In this document: positions 1-64,000 of the stretch, in pieces | Position numbering within the stretch: the first letter of the stretch is position 1 | How the letters are laid out: each line of letters opens with the position of its first letter | Source of the DNA: Rugalucina vietnamica | Taxonomy: Eukaryota; Mollusca; Bivalvia; Lucinida; Lucinidae | Assembly: GCA_964017185.1 (NCBI GenBank) | Contig: OZ024875.1 | Location: forward strand, 24,747,456 to 24,811,455 | Length of the DNA: 64,000 nt | Direction: 5' to 3' | Program-made: the position numbers and the translations under genes | Notes under the pieces: model-generated | Told to the model about the DNA's origin: nothing | The model's database searches: none | Seen by the model: only the letters and a program-made list of their open reading frames with translations

Positions 1-2
1 GC

Positions 3-122
3 AGGACGAAGCTTGTGCCAACTCTTAAAAAGTTCTATGGGAGACAACATGATCTTGATGATCCCTACAGCGTGGCCGCGTCTAAACTTGTGACTGACCT
101 TATGCCAATTGCCAATAATTAA
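3..122 (+). CDS. partial ORF entering from the left window edge, unidentified
   Basis: A frame is open from the window edge to a TAA at 120-122 (39 codons), with segments KLVPTLKKFYGRQHDLDDPY and SKLVTDLMPI. The composition looks protein-like, with alternating charged and hydrophobic residues and no repeats, but I do not recognise the family. It could be the C-terminus of a gene or of a mobile-element ORF lying mostly outside the window. Length alone gives little support. Confidence 0.2.
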   Translation, partial: RTKLVPTLKKFYGRQHDLDDPYSVAASKLVTDLMPIANN

Positions 123-820
123 TAAGGCTTTCAATTACCGGACATTCGTTTCTTACCATTTTCTCGGCATTGTAAATCAGTCATATGGACATGGCTGGTG
201 CATTATAATGGGCAGGTGATGTTCACATTTCGCGATCACCTAATCACACCTGCTGCTTTATAAGCGGCAGCACTATCTTCGCCTTCTAGTTGGAACATGT
301 CCTCTCACACCATGGCGAGTTCCTGACTTTGGTGAAGGAGGCAGCGTACGCTTAGAAGTGCAATTCAGGTCTGGACTTTCAGGAAAGAAAGGTCGAAGAA
401 TATCCATCTTTCGCAAAAGTAACAAGAAATAATGTGACAAAATGCAACTGTATTTTAAGGTTTATAAAAAAAGGGGTTTATATACGCTCGTGATGGGCAT
501 TTGTGTGAGGAGAAGAAAAGGAGACGGAAACGAAGCGGGCTTGGGTGTCCGGAGAATTTGTGAGAAAAAAAAATGAATGGTTATAATTAATGTAAATGTT
601 GATGATCATGCGACAAAAATATGACTTGTCTAAAAAAACAATGTATTTTCGACATGTCATTTTCTTGTTTGCGCATTGGGTAAACAGTAAGCAAGACTAG
701 AAATACCTTCATTCATTCATACGATATACATGTATATTTATACATACACGATACACGGTTAAAGTATACGACAAACAAAATACAAGGCTTACATGTACAT
801 GAAGTATCAATTAAATTTGT
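123..820. other. no feature recognised (mixed unique sequence)
   Basis: I see no ORF of note, repeat or RNA gene here. Base composition becomes clearly AT-rich after about 420. Confidence 0.3.
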
Positions 821-821
821 T

Positions 822-1208
822 CTATCGTTGTACTTCTACAAAGTCAACGTAAAGCTTCAAGAAACTACAAGATTTACATTGGCAGTTTGTCTCTTTAATT
901 TTACTTGTCCGTATAAACAGCGGATCTTCTTTTTTAGACATTGGAATAAAGTCCATCCAGTTACGAGTAAGTGGTCGTTCATTAAATACTTCATCCTCTT
1001 CCATGATTCTGAATTTTATTATCAAGTCAAAACACTCATTAGTCCTGATTGAAACGAATTCATCGGCGGGTGTTTCTGGTTTTATTTTCCCACAGAGGTA
1101 ACATTCTCGAACCGAAACGTAAGTAGTCTGTATAACATGCGTCTTTGCACTGTTGTACTTCGTAGCCACTTTCCGGTGGCCAAGGCGATATTCATACATG
1201 TGGTCCAT
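822..1208 (-). CDS. hypothetical 128-aa ORF with cysteine pairs
   Basis: The ORF starts at ATG 1206-1208, eight codons after an in-frame TAG, and runs 128 codons. It is the longest non-repetitive open frame of the left flank. Composition is protein-like: a basic N-terminus (YEYRLGHRKVATKYNS), a CYLCGK motif near residue 37, an acidic and hydrophobic middle (ECFDLIIKFRIMEEDEVF), and NCQCKSC near residue 108. The CxxC and CxCxxC pairs could bind zinc, but no known zinc-finger spacing is complete. It lies downstream of the PC4-like segment on the same strand and could be a later exon of that unit or an independent relic. No family recognised. Confidence 0.35.
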   Translation of the reverse strand: MDHMYEYRLGHRKVATKYNSAKTHVIQTTYVSVRECYLCGKIKPETPADEFVSIRTNECFDLIIKFRIMEEDEVFNERPLTRNWMDFIPMSKKEDPLFIRTSKIKETNCQCKSCSFLKLYVDFVEVQR

Positions 1209-1374
1209 TTTTTTACTATGGCAATTAAGCTAACCAAAACAAATAGCCTCATAAAAGTATCTTACAACTCGCTTGAACACACAAAAAACAACAAAAAGTA
1301 CATAAATAAGAGTCCATGAAACATTTAAAACTATGGGCGTATTTAAGAAAACACAGTTACCAGTCAATGAAGTT

Positions 1375-1702
1375 TCAAAAATAGTTTATGTACCCGTTCG
1401 GGTTGCATTCAGAACACACCATAGACCCCTCCTGGTTTTGATGAGAATCTTCGCACAGTGTGACTTTGTCCAATTTTCCGTCGAGAAGTTCCTCAACGAG
1501 AAGCATGGCTGATTTCAGTTTCTCCCATTGAAGAAACGTAAGCGCTATGCCCGTTTTCGTCGGAATGAGTTCCTCGTAGCCGTCGGGGACAAACCAGCGT
1601 CGTATGTTTACCAGAGGGTAACCACTTTTTTACAGACACGTGATAGTTTCCGTATAAGTGTACCATGCAGCCCACCGGTTTTGAGTTCTTGTATTCCTCC
1701 AC
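1375..1702 (-). pseudogene. PC4/p15-like single-stranded-DNA-binding domain segment, frameshifted
   Basis: Two overlapping minus-strand frames together read as one PC4 (transcriptional coactivator p15) domain. The first (about 1702-1615) gives VHLYGNYHVSVKKW, like the first beta strands of the family. The second (1629 down to a TGA at 1375-1377, 84 codons) gives VNIRRWFVPDGYEELIPTK then TGIALTFLQWEKL, matching the family pattern of I/V-D/N-IR-x-W/Y, DG-x-x-x-P-x-K-x-GI-x-L and QW-x-x-L. It continues into a tail with a CSEC motif. The change of frame falls near 1610-1620; no GT-AG intron keeps phase there, so I read it as a frameshift. Known members bind melted DNA and act in transcription. 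The family call is by eye. Confidence 0.5.
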
Positions 1703-1744
1703 GGCACTGTCTATAAGATCTAGACAACTGAACTGGCTCGAGAT

Positions 1745-1807
1745 TTATTCGCATACTTTAACGTATCTGTTATTTCCGAGTTCGAAAAACATTTGCTCGT
1801 TCTCCAT
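1745..1807 (-). pseudogene. short ORF with PC4-like N-terminal motif (FFELGNNRYVKV)
   Basis: A 20-codon frame from ATG 1805-1807 to TAA 1745-1747 contains FFELGNNRYVKV, which resembles the entry strand of PC4-like domains (L-G-N-x-R-Y-V-x-V). It lies just upstream of the PC4-like segment on the same strand and about 55 bp below a TATA-like element. It may be the true start of that gene with the link broken by mutation, or a second, mostly lost domain copy. Confidence 0.3.
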
Positions 1808-1827
1808 AATGTTTTCATTTCAGAATC

Positions 1828-1985
1828 GATAGTAATAATAATCAACCGTACGCCGCCGCGTTCCTTATATATAACAAACATGACGTCATTAGGAATAGGT
1901 CCTAAAAGCAGTCGCTATTGATTCGTTGAAGTAGCGTAGGTAGGGTATGGCTCACGGTCGCGTGATGTCGATGACTCATAAGCTA
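1828..1985 (-). promoter_or_regulatory. CRE / TATA / AP-1 promoter-like block for the minus-strand PC4-like unit
   Basis: On the minus strand the order is TGAGTCA (complement of 1972-1978), a perfect CRE TGACGTCA (1881-1888), then TATATAAGG (complement of 1863-1871), then the ATG at 1807. TATA-to-ATG spacing of about 55 bp is plausible for a short 5' UTR. The motifs are visible directly; promoter activity is inferred. Confidence 0.4.
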
Positions 1986-1989
1986 TGTC

Positions 1990-2457
1990 ATGTGTTTGAC
2001 AATTGGCCTTCCTGACAAGAATAACACATTCTTCTAGTTACTAGAATCTTGCTTGAGCCAGAGATTGTTTGCCGGGAATCGTCTGTCTAAACCAATTATG
2101 GAAAGTCAACAGTCTGTCTCTGAACAAGTTCATTCCGTATAAATGAGGATCTGGTATGATATCCATGAAAAACGTGTCTTAAATGAATGGATTTGTTGTT
2201 GTTGTTGTTGTTTCACAGTGACAGCGAATGCGGCTAAGAGAGTTTGTAAAATACTTCGGGTTGGTTATTAAACGATTCAATTAAGCGATTCGCTGCTTCT
2301 CTGGCTTCGAAAATCGTCTTGTAGTAAGGAATAACATTTTTAGCGACGTACTCGTGATCTAGACAAAGCGCTGAAAGCAACATTTTTAACCGACGTGTAA
2401 AACGAAGAAGGGACTAACCATTGTCCATTGCTTTGACATCACATTGGTTCGATTAGC
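1990..2457. other. no feature recognised between promoter-like block and inverted arm
   Basis: Apart from a short TTG run (about 2193-2212) I see no gene or repeat. The last bases, AATAA at 2458-2462, match the bases beyond the far inverted arm. Confidence 0.3.
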
Positions 2458-3539
2458 AATAACACGGGGACCCAACTGTTAATCGTGATTATTGATGCGA
2501 CGTGGAATGTTAATGCATGCCATTATGAAGTTTCATATGCGTCGGCGAGTTCGTTACGAATGCGACGTTCCACATCCTCTGTCCTTGGACGGTAAGTACC
2601 ACATGTTTTGCTCTCGTGAAAATAAACAAAGCCAAGTTTACAAAATCGGCGTCCACTATGATCTTCAAAATTCTTCTATATTCCCACTTGAAGTCAATTG
2701 GAATACTTACGGCACTTGTGTTTTTCAGCTAATGGTTTATAAAGTTGACAGGTAGATACAAGATTGCCACGAATACACATTACATTCTTAAAGTCCTTTT
2801 GATTTTCTAATTCTTGGTCGTAAACTAAGAAGTATAACACAGTCATATAGGTGTCTTTATTGAAATATGTATCAAAATGGCTTTGTAAATGCACATTTAT
2901 CTACTGAGCGTGAAAAACAGTAAGATAAGTATCTTTTGTATGCATCGAAGATGAAGGTACATACTACTAGAAACAATGTATTTTTTAAATATGGAATGTA
3001 TGAAAAATATGAAATTTGAGAATTGAGGAGACACATCCAAAATAATGCATTTAAACAATCTTTCTGTCAATGCAGCAACAAGAAATAGCATATTTAAGAA
3101 ATAATTCAGTGTATGTATGTATGCCATATTTGTGTCTCTTATATACATTGTAATGATGCAAATCACAAAGGATAACCTCTGTTTATACATTGCATCTATG
3201 GATATTAGACATGTATGAGCATTTCCTTACCATCTATTTAGTGGATTCCCATTTGTTTATCAGACTTATTCAGATGTCAGATTTATTAGTCATCAGCAAT
3301 ATAGGGCATTTTATGTATCTGGTATTTTCTGTACAATCTGGAAAACAATTTGGCAACAATAAACAAGAAAACAAATTTTATTCTTTGTCTTTTATTGTCT
3401 TACCAACATTGACAACATAAAATAACAAGTTACAATAACTTAAAAAATGAGAATTTCCATCAAAACATGGATAGAAACCTTTCAATTGATTAGATTAAAG
3501 ATCAAAAGTTATTGATTTTTTTGAAGTTGAATAATAAAT

Positions 3540-6500
3540 GACAAAGTTATAACATTTTCAATTATTATCCTTAACTGCCTGTGCGCCGCACAGGTTTCAG
3601 GACTCAATTTTTTCGAAATTCAAAAATTTCAAGAATATACAGCAAAACAGGCATAAACACCTTTAAATTGATAAAATAAGATGAAAAGTGTTTAAATTTT
3701 GGAAATTGATCAACAGATGACAAAGTTACAACATTTTTCATTTTCACCACTAACTTCCTGTGCGCTGCACAGGTTTCAGGACTCAATTTTTCCAAATTCA
3801 AAATTTTCAAGAATATGCAGCAAATTCTGTACTGACACCTTTCAATTGATGAAAAATGATAAAATCTTTTTAAATTTTGAAAATTGATCAATAAGTGACA
3901 AAGTTATAACATTTTCCATTTTCATCCCTTAAAACCTGTGCGCCGCACACGTTAAAAGACTGAAAAATTTCAAAATTCAAAAATTTCAAGAATATACAGC
4001 AAAACATGCTTAAACTCCTCTCAATTGATGAGATAAGATGAAAAGTGTTTAAAATTTGGAAATTGATCAATAAATGACAAAGTTATAACATTTTCATTAT
4101 CACCCCTAACTGCCTGTGCGCCGCACAGGTTTCAGGACTCAATTTTTTCCAAATTCAAAAATTTCAAGAATATGCAGCAAATTCTGCACTGACACCTTTC
4201 AATTGATGAAAAATGATAAAATCTTTTTAAATTTTGAAAAATGATCAATAAATGACAAAGTAATAACATTTTCCATTTTCATCCCTAACTGCCTGTGAGC
4301 CGCACAGGTTTCAGGACTCATTTCTTCCAAATTCAAAAATTTCAAGAATATGCAGCAAATTCTGTACTGACACCTTTCAATTGATGAAAAATGATAAAAT
4401 CTTTTTAAATTTTGAAAATTGATCAATAAGTGACAAAGTTATAACATTTTCCATTTTCATCCCTTAAAACCTGTGCGCCGCACACGTTAAAAGACTGAAA
4501 AATTTCAAAATTCAAAAATTTCAGGAATATACAGCAAAACATGCATAAACTCCTTTCAATTGATGAGATAAGATGAAAAATGTTTAAAATTTGGAAATTG
4601 ATCAATAAATGACAAAGTTATAACAATTTTCATTATCACCCCTAACTGCCTGTGCGGCGCACAGGTTTCAGAACTCAATTTTTTCCAAATTCAAAAATTT
4701 CAAGAATATGCAGCAAATTCTGCACTGACACCTTTCAATTGACGAAAAATGATAAAATCAGTTTAAAAATTTTGAAAATTGATCAATAAATGACAAAGTT
4801 ATAACATTTTCCATTTTCATCCCTTAAAACCTGAGCGCCGCACAGGTTATAAGACTCAATTTTTTCCAAATTCAAAAATTTTAAAAAATTAGATGAGATA
4901 CGATGAATTTTTTTTTAATTTTTGCAAATTGATCAATAATTTTAATTTTTGCAAATTGATCAATAAATGACAATGTTAGAACTTTTTCCATTTTCACCCC
5001 AAACTGCCTCTTTTAAAAGGACTCATTTTTTTCAAAAATCATAAATTTTAAGAATATACAGCAAAACCTGCATTAACCCCTTTCAATTGATGAGATAAGA
5101 TGAAAAGTTTTAAAATTTTGCTAATTGATCAATAAATGGCAAAGTTATAACATTTTACATTTTCACCCCTTTAGCACAGGCTAAAGGACTCAATTTTTTC
5201 GAAATTCAAAAATTTCAAGAATATACAAAAAGAAACTGTCTAAACCTCTTTCAATTGACGAGATAAGAGGAATAGTGTTTTTAAAATTTGCAAATTGATC
5301 AATACATGACAAAGTTCTAAAATTTTCCATTTTCACCCCTAACTGCCTGTGCGACGCACAGGCTTTAGGACTCAATTTTTGTACAAATTAAAAAATTTCA
5401 AGAATATACAGCAAAACCTACATAAACACCTTTCAATTGATGAGATAAGATGAAAAGTTTAAAAATTTTGCAAATTGATCAATAATTGGCAAGGTTATAA
5501 CATTTTCCATTTTCACCCCTTACTGCCTGTGCGCCGCACAGGCTTTAGGACTCAATTTTTTCCAAATTCAAATATTTCAAGAATAGACAGCAAAACCTGC
5601 ATAAACCCCTTTCAATTGATAAGATAAGATGAAAAAATTCTTAATTTTGGAAATTGATCAATAAATGGCAAAGTTATAACATTTTCCATTTTCACCCCTA
5701 ACTGCCTGTGCGCCGCACAGGCTATAGGACTAAATTTTTTCCATATTCAAACATTTCAAGAATATACAGCAAAACATACATGAACACCTTTCAATTGATG
5801 AGATAAAATGAAAAGTTTTTAAATTTTGGAATTGATCAATAAATGGTAAGGTTTTTCCATTTTCACCTCTAACTACCTGTGAGCTGCACAGGCTTTAGGA
5901 CTCATTTTTTACAAATTTCATAATTTCAAGAATATCAAGCAAAACCTACATAAACCCCTTTCAATTGATGAGATAAGATGAAAAGTTTTTACATTTTGCA
6001 AATTGATCAATAAATGACAAAGTTATAACATTTTCCATTTTCACCCCTTACTGCCTGTGCACCACACAGGCTTTAGGACTCATTTTTTTTTCAAAACTCA
6101 AAAATTTCAAAAATATACAGCAAAACCTGCATAAACCCCTATCAATTGATAAGATAAGATGACAAGTTTTTACATTTTGCAAATTGATCAATAAACGGTA
6201 AAGTTATAACATTTTCCATTTTCACCCCTAACTGACTGTGCACCACACAGGCTTTAGGACTCATTTTTTTTCAAAATTCAAAAATTTCAAAAATATACAG
6301 CAAAACCTGCATAAACCCCTATCAATTGATAAGATAAGATGACACACAGGCTTAAGGACTATATTTTTTCAGAATTCAAAAATTTCAAGAATATACAGCA
6401 AAACCTACATAAACCCCTTTCATTTGATGAGATAAGATGAAAAGTTTTTACATTTTGCAAATTGATCAATAAACGGTAAAGTAATAACATTTTCCATTTT

Positions 6501-7180
6501 CACCCCTAACTGACTGTGCACCACACAGGCTTTAAGACTCATTTTTTTTTCAAAATTCAAAAATTTCAAAAATATACAGCAAAACCTGCATAAACCCCTA
6601 TCAATTGATAAGATAAGATAAGTTTTTAAATTTTGCAAATTGATCAATAAATGGCAAAGTATAACATTTTCCATTTTCACCCCTAACTGCCTGTACGCCG
6701 CACAGGCTTTAGGACTCAATTTTTTCCAAATTTAAAAATATACAGCAAAACCTACAAAAACCCTTTTCAGTTGATATGAGATATCATGATAAGTTTTTAA
6801 ATTTTGCAAATTAAACAATAAATAACATTTTCCAATTTCACCCCTAAATACCTGTGTGCTGTTTAACAACTCATTTTTTTTTTTAAATTCAAAAATTTCA
6901 AGAATATATTGCAAAACCTGCATAAACCCCTTTCAATTGATAAGATAATAAGTTTTCAAATTTTGGAAATTGATCAATAAATGGCGAAGTTATAACATTT
7001 TTTTAACTGCCTGTGTGGCACACAGATTTTAGCTCTCAATTTTTTCAGAATTCAAAAATTTCAAGAATATACAGCAAAACCTACATGAACACCTTTCAAT
7101 TGATGAGATAAGATTTATAAAAGTTTTAAAATTTTGCAAATTGATTTTCCATTTTCACCCATACTGACCCATAATTCAAG
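3540..7180 (+). repeat. ~178-bp AT-rich satellite array with 17-bp palindrome (left arm)
   Basis: About 20 tandem monomers. The palindromic box CCTGTGCGCCGCACAGG begins at 3578, 3757, 3935, 4113, 4292, 4470, 4649 and 4830, which is a 178-181 bp period. The rest of each monomer is very AT-rich, with conserved TTGATCAATAAATGACAAAG and CAATTGATGA blocks. Outer monomers form a three-monomer higher-order unit of 535 bp (variant pairs at 3935/4470 and 3888/4423). Inner monomers are more degenerate and some are truncated. Confidence 0.92.
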
Positions 7181-7496
7181 ATTATACAGCAAAAAGGTAC
7201 AAGTAGGCAAAGATCAGGAAAAGGCGCAATCAGAAAAAGATTCCCACTCCAAAAACCGAGGTGGGAAAAAAACCAAACTAACAATCAGGTACTTACTTAT
7301 ACCATGAAACATATCGTAAGCCGAATGAGCAGCTATTTTCCCAATAGGTGGCCACTCAGTTACCTTAACTTAACTAAAAATATGAAAACATACATAAGGC
7401 GCCAACAGCACAAAAAATGTTGTACACCAAGACATAAAACAAAAAGAACCACCACAGAAGTATCGACTTGGAACGATCAGTAACACAAAGTTACTG
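7181..7496 (-). repeat. insert in the satellite related to 25,948-26,016
   Basis: This non-satellite block interrupts the array. Its first ~65 bases (about 7183-7248) are the diverged reverse complement of 25,948-26,016 (shared GCGCCTTTTCCTGATC on the other copy), so it is a dispersed repeat. The remainder (7250-7490) is not recognised. Confidence 0.5.
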
Positions 7497-7649
7497 GCAA
7501 AACCTGCATAAACCCCTTTTAGTTGATGAGATAAGATGAACAGATTTTAAATTTTGCAAATTGATCAATAAATGGCAAAGTTATAACATTTTCCATTTTC
7601 ACCCATAAACTGCCTGTGCGCCGCACAGGCTTTATGACAGGCTTTTTAT
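7497..7649 (+). repeat. resumed satellite monomer
   Basis: One satellite monomer, with the palindromic box at about 7613-7629, ends where the next element begins. The rest of its sequence reappears at 11,076. Confidence 0.8.
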
Positions 7650-10600
7650 TAGCTCACCTGAGCCGTTAGGCTCACAAGGTGAGCTTATAGGATGGCCATG
7701 ATCCGGCGTCCGTCGTCGTCCACCATTTTCAAAGATCTTCTTCTCTGAAACCGCTTGGCCAATTAAAGCCAAATTTTATATGAAGCATCTATGTGAAGGG
7801 GGAACCAATGTGTTTATAAATAATCCAGGTCACATGACCAAGATGGCAGCCATGCCCATATATGGTAAATACCCTTCAAAAATCTTCTCCTCTGGAACCG
7901 GTGGACCGATTTCAACGAAACTTGGCATGAAGCATCGGGGACTAGAGTACTACAATGTGATTATAAATTATGACCTTTGGATGACCTTGACCTATTTTAC
8001 AGCAAGGTCAACATAGGTCGCCCATGCATTTGAATGGGGGAAATTGTTAAAATGTCATTTGAAAGGCAAATTTTGCAGGAAATGGGCAAATGGACTGAAG
8101 GTAGGTAATTCTGAAAAAAAAAATTGGACCCCAGGGTTGGTCTGCCCACACCCCGGGGCAATATACATGTATATTACAAAAATATTCAAAGATCTTCTCT
8201 GAAACCACTTGGCCAATCAAAGCCAAATTTTATATGAAGCATCTACACTGAAAAAAAGTTATAAGAGGCCACTTTTCAAACTCATTTTTTGTAACTAAAC
8301 CATGTTCAAAATTGCACGATTTTTAGTCTAAAGACGTGTCTTTCAAGTAAGTAAAGTTCCAAAGTGTTCACAAATAATTTTCTTTCACTAAACGCGATTT
8401 TGGAGTAAAAATGCAAAAATCAATGTTTCTGAATAAAAAAATTGATAAAGCACAACATTAATTGAAATTATGAGCGGGTGTCATCAAAGGGGCTCTTCCG
8501 GCTTGGAAAAACATCAAACATTCGAATTTTCTCTACTGGTAGACTTTCTGCGCATTTTTAAAAATCGCTAATTTTGAGATTTTTTGAAAAATTCATCAAT
8601 GTGCCTCTTATACATGTTAATCGCTATTAAATTCACTTGATGAAGCCTGGAAATGAGAGATATAACCCGAGTGAGCAATTTTAGACTATTTTCGAGGACA
8701 AACAGGCCACGGCTGACGCACACTTCCGGTTTCAATGCCAATTTTTAACGAACAAAATAACGAAATTTATGGACGATATTTTAAATTTTCAAAGTTTATC
8801 AGAGTCTAGTATTATACCTTAATACTCACTGAAAATTTCAATTCCATACTGCTGATAATAATGCAACCAGAGATGAACAAAGTTTGTATGCAAATTGCAT
8901 ACAAAAAGCTGAATTCATGTTATTCATGCTGCTGTCTTCTTGCATGTACAAAACAGAAACGAAGATTCTTATTGCAGCAACACTTTTGACTTAATTTTAT
9001 CTTGCATCATGGTAGTCAGTAGCACTTTCAAATAAATTAAAATGTAAAACACAACGTCATAATATGACATTTAATTTGATGATAATAAAGTGTGATTTTC
9101 GAAAAGAGGGTACCTTTACTCATGCTTCGACTGCGTGAGACATATCACGCATTTTGGAATGCAGACACTCTCAGAGCCACTGTTAGACATTGGTTTATTA
9201 ATTTGATCATGAATTTTAATTGATCGTAATTTACTTTCTGAACTAGAAGAAAAAATATGAGGTGGCCTCTTATAACTTTTTTTCAGTGTATAGTAAGGGG
9301 GAATCAATGTGTTTATAAATAATCCAGGTCACATGACCAAAATGGCCGCCATGCCCATATATGGTAAAAACCCTTCAAAATTCTTCTTCTCCAGAACCAC
9401 TGGACCGATTTCAACGAAACTTTGCATGAAGCATCGGGGACTAGAGTACTACAATGTGTTTATAAATTATGACCTTTGGATGACCTTGACCTATTTTATG
9501 GCAAGGTCAACATGGGTCGCCCATGCATTTGAATGGGAAAAATTGTTAAAATGTCATTTGAAAGGCAAATCTTGCAGGAAATGGGCAAATGGACTGAAGG
9601 TAAGTAATTCTGAAAAAAAATTGGACCCTAGGGGTGGTCTGCCCCCACCCTGGGGCAATATACATGTATATTAAAAAATATTCAAAGATCTTCTTCTCTG
9701 AAACCACTTGGCCAATCAAAGTCAAATTATATATGAAGCATCTGTAGGAAGGGGGAATCAATGTGTTTATAAATAATCCAGGTCACATGACCAAGATGGC
9801 CGCCATGCCCATATATGGTAAAAACCCTTCAAAATTCTTCTTCTCCGGAACCACTGGACCGATTTCAACGAAACTTGGCATGAAGCATCGGGGACTAGAG
9901 TACTACAATGTGTTTATAAATTATGACCTTTGGATGACCTTGACCTATTTTATGGCAAGGTCAACATAGGTCGCCCATGCATTTGAATGGGAAAAATTGT
10001 TAAAATGTCATTTGAAAGGCAAATCTTGCAGGAAATGGGCAAATGGACTGAAGGTAGGTAATTCTGAAAAACATTTGGACCCTAGGGGTTGGTCTGCCCC
10101 ACCCTGGGGCAATATACATGTATATTACAAAAATATTCAAAGATCTTCTTCTCTGAAACCACTTGGCCAATCAAAGCCAAATTTTATATGAAGCATCTAT
10201 AGGAAGGGGGAATCAATGTGTTTCTTAATAATCCAGGTCACATGACCAAGATGGCCACCATGCCCTTATATGGTAAAAACCCTTCAAAATTCTTCTTCTC
10301 CGGAACCACTGGACCGATTTCAACGAAACTTGGCATGAAGCATTGGGGACTAGAGTACTACAATGTGTTTATAAATTATGACCTTTGGATGATCTTGACA
10401 TATTTTACGGCAAGGTCAACATAGGGCGCCAATGCATTTGAATGGGGAAAACTTTTAAAATGTCATTTTAAGTGAAAGTCTTGCAGGAAATGGGCAGTGG
10501 GACTGAATATTAATGATTCTGAAAAAAATTGGACCCCAGGGACTCATTTGCCCCTGCCCAGGGGCATTATACATGTATATTACCATAATATTCAAACATC

Positions 10601-11075
10601 CTTTCCTCTGAAACCGCTTGGCCAATCAAAGCCAAATTTCATATGAAGCATCTATAGAATGGGGGAATCAATGTGTATATAAATAATCTAGGTCACATGA
10701 CCAAGATGGCCGCTATTCCCATATATGGTATAAAACATTCAAAAATCTTCTTCTCCGGAACCGGTGGACCGATTTCGAAGAAACTTGGCATGAAGCATCG
10801 ATGACTCAAGTACTACAATGTATGTATAAATCATGACCCTGTGATGACCTTGACTTATTTTAAGGCAAGGTCAACATGGGTTGCCTATGTATTTGAATGA
10901 TTAAACTGTTAAAATGTCATTTGAAGGGAAAAACTTGTATGGACAGTATATTGATTATTCTGAAAAAAAAAATGGCCCAAGGGCTTCATCTGCCCCTATA
11001 CTGGGACTATTTTCTATAGCATTCGTATATACAGCAGATCTCAGGTGAGCGTTTACAGGACCATTGGTCCTCTTG
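7650..11075 (+). mobile_element. TCE-1: HINE/pearl-like tandem-core element inserted in the satellite
   Basis: It begins T|TAGCTCACCTGAGCC with a hairpin (AGCTCACC...GGTGAGCT) followed by GATCCGGCGTCCGTCGTCG, and ends TCAGGTGAGCG...AGGACCATTGGTCCTCTTG|T. The core contains about five units of ~454 bp (anchors near 7,839, 9,327, 9,781, 10,240 and 10,694). Satellite sequence is continuous across the element (CTTTTTATT | TTTTTACAAATTC), which fits T|T insertion. Subterminal GCTCACCTGA inverted repeats, 3' hairpin, tandem core and T|T target are the known architecture of Helentron-associated non-autonomous elements; the class assignment is inference. Open frames here (such as those reading TKMAAMPIYGK) are repeat artefacts. 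Confidence 0.75.
8246..9288. mobile_element. Tc1/mariner-type MITE nested in TCE-1
   Basis: It has 27-bp perfect terminal inverted repeats (CACTGAAAAAAAGTTATAAG... and complement) and TA on both sides (8244-8245, 9289-9290). Removing it restores the TCE unit sequence (CATCTA|TAGTAAGGGGGAA). TA duplication and CACTG ends fit the Tc1/mariner superfamily. Length is 1,043 bp with no recognisable transposase. Confidence 0.85.
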
Positions 11076-11126
11076 TTTTTACAAATTCAGAAATTTCAAG
11101 AATATACAGCAAAACCTGCAATTACA
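11076..11126 (+). repeat. satellite remnant beyond TCE-1
   Basis: Sequence matching the satellite block AATTTCAAGAATATACAGC continues directly after the TCE 3' end and then stops. This marks the inner edge of the left arm. Confidence 0.7.
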
Positions 11127-12215
11127 TTTAAACATTCATAGAGTTCCAATTTGCATGTTTGTTTATGACTGTGTCAGTTCCAGGTCACTTTTGCACCAAG
11201 CGAAGGTCTTGTCAAGTCTTCATAAAGAGTTCTTGTTTTTCAGCTGCCAAATGAGTGTGAATCAAACTGTCCAGACTGGCCCTGACTGTTTGCAACACAT
11301 GTTCAACAAGTAAGGAAATGTTGAGAAAAGACGCTGAATGTTTCTTTTGTAAAAATTGAGCCACATCATGAAAAAATCAGATTTTTTTTTCATATGTGAA
11401 AACAGACACAGATCAGCTTAGTGCGGACAGCTTAGTGCTCCACAGCTGACCAGCGCTGTTGTTCTGAAATGAAAATCTGAAATTTCAAGCTTCTAGCATT
11501 CTTTTTGTGATTGTATAGGCCTTTTTGTGTTTTACATGGTTGGAAATTTTCTCATTATGTTGCTCAATTTATCTTGTGCAGTTCTTCTGAGGTCTCTTCT
11601 GCTGTGTCTGGGCATGTACCCTGTAAAAAGAAAAAATATTGTACTCCTTTATTACCTCATCACATACAAAACTGTATAGAAACACTACGATAAGTTTTCA
11701 CTCTTGTTCGATTTTTTGGCCCTTGGTCTTCATTAGGAAAACAAAAATCTTATTCTCCAACTAAGTGGCATCTATACTGAATTTCATAGGCATTGTATAT
11801 GTAGTCAGGGGTGACATCACATCATTTCCTGCTAAGGCAATGTCAAATTGGTGTAACACCAAATGATGTGAGGTCATCTTCCGCTGAAATCTCTCTGCCT
11901 ATCAAGAGCACAAGTTCAACTGATACATCTTTTTATAAAAAAAAACAAAAAACATATAAAATTTTAACAAGAGTGGAAAATTATCATAGTGTTTATCAGC
12001 TATTCCCTCCGGAATTTTCATTTGAGAATATGTATAGAAACAGCTGATGTATTATTTTTTCTGTTATTCTTGAAACTACTGTGCACTATCTGAAACAGAC
12101 TTGGTAGTACAAACTTCTGTTGCCTGGGTAGTGATCAGTCTGATTATGTTATAATAAATCTGCATAACAGTGAGGCTTGTAATTATGAGCTTGATTCTAA
12201 TATGGGGAGTTAAGC
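11127..12215. other. mostly unique DNA with one dispersed hairpin-repeat copy (11,340-11,560)
   Basis: Bases 11,340-11,560 (GAGCCACATCATGAAAAAAT ... CAAGCTTCTAGC) are a diverged copy of the repeat at 63,460-63,690 and around 59,550/60,550. The rest has no recognisable gene. The ORF at 11,811-12,047 has no family features. Confidence 0.4.
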
Positions 12216-12320
12216 TTTATGATCTTGCTCAAGGACACAACTCAACTATAAAGGCGTTTGAACCAAGGACCTATATGTGCTTACAAGCTCGTAACAAAGA
12301 CCTTAGCAGTTGATCTTCAC
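12216..12320 (-). repeat. degenerate tRNA-like SINE fragment
   Basis: On the minus strand GGTTCAAACGCC resembles a B box, and the flank (complement of TTGCTCAAGGACACAAC) is the common tail of degraded tRNA-type repeats. A second stretch with the same CTCAAGGACACA motif lies at 12,531-12,590. Both are very diverged. Confidence 0.3.
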
Positions 12321-13172
12321 TAAAGTTGCATGGTTTACCTTCTCAGTTGATCTGTATTTATCTTCACTTTTCCTTCCATGTTAGTAATAACAGTAATTGT
12401 GTGTCAGTGTTCTCCCTGTGTAACGGCAGAGGCTGTCTTGGTAATAGTCCAAGTATCTCCTTTTACCAACCATTTTCCCTTCAACTTGAGGATCTGATAA
12501 TATGTATCAAAATATGGGAGTTAATATGCCTTGCTCAAGGACACAGCCTGAACCTGGTGACAATTTGGTTTGAAGCCAACAATTCAGAATCTGATGCATT
12601 GATGCTATTCAAACTGACACACCAGACTGGAGGAATGCATAAACCAGAAGACCAATGACCTTCTCTTTGTGAAAATTTTGCTAATATATACCACATGTAT
12701 GTGTGCAGTGTCTCGCGGAAGTGGACCAAGGAATTTAAGTGGAACAGATTGAAGCCAAGCTAGCTGATATAGCTGTGAAGCCAAGCTAGCTGATATAGCT
12801 GATCTATGCAAGTTGAAGCCAAAGAATAAAATTCTTATATGTGATAGAATATTATATTTGGTATTGACCTCAAAAAGTAAATATTTTCAGTGTTTGTACT
12901 TACCTAATCATTTGTGAAATCAGCATTCTTGCCAGACATACATGAAGAGTATATTTTCTTATCATTTTTCTTGACACCATTCTTCTAATGCTGTCACAAA
13001 TGTAGCACCTTGTGTTATTTGGCATCCGCTACCTACAAGTTAACGTGAGAAATAACTTTCAACTTACGTCACTTTAAATGATATTCTAGCCAAGGAATTA
13101 CCAGGATTTCTTTAAAAAATAAATGTTTTATTTCTTCATAAGCCTAAGGAGATTTTATCTGCCTAGAGGAAA
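12321..13172. other. unassigned DNA with a 2x short duplication
   Basis: A GAAGCCAAGCTAGCTGATATAG unit is present twice in tandem (about 12,752-12,803). The 110-codon frame at 12,326-12,658 overlaps degenerate repeat sequence and shows no domain. Confidence 0.3.
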
Positions 13173-13219
13173 CCAGAGGACCATTGGTCCTGAGAACGCT
13201 CACCTGAAGCCGGATCTTG
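13173..13219 (-). mobile_element. isolated TCE 3' terminus
   Basis: CCAGAGGACCATTGGTCCT then GAACGCTCACCTGAAGCC, which is the 3' hairpin and subterminal repeat of the TCE family on the minus strand, with no core attached. It is a solo end or a severe deletion. Confidence 0.7.
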
Positions 13220-13618
13220 TTACAATTATAACTGCAACTGCAGTCTGCATGGTTAAATACTACGGAGTCATGTTGGTCCGAAAATTGGCAGGCGATTGGA
13301 TTTGCTTCTGTTGAGAATGACAACGTGCTTGATGTGCAGGCTATATTTCACCTTCTTTAATCCACTGTCAATTTTTCTACTGTCAGTATGAGTGATGCCT
13401 GTAAAATTGCAATTCAAAGCACAACTGCACTTTCAAGCACATCACTCAAATTTCAGAAAACATTTTCAGATGCTACCAGTGGAAAACACATCTATTGCTT
13501 TAATATGTATATAGCCTCCACACCAAGCACTTGGTCACTCATAGCATTAGTTTCGCAAAATATTATTTCAAATGCGAAATAGAGGCAGCTCCTGTGGCCA
13601 AATGGTTTATTAAAGAAA
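13220..13618. other. unassigned, ending in a SINE-head-like stretch
   Basis: Nothing is recognised until 13,582-13,612, where GGCAGCTCCTGTGGCCAAAT resembles a degraded A-box head of the SINE family seen at 54,805. TCE-2 abuts it. Confidence 0.25.
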
Positions 13619-15296
13619 CCAGACGACCAATGTCCTGTAAAAGCTCACCTGATATCCGAGATATGCGACCTCAGCTGACCTTGCCATAAAATACATCAAG
13701 GTCACCCAGGGGTCATGATTATACAAACTTTGTAGAGCTCCATTCCATGATGCTTCATGCCAAGTTTCAAAATCATAGGTCTTCAAGTCCTGAAGAATAA
13801 GATTTATAAAGGTTTTTGCTATTTATAACCATGGTGGCCATCTTGGTCATGTGACCTTGACTTTCATTCTCCCTTCCTAAGAGTGCTTCACATGACGTTT
13901 GGTTTTGATTGGCCAAACCCTTTCAGAGAAGATCTTTGGATATTATGGTAATATACATGTATATTGCCCTGGGTTGGGGCAGACCTGCCCCCGTGCTCCA
14001 TTTTTTTTTCAATATCATAAGTCCCCATTCAAATGCATGGGCGACCTATTTTGACCTTGTCGTAAAATATAAACTTTGTAGAGCTCCTTCCTCTGATGCT
14101 TCATGCCAAGTTTCAAAATCATAGGCCTTCTGTTTTGGAGAGGAAGACTTTTTAAGGTTTTTCAGGCCCCCTAAGCAGATTCCAAGAAAAATTAAGGTTT
14201 TTTATAAAGGCTATTTTTGCCAAAATAAAGGCTCTTTAAGACAGATTTTTGAGAAAATAAAGAGCACAGTGTGGTCTGCTAACAACACAGTGAAATAGTT
14301 TTCAGAGATCAGCAACACCTACTCTTTGTGAAATAACCCAGAAGAGTCCCCCCTTGTAAAAGTATAAGTGAAGCATAAAGCTTAATTAAGCCAGGGGTCT
14401 GGGGGCCCGCTAGGCCCCCAGAAGCCAAATACTAAGCCTCGAGTTCCCTTACAATTTCAGCATTTCCTGATGGCAATATGTAAAATAAAGGCTATTTAGT
14501 TAAAATTATCACAGAATAAAGGTTTGAGAGTAAAATTATAGGCTTTTTGGTGGATTTTGGAACAAAATAAAGGTTTTAAAGGATTTCCATTAAAATAAAG
14601 GTTTTTAAAGGTTTTAAAGGCTCCCCTAGGGGCCCTGGGTTTTTGCTATTTATAGCCAATTAGCCATGGCAGCCATCTTGGTCATGTGACCTTGACCATT
14701 TATATAAACTTGTTCCTCCATCCCAAGAATACTACATACAAAATTTAGCTTTGATTGGTCCAGTGGTTACTGAGAAAATTAAGGTCAAATGACCTTGATC
14801 TTTTATACTCACAACACTTCATAAGCTTAACATGTTGTCTGTATCTACCAACTTTCAGGTCACAGGCTAGAAAACTTCCTGAAAAATTCAATGTTTTCAC
14901 TTTTTGAAAAATCTATGTAGCCACAATTGAGTTTGCCATAAAATAGGTCAAGATCAACCAAAGGTCATGATTTATATAAATTATGATTGACTAGAGTCCC
15001 CAATGCTACATACCAAGTTTTGTTGAAATCGGTCCACCGGCTCCAGAGAAGAAGATTTTTTATGGTTTTTACCATATATGGGCATGGGGGCCATCTTGGT
15101 CATGTGACCTAGACCATTTAAATAAACTTTCATTCCCCCTTCCTATGGATGCTCCACATGAAGTTTGGCTTTGATTGGTCAAGCGGTTTCAGAGGAGAAG
15201 ATCTTTGAAATTGTGGATGACGGCAGACGCCGGACGGACGCCGGAGCATGGCCATCATATAAGCTCACCTTTTGAGCCTTCGGCTCAGGTGAGCTA
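13619..15296 (-). mobile_element. TCE-2, split by a hAT-like MITE
   Basis: The minus-strand element has its 3' end (CCAGACGACCAATGTCCT, then GCTCACCTGA) at 13,619 and its 5' end (CGGCTCAGGTGAGCTA) at 15,296. Core units contain GCCATCTTGGTCATGTGACC at about 13,836, 14,672 and 15,089. The terminal hairpin is decayed, so this is an older copy. The core is interrupted at 14,163-14,637. Confidence 0.72.
14163..14637. mobile_element. hAT-like MITE, 475 bp
   Basis: The ends CAGGCCCCCTAAG and CCTAGGGGCCCTG are imperfect inverted repeats starting with the CAGGG-like hAT terminus. GGTTTTT is duplicated at 14,156-14,162 and 14,638-14,644. Excision restores the TCE sequence AAGGTTTTTGCTATTTATAG. The inside is built from repeated AAATAAAGGCT/AAATAAAGGTTT motifs with no ORF. 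Confidence 0.75.
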
Positions 15297-15575
15297 AACA
15301 GAGACAACCACTGTAGCTGAGTCGCTGATTTCATTACCTTGCTTAATCATTCCATCATCTCACAACTCGATTGTAACATGATCATTTCCTCTCAATGCTG
15401 TTTTCTGGTGTAGGTTCGTGAGCCTGACATGGGGCACATTAGAGGCATGCTCAGTTCTTCTTGGGTATGTGCCAGTTATTTTTTCTCGGGGTTCACCTTT
15501 TATGCCCAACCTGCTGATTGGTCTGTCTCATATGAGCTGAAATAGACATGAAAGAAACATAAAACAGAATCAAAA
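15297..15575 (+). mobile_element. degenerate tRNA-derived SINE
   Basis: It follows the same order as the intact SINE at 54,805: GCTGATTTCATTACC, CCATCATCTCAC, a B-box-like GGTTCGTGAGCC, TTTTCTCGGGGTTCAC, then GTCTCATATGAGCTGAAATA and AAACAGAATC. The A-box region has a deletion. It sits exactly between two TCE copies. Confidence 0.75.
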
Positions 15576-16463
15576 CCAGATGACCATTGGTTCTGAGAAC
15601 TCTCCCTAGAGGATTTGGCCTTTCAAAAATGACCTTTTGACCAAAATGACCTTGACCTTGAATAAGTTGTCTGTATCTACCTTCTTCAGGTCACTTTTGA
15701 TCATTAAAAAGCCTAGTATTTGACCAAATTTGACCATGATATAAAATAGGTCAAGGTCAACCCAAGGTCATGATATATGATTTTAAACTAAGGTGGGACA
15801 GAGTCTCCAATGCTACATACCAAGTTTCATTGAAGATTTTTAAGGTTTTTACCATATATGGACATGGCAGCCAAAAAGTCAGATGTGAATAGATAGTGGG
15901 TACCTTGTGTGTGCAATTCCTTCTACAGATTAATTCTGATTCTCTTGAAACATTACAGATGTTGTGAACTTGTGACAATGCTTTTAAGATATGCATGTGG
16001 TTTGGATATAATTCTCAGATTAATTTTTGTCACTTTTTTCGCAATTTGAACTTAGCCCTTTTTCTGGCATTTTGACAATGAAAGTGAATGGGCAGTGGGT
16101 ACCTTGTGTGCACAACTCCTACAGTTTAATACTGATTCTCTTGAAACTTTACAGATGTTGTGACCATGCTTTGAAGATACGCATGTGGTTCGGATATATT
16201 CTTCAGATTATTTTTTGTCACATTTTCTAGTTTTCACGTTTTTTTCTCCATTAAAAAGCCTATGTGACCAAATTTGACCTTGCCATAAATAGTTTAAGGT
16301 CAACCCAGACAAGGTCATGATTTATACAAACTATAATGTGCCAGAGTCTCTTATGCTACATACCAAGTTCCGTTGAAATAGATCCATCTGTTCCAGAGAA
16401 GGTTTTTGAAAGGTTTTACCATAATGGACTTTGTGGCCATCTTAGTCACATGACCATTTACAA
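15576..16463 (-). mobile_element. TCE-3, 5'-truncated, with a duplicated ~190-bp unit
   Basis: The 3' end CCAGATGACCATTGGTTCTG begins at 15,576 and typical core sequence follows (AGGTCAAGGTCAACCCAAGG). The core holds a different tandem unit twice (about 15,890-16,060 and 16,085-16,245; shared TGGGTACCTTGTGTG and GATTCTCTTGAAAC). The element stops at about 16,463 without a 5' terminus. Confidence 0.6.
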
Positions 16464-16607
16464 GGTTGCCACTCATTTAAAATTTCAAAATTCCTCGACT
16501 TTATCATGACCTTCCACAGTTGAAACTAGGTGGATGGCAACATTTCTCAAATTCTGGTTAAAAAACAACACTTGTTTGTTTCACTTTGTTTGTTTAAATT
16601 GATAGTT

Positions 16608-16885
16608 AACATCCTAGTCCACAGCTATGGTCATGTTGGGATGTTGCCTCCACTTTATGCAACTTATACCCAAAATTAGGATGTCATGACAACAAAAAGT
16701 GCTTAAAATATAACCACCAACTAAGCCAAGAAGGCTTAAACTGTTATAGATATTGATGGTTCGACTTGAAACCTGAAACCAATTAAAACTATTTTTCCCG
16801 GGCAGGCTCAAACCAGAGCAGTTAACCAGTAGTCAGATGGCCAGTCAGTAGGAACATTAAATGAACAAGCTTTGTCTGGAGGCAC
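16608..16885 (+). repeat. dispersed repeat R1, copy 1
   Basis: Similar in order to 18,190-18,520: GTTGCCTCCACTTTATG, TAGGATGTCATGACA, GACTTGAAACC, then GAACAAGCTTTG/TGGAGGCACAAGCA. There is no ORF and no clear terminal repeat, so the class is unknown. Confidence 0.6.
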
Positions 16886-17334
16886 AAGCAGCCCATTGGG
16901 CATGCCGGCTAGGTACTCTTTCGTGAAAAGAAATCAATATCGGTCACCTTTCCCGCTATTTTCCTCATTTGTTGGAGGTGGTAACCTCAGGTCATTATCG
17001 TTATGCGTTACTTTATTAGACGCTAACAAAATCGTAATATGTCCAAAATATTACGAATTTCTTACCTTGGAATAAATGTTATGCTAGATTCTAAATTTAG
17101 CCAACCACCCCACACCTGAGGACTGGTGATGATCAGATATTGAAGAATTCAAGATAGATAGTTATGCATTAATCTAAAAGAATATGCAATGTTTTGATGA
17201 TAATATTCATTTTGATTCCATATTTTGTGCACCACATTTTGTAAGGGCATAGCCATAAACACTGAGTAATGATACTTATGTCCACCGAAAGAGCGAAATT
17301 ACCTGTATGACGTACGTCATCCCTTCATGCCCTA
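16886..17334. other. no feature recognised
   Basis: Unique-looking sequence. The short ORF at 16,872-17,075 begins inside R1 and shows no domain. Confidence 0.25.
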
Positions 17335-17760
17335 TCTATTTCTTTAGGCCCATCGAGGCGGGTGTCCATATTCCCACCTATCTATCTATATACTGCCATA
17401 CGCCATCGCAGACATTTTAGGCAGGTGAGCGCTGTCGAGCTTGGTTAGCTGAAAAAGAAATGAATAAAAGCATGATAGTGAAGGGGATAAAAGATGATAG
17501 GTTAAAATAGTGAAGAGGAGATTAAAATCAGGCTAAAACAACAATGTTTGGGTCTAAGGTTCGGAGTGTTGAAGTTTGCTCGCTGCGACCTTGAATAAGT
17601 CAAGGTCCTGCAAACTTACAACGGCTTCTGGAAGTGCATTCCACTGTACAATGGCCAGTGGAAAAAAGGAGTACTTGTAGTAGTTCTGACCGTGACCGGA
17701 CCGTGCAATAACACTAGGCTTCACCCCTCCATCTAAATAGGGCCATTTATTGTGTGTGCT
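17335..17760 (-). pseudogene. 5'-truncated LINE: reverse-transcriptase C-terminus and 3' UTR
   Basis: On the minus strand the frame ending at TAG 17,554-17,556 reads ARSGHGQNYYKYSFFPLAIV then QWNALPEAVVSLQDLDLFKV. YY-K-Y-SFFP-x-x-I-x-x-WN-x-LP is the characteristic C-terminal end of CR1/Jockey-clade reverse-transcriptase ORFs. A ~220-bp AT-rich 3' region follows toward 17,335, typical of a LINE 3' UTR. The rest of the polymerase is absent, so this is a dead fragment of the kind left by truncated reverse transcription. Confidence 0.72.
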
Positions 17761-18060
17761 GGGTAGTTTGAAACTTAAGAGACCAAAATGTATAAAACTG
17801 ATTAAATATTTTGCTCTAAACTGGCCTAACTCAAAATTTGGAAAATATCACGTCGAGTCTGAGAACTGGGAAAATACAGCCGATATTAAAGAAGAGGACC
17901 ATTTGAAATATCTACAACTACCCGGAAAGATGACCCACGCCCTCTAAAACCACTTGGAGAAAATGACAATCGTCCAATTTATGCATTTTATACACCGTCA
18001 CACTCCTAGAGTTGTACTTTCATTTTCGATTGTCGCTTATGTCGCTAAAAATAATGGCCG
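17761..18060. other. no feature recognised
   Basis: A 65-codon plus-strand frame (17,750-17,947) overlaps the LINE remnant on the opposite strand and has no recognisable domain. Confidence 0.25.
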
Positions 18061-18068
18061 CTTACGAC

Positions 18069-19073
18069 GGAAGCGGGTCAACTCGGTCTGATACCAACGC
18101 GGCCGGCCTCGGGTCAACTCGGTCGGGTTAACTCGGCCAATTATTTGGGGTATTTTATAAGTGCATGATGCTTTAAGTCCCAGTCAACAGCTCAGGTCAT
18201 GTCAGGACGTTGCCTCCACTTTATGGGACTTTTACCCAAATTAGGATGTCATGACATCCAACAAGTGCTTAACATATAACCATCCAACAAAGCCACAAAG
18301 GCTTATATGTATGAACGGTTTGAAATTGACTTGAAACCACTTTTCCTGGGCAAGCTCAGACCTGAGCAATTAACCAGTAATCTGATTGTGCGTTCAAGGG
18401 ACTAATCTCTCCCCCATCCGAACCCCCTGGTGAAATAATGTCATTTGGCGTGTCACCAGTAAACTATTCAGATTCAGATTCAGATTGTCAGTCAGCAGCG
18501 AACAAGCTTTGCCTGGAGGCACAAGCATGGCAGATAATCCTCAGTAATTGAGGGAGTACCATAATCACAAAATCGCGCAATAATTGTGCTAAATTATTCA
18601 ATCAGAAAGAAAGGAAAATAATTTTTGTCTTTAATTTAATCTTGTACACTCTTGTTGGTGCAACATATGAGACAATAGCATTGGTAGTCCAATATTGTTT
18701 GAAATCTGGTTGACATGCCATATGCGCAATGTTCTGTTCTGTTCAAGGTAAATCTAGCGCTGACTTTTCGGAGAACCGTCTGACGACGTAGTTGAAGAAT
18801 ACAATTATGTTGGTATTAATGTCTGGTTTTGTGAGCTCCATATACACTGGTGAATATACTATTTACAGTTTTATCAACAAATGCTGTGTACTGAGTCGCT
18901 ATAAATACTGTGTCTTTTAAGCTCTGAGATTCTCTTATGGTGGATTTTACTTAAATATTCTCGAGGGCCGCGCAATGTTAGGGGACCCGACCGTACTTAA
19001 ATATATAAGGCCGACTCGACCCGGCCGAGCTGACCCGGGCCGACTTGACCCGAGGCCGAGTTGACCCGCATTC
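18069..19073. mobile_element. hAT-like MITE with 8-bp TSD and GGGTCAACTCGG subrepeats
   Basis: CTTACGAC is present at both borders (18,061-18,068 and 19,074-19,081), an 8-bp TSD as made by hAT transposases. The ends GGAAGCGGGTCAACTCGG and its near complement are inverted. Each end also contains two or three further copies of GGGTCAACTCGGCC (18,076-18,140; 19,010-19,070), GC-rich islands in AT-rich DNA. The interior includes R1 copy 2 (about 18,190-18,520). No transposase. Confidence 0.8.
18190..18520 (+). repeat. dispersed repeat R1, copy 2, inside the hAT-like MITE
   Basis: Shares GTTGCCTCCACTTTATG, TTAGGATGTCATGACA and CCTGGAGGCACAAGCA with 16,608-16,885. R1 was either captured by the MITE or inserted in it. 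Confidence 0.6.
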
Positions 19074-19158
19074 CTTACGACCGCCGCTTACGTTCTAGAT
19101 CTAGTGTAAAAAAAAAAAGAACGCTGATTATTTTTGCAATAGATTACGGACCATGTGT

Positions 19159-19440
19159 TTAAAGGCTTCTTTGGAATTTGTTACATTTTTCATAAAGGCG
19201 AGGCAGAAAGAATGCGCATTTTGTCCATGGATCATTGGATGGGCGTTTGATTTCCACATTATTTTGAAATAATTCGTGTTCGTATTTACTGAAATTCGCG
19301 AAGACGAGGTGCAGTTGACAGCTTTTTCTCAACAAAAATGAGTTACTTGAATTACCTAATCTGTTGTTTATGGTGCCAAGACAGAGAGGAAACAGATTTA
19401 TTTTGATTTCACCAACTCTGACAAAGCAACTGTCGTCCAT
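19159..19440 (-). CDS. hypothetical 93-aa ORF downstream of a CpG/CRE-rich promoter-like block
   Basis: ATG at 19,438-19,440 in a good context (GCAAGATGG), 93 codons. Composition is protein-like and free of repeats: VRVGEIKINLFPLCLGTINN, SCQLHLVFANFSKYEHELFQ, KRPSNDPWTKCAFFLPRLYE. Five cysteines; no transmembrane helix or known motif. The upstream sequence resembles a promoter. The 3' end lies 78 bp from the hAT-like MITE border, so the reading frame could be a first exon or a gene truncated by insertion. Function unknown. Confidence 0.35.
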   Translation of the reverse strand: MDDSCFVRVGEIKINLFPLCLGTINNRLGNSSNSFLLRKSCQLHLVFANFSKYEHELFQNNVEIKRPSNDPWTKCAFFLPRLYEKCNKFQRSL

Positions 19441-19512
19441 CTTGCAGGCTCTTCTGATGACGTAACGAAAAACACGTCATCGAACGGGATCACGTGACGA
19501 GTCGCCTGAACT
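19441..19512 (-). promoter_or_regulatory. CRE-like and E-box cluster upstream of the 93-aa ORF
   Basis: Within 60 bp there are TGACGTAA, CACGTCAT and TCACGTGAC (a perfect CACGTG E-box). The AAGATGG at the ATG resembles a YY1-type initiator. There is no TATA box. The motifs are visible; function is inferred. Confidence 0.35.
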
Positions 19513-19639
19513 AAAGAAGAAGAAGAAGAAAAAAAGATATTCACGTTCTAGCAGAGCTGAAGAAATAAAAAACAACTGAATGAAATGGTTTGTATGAAAT
19601 TCCCAGTTTTTTTTACAATTATTCACTTCATCTGTTCAT

Positions 19640-19970
19640 TGCCAGGACTTCTGGCAGGAGGCAGGTCGAGCCGGAAAGTACGGGTTAAAGAACTCCCCTG
19701 GCGATTGAGGCACCGATGTGAATATTAGAATAGCTGGGACCTACCAGGGGTTCTGGGGGAAAGTAGGGCTAAAGAATCCCCACCCCCTGGCAATTGAGGC
19801 ACCAATGTGAACAGGCCGACTCAGCAACAGGTGAAGGAGAATGACTGGGGCTGGGGCCCAGGGATTCTGGGGGCAAGTAGGGTTAAAGATCCCCCACCCC
19901 CTGTCGATTGAGATGCCAATCTGAATGAGAATGACTGGGCTCTTGGGCCTGCCAGGGTTTCTGGGGAGAA
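19640..19970. repeat. degenerate ~110-bp tandem repeat, about three units
   Basis: The blocks GTAGGGCTAAAGAATCCCC, ACCCCCTGGCAATTGAGG and CCAATGTGAA recur at about 19,676, 19,766 and 19,879. The GC-rich units produce open frames on the minus strand (19,741-20,021) that are not genes. Confidence 0.6.
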
Positions 19971-20382
19971 AGGCCATTTATTTTCAGGGATCTGATTTGT
20001 TGAATCTAAAGAGCAATCCAATTTTTTTGGAGCACAGATCTGAGGAAGGGGAGAAAGGTCATTTTTCTTTCGGGGAGCAGAGAGCTTTTTTGACCCATTC
20101 TCTGGTTGGGCCTCAGATTTGAATGGTGAGGCCTGCCTACTACATTTTCTTTCTTTCTTGGTCTTAGCCCAGTGCTCCCTAGGACAAATGACCTTAATCT
20201 ACCATTTGTCTATAGATCACTTTAGTTGCGAAACCTCACTCCACTACGTTCTGGCTGTGTCTCAACATTGGGAGTGTGTAAACATACTACACATAGATTG
20301 TAAACAACAGCTGATGGTCTGAGTCTACTATAGATCTACCTACTCCTACGGTCCAAACACAAACTTTCAGAAACTGCCCTTT
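19971..20382. other. no feature recognised
   Basis: Unique-type sequence up to the TCE-4 insertion point; the 67-codon frame at 20,119-20,322 has no domain. Confidence 0.25.
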
Positions 20383-20905
20383 TAGCTCACCTGAGCCAAA
20401 GGCTAGTAGTCACAAGGTGAGCTTATAGGATCGTTGTCGTTCACAATTTCAAAGATTTCTAAAACCTCTTGGCCAATCAAAGCCAAACTGCAATGCATGT
20501 TGAGCAACCTTAATATACATATAGCATTGCAGGGGAAATGAAGGTTTGTTTAAAGCTGGCCACCAAGCTGGCCACCATGGCTATAAATAGGGAAAAACTT
20601 TAAAAATCTTCTCCAGAACCAGAAGGCCTATGATTTTGAAACTTGGCATGAAGTATGAAGGAGAGGAGCTCTACAAAATTTATGTAAATCATGACCCTAG
20701 GATGTCCTTGACCTATTTTACGGCAAGGTCAACATAGGTCGCCCATGCATTTGAATGGGGAAAATTGTCAGAATGTCATTTGAAGGTAAAAACTTGAAGG
20801 AAATGGGCAACTGGACTGAAGATTTGTGAATCTGAAAAAATTTGGACCCAACGGGCTGGTCTGCCCCCACCCCATGGCAATATAGTGAATAATTAACTGA
20901 ATATA

Positions 20906-21917
20906 CGAGGTACAGTCGGAAAGTTCCCGGACTGGTTCAAGGATATTTAATGTCAAATCACTATGAAATTTTTCAAATAACAAAGCACATCCATTTACTT
21001 TATTTTTCGTATCAATTAAGAAAAGAATAGGCAAGAATTGTTTTAAAATGTTGATTAACATACGGCGTATACGAGGGTACGGAGCACTTTGAAAAATCGC
21101 TAAATCGGATTTTTTTATGTTTGAAAATCGCTGCCAATTCATTTATAAAACGGCACCAAAATGTTGTTAATTTTTGCATGATGTCATATCAACAGTATTT
21201 TGATTAACTACAAAAATCAGAGAGATAACATAACAATTACAATTTTGACAGTGTTTTAAACAGACGTGGGTAAATTTTCGAGCGTAAAAAAGCCGACGTC
21301 ATGAGAACGTACGGAGCAGCGCGAGGTAATCAAGTAAGGTAAAAGAGCAGACAAGACCTACAAACACTTGGAAATTCTTGAAACCCAAGGAAAGTGCTTA
21401 AAAATAGTGAGGAGTCTTGTGTTCCACTGGGATAGGCTAAGGATAAGCGGATATTAATGACAATCGCAAAAGCGGGAGGCATAGGGAAGAAACGGTCGGG
21501 ATTTGACATAAAAAATCATATCTTTCACGAAAACAACACCATCCGCTCACCGATTGTAAGATACATTGACAACTATCAATTTCATAGGATACGAGAGACC
21601 ATGGCATGCACCATATAGCCCAGATTTAGCCCCGGTGGATCTTTCCTGGTCTGAAATCTGCGTTTGACAACACGCTCAGGTATGAACATTGTTAACGTCA
21701 AAGTAACGTTGTTAACACCAAAGTGCTCCGTATGTTGTTAGTGTCCATATTTTGAGCCCTAAATTTTCGATGGTTAAATGAAAAAAAACAAAAAACATTA
21801 ATATATATATTGTTGTGTAGAAAAATGTTTCCCCACTAGTGCGCAAAGTTTTGACTTTCTTCTTTGAAAACAAATAACACAACAAGAACAGTCCGGGAAC
21901 TTTCGGACTGTACCTCG
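20906..21917 (+). mobile_element. mariner-like element, dead, with ~30-bp TIRs
   Basis: The ends CGAGGTACAGTCGGAAAGTT and its complement are near-perfect inverted repeats that include CCCGGACTG, flanked by TA (20,904-20,905; 21,918-21,919). GAGG...AAGTTCCCGG termini and a TA target are typical of mariner. The host TCE sequence (GGCAATATA/CATGTATATTACC) resumes after it. Length 1,012 bp. Confidence 0.88.
21567..21660 (+). pseudogene. mariner transposase catalytic remnant
   Basis: One frame gives DNYQFHRIRETM (second-Asp region, cf. DNARPH in the family). After a frame change at about 21,599 another gives HAPYSPDLAPVD, the mariner signature containing the third catalytic Asp. Frameshift and stop codons elsewhere show that the transposase is not functional. 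Confidence 0.8.
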
Positions 21918-22282
21918 TACATGTATATTACCATAATTTTCAAAGATGTCCTTCTCTGAAACCACTTTTCCAATCAAAGCCAAATTTGATATGAAGCATC
22001 TATAGGAAGGGGGAACCAATGTTTGGATAAATAATTCAGGTCGCATGACTAAGATGACCACCATGCCCATAAATGTTAAAACCCCTTCAAAAATGTTCTC
22101 TGGAACTGGTGGACTAATTTCAACAAACGGTTGCATGTAGCAAATATTGTAGACTAGAGCACTACAATGTGTACATAAATTATGACCCTGTGATGACCTT
22201 GACCTATTTTATCGCAAGGTCTTGTTTATTGGTATATATCCCAGATCTCAGGTGAGCGTTTACAGCACCATTGGTTCTCTTG

Positions 22283-22744
22283 TTCAAAATCTCACTTTCC
22301 TGAAACCCTTCCTGCAATGATTGTGTCAAGCATCCAAAATCTATGGTGGACTATATTTCTCCATTCCAAAATTTTCTGCGAAAAACCATAATCAGCAATC
22401 GGAGGCAAGTTTTTGAATTGCGCATCCCCAAAATCACAAGTGCTGGACTCTGTCCTTATATCATCAGTACTTTTCCCTATCCTATCTGTACATCCCCTAA
22501 ATCACAAGTGCTGGACTTTGTCCCACAGTAACCTCCCCTATATCACAAGTACTGGTCTCCCTATCCTACCACTTAATCCCCTATATTGCAAGTACTGGTC
22601 GCTGTCCTACAGTTACCTACCATATATCACAATCCTTAGTACGCAAAACGTGCAGGAAAAATTTTCAAGTGAAAATTGCTTGACAAATAGAAAAGTCCTG
22701 GTCAAAAACATTTCTGACTAGGGATTTTCTGTACAGTATGATTA
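22283..22744 (+). repeat. degenerate ~55-bp tandem repeat
   Basis: The motif AATCACAAGTGCTGGACT with CATCCCC or CCTACAGT spacers recurs at about 22,431, 22,500, 22,541 and 22,583. The two open frames across it (22,343-22,721) follow from the repeat. Confidence 0.5.
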
Positions 22745-22845
22745 AATCCTCAAGAGTACTCTGGTTAAACCCCAGGAAGCGCTGGCTCCATCCCAACATG
22801 ACTGAACAATTGTTGACTGGGGCGTTAAACCTTAAATTCTAACAC
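22745..22845 (+). mobile_element. SINE 3' tail relic
   Basis: ATGACTGAACAATTGTTGAC then GGGGCGTTAAACCTTAAAT is the recurrent 3' tail of mollusc tRNA-derived SINEs. The tRNA head is missing. Confidence 0.5.
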
Positions 22846-22914
22846 ACCACGCCTATATAGCCAATGGTAAAACATCGTGTTATATTGTGCAACAATTTCA
22901 CTGGGAGAATAAGC

Positions 22915-23060
22915 GTGACGTTACTTTGCGGCATTTGTGACGTCAGCTATCCCACAAAGCAGCGTTAGACGGTGAAATGTCGTTTTAGCGCACAACAAAC
23001 GTAATAAGTGTGTGTTAATACCAGCATTACAGTCAAACATTTGGCGGGATATCTGCAATG
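22915..23060. promoter_or_regulatory. CRE plus E2F-like motif cluster
   Basis: GTGACGTT (22,915-22,922), a perfect TGACGTCA (about 22,939-22,946) and TTTGGCGGGA (about 23,040-23,049, an E2F consensus) lie in a locally GC-richer patch just before TCE-5. No adjacent gene is identifiable. Confidence 0.25.
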
Positions 23061-23115
23061 CAATGGCGGAAAGCTGAACGATATCAACGGTTTCAGCAAC
23101 ATTTATTCCGTTTAT

Positions 23116-24638
23116 TAGCTCACCTGAGCCGTTAGGCTCACAAGGTGAGCTTATAGGATGGCCATGATCCGGCGTCCGTCCGTCCGTCCGTCCGTCCGTC
23201 TGTCCGTCCGTCCACAATTTCAAAGATCTTCTCCTCTAAAACCGCTTGGCCAATCAAAGCCAAATTTTATATGAAGCATCTATAGGAAGGGGGAACCAAT
23301 GTGTATATAAATAATCCAGGTCACATGACCAAGATGGCCGCCATGCCCGTATATAGTAAAAACCTTTAAAAATCTTCTTCTCCAGAACCCAAAGGCTTAG
23401 GATCTTGAAACTTAGCATGTAGCATAAGGGACTCAAGGTCCACAATGTGTATATAAATCATGACCCTGTAATGACCTTGACCTATTTTACGGCAAGGTCA
23501 ACATAGGTTGCCAATGCATTTGAATGGGGAAAACTTTTAAAATGTCATTTAAAGTGAAAGTCTTGCAGGAAATGGGCAGTAGGACTGAATATTAATGATT
23601 CTTGAAAATAAAATGGACCCCAGGGGCTCATGTGCCCCCACCCCGGGGCAATATACATGTATATCTCCATAATATTCAAACATCTTCTCCTCTGAAACCG
23701 CTTGGCCAATCAAAGCCAAATTTTATGTGAAGCATCTATAGGATGGGGTAACCAATGTGTATATAAATAATCCAGGTCACATGACCAAGATGGCCGCCAT
23801 GCCCATATATGGTAAAAACCCTTCAAAAATCTTCTTCTCCGGAACCGGTTGACCGATTTCAACGAAACTTGGCATGAAGTATCGATGACTCAAGTACTAC
23901 AATGTATATATAAATCATGACCCTGTGATGACCTTGACCTATTTTACGGCAAGGTCAACATAGGTCGCCAATGCATTTGAATAGGGAAAACTTTCGAAAT
24001 GTCATTTAAAGTGAAAGTCTTGCAGGAAATGCACAGTAGGACTGAATATTAATGATTCTGATAAAGATTGGTCCCCAGGAGCTCATCTGCCCCAACCCCG
24101 TGGCATTATACATGTATATTTCCATAATATTCAAACATCTTCTCTGAAACCACTTGGCCAATCAAAGCCAAATTTTATGTGAAGCATCTACAGGATGGGG
24201 TAATCAATGTATATATAAATAATCCAGGTCACATGACCAAGATGGCCGCCATGCCCATATATGGTAAAAACCCTTCAAAAATCTTCCTTCTCCGGAACCG
24301 GTGGACTGATTTCAAAGAAACTTGGCATGAATCATTGATGGCTAAAGTACTACAATGTGTATATTAATCATGATCCTGTGATGACCTTGACCTATTTTAC
24401 GGCAAGGTCAACATAGGTTGCCAATGCATTTGAATGGGAAAAACTGTTAACATGTCATTTAAAGGGAATAAATAAAATAGAAATTGGCAAATGGACAGAA
24501 TATTGATTATTCTGAAAACAAATGGCCCAAGGGCATCATCTGCCCCTGCACTGGGGCTAAATACCATAATATTCAAACATGTTTATTGGCATATGTAGCA
24601 GATCTCAGGTGAGCGTTTACAGGACCATTGGTCCTCTG
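23116..24638 (+). mobile_element. TCE-5, well preserved, about 3 core units
   Basis: 5' end TAGCTCACCTGAGCC, then a (TCCG)n stretch at 23,172-23,216, then three ~455-bp units anchored by CATGACCAAGATGGCCGCCA at about 23,324, 23,779 and 24,234. 3' end TCAGGTGAGCG and hairpin AGGACCATTGGTCCT. Open frames here are repeat artefacts. Confidence 0.8.
23172..23216 (+). repeat. (TCCG)n microsatellite inside TCE-5
   Basis: Nine or so GTCC/TCCG repeats with one TCTG variant, an expansion of the GTCCGTCG motif present near the 5' end of all TCE copies. Confidence 0.9.
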
Positions 24639-24651
24639 TGTGTTAGAATCA

Positions 24652-24773
24652 AAATAGATCAGCTCAAGTGCGTGAATTGTTGAGTAATAATTCACTGTTT
24701 GGAGGTCAGTTGTAAAGAAGATCAAATCACGAGCGCTATTACTCAACAATTCACTGCTAGAGCTGATCTATTT
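24652..24773. mobile_element. 122-bp fold-back MITE
   Basis: AAATAGATCAGCTCAAGT and GTGAATTGTTGAGTAATA on the left are mirrored by TATTACTCAACAATTCAC and AGAGCTGATCTATTT on the right. A second copy with only the left half lies at 34,653-34,744. Confidence 0.75.
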
Positions 24774-25504
24774 CTTAAACAAACAACTGTCCATACACCA
24801 ACTTCCAGAAACTGCCTTTTTCAAAATCTTCCTTTTTCCGAAACACCTCAAGAAAAAATGACCATGACACCGTTTGCATTCTAAGTCTTAAAACGTGCTG
24901 CATTTGAAAAGTTTTGAAAATCAGATAACAATTAAGAGTTTTATGCAGAATATAAGGGCTTTTTCCATTGTGAAATTTCAGCAAGGGAAGTAACTATTCA
25001 TGGATAAAACTAATAATGAACAGATAAAAAATTATGACATAAACCTTTTGTACTACTAAAACATTAAGGCTCAGGAATTGCTGAATTGCCTTCAACCAAA
25101 TTTGACTGACAACATTTTGAATAGATAACCACAATACAAACGAAGTTAATTAAAACTTAATTTCATATCAATGCTTCTGTCTTTTCAGGACAACACGCCT
25201 TCCTAGAACACATTTCTTGCTCTTACAATATGCTTGTACTGCCATGTAGCTAGTGGGCCCAACATGATGGCCCCATCTTTTTCAAAGCCCCAGGAAGATC
25301 CCAGAGTTTGCAGAAGGATCAGGTAACTTAAGTAAATTAAATTCACTGAATTTACTTGCAACTTGCAACAATAACCTCATGAATCATTTGCAAAACCATC
25401 TCTGGTTATTTGTAATATTTTGTATCGATTCTTTATAGGAAAGAGCACACTTTGAATTAGATATGTGCATTTAAGAAGAACTAACTGTCACGCATATAAG
25501 ACTG

Positions 25505-25507
<3 letters not shown>
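24774..25507. other. no feature recognised
   Basis: AT-rich unique-type sequence; nothing I can name. Confidence 0.3.

Positions 25508-25549
<42 letters not shown>
25508..25549. repeat. (CA)21 microsatellite
   Basis: Uninterrupted CA dinucleotides. Confidence 0.97.
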
Positions 25550-25552
<3 letters not shown>

Positions 25553-26010
25553 ATGTGGGCATTCTCTTAATAATTGAAGCCACTCTGTTGTTGCAGGTAT
25601 CAAATATGGAGAGCACTAGTGAAGCCTGTAGAGTTTTCAACCATGATCATACAACATTTCATCTAGACACATTTAGGAGGGTGGAAGGTAACTATGTAGT
25701 CAGCAACATGAATTTGTAAATGAAAACTTCAGGTCGTCTGATGCATTCTATCATACTATTTTCTTGCTTATCAAAATGTGACATCATGTATATTTGCTGC
25801 TATTACTCAATTCATTGAGCAATGAAATTTTATCATAGAGGAATAGAAGCTTTTGAAAACTGCAAAGATAAGATTATTAATAATGACTGATTAGGCTACA
25901 TACACCTGATCTGTGCCTGCATTGTCACTCTAGCATGGACATTGCTGAAGGTATTTGGAGTGTGAATTTCTTTCTGATTGCGCCTTTTCCTGATCATTGC
26001 CTACCTGTAC
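25550..26010. other. unassigned; includes repeat shared with 7,183-7,248
   Basis: 25,948-26,016 is the inverted, diverged partner of the insert in the left satellite. The rest is unassigned. Confidence 0.4.
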
Positions 26011-26016
26011 CTTTTT

Positions 26017-26378
26017 CAGGGCTTGACATAAAGATTTGAGCAGCACTTGCCCGGCGGGCAAGCTGGATTTTATTGCAGCTTGCCCCCAAAGTTTTAAACA
26101 AACACTAGATTTTCGGCATATGGAGGTCATTTTTTACGTAAAAACGCTGAAAACTTCTGCTAGTGCAAAAACTGAGTGTAGACTGGTTCTTTTAGTGTGT
26201 GACTTAACTTTAAGATCCTTAAAGATCCAATGACCTAAAACTGAAGGGTAAATACAGGAGTTGATAATATGGGACCAATTTTTACTAGCCCGGCTGGCTA
26301 ACCGCTGGCAATTTCAACTTGCCCCCAGCAGTTTCAGCCCGAATAGGGCATTCGGGCACCCGATTATGTCAATCCATG
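26017..26378. mobile_element. hAT-like MITE (CAGGGCTTGACAT family)
   Basis: The left end CAGGGCTTGACATAAAG opposes ATTATGTCAATCCATG on the right, flanked by CTTTTT on both sides (26,011-26,016; 26,379-26,384). The interior has the GC-rich hairpin ACTTGCCCGGCGGGCAAGCT, which I know as common in widespread metazoan hAT MITEs. No ORF. Confidence 0.65.
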
Positions 26379-26489
26379 CTTTTTGCATCCCATGACATTA
26401 AAAGCACATTGAATGTATAATACATTATTTTAGAAGTTATGTAAATGATATTTAATGACACATGTAACTAGAATGGTAAAAGTAGGCAA

Positions 26490-27350
26490 CCAGCCAACCA
26501 TGCCCCTGGGGTCAAAAGTGGCCCCACTCCAGGGGTCATTAATAGCTCCCATAGACTTACAATGGGAAAAAAAAAATCTTCTTCTCCAAAACCACAAGGC
26601 CCAGAGCTTTCATATTTTGTGTGTAGCAATATATAGTAGTCCTCTTTAAAATTCCTGCTAACCATGACCCTGGGGTCAAAAATGGCCCCATCCCGGGGGT
26701 CACTAGCTCCCATAGACTTACAATGGGAAAACATGGGAGTTCCTCTTTATAAATCCTGCCAACAGTGTCTCTGGGTCCATACAGGCCACACACCAGGGGC
26801 ATCATGGAAAAAACATAAAAATCTTTTCCGAAACCACAAGGCCAAGAGCTTTCATATTTTGTGTGTAGCAAAGTATAGTGGTCTTTTTTATAGATCCTGC
26901 CAACCATGCCCCTGGGGTCGATACAGGCCACACCCCGGGTTCTTCATGGGAAAAACAATAAAAAAATCTCCAAAACCACAAGGCCTAGAGCTTTCATATT
27001 TTGTGTGTAGCAATGTGTAGTGTTCCTCTTTATAAATCCTGCCAACCATGCCCCTGGGATCAATAAAGGCCCTGCTCTGGGGGTCATTAGCTCCCATAGA
27101 CTTACCATGGGAAAACAAAAAGAAAATCTCGGAAATACAGGGCCCAGAGCTTTCATATTTTACATGTTTATAACCATAATATTCAAGCATCTCAGAAGCA
27201 GCTTGGCCAATAAAAGCCGAATTTTATAAGAAGCATTTTTAGGAAGAGGAAACCAATGTGTACATAAAAATCCACATGACCATATATGGTAAACCCCCAG
27301 CTACTTTTCTTTTGTCCAGATACTGTACTTGTTGACTCTCAGGTGAGGGA
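26490..27350 (+). mobile_element. TCE-6: short-unit tandem core with alternative 3' end
   Basis: Four or five diverged units built on ACCACAAGGCCCAGAGCTTT, TATTTTGTGTGTAGCAA, CCTGCCAACCATG and CCCATAGACTTACAATGGG. A short 450-type piece (27,165-27,290) follows, then GACTCTCAGGTGAGGGATCG and TTACCCTTGGGCTA. That end differs from the usual AGGACCATTGGTCCT hairpin and matches the inverted one at 54,435. The 5' end is not seen. Confidence 0.6.
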
Positions 27351-28605
27351 TCGTTACCCTTGGGCTATTTGTTTGTCTCCCAGCTTACTGTGATCAATAT
27401 TGGAACCCCCCGCACCCACCCCCACCCTGGATTATACATTTTTTCCTGGATTATTCATTATTTCCAATATTATTCATGTATAAGCTGTAAACCAGCAAAT
27501 CAGGCAAAAATAACATTAGGACATTATAGATTTTGGGAAAATGTTTTTGGTGAGGTCATCTGTTTTTATTTTGTGTACACAAGTACACAAAGGAGATTGA
27601 TGCTACTAAATCAATTTACTAGCAATTTAATAGATAAATTCATTTGGTATGTTTAAAAAAACCCACTCAAACTGATATTTGATGTGTAATTCTTCCTATA
27701 TTTGATCTATAGGCTAACTGGAGACAAAGCACAGCTGAGCTGTAAGGCAGGTAGCTGAAACAGCAACACTGGACAGTCATCTGATTCTATAGGTATATTT
27801 TTAACATAGTTTCTTAAAGTATGCACACATTATAACTTGCTTGCAACAAATGTTAGTCATGCCTTTGAAATAGTTGTAGCAGCTCCGACATCATATAACA
27901 TATAAGCTCACTGTTCAGTTTCCCAATATTGTTTGAGGCATAAATTGTGTCTAAAATGAAAATTAAACATTCGATACAAATAGAAAAGACTTCAACCTCC
28001 AAATAAAAATGCATCTAAATTATCTAATGAGTAACTACATGTTAGGTTTTCTTTGAAGGTTAACAACCCACCTTAATTTATTTATCATCATAATACTTAC
28101 CAACCTTTAAATACTTTATTCCAGCTAGAAGACCTAGAAAATCCTGTTACCTTACAAGTGGACTCAATTTTTGGTCAGAGTACATGTACTTCTACGAGAT
28201 ATCATCCCTGCAAACATTTTCATGTTTCATTGTGGTCAAGGAATATGCCATAATGCCAGCAGTGAAAAAGAAAAAAAAACTGTTAATTAAATAGATAAGG
28301 TTGATGTTTGTGTTTCAACTTTCAGGAATCTGTGGGGGGGACATTCAAGCAATGACATTTTTTTAGAATTTTCAAAAATACAAACAGTGCTCTGTAGTCT
28401 TGTGTAGTATACATGGGGTTATCGAGAAGCTTGTGGACAAACACAATAAAATTTACACACATCAATACATTTGTCTGAAAATTGATACGCATGTTAAAGG
28501 TTACTCTTACGAAATATGCTAAAAATTCCATGCAAATATCCAAAGAAATGCATAATTGGCATGTAATTACTTGATAGTATGTTGGTCAAGTTGCCGCATG
28601 TCAAA
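27351..28605. other. no feature recognised
   Basis: About 1.25 kb of AT-rich unique-type DNA; the short frames (27,360-27,656; 28,322-28,543) have no domain. Confidence 0.3.
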
Positions 28606-28609
28606 ATTC

Positions 28610-28830
28610 AAATGACGTTGCGACGTCAGTTTTCTCAAAGTATGCAACTGTGACGTAAAATTCTCGTCGTAAAATTCTCGAGAAGAGCATTTTTCATTTT
28701 CAGTGCACGAGCTCATTGTCCCAATGCAATGAGACGTCTACCAAAGCCATTAGGTCAACTAGTTATTATTAAATCTCATTCAATGACAGAGAGCCTATAT
28801 AAATGGACCTGTAACTCGGTGGATATTGTC
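28610..28830 (+). promoter_or_regulatory. CRE cluster followed by a TATA-like box
   Basis: TGACGTTG, CGACGTCAG and TGTGACGTAA lie at 28,613-28,657, with TATATAAATGG at about 28,797-28,807 140 bp downstream. The arrangement resembles a metazoan promoter facing right, but no coding exon follows before TCE-7 and the satellite. Confidence 0.25.
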
Positions 28831-29089
28831 CTGGCGCATAACTAACCACTCAATTTTCTTTCAAGTTAAATCATTACTACTAAAAGATCGAAAATAAAAC
28901 AAATATTTTATTCATAAAATGTCGAGACTGAATATGCAATCTCCGTAGAATGAGCCGCACACTGCAAGTGCAAAGCATCACTGTGCACTCATTTAAGAAA
29001 TTACAAACACCGCTAGGTAATTACAAATTTTGATGTGCGGCAACTTGTCGAACATAGCATTAATAAACTGCATGTTATTAAATCATTTT

Positions 29090-29273
29090 TAGCTCACCCG
29101 AGCCGAAGGCTCACAGGTGAGCTTATAGTATACCCATGATCCGGCGTCCGTCGTCGTCCACAATTTCAAAGATCTTCTTCTCTGAAACCACTTGGACGAT
29201 CAAGTTGAAATTTTATGTGTAGCCTCCTTGGGTAGTGGCATTGAAATTTTGTTAGCGATATTTTGGTCACATG
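29090..29273 (+). mobile_element. TCE-7: 5' terminus only, fused to the satellite
   Basis: TAGCTCACCCGAGCCGAAGG, a GATCCGGCGTCCGTCGTCG stretch and the first ~130 bp of a unit, ending at GGTCACATGATCAATTTGC, where satellite sequence takes over. The break lies in TGATCAA, a string also present in the satellite, suggesting deletion by short homology. Confidence 0.7.
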
Positions 29274-32200
29274 ATCAATTTGCAAAATTTAAAAACTCAT
29301 CATCTTATCTCATCAATTGAAAGCTGGTTATGCAGGTTTTGCTGTATATTTTTGAAATTTTTGAATTTGTAAAAAAATTGAGTGGTAAAAACCGCACAGG
29401 CAGTTAGCGGTGAAAATGGAAAATGTTATGTAACTTATTGATAAATTTCCAAAACATTAAAAACTTATCATCTTACTTCATCAATTGATAGGGGTTAATG
29501 CAGGTGTCTTTTTTTTTTAATTCAGCTTTACATCCCTTTCAAGATTCAGCTCATATGAGAAGGACCAATCAGTAGGTGGGCAAATACTGGAGAAAAAACA
29601 CCTCACACCCCCACCCCCGCAAGCAGATCTCTGTTCGTCTCACATGTGCCCAGTGCATGGCTCGAACCCACACCAGACACAACCGTGAGATGATCAAGTG
29701 TTAAAGAAACAGCACTCTTAACCGCTCGGCCACAGGGGTCGCTTTTATGCAGGTTTTGCTGTATATTCTAGAAATTTTAAAAAGGCTGTTAGGGGTGAAA
29801 ATGGAAAATGTTATAACTTTGCCATTTATTGATCAACTTGCGCAAAATTAAAAAAAAAAAGGAAAAAAAATCATCTTATCTCATCAATTGAAAGAGGTTT
29901 ATGTAGGTTTTGCTTAAATTCTTGAAATTTTTGAATTTCGAAAAAATTGAGTCTTAAAGCCTGTGCGGCGCACAGGCAGTTGCAGGGGTGAAAATGGAAA
30001 ATGTTATAACTTTGCCATTTATTGATCAGTTTGCAAAATTTAAAAAACTTTTCATCTTATCTTATCAATTGAAAGGGGTTTATGCAAGTTTTGCTGTATA
30101 ATCTTGAAATTTTTGAATTTGGAAAAATGAGTCCTAAAGCCTGTGCGGCGCACAGGCAGTTATGGGTGAAAATGGAAAGTGTTATAACTTTGCAATTCAT
30201 TTATCAATTCACAAAATTAAAAAAACTTTTCATCTTATCTCGTCAACTGAAAGGAGTTTACTGTTAAGTGATTTTTACTATATATTCGTAAAATTTTTGG
30301 ATTTCGAAAAGAATGAGTCCTAAAGCCTGTGGTCGCACAGGCAGTTAGGGGTGAAAATGGAAAATGTTATAACTTTGCCATTTATTGATCAATTTGCAAA
30401 ATTTAAAAACTTTTCATCTTATCTCATCTATTTAAAGGTGTTTATGTAGGTTTTGCTTGATATTCTTGAAATATTTGAATTTCGAAAAAATTGAGTCCTA
30501 AAGCCTGTGCGCCAGTTGCATGGGTGAAAATGGAAAATGTTATAACCTTGCCACTTATTGATCAATTTGCAAAATTTTTAAACTTTTCATCTTATCTCAT
30601 CAATTGAAAGGTGTTTATGTAGGTTTTGCTGTATATTCTTGAAATTTTTGAATTTGTACAAAAATGAGTCCTAAAGCCTGTGCGTCGCACAGGCAGTTAG
30701 GGGGTGAAAATGGAAAATTTTATAACTTTGTCATGTATTGATCAATTTGCAAAATTTAAAAACTGTTCCTCTTATCTCGTCAATTGAAAGAGGTTTAGAC
30801 AGTTTCTTTTTGTATATTCTTGAAATTTTTGAATTTCGAAAAAAATTTCACCCTGTGCTAAAGGGATGAAAATGGAAAATGTTATAACTTTGCCATTTAT
30901 TGATCAATTAGCAAAATTTAAAAACTTTTCATCTTATCTCATCAATTGAAAGGGGTTTATGCAGGTTTTGCTGTATATTCTTAAAATTTTTGATTTTTGA
31001 AAAAATTGACTAAAGCCTGTGTGGCGCACAGGCAGTTTGGGGTGAAAATGGAAAAAGTTCTAACATTGTCATTTATTGATCAATTTGCAAAAATTAAAAT
31101 TATTGATCAATTTGCAAAAATTAAAAAAAAAAATTATCGTATCTCATCTAATTTTTTTAAATTTTTGAATTTGGAAAAAATTGAGTCTTATAACCTGTGC
31201 GCCGCACAGGTTTTAAGGGATGAAAATGGAAAATGTTATAACTTCGTCATTTATTGATTATTTTTCAAAATTTAAAAAGATTTTATCATTTTTCATCAAT
31301 TGAAAGGTGTCAGTGCAGAATTTGTTGCATATTCTTGAAATTTTTGAATTTGGAAAAAATTGAGTCCTGAAACCTGTGCGGCGCACAGGCAGTTAGGGGT
31401 GATAATGAAAATTGTTACAACTTTGTCATTTATTGATCAATTTCCAAATTTTAAAAAGATTTTATAATTTTTCATCAATTGAAAAGAGTTTATGCATGTT
31501 TTGCTGGATATTCTTGAAATTTTTGAATTTTGAAATTTTTCAGTCTTTTAACGTGTGCGGCGCACAGGTTTTAAGGGATGAAAATGGAAAATTTTATAAC
31601 TTTGTCACTTATTGATCAATTTTCAAAATTTAAAAAGATTTTATCATTTTTCATCAATTGAAAGGTGTCAGTACATAATTTGCTGCATATTCTTGAAATT
31701 TTTGAATTTGGAAAAAATGAGTCCTGAAACATGTGCGGCTCACAGGCAGTTAGGGATGAAAATGGAAAATGTTATTACTTTGTCATTTATTGATCAATTT
31801 TCAAAATTTAAAAAGATTTTATCATTTTTCATCAATTGAAAGGTGTCAGTGCAGAATTTGCTGCATATTCTTGAAATTTTTGAATTTGGAAAAAATTGAG
31901 TTCTGAAACCTGTGCGTCGCACAGGCAGTTAGGGGTGATAATGAAAATGTTATAACTTTGTCATTTATTGATCAATTTCCAAATTTTAAACACTTTTCAT
32001 CTTATCTCATCAATTGAAAGGAGTTTATGCATGTTTTGCTGTATAGTCTTGAAATTTTTGAATTTTGAAATTTTTCAGTCTTTTAACCTGTGCGGCGCAC
32101 AGGTTTTAAGGGATGAAAATGGAAAATGTTATAACTTTGTCATTTATTGATCAATTTTCAAAATTTAAAAAGATTTTATCATTTTTCATCAATTGAAAGG

Positions 32201-32560
32201 TGTCAGTACAGAATTTGCTGCATATTCTTGAAAATTTTGAATTTGGAAAAATTGAGTCCTGAAACCTGTGCAGCGCACAGGAAGTTAGGGGTGAAAATGA
32301 AAAATGTTGTAACTTTGTCATCTGTTGATCAATTTCCAAAATTTAAACACTTTTCATCTTATTTTATCAATTGAAAGGTGTTTATGCCGGTTTTGCTGTA
32401 TATTCTTGAAATTTTTGAATTTCGAAAAAATTGAGTCCTGAAACCTGTGCGGCGCACAGGCAGTTAAGGATATAATTGGAAATGTTATAACTTTGTCATT
32501 TATTATTCAACTTTAAAAAATCAGTAACTTTTGATCTTTAATCTAATCAACTGAAAGGTT
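29274..32560 (-). repeat. ~178-bp satellite array (right arm)
   Basis: About 17 monomers in reverse orientation, with the box CCTGTGCGGCGCACAGG at roughly 178-bp steps. The 535-bp three-monomer unit appears again (variants at 31,612 and 32,147), placed at the outer side as in the left arm. Frames over this array are repeat artefacts. Confidence 0.9.
29508..29742 (-). mobile_element. SINE inserted in the right satellite
   Basis: On the minus strand: GTGGCCGAGCGGTTAAGAG (A box), GGTTCGAGCC (B box), CTTGCGGGGGTG, CTACTGATTGG, CTCATATGAGCTGAA, and a poly-A tail (poly-T at 29,508-29,518). The target duplication is TTAATGCAGGT / TTTATGCAGGT (29,495-29,505; 29,744-29,754), one difference. Confidence 0.85.
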
Positions 32561-33065
32561 TCTATCCATGTTTTGATGGAAATTCTCATTTTTTAAGTTA
32601 TTGTAACTTGTTATTTTATATTGTCAATGTTGGTAAGACAATAAAAGACAAAGAATAAAATTTGTTTTCTTGTTTATTGTTGCCAAATTGTTTTCCAGAT
32701 TGTACAGAAAATACCAGATACATAAAATGCCCTATATTGCTGATGACTAATAAATCTGACATCTGAATAAGTCTGATAAACAAATGGGAATCCACTAAAT
32801 AGATGGTAAGGAAATGCTCATACATGTCTAATATCCATTGATGCAATGTATAAACAGAGGTTATCCTTTGTGATTTGCATCATTACAATGTATATAAGAG
32901 ACACAAATATGGCATACATACATACACTGAAATATTTCTTAAATATGCTATTTCTTGTTGCTGCATTGACAGAAAGATTGTTTAAATGCATTATTTTGGA
33001 TGTGTCTCCTCAATTCTCAAATTTCATATTTTTCATACATTCCATATTTAAAAAATACGTTGTTT

Positions 33066-33800
33066 AGAATGAGTCATGGAAGAATTAGCATTTTTTGTGC
33101 TCTTACAAAAGTTATTTACGTCAATGCAGAAGCATAAGGAGCGCCTTTATCAAGCGCATATTGCATGGCGTCTTTTCCTTGTACTACATGAACTTCGTTG
33201 AGCGAGCTTCAAAGCATGTGCCACTCTTATTTTGAATGAGGTCACAGAATGGTTTTCTGATATAGCTTTGTCAACATTCTAGTGACTTCTTGCCTCGAAA
33301 CAGCAACACATTTTCGGGCATATCAGTGACATAGATATATGTTTTCTAACATTAAATGACCACTAAGGCTAAACCAAGTATAAATTGATCATTTAATATC
33401 GGTGGATCCATGCATTTTGATAAGCGGGGTGGGGTGGGGGGGGACAAAAGAATTAAAGGGATTTGTGCGGTTTCAGTCAGTTTTCCATGGGAATGGTGTG
33501 TTGTACAAGAACAGCGATCAACTATGGTTATTTTATTGCAGTTAGAAGAGTCTTTCGGGAGCCCTTTGAACCCTTGGCCCCCGCCTTGGCCTCAGGCTAA
33601 AACAACTTTCTCCAGCCTCTGCAAATGTTAATACAGTATAAAAACAGGGTTGACCCCTTTAACATGTATCTAGAAAATATTAATTGAAGAAAATGCATCA
33701 CTGTCTCCATATCGTAACATTTGCTATTTTATTTTACTGATTCATCGGTCTCAATCTTCCACGATGCATTTCTGTGTCGCATATTAAATTTTAACGAAAT
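33066..33800. other. 735-bp segment present only in the right arm
   Basis: Alignment of the arms breaks at TTGTTT (33,065) and resumes at CTACGATGCATACG (33,801), where the left arm has only ~25 bp. No terminal repeats or TSD frame it, so a deletion from the left arm is likelier than an insertion on the right. Contains a G-run (33,430-33,443). Confidence 0.6.
33116..33208 (-). pseudogene. 30-codon coding-like fragment, possibly ankyrin-like C-terminus
   Basis: The minus-strand frame between TGA (33,209-33,211) and TAA (33,116-33,118) reads NEVHVVQGKDAMQYALDKGA. The G-K-D-A-x-x-Y-A-L-D-K-G pattern is reminiscent of the end of an ankyrin repeat, but thirty residues are too few to be sure. No splice context established. 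Confidence 0.2.
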
Positions 33801-34292
33801 CTACGATGCATACGAAAGATGCTTATCTTACTGTTTTTCACGCACAGTAAATAAGTGTGCATTTACAAAGCCATTTTGATACATATTTCAATAAATACAC
33901 CATAAGACTGTGTTATACTTCTTAGTTTACGGTCAAGAATTAGAAAAACAAAAGGACTTTAAGAATGTAATGAGTTTTCGCGGCAATCTTGTATCTACCT
34001 GTCAACTTTATAAACCATTAGCTGAAAAACACAAGTGCCGTAAGTATTCCAATTGACTTCAAGTGGGAACATAGAAGATTTTTGCAGATCATAGTGGAAG
34101 CCGATTTTGTAAACTCGGCTTTGTTTATTTTCACGAGAGCAAAACATGGGGTACTTACCGTCCAAGGACAGAGGATGTGGAGCGTCGCATTCGTAACGAA
34201 CTCGCCGACGCATATGAAACTTCATAGTAGCATGCATTAACAATCCACGTCGCATCAATAATCACGATTAACAGTTGGGTCCCCGTGAATAA

Positions 34293-34652
34293 GTCACTTG
34301 CTATTGTGTGTTTTCTGACTTCGTATTGATCACAATCGGCGTCTTTCCCAAATTGAGTCCCCTCAATAGCAACACAACCATGGGTACTCTGCGTGTGAGT
34401 CTGTATCCTCTAGAAAATATTTCAAGTAGGAATTTCTCCGTGACCAGATAGAAACTTCTGAAACATGTTACGGCTGGAGTTTTTTCTCTCCTCTGCATAT
34501 TGTCTCGTCAGCCCAAGGCATACTACAGTTCTGAGCAAAATTTAAAAACGTTTCTTTTTTTCTATAGATACAACTTTTATAAATATTTTTTTATAGATGA
34601 GCATTTGTGCTCACCTATGCATAAGTGTTTTCGTCCAGAGGAAACATTTAAG
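34293..34652. other. no feature recognised
   Basis: Unique flank beyond the right arm; the frame at 34,301-34,498 has no domain. Confidence 0.25.
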
Positions 34653-34744
34653 AAATAGATCAGCTCTAGTAGTGAATTGTTGAGTAATATATCAATATAT
34701 CACTGTTTGGAGGTCAGTTGTAAAGCAGAGCAAATCACGAGCGC
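34653..34744 (+). mobile_element. partial copy of the fold-back MITE of 24,652
   Basis: AAATAGATCAGCTCTAGTAG, GTGAATTGTTGAGTAATA, CACTGTTTGGAGGTCAGTTG and CAAATCACGAGCGCG match 24,652-24,736. The right inverted half is missing. Confidence 0.7.
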
Positions 34745-36265
34745 GCAGCATAGGGGAAAGGATTGGTGAGCCTAAAATTGTCGACGGCGTTGCCGCAAAT
34801 GTGTATGTTTTCAATATTAAATGAGATTATAACATGTCAAATAAGACATGAGCACGCTTTTCACATTGCGTTCTTTAAGAGTCTAGAGCAAGTAGACATC
34901 TTGCGAAACGTGTGAGCTCAACTGGCAAGGTCAATGTGAGTGTGTAACGTAAACTTCGGATGCATATAAACTACAAAGATGATTGCCTATTCAATACGCA
35001 AAAATGATCGCGTTTGGGAGAACGGTGGTCTAGTGTGAAATACAAGTACAAGTAAGTACCCTTGAACAATATGTGTTAAGCTCCCCTGAATATTGGTTAG
35101 GCGATACCTCCGTCCAGACATGACTGAAAAAAATGTTGACAGGAACGCTATTTCATAGCAAAGAGGAAATAATTGCAGTCAAGCTCTCGAAGTGAACATC
35201 TTTGAATAAATTCAAGTCATACAAAATGGTGTTGGCTGATGCGCATCCGGTTAATTTGAGATACCAACCTCGTTCAGACCATCTTTTGTTCTCTGACCAT
35301 GGATCTACGTGTTTATTTTTTCAACCCGCAAGCCTGACATGACAGGCGAAACATTCTACTTTGTCACTTGCCAGTCACTAAAAGTTTCCAGTCGACGTTG
35401 ATAACCAAGCGGGTCCGTAACCGCAAAGGATGGTCCCGTATCCATACTATACGTTGTGGTGACGAATACTGAGTGTCGTAGGTATGGACAGTGAACGAAG
35501 ACCAATCAAATGGCTGAGCTCGGTCCCCACTCCTTCTTCCCGTATGTTTGTCTTGGTGTCGATCGAAAATTTTGGCCGGGCTCGACAAAACACGTTCTCA
35601 CAGTCACGGTTTAATCAAATGACACTCTCTTGCTATGCTTTGGTACCATATTCGGCTGTGTAGACTTGATGAGAATGTTGGACTCAAATTACCGTTTTTC
35701 CTTTAAATTGAATATCTCAGGCTGTGTCAGGATATTCTGACAGGGTTCAACGCCTATATAATCACAGACGATAGCTAGAAGCTTGATTTAGCTATCAAAG
35801 AAATTTTTGTTATCCGTGTAGCAATCAAAATCAAAATTGCTCATCAATTGCGCAGATCAGGCAGGGATGATCTGCTTCTTTGTTTGTGTATGTACAAAAC
35901 TTCTGCTTTGTTTTCTCAGGATGTGGCCCATACTCGAATTACTTTAATTCCCGTTTGAAGAATAGTCAAGTGGACGACACTTATGAGTACTTGAAATGTA
36001 AAGGATAGTAGAGTTTGGACAGAAAAGAATACGATGTATATCTACAGCTAAGAATACTGATCAAAGAATTCGACTGGTAGTAAATAAATCACTACAACTT
36101 ACCTTCTATGCTCCGATTTGAAAACTTCAACTTTGTAATCCGTTTTGTTAGACGCAATGATGTGTTGTCAACTATAGAAAATGGCGTGACGGACTAGCGG
36201 CCCCTTATTTAAACGCCTATGCAGTTTCGACTATTGTATCCTTTCAAGTGGTTCAGGTACTTAAC
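34745..36265. other. largely unassigned, one SINE-tail relic at 35,080-35,165
   Basis: TCCAGACATGACTGAAAAAA and ATGTTGACAGGAACGCT (about 35,112-35,150) resemble a decayed SINE tail. The 74-codon minus frame at 35,364-35,588 is non-repetitive (DRHQDKHTGRRSGDRAQPFD) but unidentified. Confidence 0.3.
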
Positions 36266-36267
36266 GT

Positions 36268-36515
36268 TGGTGAGTCATCTTAATCTAGCGCGAACGGCTA
36301 CCACTAGCGTCAATTTTCATTGGACCGTTTTTAAAATAACCGTCATTCTGAAGTGGCGTGGGTAGAGTATGACTCACGGTCGCGTGATGTCGATGACTCA
36401 TACGACGTCCGACGTTGATTGGCTCCGACGTGGCGTCGGTACTTGAACCCCCTTTATGACTCACCGCGTGACTCATCTTCGCGTGACGTTGATGACGTCA
36501 TACGCCACTTGAAAA
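36268..36515. promoter_or_regulatory. dense AP-1/CRE motif cluster
   Basis: In 250 bp there are five TGACTCA or complementary TGAGTCA motifs (GAGTCATC, ATGACTCACGG, GATGACTCATACG, TATGACTCACCG, GTGACTCATC), plus TGACGTTG and a perfect ATGACGTCAT. ATTGGCTCC (CCAAT-like) lies between them. A ~55-bp part (36,345-36,402) is a diverged direct copy of 1,930-1,982. The motifs are seen directly; enhancer or promoter activity is inferred. Confidence 0.45.
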
Positions 36516-36592
36516 ACACTTGAAAAACACTTGAAAAAACACTTGAGTCATTTCCTGTTTTGACTCCAAAGTGCCCCCTATGTAGTTATTTT

Positions 36593-37757
36593 GTTTTCTG
36601 ATGAAGACAAATTAGGTTTGAATGCCCGTTTGAAAAACATAACTTTATTTATTAATTAACTATATTAATATAAGTATTTGTACGGCCAAATCAGCCCGCA
36701 TCATAAGGATGACAAACTGGGCCAATACGAGAAAACTGGGCCAATACGAGAAAAACAAGGCCAATACAGAAAAACAAGGCCAATATGAAAATGATGTCAT
36801 TCGACGTTCTTTTTCAAAAGAAAATGGCAGCCATGTTTTCCTCCGTTTCGCCACTTAAAAACTGCACTTGTATTTATAACATAAGCTTAAACTGCAGTTG
36901 CATTATAGAAGTAGAAATAATCGTCAACAGTTATCGCTAATAAAAAGGAAAAACGGAATTCAGGCGACAAGCTTAGTTTATTTTGTTTTAGATCTAGTCA
37001 ATCTTATATGAAAACACAAGGTTTGTAGGCATTTTACTCCAGCTCGCCAAGTCTCAAAGGCCTTTGTTGACTTTGTTTTATCTGATGAAATATTATTTAT
37101 TGATTTATTTATTTATTTTTCTTTAGCTAAATAGTTAAAATATATTATTATTATGTTCATTTGCCTTCTTCCCTGGTTTTCTCCTCAAGTGTCGACTCGC
37201 TATCACGAATTTCGCAGTGTTTCGATCACAGTGGCCTGGATTGCAGATTTTATCAGAAAATTCTCTTTAGTTATAGGCCTCTACTCGTGGCTTCAGTGTT
37301 TAAAGCAGAAGAGGATGGTTGTTATTTTTTTGTGCATGTACATGCATGTGTCTAATATTTTTATCCATTGCGTTGTGCACATTGTCAAAGAGCGCAATTT
37401 AAATAGAAAATTTAATTAATAAAATTGTCATTAATCAAGTAATTTCGTACTGGCCCAGTTACAGGTCCTCGGCCAGCTGTATGGCCCGAGGCGGAGCCAA
37501 TACAGCAGACCTCGGACCTGTAACTGGGCCAATACGAGATTACTTGATTAACAACATTATATTATCAATACTTATCCAGCGAGTGAAGCGAGCTAGGAAA
37601 AAAAAATGAATCCCAAAGACATCCAAACTGGCATTTCATAACAAAATTCCATGATTTTTCCATGATATTTCATCATTTTTCAAATTCCATGACTTTTCCA
37701 TGTATGGAATTTATTTTAGCCATTTTCCATGTTTTTCTAGTGCCCGTAGGAACCCTG
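36593..37757 (-). mobile_element. hAT-like relic (CAGGGTTCCTACGGG end) with an internal hairpin insert
   Basis: The right end, read on the minus strand, starts CAGGGTTCCTACGGGCACTA followed by ACATGGAAAAT and GTCATGGAATTT, a common hAT MITE terminus. Segments 36,593-36,655 and 37,570-37,700 are jointly similar to 47,934-48,070 (TTTTCTGATGAAGA, CTTTATTTAT, CGAAGCGAGCGAGG, CTGGCATTTCA), so about 0.9 kb (36,656-37,570) is inserted here relative to that copy. Confidence 0.5.
37431..37551. repeat. 121-bp hairpin, ~56-bp arms
   Basis: TTAATCAAGTAATTTCGTAC, TGGCCCAGTTACAGGTCC on the left mirror GGACCTGTAACTGGGCCA and TACGAGATTACTTGATTAA on the right with few mismatches. CTGGGCCAATACGAG also occurs tandemly at about 36,717-36,750. 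Confidence 0.85.
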
Positions 37758-38079
37758 TCAATATAACATTGCAACATACCAAATAAAGAAGCTTAGGCTT
37801 TTGTGGTTTCAAAGAAGAACATTTTTTCATGTATTTCCCATTATAAGCCTATGGCAGATAATGACGCCCCCGGGGCCGGGCCTGTGCAGACCCCAGGGGC
37901 ATGGTTGGCAGGATTTATAAAGAGGACCATTATACAAGGGTCATTCAATAAGTAATGCAATATTGACCATAATTTTTTGTTTGAACATGTTATTAAAGTT
38001 TGATTTAGCTTTCTTGAAACATAAATTCAATTGACCCTCTGCAAGACAGTTCAACACCTAGTCACATGCGCTACTCACC

Positions 38080-38092
38080 GTTGCCTAGCAAC
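38080..38092. promoter_or_regulatory. RFX X-box palindrome, copy 1
   Basis: GTTGCCTAGCAAC, an exact fit to the RFX consensus GTNRCC-N-RGYAAC half-site palindrome. Confidence 0.5.
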
Positions 38093-38306
38093 AGTAGAAC
38101 ACTGTGTAAAGGCACTTGGCCACGACTCTTAAAACTGTTACCATGGTGACAGGAAAACCAAAATAAACGTATGCACTTTATTTTTTTACACCAAACTTAA
38201 AATAGTTGCATTCAATCCTCAAGATAATGTAATCTGGTTAATATATTTTAAATGTCACCCAATCGAAGTTGGAAAAATGACTAAAATTTCTTGATCAAAG
38301 GTTGAA

Positions 38307-40253
38307 CCAGAGGACCATTGGTCCTGAGAACGCTCACCTGAAGCCTGATCTTGGAGTATTAAGTCATAATGAAATGACCTTGACCTTGAATACTCACACA
38401 CCTTTATTGACTTCATAAGTTGTCTGCATCTGCAAAGTTTCAGGTCTCAGGCTGCAATAGTTTCCAAACCCAGTGATTTCTGAGAAAATCATAATTTTAA
38501 TTTTGATATTTAAATGACCTTGGGCCAAGGTCAAGACATGACCTTGGCCTTCATTAATTACTTACCTTCATTGACTCCATTAGTTGTCTGCATCTAGCAA
38601 CTTTCAGGTCTCAGGCTGCAACAGTTTGTTTTCGCCTTTTCCCATGTGAAAGCCTATGTTTCCAAAATTGACCTTGCTGTAAAATAGGTCAAGGTCATCA
38701 TAGGGTCATCATTTCAACAAACTATGATGGGCTGGAGTCCCAAATGCTACATACAAAGTTTCATGAAAATTGGCCTGCCGGTTCTGGAGAAGAAGATTTT
38801 TGAAAGGTTTTTACCATATATGGGCGTGGCGGCCATCTTGGTCATGTGACCTGGATTTCGCATCTACCACTTTTCAGGCCTCAGGCTGCAACAGTTTTCA
38901 AAAAATTCCATAGTTTTCACTTTTTCCTATGTAAAAGCCTATGTTTCCAAATTTGACCTTGCTGTAAAATAGGTCAAGGTCATCCAAGGGTCATCATTTT
39001 ATTAAACTATGATGGGCTGAGGCTTCTTGATGCTACATACCAAGTTTCGTGGAAATCAGCCCACCGGTTCTGGAAAAGAAGATTTTTGAGTGGTTTTTAC
39101 CATATATGGGCGTGGTGGCCATCTTGGTCATGTGACCTGGATTTCGCGATCAAACTTTCATCTCCCCTACCCATGGATGCTCCACATAAAATTTCACTTT
39201 GATTGGCCGCGCAGTTTCAGAGAAGAAGATCTTTGTAAAGTGTGCATGGACAATAGACTGGCCAAGGTCAAGAGATGACCTTGACCTATATTAATCACAT
39301 ACCTTCATCAACTCCATTAGTTGTTTGCATCTACCACTTTTCAGGCCTCAGGCTGCAATAGTTTTCAAAAAATCCATAGTTTTCACTTTTTCCTATGTAA
39401 AAGCCTATGTTTCCAAATTTGACCTTGCTGTAAAATAGGTCAAGGTCATCCAAGGGTCATCATTTTATGAAACTATGATGGGCTGAGGTCCTTGATGCTA
39501 CATACCAAGTTTCGTGGAAATCGACCCACCGGTTCTGGAGAAGAAGATTTTTGAGTGGTTTTTACCATATATGAGCGTGGCGGCCATCTTGGTCATGTGA
39601 CCTGGATTTCGCGATCAAACCTTTGTCTCCCCTACCCATGGAAGCTCCACATAAAATTTCACTTTGATTGGCCACGCAGTTTCAGAGAAGATCTTTGAAA
39701 AGTGTGTATGGACAACAGACTGGCCATGAACAAGAGATGACCCTGACCTATATTAATCACATACCTTCATCTACTCCATTAGTTGTTTGCATCTACCACT
39801 TTTCAGGCCTCAGGCTGCAATAGTTTTCAAAAAATCCGTAGTTTTCACTTTTTCCCATGTAAAAGCCTATGTTTCCAAATTTGACCTTGCTGTAAAATAG
39901 GTCAAGGTCATCCAAGGGTCATCATTTTATCAAACTATGATGGGCTGAAGTCTGCGATGCTACATACCAACTGAGTTTCGTGGAAATCCCCCCACCGATT
40001 CTGGAGAAGAAGATTTTTGAAGGGTTTTTACCATATATGGGCGTGGCGGCCATCTTGGTCATGTGACTTAAATTTCGTGATCAAACTTGAAATGCCACTA
40101 CCCAAGGAGGTTCCACATAAAATGTCAACTAGATCGGCCAAGCGGTTTCAGAGAAGAAGATCTTTGAAATTGTGGACGCCGGACGGACGGACGGACGCCG
40201 GATCATGGCCATCCTATAAGCTCACCTTGTGAGCCTTCGGCTCAGGTGAGCTA
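38307..40253 (-). mobile_element. TCE-9, complete, nested in the mariner-like element
   Basis: 3' end CCAGAGGACCATTGGTCCTG at 38,307, then GCTCACCTGA; 5' end CGGCTCAGGTGAGCTA at 40,253. Core units of ~440 bp carry GGCGGCCATCTTGGTCATGT at about 38,827, 39,113, 39,580 and 40,045. A 5' GACGGACGGACGGACG run is at 40,182-40,197. Confidence 0.82.
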
Positions 40254-40393
40254 AAAATGAGGGTAGAGATACAATTTCTGCTACAATTGGACATCTAGTT
40301 TGTTTAATCGAATATTTATATGCCTATTCGTATCTGCCATAGACGCTTTGTAAACTACTTGCTATAAAATGCAAATCTCAGATATCATATTTC

Positions 40394-40664
40394 ATTGCCT
40401 AGCAACCAAAATCTATGGAAAATGTATAAAACCAAAATCGCATAGGTTCTGGCGTTGCTAAGCAACAGTTGACACATGTGGGGCTGAACACTGCAGTTGC
40501 CTAGAAAATTCTGGCTAAGGTGACATTACACAAATATTTTAATAGACAGCTATTTATATCACCACCAAAGAAATACCAAAGCTTTATGTTTATTTATTTA
40601 ATTTTTGAAAAGCGGTTTTTGAGGCCACGACACCTTCGCTGCCATTCTTTGGTTGCTAAGCAAC
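40394..40664. promoter_or_regulatory. three more RFX X-box palindromes
   Basis: ATTGCCTAGCAAC (40,394-40,406), GTTGCTAAGCAAC (40,454-40,466) and GTTGCTAAGCAAC (40,652-40,664), all within the right part of the mariner-like element. GTTGCCTAG at about 40,495 is a half site. Confidence 0.5.
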
Positions 40665-41116
40665 ATAAAGTGTATGGTACGATTTAGTTGATATCTATTT
40701 TCCTGAATGCAGATTGAATCAAACTTTCAGAAATTAAAAACTTTACCAAATACTCAAGAATACGCTACATATTGCATTACTTTTTGAATGACCTACGTAC
40801 ATTGCTACATACAAAATATGAAAGCTCTTGCCCTTGTGGTTTCTGAGAAGATTCTTTTTATGTTTTTCCCATTGTAAGTGTATGGGAGCTATCTGTTGCT
40901 ATGGAAACCAGAGTTCTTGTATGACCTAGCACAAAACCTAATGCAAACTTTCCCCCACTCCAATGATGCTTCTGATAAGATTGCAACTGGCTGACTAGTT
41001 GCGCAGATATTAGTATTTGAAAGTGTGAATGCACGCACGCATGCACTACTCGACTACCATACTATATGCTCACCTTGTGAGCCTTCAGCTCAGGTGAGCT
41101 AAAAAGCTCTCATATT

Positions 41117-41350
41117 GTGGGTTTAGCACAAGACTATTGTAACTGTCACCAGGAGGGCTTAGAGCAAGACTATTGTAAGTGCTAGGAGGGCTTAGAGCAA
41201 GACTATTGTAAGTGCTATTGTTTTTTTTTTTAGGAGGGCTTAGACCAAGACTATTGTAAGTGCTATTGTTTTACAATAGCACTTACAATAGTCTTGGTCT
41301 AAGCCCTCCTGTAACAGGTAACAGTTACAATAGTTTTGCGCTAAACCCAC
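41117..41350. mobile_element. fold-back MITE with an exact 38-bp hairpin
   Basis: Outer ends GTGGGTTTAGCACAAGAC and GCGCTAAACCCAC are inverted. Inside, AGGAGGGCTTAGACCAAGAC at 41,232 begins a hairpin whose arms match for 38 bp around a 3-4 base loop (ending 41,310). Two direct copies of GAGCAAGACTATTGTAAGTG precede it (from 41,160 and about 41,189). Confidence 0.8.
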
Positions 41351-42618
41351 GAATTATGTGCCCTCATTAAAAAGACATTTTGTAGACTAAAATTTGACTA
41401 ATTTAAAAAAAAAATAAAAAAAAGCAAGAACATGAGGGAAGATCCAAAATAATGAGGACTTTAGCTGTCAATTCAACATGCATATTTCAATTTAAGAAAA
41501 AATGTATACTGTGATGCATAGGAACATTTGCTTGACAAGATAAGTTAAAAGATATACATTTTGCAAGCATCGTAAACACGCCATGATATTTTAAAACCAT
41601 GGAGACCCATAGGTGTCACATGCAAATTTTTGGAAATGTATTGTTTCATCTTGACACGATAAAATGTAAAATATGCATGCAAATTGCACCAAAATAAGCC
41701 CTGTGGAAGCATAGTGTTACGAGAATGTTATGCTGAAGTTTGAACTAATTTGGAATAAGCTGTTTTGAAAATCAATATAATTTGTGCACTTTTCCAGCGT
41801 ATCTAACGTTTAAAATGTTGTCGGCATACCAGGCTTAAATCTAATGGATTTCAAAAATTACCGGGATTTTCGAAAAGAGACAGAAAATAACTAAATGTAC
41901 ACGAAACTGGAACATTCAATGAATCAATCAATTAAGTAAAAATAGTCATGTTGTCATTCTGACCATAAAAGAAACAAAAATAACCGCAAGACGCTGGTGA
42001 CGTTAATGTGTAATGTGCAGACTGCATGCAGACGGCTGACATCAGGTGATTTGTAAAGCAACATGAAATGTGAATTAGTTTCGAGTATTGGATATTGATG
42101 GAAAATTTGTTAAGGCTGAAGCACAAAATACTATAAAACTTCTTTTGCATGTTGAAAAGATGGCCGTATTTGCTGAGCGGGAATTTACTTCAAAATGAAT
42201 AAAAACATCAACAAAGGTTATGAAATTAGCTATGACATGCGCTTAGGGTAGACCATAGTGACCTTTTTGTTTTGACTGTAGAATTTTGACTGCTGTCATT
42301 TTTCCCTAATATTTTTTAAGGATATTCTAGACATATTGCCATTTGTTATATACTTATTCATGAAATGTAATATTTATTTATTATTTATCAAATATAACGT
42401 ATATTTGAAATGTTAAATTTTCACATGTGGAAAAAAAGGATATATCTTATATTTTCACATGTGATAATGTAACATTTTTGAATTTCCTCTGCCTTTTCCA
42501 TTTACTTACTGCACACCACTACAAAATTTCAACTAGCTTAATTTGTGAATGAAAACATAAAGTGTGGGTATTCATTTTCTTAGTTAGAACATAAGGAACA
42601 TTTTGGTACCAAAATTAA
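41351..42618. other. no gene recognised; AT-rich unique DNA
   Basis: Two TTTTCACATGTG motifs near 42,418 and 42,453 are the only visible structure. The 72-codon minus frame at 41,932-42,150 has no domain. Confidence 0.3.
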
Positions 42619-45600
42619 CCAGAGGACCATTGGTCCTGAGAACGCTCACCTGAAGCCTGATCTTGGAGTATTAAGTCATCATTAAATGACCTTGACCTTG
42701 AATACTCACACACCTTTATTGACTTAATAAGTTGTTTGCATCTGCAAAGTTTCAGGTCTCAGGCTGCAATAGTTTCCAAACCCAGTGATTTCTGAGAAAA
42801 CTTTAATTTTAATTTTGATATTTAAATGACCTTGGGTCAAGGTCAAGAAAGGACCTTGGCCTTCATTAATTACTTACCTTCATTGACTCCATTAGTTGTT
42901 TGCATCTAGCAACTTTCAGGTCTCAGGCTGCAACAGTTTGTTTTCGCCTTTTCCCATGTGAAAGCCTATGTTTCCAAAATTGACCTTGCCGTAAAATAGG
43001 TCAAGGTCATCATAGGGTCATCATTTCAACAAACTATGATGGGCTGGAGTCCAAAATGCTACATACCAAGTTTCATGAAAATTGGCCTGCCGGTTCTGGA
43101 GAAGAAGATTTTTTAAAGGTTTTTACCATATATTGGCGTGGCGGCCATCTTGGTCATGTGACCTGGATTTCGCGATCAAACTTTCATCTCCCCTACCCAT
43201 GGATGCTCCACATAAAATTTCACTTTGATTTGCCAAGCAGTTTCAGAGAAGATCTTTGAAAAGTGTGTATGGACAACAGACTGGCCAAGGTCAAGAGATG
43301 ACCTTGACCTATATTAATCACATACCTTCATCTACTCCATTAGTTGTTTGCATCTACCACTTTTCAGGCCTCAGGCTGCAATTGTTTTCAAAAAATCCAT
43401 AGTTTTCACTTCTTCTTATGTAAAAGCCTATGTTTCCTAATTTGACCTTGCCGTAAAATAGGTCGAGGTCATCCAAGGGTCATTATTTTATCAAACTATG
43501 ATGGGATGAGGTCCCTTATGCTACATACAAAGTTTCGTGGAAATCGGCCCACCGGTTCTGGAGAAGAAGATTTTTGAGTGGTTTTAAACATATATGGGCG
43601 TGGCGGCCATCTTGGTCACGTGACCTGGATTTCGCGATCAAACCTTTGTCTCCCCTACCCATGGATGCTCCACATAAAATTTCACTTTGATTGGCCACGC
43701 AGTTTCAGAGAAGAAGATCTTTGAAAACTGTGTATGGACAACAGACTGGCCAAGGTCAAGAGATGACCTTGACCTATATTAATCACATACCTTCATCTAC
43801 TCCATTAGTTGTTTGCATCTACCACTTTTCCCCTACTGAAAATATGAGTGAAATATCACTGAAATTTCAAAGACATTTCAGTGAATTGCAATGGAACCCT
43901 TATTAGCAATGAAATATCACTGAAATTTCAGTGAATTTTTATTTTTCAATGGAATGTCAATGAAATTTCAGTGAAATATCAATGATATATTACATTGAAA
44001 TTTCAGTGAAATATCAATGAAATATCACTGAAATTTTCAGTGCTATTTCAATGATCACATGACCAATAACCACATTACCCATAATCCCATGACCTCTGAC
44101 CCTACTTCCTTTTCCTGTTGCACATAATTTTGAAAGGCAAACAAAAATCTAATCTGAACTAAATCTTCAAACATCTAAGGCATCAGAATGACTACAAACT
44201 AGAAATTTGAAGACAAACGGCAGACAAGTTCAGAATTAGTAACAGGAGGAGGACAGTCCAAAAACATTGATGGGAAGTGGTCTAGAGGATGTTTACGTAG
44301 AAGTCATGAGGGAATGAGAGAACAATCATGGATAGAAAAAATGATATAGGCTATATAGGGCTAGTAAATGTAAGTTACTTTGAAGAAAGTTCTATTATTT
44401 TTAAGATATGAAAATGTGTGCATGCTGTTCTCAACATATATAATAACTTCTTATATAATAACTTCTTTGTATTTGTTTGCATTTTCTAACCAATCCTGCA
44501 GACATATTGCAACTAGGTGTCTGTCAGAGGTTAAACTGAAATTTCAGTGCTATTTCATTGAAATTTCAGTGATATAGCAGTGAAATTACGCAGACATTCA
44601 CTGAAATTTCAGGGCTATATCATTGAAATTTCAGTGCTATATCACTGAAATTTCAGTGAAATGAGGGGGAATTTTTACACTGAAATTCCAGTGATATAGC
44701 ACTGAAATTTCAGTGAAATTCATTGAAATTTGATTGATATAGCACTGAAATTTCAATGTTATAGCACTGAAATTTCAGTGAAATGAGGGGGAATTTTTGC
44801 ACTGAAATTACACTGAAATTTCAGTGAAATTTCAATGGATATTTTCAGTAGGGTCAGGCCTCAGACTGCAATAGTTTTCAAAAAATCCATAGTTTTCACT
44901 TTTCCTATGTAAAAGCCTATGTTTCCAAATTTGACCTTGCCGTAAAATAGGTCAAGGTCATCCAAGGGTCATCATTTTATCAAACTATAATGGGCTGAGG
45001 TCCTCAATGCTACATACCAAGTTTTGTGGAAATCGGCCAGCTGGTTCTGGAGAAGAAGATTTTTGAGTGGTGATTACCATATATGGGTGTGGTGGCCATC
45101 TTGGTCATGTGACCTGAATTTCGCAATCAAACTTTCGTCTCCCCTACCCATGGATGCTCCACATAAAATTTCACTTTGATTGGCCAAGCAGTTTCAGACA
45201 AGAAGATCTTTGAAAAGTGTGTATGGACAACAGACTGGCCAAGGTCAAAAGATGACCTTGACCTAAATTAATCACATACCTTCATCTACTCCATTAGTTG
45301 TTTGCATCTACCACTTTTCAGGCCTCAGGCTGCAATAGTTTTCAAAAAATTCCATAGTTTTCACTTTTTCCTATGTAAAAGCCTATGTTTCCAAATTTGA
45401 CCTTGCCGTAAAATAGGTCAAGGTCATCCAAGGGTCATCATTTTATCAAACTATGATGGGCTGAAGTCCTTGATGCTACATACCAAGTTTCGTGGTAATC
45501 GACCCACCGGTTCTGGAAAAGAAGATTTTTGAGTGGTTTTTACCATATATAGGCGTGGCGGCCATCTTGGTCATGTGACCTAAATTTCGCGATCAAACTT

Positions 45601-46665
45601 TTGTCTCCCCTACCCATGGATGCTCCACATAAAATTTCACTTTGATTGGCCAAGCAGTTTCAGAGAAGAAGATCTTTGTAAAGTGTGTATGGACAACAGA
45701 CTGGCCAAGGTCAAGAGATGACCTTGACCGATATTAATCACATACCTTCATCAACTCTATTTGTTGTTTGCATCTACCACTTTTCAGGCCTCAGGCTGCA
45801 ATAGTTTTCAAAAAATCCATAGTTTTCACTTTTTCCCATGTAAAAGCCTATGTTTCCAAATTTGACCTTGCCGTAAAATAGGTCAAGGTCATCATAGGGT
45901 CATCATTTTATCAAACTATGATGGGCTGAAGTCCCTGATGCTACATACCAAGTTTCGTGGAAATCGACCCACCGGTTCTGGAGAAGAAGATTTTTGAAGG
46001 GTTTTTACCATATATGGGCATGGCGGCCATCTTGGTCATGTGACCTGGATTTTGCGATCAAACTTTTGTCTCCCCTTCCCATGGATGCTCCACATAAAAT
46101 TTCACTTTGATTGGCCAAGCAGTTTCAGAGAAGAAGATCTTTGTAAAGTGTGTATGGACAACAGACTGGCCAAGGGCAAGAGATGACCTTGACCTATATT
46201 ATCACATACCTTCAACTCTATTAGTTGTTTGCATCTACCACTTTTCAGGCCTCAGGCTGCAATAGTTTTCAAAAAATCCATAGTTTTCACTTTTTCCCAT
46301 GTAAAAGCCTATGTTTCCAAATTTGACCTTGCCGTAAAATAGGTCAAGGTCATCCAAGGGTCATCATTTTATCAAACTATGATGGGCTGAAGTCCCCAAT
46401 GCTACATACATCGGCCCACCGGTTCTGGAGAAGATGATTTTTGAAGGGTTTTTAACATATATGGGCGTGGCGGCCATCTTGGTCATGTGACCTGGATTTT
46501 GCGATCAAATTTGAAATGCCACTACCCAAGGATGCTCCACATAAAATTTCAACTAGATCGGCCAAGCGGTTTCAGAGAAGAAGATCATTGAAATTGTGGA
46601 CGACGGACGACGGATCATGGCCATCCTATAAGCTCACCTTGTGAGCCTTTGGCTCAGGTGAGCTA
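42619..46665 (-). mobile_element. TCE-10, long copy (~7 core units), interrupted
   Basis: 3' end CCAGAGGACCATTGGTCCTG at 42,619; 5' end TTGGCTCAGGTGAGCTA at 46,665. Core units of about 440-460 bp have GGCGGCCATCTTGGTCATGT near 43,141, 43,599, 45,082, 45,557, 46,021 and 46,468. Units 38-40 kb and 43-46 kb are close copies of one another, so this subfamily amplified recently. A fold-back element sits at 43,831-44,853. Confidence 0.82.
43831..44853. mobile_element. fold-back element made of CACTGAAATTTCAGTG palindromes
   Basis: Terminal CCCTACTGAAAATAT is inverted at both ends (43,831; ending 44,853), with TC on each side. The neighbouring uninterrupted units provide the empty site (CCACTTTTCAGGCCTCAGG). 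Both subterminal regions consist of CACTGAAATTTCAGTGAAAT variants (43,840-44,040 and 44,535-44,830). The middle ~480 bp is unique and has no transposase. Confidence 0.85.
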
Positions 46666-46919
46666 ATCATGTTTTCTAAAACTTTTGTTTTTCAAATTTC
46701 GCACCTCTCCATTTCAGTGCGTTCTTTTCAGTAATAAGTCTATGTTAAGTGCATGCTCATTTCAAATGCCAGGTCATCTAACAAGCTTTAAATCTAAGCC
46801 ATCTATTGTAAAAAAAAACAACAAAAAAAAAAAAAAAAAAAAAAACAAGATACTTAATTATGCTTTCTTTTGCTGAAATGTTTGTAGCTAAACATTGTAG
46901 CCTAAATAATAAAAAGAAA
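46666..46919. other. unassigned with a poly-A run
   Basis: A-rich tract (about 46,810-46,845, A with rare C); nothing else recognised. Confidence 0.5.
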
Positions 46920-47045
46920 ATTCAAATGTTTCTGTTAAATATGGCTGAAATTTCACTCGTGAAGTGAAAATATGTATATTTCATTTGTGGCGAATTTTCA
47001 TTTCACTCGTGAAATAAAAGTCATATTCAACAGAAACATTTGAAT
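46920..47045. mobile_element. 126-bp fold-back MITE
   Basis: ATTCAAATGTTTCTGTTAAA at the left is mirrored by TTCAACAGAAACATTTGAAT at the right; ATTTCACTCGTGAAGTGAAA and TTTCACTCGTGAAAT are inner palindromes. Confidence 0.75.
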
Positions 47046-47339
47046 ATCCTCTATCTATGTTCAAGTTGTGTTATAAACATTAGATTGTTCTGTATAGAAG
47101 CTACAGCAAAGTCTACCGGTATGTTATTTTGGATCAACCCCTATATATTTCATAACTGAAGCTAAACCAATCCAAGTCTCTGGCTATATTGATGACCTTG
47201 GTCAGAATATGTTTTTCTTTTGATACAGCTAAGGCATGACAGATTGTGACTCACCTTAGCAAATGTTTTCCATTTATCATCTAGTAGCTGTCTCATAACC
47301 CCACCCTCCAACATTTCAAGGTGATCATCTTCTTCACCA

Positions 47340-47669
47340 TTGATCACAATCATCAGAGCCGAGTTCCAGTCTGAAATTACAATTGCATCTACCAGTCTGA
47401 AATTTACAATTACAACTATCATCAGAGCTGAGTTCCAGTCTAAAATTACAACTATCATCAGAACTGAATTCCATTTTGAAGTTACAATTACATGTACAAC
47501 TATCATCAGAGCAGAGTTCCAGTCCAAAATTACAAATACATCAACCAGTCTGAAATTACAATTACAACTACCATTAGAGCCGAGTTCCAATCTGAAATTA
47601 CACCTAACATCAGAGTTTTGTTCCATTTTGAAATTACAATTAAAACTCTCATCAGAGCTGAGTACAATT
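47340..47669. repeat. ~42-bp minisatellite, block 1
   Basis: ACTATCATCAGAGCTGAGTT, CCAGTCTGAAATTACAATTA units, about eight copies with length variation. The array reads open on both strands (194 and 137 codons), but these frames are purely repeat-derived. Confidence 0.85.
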
Positions 47670-47677
47670 ACAACTAC

Positions 47678-48198
47678 AGGCTGCCCAGTGCAGTTTGGTA
47701 CAAAATATATATTTTGGGCTTCAAAAAATAGGAAGTTTATGTCCAAAAAATAGGAGAAAAATAGGAAATTATCGGCCTAAAATGGCTTTTTTATAGCATT
47801 GAAAACCATAAATATTAACATATAGCAGCAATGAGGCAAATCTTACTGGTTTAATTTTGGTATAGGTGTGTGAACCATTATTTTAAAACCTACTCAAGTT
47901 GTAGAAGTAACTTACTTCACTGGATTATCTTGTTTTCTGATGAAGAAACATACTTTATTTATCAAGTTACGAGCGAGCGAAGCGAGCGAGGAAAAAAATG
48001 AATGCCAAAGACATCAAAACTGGCATTTCAAACCAAAATTCCATGATTTTTCCTTGATATTTCATTATTATCTGCAGCATTTTTAAAAATATAGGAATTT
48101 GAAGGAAAAATATAGGATTTGGGATCAAAATATAGGAAAAAATAGGAAGCCCTGAAAATATAGGAAAAAATAGGAAAAATAGGAGCACTGGGCAGCCT
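47678..48198. mobile_element. hAT-like MITE (AGGCTGCCCAGTGC ends)
   Basis: AGGCTGCCCAGTGC and its exact complement terminate the element. ACAACTAC (47,670-47,677) and GCAACTAC (48,199-48,206) form an 8-bp TSD with one difference. The interior is rich in ATAGGAAAAATAGGA, with CGAGCGAAGCGAGCGAGG near 47,973. Confidence 0.8.
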
Positions 48199-48206
48199 GC
48201 AACTAC

Positions 48207-48259
48207 CAGTCAGAACTAACAGCTTACAACTATCATCAGAGCTGAGTTCCATTCTGAAA
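48207..48259. repeat. minisatellite, block 2
   Basis: Continuation of the ACTATCATCAGAGCTGAGTT array between two insertions. Confidence 0.8.
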
Positions 48260-49736
48260 CCAGAGGACCAATGGTCCTATAAACGCTCACCTGAAACCCG
48301 AGATATATACCAATAAACTTGTTTGACTAGAATGGTAATATACATGTATATAACCTCAGGGACGGGTCAGAGCAACCCTGGAGTCAATTTCTTTTTCAAA
48401 TCATAAAACTTCAGTCCATTTGCCAATTTACTGCAAGGTTTGCCCTTCAAATGACATTTTAACAATTTTCCCCATTCAAATGCATGGGTGACCTAAGTTG
48501 ACCTTGCCGTAAAATAGGTCAAGGTCATCCAAGTGTCACTGTAGGCTCCATTGCCTGATGCTTAATGCCAAGTTTCAAAAATCATAGGCCTTCTGGTTCT
48601 GGAGAAGAAGATTTTTAAAGGTTTTTTCTATTTATAGCCATGGCAGCCATCTTGGTCATGTGACCTTGACCATTTATACAAATTTTCATTGACTCTTCTT
48701 AACGATCCTCCACATAATGTTTGGCTTTGATTGGCCAAGCGGTGTCAGAGCAGATGATGTTTGTATATTATGGTCATGTACATGTATATAGCCCTGGCGC
48801 AGGGGCAGACAACCCCCTAGGGACAAAATTTTTTCATAGACATGAATATTCTATTTGCCCATTTCCTGCAAATTTTGCCCCTCAAATCATATATTAACAA
48901 TTTTCCCCATTCAAATGGATCAGTGACCTAAGTTGACCTTGCCTTAAAATAGGTCAAGGTCATCCAAGGGTCATGATTTATATACACTTCGTAGAGCACC
49001 ATTGCCTGATGCTTCATGCCAAGTTTCAAAATAATAGGCCTTCTGGTTCTGGAGAAGAAGATTTTTGAAGGTTTTTGCTATTTATAGCCATGGTGGCCAT
49101 CTTGGTCACATGACCATTTATTCAAACCTTCATTGCCCCATTCCTGACAATGCTCCATATAAAGTTTAGCTTTGATTGGCCAAGTGGTTTCTGAGGAGAA
49201 GGTGTTTGAATATTATGGTCATATACACGTATATAGCCCCTAGGGCAGAGGCAGACAACCCTCTTGGGACAAATTATTTTCATAAACATAAATATTCTGT
49301 CTATCTGCCCATTTCCTGCAAGTTTTGACCTTCAAATCATATTTTAACAATTTTCCCCATTCAAATGCATGGGCGACCTATATTGACCTTGCCGAAAAAT
49401 AGGTCAAGGTCATCCAAGGGTCGTGATTTATATAAAATTTGTAGAGCTCCAGTGCCTGATGCTTCATGCCAAGTTTCAAAATCATAGGCCTTCTGGTTCT
49501 GGTAAAGAAGATTTTTAAAGGTTTTTGCTATTTATAGCCATCTTGGTCATGTGACCTTGACCATTTATACAATCTTTTCTTCCCCCTTCCTAAGGATGCT
49601 CCACATGAAGTTTGGCTTCGATTGGCCATGCGGTTTCAGAGGAGATGTTTGAAAAGTGTGAACGACGACGACGACTACGACGACAACAACGACGGACGAT
49701 GGAGCATGGGTATACTTATAGTGCTCAGGTGAGCTA
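48260..49736 (-). mobile_element. TCE-11 inserted in the minisatellite
   Basis: 3' end CCAGAGGACCAATGGTCCTA, then GCTCACCTGA; 5' end GCTCAGGTGAGCTA. The core has about three ~450-bp units (GCCATCTTGGTCATGTGACC near 48,646 and 49,540; a variant near 49,097). A run of GACGACGACGACTACGACG at about 49,664-49,690 replaces the usual GGACGGACG. Joining the flanks gives CTGAA-TAACAGTTACAAC, matching intact minisatellite at 49,808, so the empty site is known. Confidence 0.82.
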
Positions 49737-50010
49737 ATAACAGTTACAACTATCATCAGAGCCAAATTCCAGTCTGAAATTACAATTACAACTAGCTGAG
49801 TTCCATTCTGAAATAACAATTACAACTATCATCAAAGCTGAGTTCCAGTCTGAAATTACATTTACAACTACCAGTCAAAAATTACAATTAGAACTATCAT
49901 CCAACATTACAAGGTGATCATCTTCTTCAAAATTGATCACAATCGCCAGAGCCGAGTTCCAATCTGAAATTAAATTACAATAACAGTTATCATTACAGCT
50001 GAATTCCATT
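49737..50010. repeat. minisatellite, block 3
   Basis: About six further ~42-bp units, more diverged. Confidence 0.8.
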
Positions 50011-53000
50011 CTAAAGGGGGTGTTACAAATGTGCCCACACATGGATTTTCTTTAAATTTTACACATAAGTAGGTCATCATATATGAGCTACGAAAATGTA
50101 TGTATTGAATTAAATAATTAATTATAGGACTCAGGAGACAACCTTGGCTCACTCCCACATTGACATGAAACCTACCATCATCTTTGTGTGTCCTAAAATT
50201 TAAGTTTTATCATTTTCTAAGATTTGTCAAGTGGATTGGCTCGAGAACATCCCAGGCATTATACGTATACCGTATAATCATTTTACAGAAGTATTATATT
50301 GATTTCCTGATTTAATAATTATAAAATTTCTCAATTTTTTCTCGAAAATCTACAAAAAATACCAAATTCAAATAAATACGTTCCAGTCTTTGTCAAGATA
50401 CCATATTTGCATAAAAATATGGCATATATATCCTCTTGATGAGCAAAATTTCATGAAAATTCAAAGCCGGTAACATTGTCATTTTTTACATTGTATACAT
50501 GTATGTCACTTTTCAAAATGTTGAAATTGCTCCAAAACATCGCAAAAAGGTTTTGGATTATGACCATAATGCACATTTCTGACACACATTGTGCTAAGGC
50601 AATCCTGAATGACATACAAGTAGTTACATTTATGTAACTGTGTGGCCACCTGTTGGGAAATAGCCGTTCTCTTGTCAAACTGTACATTCTCTTTTGTACA
50701 AGTAACTATTTGTTATTTTGCTTGTTTTCCACGTGGGATATTAGGTTGAACCTTGGTTCTAATTGCAGCAGCTCCTGGCCATTGCTTACTTTTGCCAAAA
50801 AGATGTTATTCATGATGGTTTTCTAACATCTGTTTTTCACACTTGACTGTTTTCTTTAGGTTTAGAACGATAACAGCAGTGAGTCCAAATGGCTTACAGT
50901 TTGCCTTCAGTTGAATCAATTCTATTCTAATGAGGAAATAATAGAGGATGTTTAAATTTGTTTAACTGATAATCATATGTTATGCTTCTCATATAGGAGT
51001 GAGACAGGGAGGTCCATGTGGAATTGTCTCGTAGTGACCATCACAGTTTGAAACTGAATTTGATATTATTATTTCTCACTCTTGGACCAATAGTATTTTA
51101 TTGTATAAGACACAAAAGGAAATATAGACAAATGTTCACTGTATATTACTTTAACATACCAATTCCATGTTTTAATTTTTTAGAGGGAAAGCTAGAGTAC
51201 CTCCTATATCGCTTACTGTACTCAAATTTTATAACTTTGATTTTCAACAAACGATCTGATTTTGATCTTTACATGAGATTAAAACAGACATAAATTCTGT
51301 AGTCATAGGCCATAAGTATTTTAAGCATTTAGCCTTCAGTCAAATGCAACATCACTGCATTACATATGTCACCCACATAAATGCTTGCAAAATAAACATC
51401 AAAACAAATTCTCCTATAAAATGTATGCATTTAGGCTGATTATGAAGTATGTTTCATCGTTAAAGCAAGTCCACTTCCTATATTCACATTCCTATGGATC
51501 TTATTCAGCCTATTAAACGTATATTGTATGTTACATACATTACATCATTCAGAACTAAGATATTAAAGATAATATTTTCTTGGTAAAAATTAGATTTTAT
51601 AAAGTAAGTTGTGTCATATCATGACAAACGTCTTGTAGACAAACTAGCTTCGTTTCATACAAATTTATACAAACATTAATCTTGCATCTTATGTGTTCTT
51701 AACGGTTGCACAAGCATGCAAAAGTACTAAGATAGGGTTTGCATCAAAATAAAACATTGAATGATGAATAAATGTCAGAAAAATAGATTGGGTTATGAAC
51801 TTATCTTTTCTTGAGATTAATATCGCAGTACATGTATTGTGATGTTCAATGAAATGTAATTTCTTAAGGATCTCGGAAAATTCTATAGTGAGGTTGCCCA
51901 AGAAATTTTCAAAATCTCAAGTTCCAGGCACTGAAATGAAGTTTATTGCAGTCGAAAAATAAGTTTCTGTTGTATTTAGACATGTAATGTTGTGTGTGAG
52001 TCAAGCAGTGACTTCTATGAAAAATGGACAAAATCTTTCAATTTAACATAGATTCATAAAGGAATTAGGAAACGTTTTATAAGACCATGTTCCCCCCATT
52101 GCCCAATCAAAATATTTTGAATGTAACTGTATTTTTGTAATTGACATATCATATCAAAATGCCATGTTTGGGCAAGGGGGGGGAAGGCTGTCAAAAAGCC
52201 ACAAAACCCATAAATGGGCTCAGCACAATTATTTGTAATGTACCAAGGCTATGGAAATATACTGTATATGTATGTTCTACCTGAATGAACAGACTACCTG
52301 TCCTATTTTAACAGGTATACACAAAGTGTACACACTATGATGCATATAAGTATACTGCGCAGAATACGTTTATCAATTTCTGACGCTTTATGTTTTATTT
52401 GAGATATGCCTCAGTGGACTTAATATCTAATGTCACTTCAGCACCACACAATGAATGATTTTACCCTAATAAGATGAATGCAAGATATTGTCAGAAAAAC
52501 TTGCCATATGTCTAAAAACATATGGAGCCAATGTTCAAAAGTAAAAGTTGATTAATATATTTTGCACAGTTTATTTAAGGTACAGGTATTTGCATAAGTA
52601 ATGGACAGTGTTATTTACAGTTATCAATCTAATAAAGATTATGTACATGTTTTTCCTGCATTAATCATTTCTACCCAAAACTTTAGGTTGCAATAAGCAT
52701 ATTGCTGTATTTTCTTGATAATCTATGGCAAAAAATATGTTTTCTGACAAAATATTTTTTGAAAAAATCTGACACCCTCCATCTTTGACACAGATTTATG
52801 TTGCCGGTATGTAACATCAAGAGGTTTCCACCATGTTGTTGCATTTATCAAATGTTATATTTTACTGAGAATGCAACTGATATTCTATACAAATAACGCA
52901 GAAGCCGCCAGAAACGCTCAAAATTTAGGCGGGAAACATAGACTTTCTTCCGAGATCCTTTATAATTTTGTAACATGCTAATTAAAGATGAATGCAATTT

Positions 53001-53984
53001 AACATCCCCATGATTTAGCATGTGTATTAACAAGTAACATATAACATCCTTTTAAAATAAGAAAAAAATCAGCTCTTAAAGATCGTATCATATGAAAATT
53101 GTCCACAGTACAATGTTTGCGCTAAATGTAACATATGTAACAAATGGAAAGGGTACTGTGAGACAACTTCTGAATTCAGGAAGATCAATAATATTGCATT
53201 TTAAACCCTGCAGTTATACTAATGTGATGTTTAAACACAAAACTTTATTGAACTCTTTAAATTATTTTAAGACTGTCCAAACGGTAACTTATGTAACAGG
53301 GTATAAGGTCTGTGTATTGGGTTTCATTAAAATCATGCTATAATAATATAAATTGCTTATAATAAGCCTACAGTAAAACTCCTACAGTCATAAATCATTT
53401 ATTTAAGTACTTTGTAATTATTAGTGAACAAGTTAACATTTTGATGAATAAGGGTCATGTGTAATGAATGTAACAAAACACCATGTTACCGGTCCACGAT
53501 TTTCGTGATATTAATAATTTCACGAATATATTCCTAACATATGTGGGCAGTTTTTATATTAAAATTGTGTCTTGACAAAGACTGGAACACAGAAAATTTT
53601 TAATTCAAATTCTACCTCTGTTAAAATAAGCATGTGAAAATAGGGGTTACATGTACATGAAAATGACTGCTCCGCCACTATCTTGATACCAACAAAGTCA
53701 TTTATAGTACCAGCAAACTTACCAATGACTACTTTATTTCTGGAAAGCTTCCAACATTTGCTTCATGAATTGTTGGTCACTATAGAAGCGTTTAAAGTGG
53801 GGTGCCCTTAGCTATCGTAGTGACGTCATATATTACGTCATATTTTGCCAGTGGAATTGAATTTACAAGGGAATACACCATTATTATAGCAGTCATAACC
53901 AAGACAATAAATGCATATAATTTCATAAAATTCCATGCATGGGCAAACTTCCATGTTAATTTCCCATACCCTGTAACAGGCCCT
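50011..53984. other. about 4 kb of AT-rich DNA with no recognised gene or repeat
   Basis: All frames are short (91 codons or fewer) and none shows a domain. A TTTAGGCGGGAAA E2F-like string is at about 52,912-52,924. The block may be intronic or intergenic. Confidence 0.35.
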
Positions 53985-54170
53985 TTACAATTACAACTAC
54001 CATTCTGAAATTACAACTATCATCAGAGCTGAGTTCCAGTCTGAAATTACAACTATCATCAGAGCTGAGTTCCAGTCTGAAATTACAACTATCATCAGAG
54101 CTGAGTTCCAGTCTGAAATAACAATCTGAACTACTGGTCTGAAATTACACTTACAACTATCATCAGATTA
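53985..54170. repeat. minisatellite, block 4
   Basis: Four nearly identical ACTATCATCAGAGCTGAGTT units, better preserved than the earlier blocks although 4 kb away. Confidence 0.85.
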
Positions 54171-54804
54171 TTGTAACCCATTATTTTCATGACTGTTATT
54201 AGCTCACCTGAGCCTAAGGCTCACAGGTGAGCTTATAGTATACTCATGCTACGGCGTCCGTCCGTCGTCCGTCCGTCGCCCGTCCTCCACAATTTCAAAG
54301 ATCTTCTCCTCTATAATCGCTTGGCCAATCAAAGCCAAACTTCATGTGGAGCATCCTTAGGAAGGGGGAACGAAAGTTTATATAAATGGTCCAGGTCACA
54401 TGACCAAGATGGCCACCATGGCTATAAATAGCAACAAGTAGCCCAAGGGCAACGATCGCTCACCTGAGAGTCAACAAGTACAGTCACTGGACAAAGTAAT
54501 TGGGGTTTTTACCATATATGGGTATGGTGGCCATCTTGGTAATGTGACCTTGAAACCATACTTACATCAACAGAAGAGCTCTTGTCTGGATTGTGTATCC
54601 TCTTTTCTGCCATTTTGGTTCACTTGAAAAAATCATCTAACAAGGTCAGGGTCCTATAATGACCCCCGGGGTGGGGCCATATTTGACCCCAGGTGCAAGA
54701 CTGGCAGGATTTACATAGAGCTCCACATGACAATGTTGTATATCAAATATACCAGCTTTGTGTCATGCTGTTGCAGAGGAGAGATTTTTTCATATATTTC
54801 CATT

Positions 54805-55081
54805 GGCGGCCCCCGTGGCCGAGTGGTTAAGAGCGCTGATATTTCATTACCGCACTTAACCATTCGATCATCTCACCGCTGTGTCTGGTGTGGGTTCGAG
54901 CCCCGCTCTGGCCATATGTGAGACAAGCCAAGTTCTGCTTGCGGGTGTGCCAGGTGGTTTTTCTCGGGGTTCTCCCGTTTTCGCCCCACCTACTGATTGG
55001 CCCGTCTCATATGAGCTGAAATAATCTTGAAAGGGACGTTAAACTGAATCAAAAAAAAAAAAATAAATAAAAAAAATATAT
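54805..55081 (+). mobile_element. intact tRNA-derived SINE
   Basis: A tRNA-like head GTGGCCGAGTGGTTAAGAGC (A box at 54,816) and GGTTCGAGCCCC (B box at 54,893), a conserved body (TTTTCTCGGGGTTCTCCC, CTCATATGAGCTGAAATAA, GGGACGTTAAACTGAATC), then a poly-A tail. The target duplication ATATATTTCCATT is at 54,792-54,804 and 55,082-55,094. The head resembles a Ser/Leu-class tRNA. Transcription would be by RNA polymerase III from the internal boxes. Confidence 0.93.
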
Positions 55082-56409
55082 ATATATTTCCATTATAAGT
55101 CTATGGTAGATTATGACATGCCTGGGGCGTGGCCTGTATGGATCCCAGGGGTACCGTTGGCAGCACTTATAAAGGAGAGTATTATACATTGGTCCACACA
55201 ACTTATGAAAGCTCTGGGCCATATGGTTTCGGAGAAGAAGATTTTTTTATGTTTTTCCCATGACGCCCCCGGGGCAGGGCCTGTATGGACCCCAGAGGCA
55301 CGGTTGGCAGGATTTATAGCAGAATTTATAAAGAGGTCCACTATACATTGCTACACACAAAATATGAAAGCTTTGGGTCTTGTGGTTTTGGAGAAGATTT
55401 TTTAAAAATTTTCCCATGATGCCCTTAGGGCAGGGCCTGTATGGACCCCAGGGGCACGGTTGGCAGGATTTTAAAGAGGACCACAATACACTGCTACACA
55501 CAAAATATGAAAGCTCTGGGCCTTGTGGTCTCGGAGAAGAAGATTTTTTTATGTTTTTCCCATGACGCCCCCGGGCAGGGCCTGTATGGACACCAGAGGC
55601 ACGGTTGGCAGGATTTATAGCAGAATTTATAAAGAGGTCCACTATACATTGCTCCACACAAAATATGAAAGCTTTGGGTCTTGTGGTTTTGGAGAAGATT
55701 TTTTAAAAATTTCCCCATGATGCCCCCGGGGCAGGGCCTGTATGGACCCCAGGGGCACGGTTGGCAGGATTTATAAAGAGGACCACAATACATTGCTACT
55801 GACAAAATATGAAAGCTCTGGGTCTTGTGGTTTTAAAGAAGAAATTTTTTTTTATGTTTTTCCCATTGTAAGTCTATGGGAGCTAATGACCCCCGGGGCC
55901 GGGCCATTTTTGACCCCAGGGGCATGATTGGCAGGATTTATAGAGAGGACCACTATACATTGCTTCACACAAAATATGAAAGCTCTGGGCCTTGTGGTTT
56001 CGGAGAAGAAGATTTTTTATGTTTTTCCCATTGTAAGTCTATGGGAGCTAATGACCCCCGGGGCGGGGCAATTTTTGACCCCAGGGGCATGATTGGCATG
56101 ATTTATAAAGAGGACCACTATACATTGCTTCACACAAAATATGAAAGCTCTGGGCCTTGTGGTTTCGGAGAAGAAGATTTTTTTCTTTTACCCATGACCC
56201 CCCCCCCCCAGGGCGGGGCCAGTATGGACCCCAGGGGCACGGTTGGCAGCATATATAAAGAGGACCACTATACATTGCTACACACAAAATATGAAAGCTT
56301 TGGGTCTTGTGGTTTTGGAGAAGATTTTTTAAAAATTTTCCCATGATGCCCCCGGGGCAGGGCCTGTATGGACCCCAGGGGCATGGTTGGCAGGATTTAT
56401 AAAGAGGAC

Positions 56410-57340
<931 letters not shown>

Positions 57341-57374
57341 TAATACCCGGGTCATGGACTTAAATTAATACCAA

Positions 57375-57424
<50 letters not shown>
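57341..57424. repeat. short linker and second (TA)n microsatellite
   Basis: 37 bp of non-palindromic sequence (ACCCGGGTCATGGACTTAAA) then (TA)n at about 57,378-57,424, after which TCE-13 resumes (AATACATTGCTACTGAC). Confidence 0.85.
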
Positions 57425-57427
<3 letters not shown>

Positions 57428-59481
57428 CATTGCTACTGACAAAATATGAAAGCTCTGGGTCTAGTGGTTTCAGAGAAGAAATTTTTTTAAAGCTTTTCCC
57501 ATGAAAGCTCTGGGCCTTGAGGTTTCGGAGAAGAAGATATTTTTGTTTTACCCATGACCCAAACCCCCCCCCCCCCCCAGGGCGGGGCCTGTATGGACCC
57601 CAGGGGCACGGTTGGCAGCATATATAAAGAGGACCACTATACATTGCTACACACAAAATATGAAAGCTCTGGGCCTTGTGGTTTCGGAGAAGAAGATTTT
57701 TTATGTTTTTCCCATTGTAAGTCTATGGGAGCTAATGACCCCCGGGGCCGGGCCATTTTTGACCCCAGGGGCATGATTGGCAGGAGTTATAAAGAGGACC
57801 ACTATACATTGCTTCACACAAAATATGAAAGCTTTGGGTCTTGTGGTTTCCGAGAAGAAGATTTTTTTATGTTTTTCCCATGACGCCCCTGCGGTGGGGC
57901 ACGGTTGGCAGGATTTATAAAGAGGACCTCTATACATTGCTACACACAAAATATGAAAGCTCTGGGCCTTGTGGTTTCGGAGAAGAAGATTTTTTATGTT
58001 TTTCCCATTGTAAGTCTATGGGAGCAAATGACCCCCGGGGCGGGGCCATTTTTGACCCCAGGGGCATGATTGGCAGGAATTACATAGAGGACCACTAAAC
58101 ATTGTTACACACAAAATATGAAAGCTCTGGGCCTTGTGGTTTCAGAGAAGAAGATTTTTTTATATTTTCCCCATGACGCCCCCGGGGCGGGCCCGTATGG
58201 ACCCCAGGGGCACGGTTGGCAGGATTTATGAAGAGGACCACTAGACATTGCTACACACAAAATATGAAAGCTCTTGTGGTTTCAGAGAAGAAGATTTTTA
58301 TATGTTTTTCCCATTGTAAGTCTATGGGAATTATCTGTTGCCATGGAAACCAGAGTTCTGATCCCACCTGGCCCAAAACCTAACACAACCTTTACCCCTC
58401 CTCAATGATGCTTTAGATAAAATTTGATCACGATTGGCCTTGTTGTCTTAGAGATATTCAAGTTTGAAAATGTGAATGGACGGACGCCGGCTCGACTACT
58501 ATACTATAAGCTCACCTTGTGAGCCTTCGGCTCAGGTGAGCTAAAAACCTTTAAAAATCTTCATCTCCAGAACCAGTGGGCCGATTTCCATGAAACTTGG
58601 TATGTAGAATCGGGGACGTGGGCCCATCATAGATAATATAAATCATGACCCTAGGATGACCTTGACCTATTTTATGGCAAGGTCAACTTAGGTCGCCAAT
58701 GCATTTGAATGGGAAAAAATGGTAAAATGCTATTTAATGGGTAAAACTTACTGGGAAAAGGCAAATGGACAGAAGATTAATGTTAATGGAAAATTTTAGC
58801 CCCTGGGGGGTTGTCTGCCCCTGCCCCGGGGCTATATACATGTATATTTCCATAATAATGAAACATCTTCTCCCCTGAAACCGTTTGGCCAAACAAAGCC
58901 AAACTTTATGTGGAGCATTCTTAGGAAGAGTGAATGAAAGTTTATATCAATGGTCAAGGTCACATGACCAAGATGGCCGCCATGGCTATAAATACATGTA
59001 GAAAAAGCCTATAAAAATCTTCTTCTCCAAAACCAGAAGGCCTATGGTTTTGAAACATGGCATGAAGCATCAGGCAATGGAGCTCTACAAAGTTTATATA
59101 AATCATGACCCTGGGATGACCTTGACCTTTTTTACAGCAAGGTCAAGTTAGGCCGCCCATGCATTTGAATGGGAAAAAATAGGAAAATGTCAATTAATGG
59201 CAAAAAACTTGCTAGGAATGAGCAAATGGACAGAATATTCATGTTTATGAAAATATTTTGGGCCCAGAGGGTTGTCTGCCCCTGCACCGGGGCTATATAC
59301 ATGTGTATGACCATAATATTCAAACATCTTCTTCTCTAAAACCGCTTGGCCAATCAAAGCCAAACTTTATGTGGCCCTGCCCTGGGGTTATATACATGTA
59401 TATTACCATTCTAGTCAAACAAGTTTATTGGTATATATCTCAGGTCTCAGGTGAGCGTTTACAGGCCCATTGGTCCTCTGG

Positions 59482-60655
59482 TACTTCGTAAATTAGTCTC
59501 ACCAAATGAAGATATTTGTATATCACTGAACAGTAACTGCACAGCTTAACAACGCCTTTGTTTCCGCTACACCGATAGTATGATTCCCCTTCTTCTTAAA
59601 GATGTTCGCTGCCAATGAAAAAGTATTCAAACTTTTTTTCTAGTCACTCTTTTTTGATTCCAAAATACAACACAAGACATTTGAAAACAAAATAAATATA
59701 GGGTAGTGTGCATTTTTTCAAGCTACAGGCCTTTGAATGAGACCTTTGAGCTCCATGTTTAAAATTTGGTAAAATTAATTTAATTTTTAATTCTTTGAAA
59801 CATACCTGTCCTGAACAAAACTACACCTAGACTGCTTTCAAAAGTCATAATGTTTACGTAACGCAGACTATTTTGGACCAAAAGCATAGGAAAATTTGCA
59901 ACTTGGAGTGTATGACAAAATTTTACGATTCCTTTTCCAACCCTACCCCCATACTTGAAAAGTCGGAAAAAATCAATATTTTGAAATGTGCCAAACCCAT
60001 ATTTGTTGATTCAAACTTTTTCTTGTATTTTCACACAACATAGAACTTGGTAATATTGTTTGAATAAAAGAAAGAAATATATAGGGTAGTGAGCATATAA
60101 GAGAGATCCAACAACTTGAAAATCGCCATTTTCAGCCTTTCTTCGGCTGTTTTGTTTCAAAAAGCCCATTTCATAAAACCATCTAAAATTTTAAAACCAA
60201 CACACCAGATACGCAAAGAATGACTTAGAAGACCATGTACACATAAACTGCTGCTAAAATAAACATCGAACTAGTGCAATTAATTTGAAGATGTGTAATA
60301 TTCAAGTTTAATCTACCCTACCCCCTAATTTTTACTGACAACTAAAATTTTCTAAAAAGATGCAGAAAATGGGGTGAAAAAATGAAGTTTCTTAGATTGA
60401 CAATTTTCATGGCTCGTTCAATGCATATTATCAATATGTATCCAAGTATAAAATATTTGGAAAATATCTGCAACCGTTTATGAGATATTCAAGAAAAGAA
60501 AAACCGGAAGTTCCGAAATGTCAAATGTTAGCAGCGAACATCCTTAAATCTGAAATCTCAAGCTTCTAGCTTGCTTGTGACTGGTTTGTGTCCAACCTGG
60601 TCTGAAACACAAATTGTTGGCTTTCTCCTGCCTAGGCTCATTTTTAAATACATTA
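59482..60655. repeat. dispersed hairpin-repeat copy interrupted by a TTAA MITE
   Basis: 59,550-59,599 and 60,544-60,610 together match 63,550-63,690 (AACGCCTTTGTTT, CGATAGTA, CTTAAATCTGAAATCTCAAG, CTTCTAGC). Confidence 0.65.
59600..60543. mobile_element. Kolobok/piggyBac-like MITE with TTAA duplication
   Basis: Ends AGATGTTCGCTGCCAA and TTAGCAGCGAACATCC are inverted (16 bp, two differences), with TTAA at 59,596-59,599 and 60,544-60,547. The sequence at 63,590-63,610 (TTCTACTTAAATCCG) is the empty site. Length 944 bp, no transposase seen. Confidence 0.8.
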
Positions 60656-61001
60656 TTTATAATATTCAAACATCATCTCCTCTGAAACCGCTTGGCCAAT
60701 TAAAGCCAAATTTTATGTGAAGCATATTAAGGGGTAACCCATGTATATATAAATAATCAAGGTCACATGACCAAGATGGCCGCCATGCCCATATATGGCA
60801 AAAACTCTTTACAAATCTTCTTCTCCGGAACCGGTATACTGATTTCAAAGAAACTTGGCATGGAGCATCGATGGCTCAAGTACTACAATGTATATATAAA
60901 TCATGACCCTGTGATGACCTTGACCTGTTTTATGGCAAGGTCAACATAGGTCGCCAATGCATTTGAATGGGGAAAACTTTTAAAAAGTAATTTTAGGTGT
61001 T
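60656..61001 (+). mobile_element. TCE-14 fragment (core only)
   Basis: About three quarters of a ~450-bp unit (CATGACCAAGATGGCCGCCA near 60,767; TGACCTTGACC near 60,917) without either terminus. The next TCE starts at its right edge. Confidence 0.7.
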
Positions 61002-61524
61002 TAGCTCATCTGAGCCGAAGGCTCACAGGTGAGCTTATAGGATAGTTAGGCACCCGGCGTCCGTCCGTCGTCGTGGTCGTCCACCATTTTCAAAGATCTT
61101 CTCTGAAACCGCTTGGCCAATCAAAGCCAAATTTTATATGAAGCATCTATAGGAAGGAGGAACCAATGTGTATATAAGAAATCTAGGTCACATGACCAAG
61201 ATGGCCACCATGCCCATACATGGTAAAAACCCTTCAAAAATCTTCTTCTCCAGAACCAGTGGACCGATTTCAATGAAACTTGGCATGAAGCATCGATGGC
61301 TCAAGCACTTCAATGTGTATATAAATCATGGCCCTGTGATGACCTTGACCTATTTTACAGCAAGGTCAACATAGGTCGCCCATGCATTTGAATGGGGAAA
61401 ACTTTTAAAATGTCATTTTAAGTGAAAATCTTGCAGGAAATGGGCAGTAGGACTGAATATTAATGATTCTGAAAAAATCTGCACCCCAGGGGCTCATATG
61501 CCCCCACCCCGGGGCAATATACAT
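61002..61524 (+). mobile_element. TCE-15, 3'-truncated
   Basis: TAGCTCATCTGAGCCGAAGG 5' end, GGCGTCCGTCCGTCGTCG, one unit, then a break after GGGGCAATATACATGAATG. Confidence 0.75.
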
Positions 61525-61878
61525 GAATGTCAAAAAGTGAGGAAAAGCAAGGGGAAAACTATATCCATTGTAAGGTATTGCATATGCTATAAGACCTATC
61601 TTGTATCCCTGCGACAAATTCTCAAGACTGTTTGGGTTGTCAGAGGGACCACCTTAATGTCATAAAATATTGTCCTCAGCAATAAAACATTTGCATGATG
61701 TATAATTACATAATTTCCACACCCACCTTTCATGCGATTCTGAATAATAGGATGTACTTACAATAACTACTCATATCCCACCAAAAGAATGATCTAGAAT
61801 ATTATAATTGGTCTGATAGTGATGTATGAATTAACAAGATAACCTAGATACCTAATATTCAATATTCATGAAAATTAA
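61525..61878. other. no feature recognised
   Basis: Short unique segment. Confidence 0.3.
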
Positions 61879-61879
61879 C

Positions 61880-61923
<44 letters not shown>

Positions 61924-61933
61924 AAAAAAAACA
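61879..61933. repeat. (AAT)n microsatellite and poly-A
   Basis: About ten AAT repeats then an A-run with two C interruptions. Confidence 0.95.
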
Positions 61934-61959
61934 ACATAAAAATGGAGATAAAATGTGGA

Positions 61960-62870
61960 AAACAGTAGGGGGTATAAGGACAAAATCGCCCGTACCAGAG
62001 CTGTTAATCAACCCAGGATGCTGAAAGAGTATCAAATGAATGCTATGGCAATGTAATATGGTCCTGAAGTATGATACAAGAGTAATTGGATTTTCAATTT
62101 CTTGAATTTTGTTAATGAAAAAAGTTAAATAGGTAAATCTACTAAACGACTTGTATCTTGGCAAGTGCTGAAAATGGCATCAAATTGTGTCAAGGGGAAT
62201 ATTATCCTGTACTACAATCTATGACTCACTTGGCTCTCAGTTTTAAGAATATTAACAAAACCTTTTCAATTTAGAGAAAAAATACAGAACAATTAAGGGG
62301 GAATACGTAGAAAACCGCACGTATCTTGGCTACTGAAAGTTCTAGAGAGCTATAATTGGCATCAAATAATTGCTAGGACAATGTTCTATAACCATATAAC
62401 CATAGGACAATGTTCTGTAACCATGTAATCAATGACAATGTTCTGTTACCATATAATCAACTATTTTTGTTGTATGGATATTACTGAGATCTCCATAAAT
62501 AAGAGAAAAATCAATGAAAAATGAACGGGTACACCAAACAATATCGCTCATATCTCAGTTGCCAATGTCCTTAGCGTGCTGAAAATGGTACCAATTGAAT
62601 GCTAGCAGAATGCACTACTGCCATGTAGTCCGATAGCTTAACGCATGTTATTAAATTTTCTGAACGTTACATATACATGTAGTTTCGAAAAATTGTATTA
62701 ATAACAGAAAATTGAAGACTGTGCTTCACCAAAATTTATTAAATCATGCTTGCCAGATAGCATAATTTATATATCTGAGCACAAGCCAATAAAACATTGT
62801 CCTAGTAATAAATTGATGCCATTTTGAGTTTCTATGATTATTGGCAGCTGAGATATACACGATTTTGTTG
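61960..62870. repeat. degenerate ~190-bp tandem repeat
   Basis: Blocks of the form TATCTTGGC...GCTGAAAATGGCATCAAAT...ACAATGTTCTRTAACCATRTA occur near 61,985, 62,155, 62,330 and 62,550. A 27-30-bp sub-repeat (GACAATGTTCTGTAACCAT) is tripled at 62,378-62,460. An inverted-looking piece lies at 62,795-62,860. Confidence 0.5.
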
Positions 62871-63455
62871 GTGTACAGCATGCCCTCTCCAATATTCAGC
62901 TGAGGGTACATGTACCCTTTGTGTCCCCATTTTGGGGGTACAGGCCAAAATTTGAGGGTACACCATATTTTTGAACTGAAAACTCACATTGTGCATTAAT
63001 ATGAGATCCAGCCTTTTTTCCGAGTTGTCCAATGAATGCTGATGTTTTCAGTAAAACAGATATTTGTATGTCTTTGTGGTTAAGTTTTTTCTCCAAAAGC
63101 TAATACTTGCATTTCTATTTTTAGCAAAAAGAAAGACAAAAATCCACATTTCAAACAACACAAAATATTTAGAATGCTGCTTCCTCTTGTAAAAAGTTTT
63201 TTGCTCAATGAGCTAATATATGGAAATTATCTAAGTTTGATATTTAAACTACTATTGCATCTAAATGCAGCAATCACGCTTATTATAATGCAGGCATAGT
63301 GGGTGGGATACGGTTAACAGAGATCGTAAGTTGCGTCAGATTTTAGGGCGCCCATTAGCTTTTAATTGCAGAAGCAATCAATTGTTTGCATAGAAATAAT
63401 AAAAAATAAAACTTTAACAAGTGTTCTTCAACTTTACATACAATAAAACAAATCT
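62871..63455. other. no feature recognised
   Basis: AT-rich unique sequence. Confidence 0.3.
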
Positions 63456-63459
63456 AACA

Positions 63460-63690
63460 GGTCATGCATAATTGAGCCGCATCGTGAGAAAACCGGATTT
63501 TTGCCTATGCGAAAACAAAGGCGCAGATCAGCTTCGCGGTAACCGCGAAGCTGATCAGCGCCTTTGTTTTCGCTACTCGGATAGTACAATTCCTCTTCTA
63601 CTTAAATCCGAAATTTCAAGCTTCTAGCTCTTTTCTGAGCTTGTACAGGCCGGTTTGTGTCGGACCTGGTCGGAAACCCCGAAGACCTGT
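63460..63690. repeat. dispersed repeat with perfect-type hairpin
   Basis: Third copy of the repeat seen near 11,340-11,560 and 59,550/60,550. Here it has a hairpin at about 63,514-63,573 (CAGATCAGCTTCGCGGT against ACCGCGAAGCTGATCAG, flanked by mirrored AAAACAAAGGCGC and GCGCCTTTGTTTT). Confidence 0.75.
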
Positions 63691-64000
63691 TTTCTCGCGT
63701 CGCGGCTCAATTTAAAGAAATAGGCTAAGGAATCAGACATCATTTTCTCCCAGTTTCGAAACTGAAAGTACAGTTCAGATTGCGCAAGCCTAAGGAATTT
63801 CTAACACGAAAATCTATTGGCTGAAATTCTTGGCTGACCAATCAAAATTGTAAATCTTAATTTAGGACACAAAAATGGAAAATTTTCAGCTTTATTTAGA
63901 CTTCTTTGAAAAGCCGCTCGCACAGGTATTTTAATTTCTATGTGCATCATTTCTTTGTATACGTTTTTGCTCGTAAGCGGCAGGTATTTTGTGCGTGCAG
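63691..64000. other. no feature recognised
   Basis: Unique sequence to the window edge. Confidence 0.3.

Follow-up and report, generated by a model that had tools for sequence, protein, structure and literature searches.

A family of giant, very probably non-autonomous foldback DNA transposons with satellite-bearing arms in Rugalucina vietnamica

Foldback transposons of the FB and sea urchin type carry long inverted repeats built of tandem repeats, as do the giant elements described here, but they are much smaller and generate longer target duplications. Target duplications measure about 8-11 bp in the Mutator superfamily, 7-8 bp in the P superfamily and 5-6 bp in Polintons, and duplications of 4 bp are produced by the Sola, Chapaev/EnSpm, Ginger and Academ superfamilies. 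Both Drosophila FB and the sea urchin elements are named as foldbacks, and Mutator as the superfamily housing most of them, in the account of Tetris from Drosophila virilis (PMC4079207). The terminal inverted repeats (TIRs) of Tetris, up to 1.7 kb long, consist of an outer flanking domain, tandem repeats of about 220 bp and an inner domain; the middle is variable and non-coding, target duplications are 8-10 bp, membership in Mutator was suggested, no autonomous copy was found according to that account, and DAIBAM presents a short derivative with the same ends (PMC4079207). Galileo, a Drosophila element of the P superfamily, has TIRs of up to about 1.26 kb, with internal tandem repeats of about 210 bp in one group that contain extra transposase binding sites; it generates 7-bp duplications, its transposase is known, and non-coding copies composed of two TIRs occur (PMC3573991, PMC3688188). 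Polintons and Terminons reach tens of kilobases and carry many genes (PMC6431247).

Here we describe a stretch of 64,000 bp from the bivalve Rugalucina vietnamica (assembly GCA_964017185.1, contig OZ024875.1), called the window throughout, in which positions 2972-33064 very probably represent a member of a giant, non-autonomous family of foldback DNA transposons. The unit has defined inverted tips and satellite-bearing arms of about 3.3 kb, is flanked by 4-bp target duplications, and has near-identical counterparts at many loci as well as a paralogous empty site. Its anatomy fits the Drosophila foldbacks Tetris and Galileo; its size and 4-bp duplication do not. As in Tetris, to the extent of its published description cited above, the giant's TIRs are layered into tip and tandem repeats, the middle is variable and without detected coding, no autonomous copy was found among those examined, and a short unit with the same ends exists; in contrast, TIRs here are about 3.3 kb, most units 13-53 kb and duplications 4 bp. 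With Galileo, as portrayed in the cited accounts, the giants share long TIRs, tandem repeats and non-coding two-TIR copies, but they have 4-bp duplications and TIRs of about 3.3 kb, and no transposase was found in the frames and interiors examined. They resemble Polintons and Terminons, as characterized there, in spanning tens of kilobases, and differ from them in that coding was undetected. A preceding sequence-only reading of the locus held that TIRs made mostly of satellite belong to no standard class; TIRs filled with tandem repeats are, however, known in foldback elements (PMC4079207). Among the papers listed by our literature search, which covered few subscription journals, none described foldback elements tens of kilobases long.

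Structure and census of the giant family

The giant is bordered by inverted AACAAYGTATT tips with a TAGA duplication on both sides (Table 1). Each arm consists of a unique tip of about 480 bp followed by satellite monomers of about 179 bp, which stand in mirrored order in the two arms, as the sequence-only reading had recognized, and the arms are separated by a middle of about 23 kb. Matches to the palindromic satellite core run on to position 7010, past the end of the left array; the core is barely more conserved than the remainder of the monomer (0.94 vs 0.90; rank 19 of 163 windows). Dispersed tandem repeats that also occur outside the giant are present in the middle domain. No Rfam model reached its gathering score in the window.

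Table 1. Features of the nested locus (window coordinates)
Feature	Position	Strand	Support
AATAA, left 5-bp target duplication of small element	2458..2462	.	direct sequence
Small element, left piece, tip CACGGGGACCC	2463..2971	+	99.8% to L009, 511 columns
TAGA, left 4-bp target duplication of giant	2968..2971	.	single TAGA at same L009 point
Giant foldback transposon (very probable), 30,093 bp	2972..33064	.	empty site, census, duplications
Left tip domain (non-satellite), starts AACAATGTATTTTTTAAATATGG	2972..3449	+	
Left satellite array, ~16 monomers of ~179 bp, palindromic core CCTGTGCGCCGCACAGG	3450..6342	+	
Left arm (arm A) of inverted repeat	2972..6232	+	93.6% to right arm, 3,304 columns
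Middle domain of giant	6343..29782	.	no coding detected in frames tested
Right satellite array, mirror of left	29783..32586	-	
Inverted-repeat right arm (arm B), minus-strand tip AACAACGTATTTTTT	29788..33064	-	
TAGA, right 4-bp target duplication of giant	33065..33068	.	
Small element, right piece: ~730-bp middle + ~490-bp right inverted repeat	33065..34287	-	99.0% to L009, 1,230 columns
AATAA, right 5-bp target duplication of small element	34288..34292	.	direct sequence

The 31-bp inner tip has 45 matches in the genome at up to 3 mismatches (43 exact, 2 with one mismatch), and its backward control has none. By coordinates, these tips form 21 convergent inverted pairs, with 3 unpaired, and the pairs measure 1.2 kb and 13-53 kb at loci on many chromosomes. 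Giant copies elsewhere begin at the inner AACAAYG tip and have different flanks. Exact 4-bp duplications flank 14 of the 20 first-family pairs tested, compared with 2 of 380 mismatched pairs used as control. Tips and satellite related to these mark a sister family of 11 pairs (6-76 kb), ten of which have exact 4-bp duplications (mismatched pairs, 2/110). Together, both families hold 30 paired units of 13-76 kb and two short ones, and the exact duplication is present in 24 of 31 tested units. Among the seven inexact pairs (6/20 in the first family, 1/11 in the sister family), six match at three of four bases and one, C2:55.8, at two of four.

Long inverted repeats made of tandem repeats, a duplication of fixed length (4 bp) and a variable middle without detected coding place the family in the foldback class. 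Duplications of Mutator length were absent, as no pair matches over 5 bp (0/20 first-family, 0/11 sister pairs), nor do giant pairs show the 7-8 bp of the P superfamily to which Galileo belongs. Nor does piggyBac fit: the TTAA target, found in every copy of piggyBac elements, occurs in 1 of 24 exact duplications. Assignment to one of the superfamilies with 4-bp duplications would be decided by the family's transposase or by a tip match over positions 1-11 (Repbase rule).

Coding capacity and mobilization

It is unlikely, in our judgement, that the family is autonomous, with its own transposase present in some copy or divided into many short exons, an alternative which equals the preferred explanation in everything but the in-trans step. 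In its favour, short exons split by introns could escape frame analysis, and a gene could lie in sister-family giant interiors, in the 46.6-kb and 75.8-kb copies or in the 60 window frames beyond the 23 scanned. Against autonomy, no long frames were found in the window copy or the whole copies C2:55.8, C4:55.1 and C8:4.8, nor in the parts of other copies listed for frames; the longest stop-to-stop frame is 136 aa in the window giant and 153 aa in the 53-kb copy, and the 23 window-giant frames tested, of 83 listed, have no match in Pfam at its cut-off. Comparison between subfamilies revealed no overall codon-phase bias in any block, with 39 of 261 gaps being multiples of three; when the best 300-bp windows from 18 blocks were examined, one gave an uncorrected p=0.0024. 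Two further whole copies, C3:20.7 and C6:33.7, do contain long frames. The 594-aa piggyBac in C3:20.7 was rejected as the family's transposase: it has TTAA on both sides, and a comparison of coordinates places no other of the 40 genome hits to its Pfam family within the listed paired units of either family. The frames in C6:33.7, being LINE, were rejected as a family gene. The 6.2-kb sister copy C9:37.9 was likewise rejected as an autonomous partner (longest frame 156 aa, largely a 30-bp tandem repeat).

A gene-stripped Maverick/Polinton or other virus-like giant element is highly improbable: duplications are 4 bp, not 5-6 bp, arms are satellite-filled, and polymerase, integrase, ATPase and capsid genes had no match in the frames tested. 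The size range does fit, Polintons being typically 15-25 kb and up to 40 kb in the cited account (PMC6431247).

For the preferred explanation, a non-autonomous foldback family, we infer the mobilizing enzyme and the superfamily. A transposase made elsewhere would bind the giant's ends, cut the unit out and join it to the target via a 4-bp staggered cut. The ends read by this transposase probably lie within the outer 0.5-1 kb. The satellite monomers may offer this transposase additional binding sites or may be carried along as passengers; the former idea finds no support here, because a comparison of the monomer with the tip gave no similar motif beyond the level of shuffled sequences.

Whole-unit spread and the nested insertion

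Arms on the same side are closer across loci (mean identity 98.9% for A-A in 28 comparisons, 98.7% for B-B in 36) than arms A and B are within an element (97.0%, 8 comparisons) or between elements (96.9%, 64 comparisons), and units therefore spread whole. Arms A and B are thus distinguishable lineages, each common to several loci. Blocks of at least 94% identity (mean 98.1%) to the 53-kb C8 copy account for 21,448 of the 22,629 bases of the window giant's inner part. A non-transposon origin, by inverted duplication in place, which the sequence-only reading had also offered, or by a hairpin-like rearrangement, can account for long satellite-bearing inverted arms, and 6 of the 20 first-family pairs lack an exact target duplication. 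It has nonetheless very little probability left at this locus and is refuted for the family because units recur with their own duplications: the 21 convergent tip pairs lie on many chromosomes, 4-bp duplications are far above control, arm lineages are common to loci, and an empty site is present.

The window stretch is made of two mobile elements, a small common one being split by the inserted giant of about 30 kb. The small element, about 1.73 kb long with inverted-repeat ends, owns the CACGGGGACCC tips and AATAA duplications. As had been read correctly, the tips are complementary (CACGGGGACCC has a single occurrence in the window, at 2463, and so has its complement, at 34277), and AATAA directly adjoins both. 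At up to 3 mismatches, the genome contains 1,279 matches to the 36-bp outer tip (backward control 0), and many of the matches listed are paired about 1.7 kb apart. Both copies read have a CAC tip and a 5-bp duplication (AATAA, TATAA); Transib elements are marked by a CAC tip, a 5-bp duplication and a RAG1-like transposase, and the longest frame in copy L009 is 88 aa. This undisrupted copy (C2:6533520-6535252) presents the empty site: the window's two flanks, when joined, match it over 1,740 columns at 99.0%, with one TAGA in L009 and two in the window. L009 is a paralogous empty site, not an empty allele of the window locus.

The outer 1 kb or so of the arms had been considered collinear. It is not: identity between the arms is 94.9% over the outermost ~490 bp and 98.4% over the following ~630 bp, yet these two pieces are separated by about 730 bp in the right arm and 18 bp in the left, a break that reveals two nested elements. 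The same sequence, whose single occurrence elsewhere had been proposed as counter-evidence, comprises small element (nucleotides 1-510) and giant tip (509-1078), in a genome comparison with 40 of 1,210 candidates scored. The claim of a giant non-autonomous element with long satellite TIRs fits the inner 30.1-kb unit, while the borders, tips and 5-bp duplication assigned to it are those of the small element. A single 31.8-kb mobile unit with these outer ends, to which the exact complementary tips and the AATAA on both sides had pointed, is already refuted and retains practically no credibility, as the tips with their 1,279 matches are those of the 1.73-kb element, both flanks join into one such element, and other giant copies start at AACAAYG without it. 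In the nested arrangement, the small inverted-repeat element is the older of the two and was the target of the window unit.

Significance of giant foldbacks

The giant size is striking, as foldback-type elements are usually far smaller, and at 13-76 kb the paired units seem to be an exception provided by nature. We tentatively raise the possibility, itself rather doubtful, that a cut-and-paste transposase routinely moves non-coding units of 30 kb, possibly 76 kb, and that the two sister foldback families represent an undescribed superfamily-level lineage past the usual size limit, perhaps because the satellite arms offer a large number of binding sites or help the two ends to meet. With units of 1.2 kb up to 53 kb sharing their tips, the first family provides a size ladder for testing the end sequences and the length that a transposase requires, and the giants illustrate one way in which satellite DNA is transported round the genome in mirrored arms.

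The small outer element and the unit that splits it

The outer tips picked out by the sequence-only reading, CACGGGGACCC and GGGTCCCCGTG, are each unique in the window (2463 and 34277, respectively) and have AATAA immediately outside them; the mirrored order of the satellite on the two sides is likewise real. The outer kilobase, described there as collinear, is not: it consists of two matching pieces, 490 bp (94.9%) and 630 bp (98.4%), separated by about 730 bp in the right arm and by 18 bp in the left. The genome search with 2463-3540 that the same reading proposed accounts for this lack of collinearity, because nucleotides 1-510 and 509-1078 of the query match different places (40 of 1,210 candidates scored).

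The two outer pieces, once joined, are one small element. It is found undisrupted at a C2 locus (L009), with inverted repeats of ~490 bp and its own 5-bp duplication, TATAA. The joined window flanks align to this locus in a single match of 1,740 columns at 99.0% identity; TAGA is single there, but in the window it flanks the inner unit at either end. The 36-base tip of the small element has 637 + 642 matches in the genome (up to three mismatches; control 0).

Positions of the features discussed
Feature	Position	Size or remark
Inner giant unit	window 2972-33064	30,093 bp
Small element, split	window 2463-2971, 33065-34287	CAC tip, 5-bp duplication; 1,279 tip matches genome-wide
Small element, undisrupted (L009)	C2:6533520-6535252	1,733 bp
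Dispersed tandem repeats (several families)	window 9289-10937, 23230-24468, 38860-40157, 44854-46598, 48541-49645, 55124-58329	periods about 450-466 bp and 150-300 bp; some lie in the giant element, others beyond it
Candidate sister unit	C8:31061874-31137665	75.8 kb; exact TAAA duplication; tips differ slightly on the two sides
Sister copy (L059)	C9:37919725-37925888	6.2 kb; extra 30-bp self-complementary tandem repeat near arm tips
piggyBac-type element (L018/L019, giant copy C3:20.7)	about 6490-9480	open 594-aa transposase frame; nested in giant
LINE-type frames in giant copy C6:33.7	L021:4520-9605	endonuclease, reverse transcriptase, RNase H
Outer arm end, nearly identical between subfamilies	e.g. 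L029:1-1050	~1 kb

Two families of paired tips

All comparisons were made within the sequence of one genome assembly; tips were paired by order of coordinates, and their counts hold for the stated patterns. The 31-base giant tip pattern, with up to three mismatches allowed, has 45 matches (22 forward, 23 reverse), 43 of them exact, two with one mismatch and none with two or three; its backward control has none. They form 21 convergent pairs, with three tips unpaired, spanning 1,238 bp in one case and 13,096-53,104 bp in the others (median 31,516). Both flanks were read in 20 pairs, C1:50.9 being left out. An exact 4-bp duplication is present in 14 of the 20, against 2 of 380 mismatched flank pairs (12 in the first 18 pairs alone; control 1 of 306), and none of the 20 matches over 5 bp. 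Three of four positions still agree in five of the remaining pairs (C5:6.7, C6:33.7, C17:26.6, C7:31.9 and C6:13.6) and two of four in the sixth, C2:55.8.

A satellite 33-mer (up to two mismatches) has 251 + 330 genome matches (control 0), and some of the matches listed lie at loci devoid of the giant-family tip. One such locus, C3:4.6, has inverted arms at 95.2% identity, satellite 76-78% identical to that of the window and a related tip, AACAGCTTATTAATTTAAACTAGAATGTAT. A degenerate tip pattern has 70 matches (control 1). They comprise the 45 giant-family tips, 24 sister-type tips and an extra lone tip at C1:94.5; with a sister pattern of 36 bases the same 24 are recovered (control 0). These give 11 pairs of 6,164-75,792 bp (median 33,819) and two unpaired tips, with an exact 4-bp duplication in 10 of the 11 pairs against 2 of 110 mismatched ones. 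Giant and sister tips differ at two to three of their first 11 positions and would therefore not be joined on tips alone by the Repbase rule, which allows one mismatch.

Arms, interiors and coding potential

Twenty giant arms were aligned over up to 2.4 kb; the 17 entering the means were assigned a side by their position adjoining the shared middle, two arms of C6:33.7 and one of C7:31.9 being excluded. Mean identity is 98.9% among left arms (A; n=28 comparisons) and 98.7% among right arms (B; n=36), while A and B share 97.0% within an element (n=8) and 96.9% between elements (n=64). The means give no sign of homogenisation between arms within a unit; arms A and B had diverged before the burst, and the units have spread whole. 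Counting blocks of at least 94% identity and at least 250 columns, the 53-kb copy matches 21,448 of the 22,629 bases in the window inner part, at a mean of 98.1%; in three other copies, the end portions that were read are 98.4-98.8% identical to this inner part over 7.5-9.3 kb of it. Shorter copies (13.1 and 14.6 kb) lack stretches found in long ones. Interior blocks of an older subfamily (C7:31.9, C10:53.3), mostly 84-92% and in part 76-80% identical to the window, stand largely in window order, from which we infer that the giant size predates the present burst.

No stop-to-stop frame exceeds 136 aa in the window giant element or 153 aa in the 53-kb copy. Of 83 non-tandem frames of at least 55 aa in window 7300-29870, 23 (20 + three) were scanned against Pfam and gave a few weak matches (E 0.02-0.1), all below cut-offs. 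Between subfamilies, none of 18 blocks (300 columns or more, identity of 82.5% or more) is biased overall in codon phase at p<0.05; one block reaches p=0.0024, uncorrected, in its best 300-bp window. Of the 261 alignment gaps, 39 have a length divisible by three. A transposase moving the giant family was not found in the frames scanned or the copies read for frames. An autonomous family would share everything with the best explanation except the step in trans; we consider it improbable, its odds not being exclusive of that explanation. Two candidates for a family gene belong to other elements: the piggyBac frame in C3:20.7 sits between TTAA repeats, and the long frames in C6:33.7 are those of a LINE. 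Six other genome copies of the piggyBac-type element have open frames of 593-594 aa.

Foldback anatomy and near-identical ends

The anatomy of the giant, an outer domain, a tandem-repeat domain and a variable non-coding middle in inverted arrangement, is of foldback type. Tetris (PMC4079207) and some Galileo copies (PMC3573991) share this anatomy, and the giant family differs from both by its 4-bp duplication and its size. Because of that target length, Mutator, P and piggyBac are excluded as its superfamily. The Galileo transposase domain binds sites within Galileo tandem repeats (PMC3688188); a search of the giant-family satellite monomer for tip-like sequence gave none above shuffles.

In its outer seven windows of 150 bp, the C7:31.9 arm is 97-100% identical to the window left arm; of the nine that follow, seven are at 60-85%. 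Identity to the window tips is 98% for the 470-bp tips of C17:26.6, C10:53.3, C7:31.9 and C6:13.6. Arm ends are thus nearly identical between subfamilies whose insides mostly differ by 8-16% or more, which reflects either constraint or the swapping of ends from one subfamily to another. At C1:76.8, the 1.24-kb copy is made up of two outer pieces of arm about 26 bp apart and has an exact TAAG duplication; it may have transposed at this length or been shortened later. Together, the alike ends and this two-end copy point to the outer 0.5-1 kb as the part that the transposase probably recognises.
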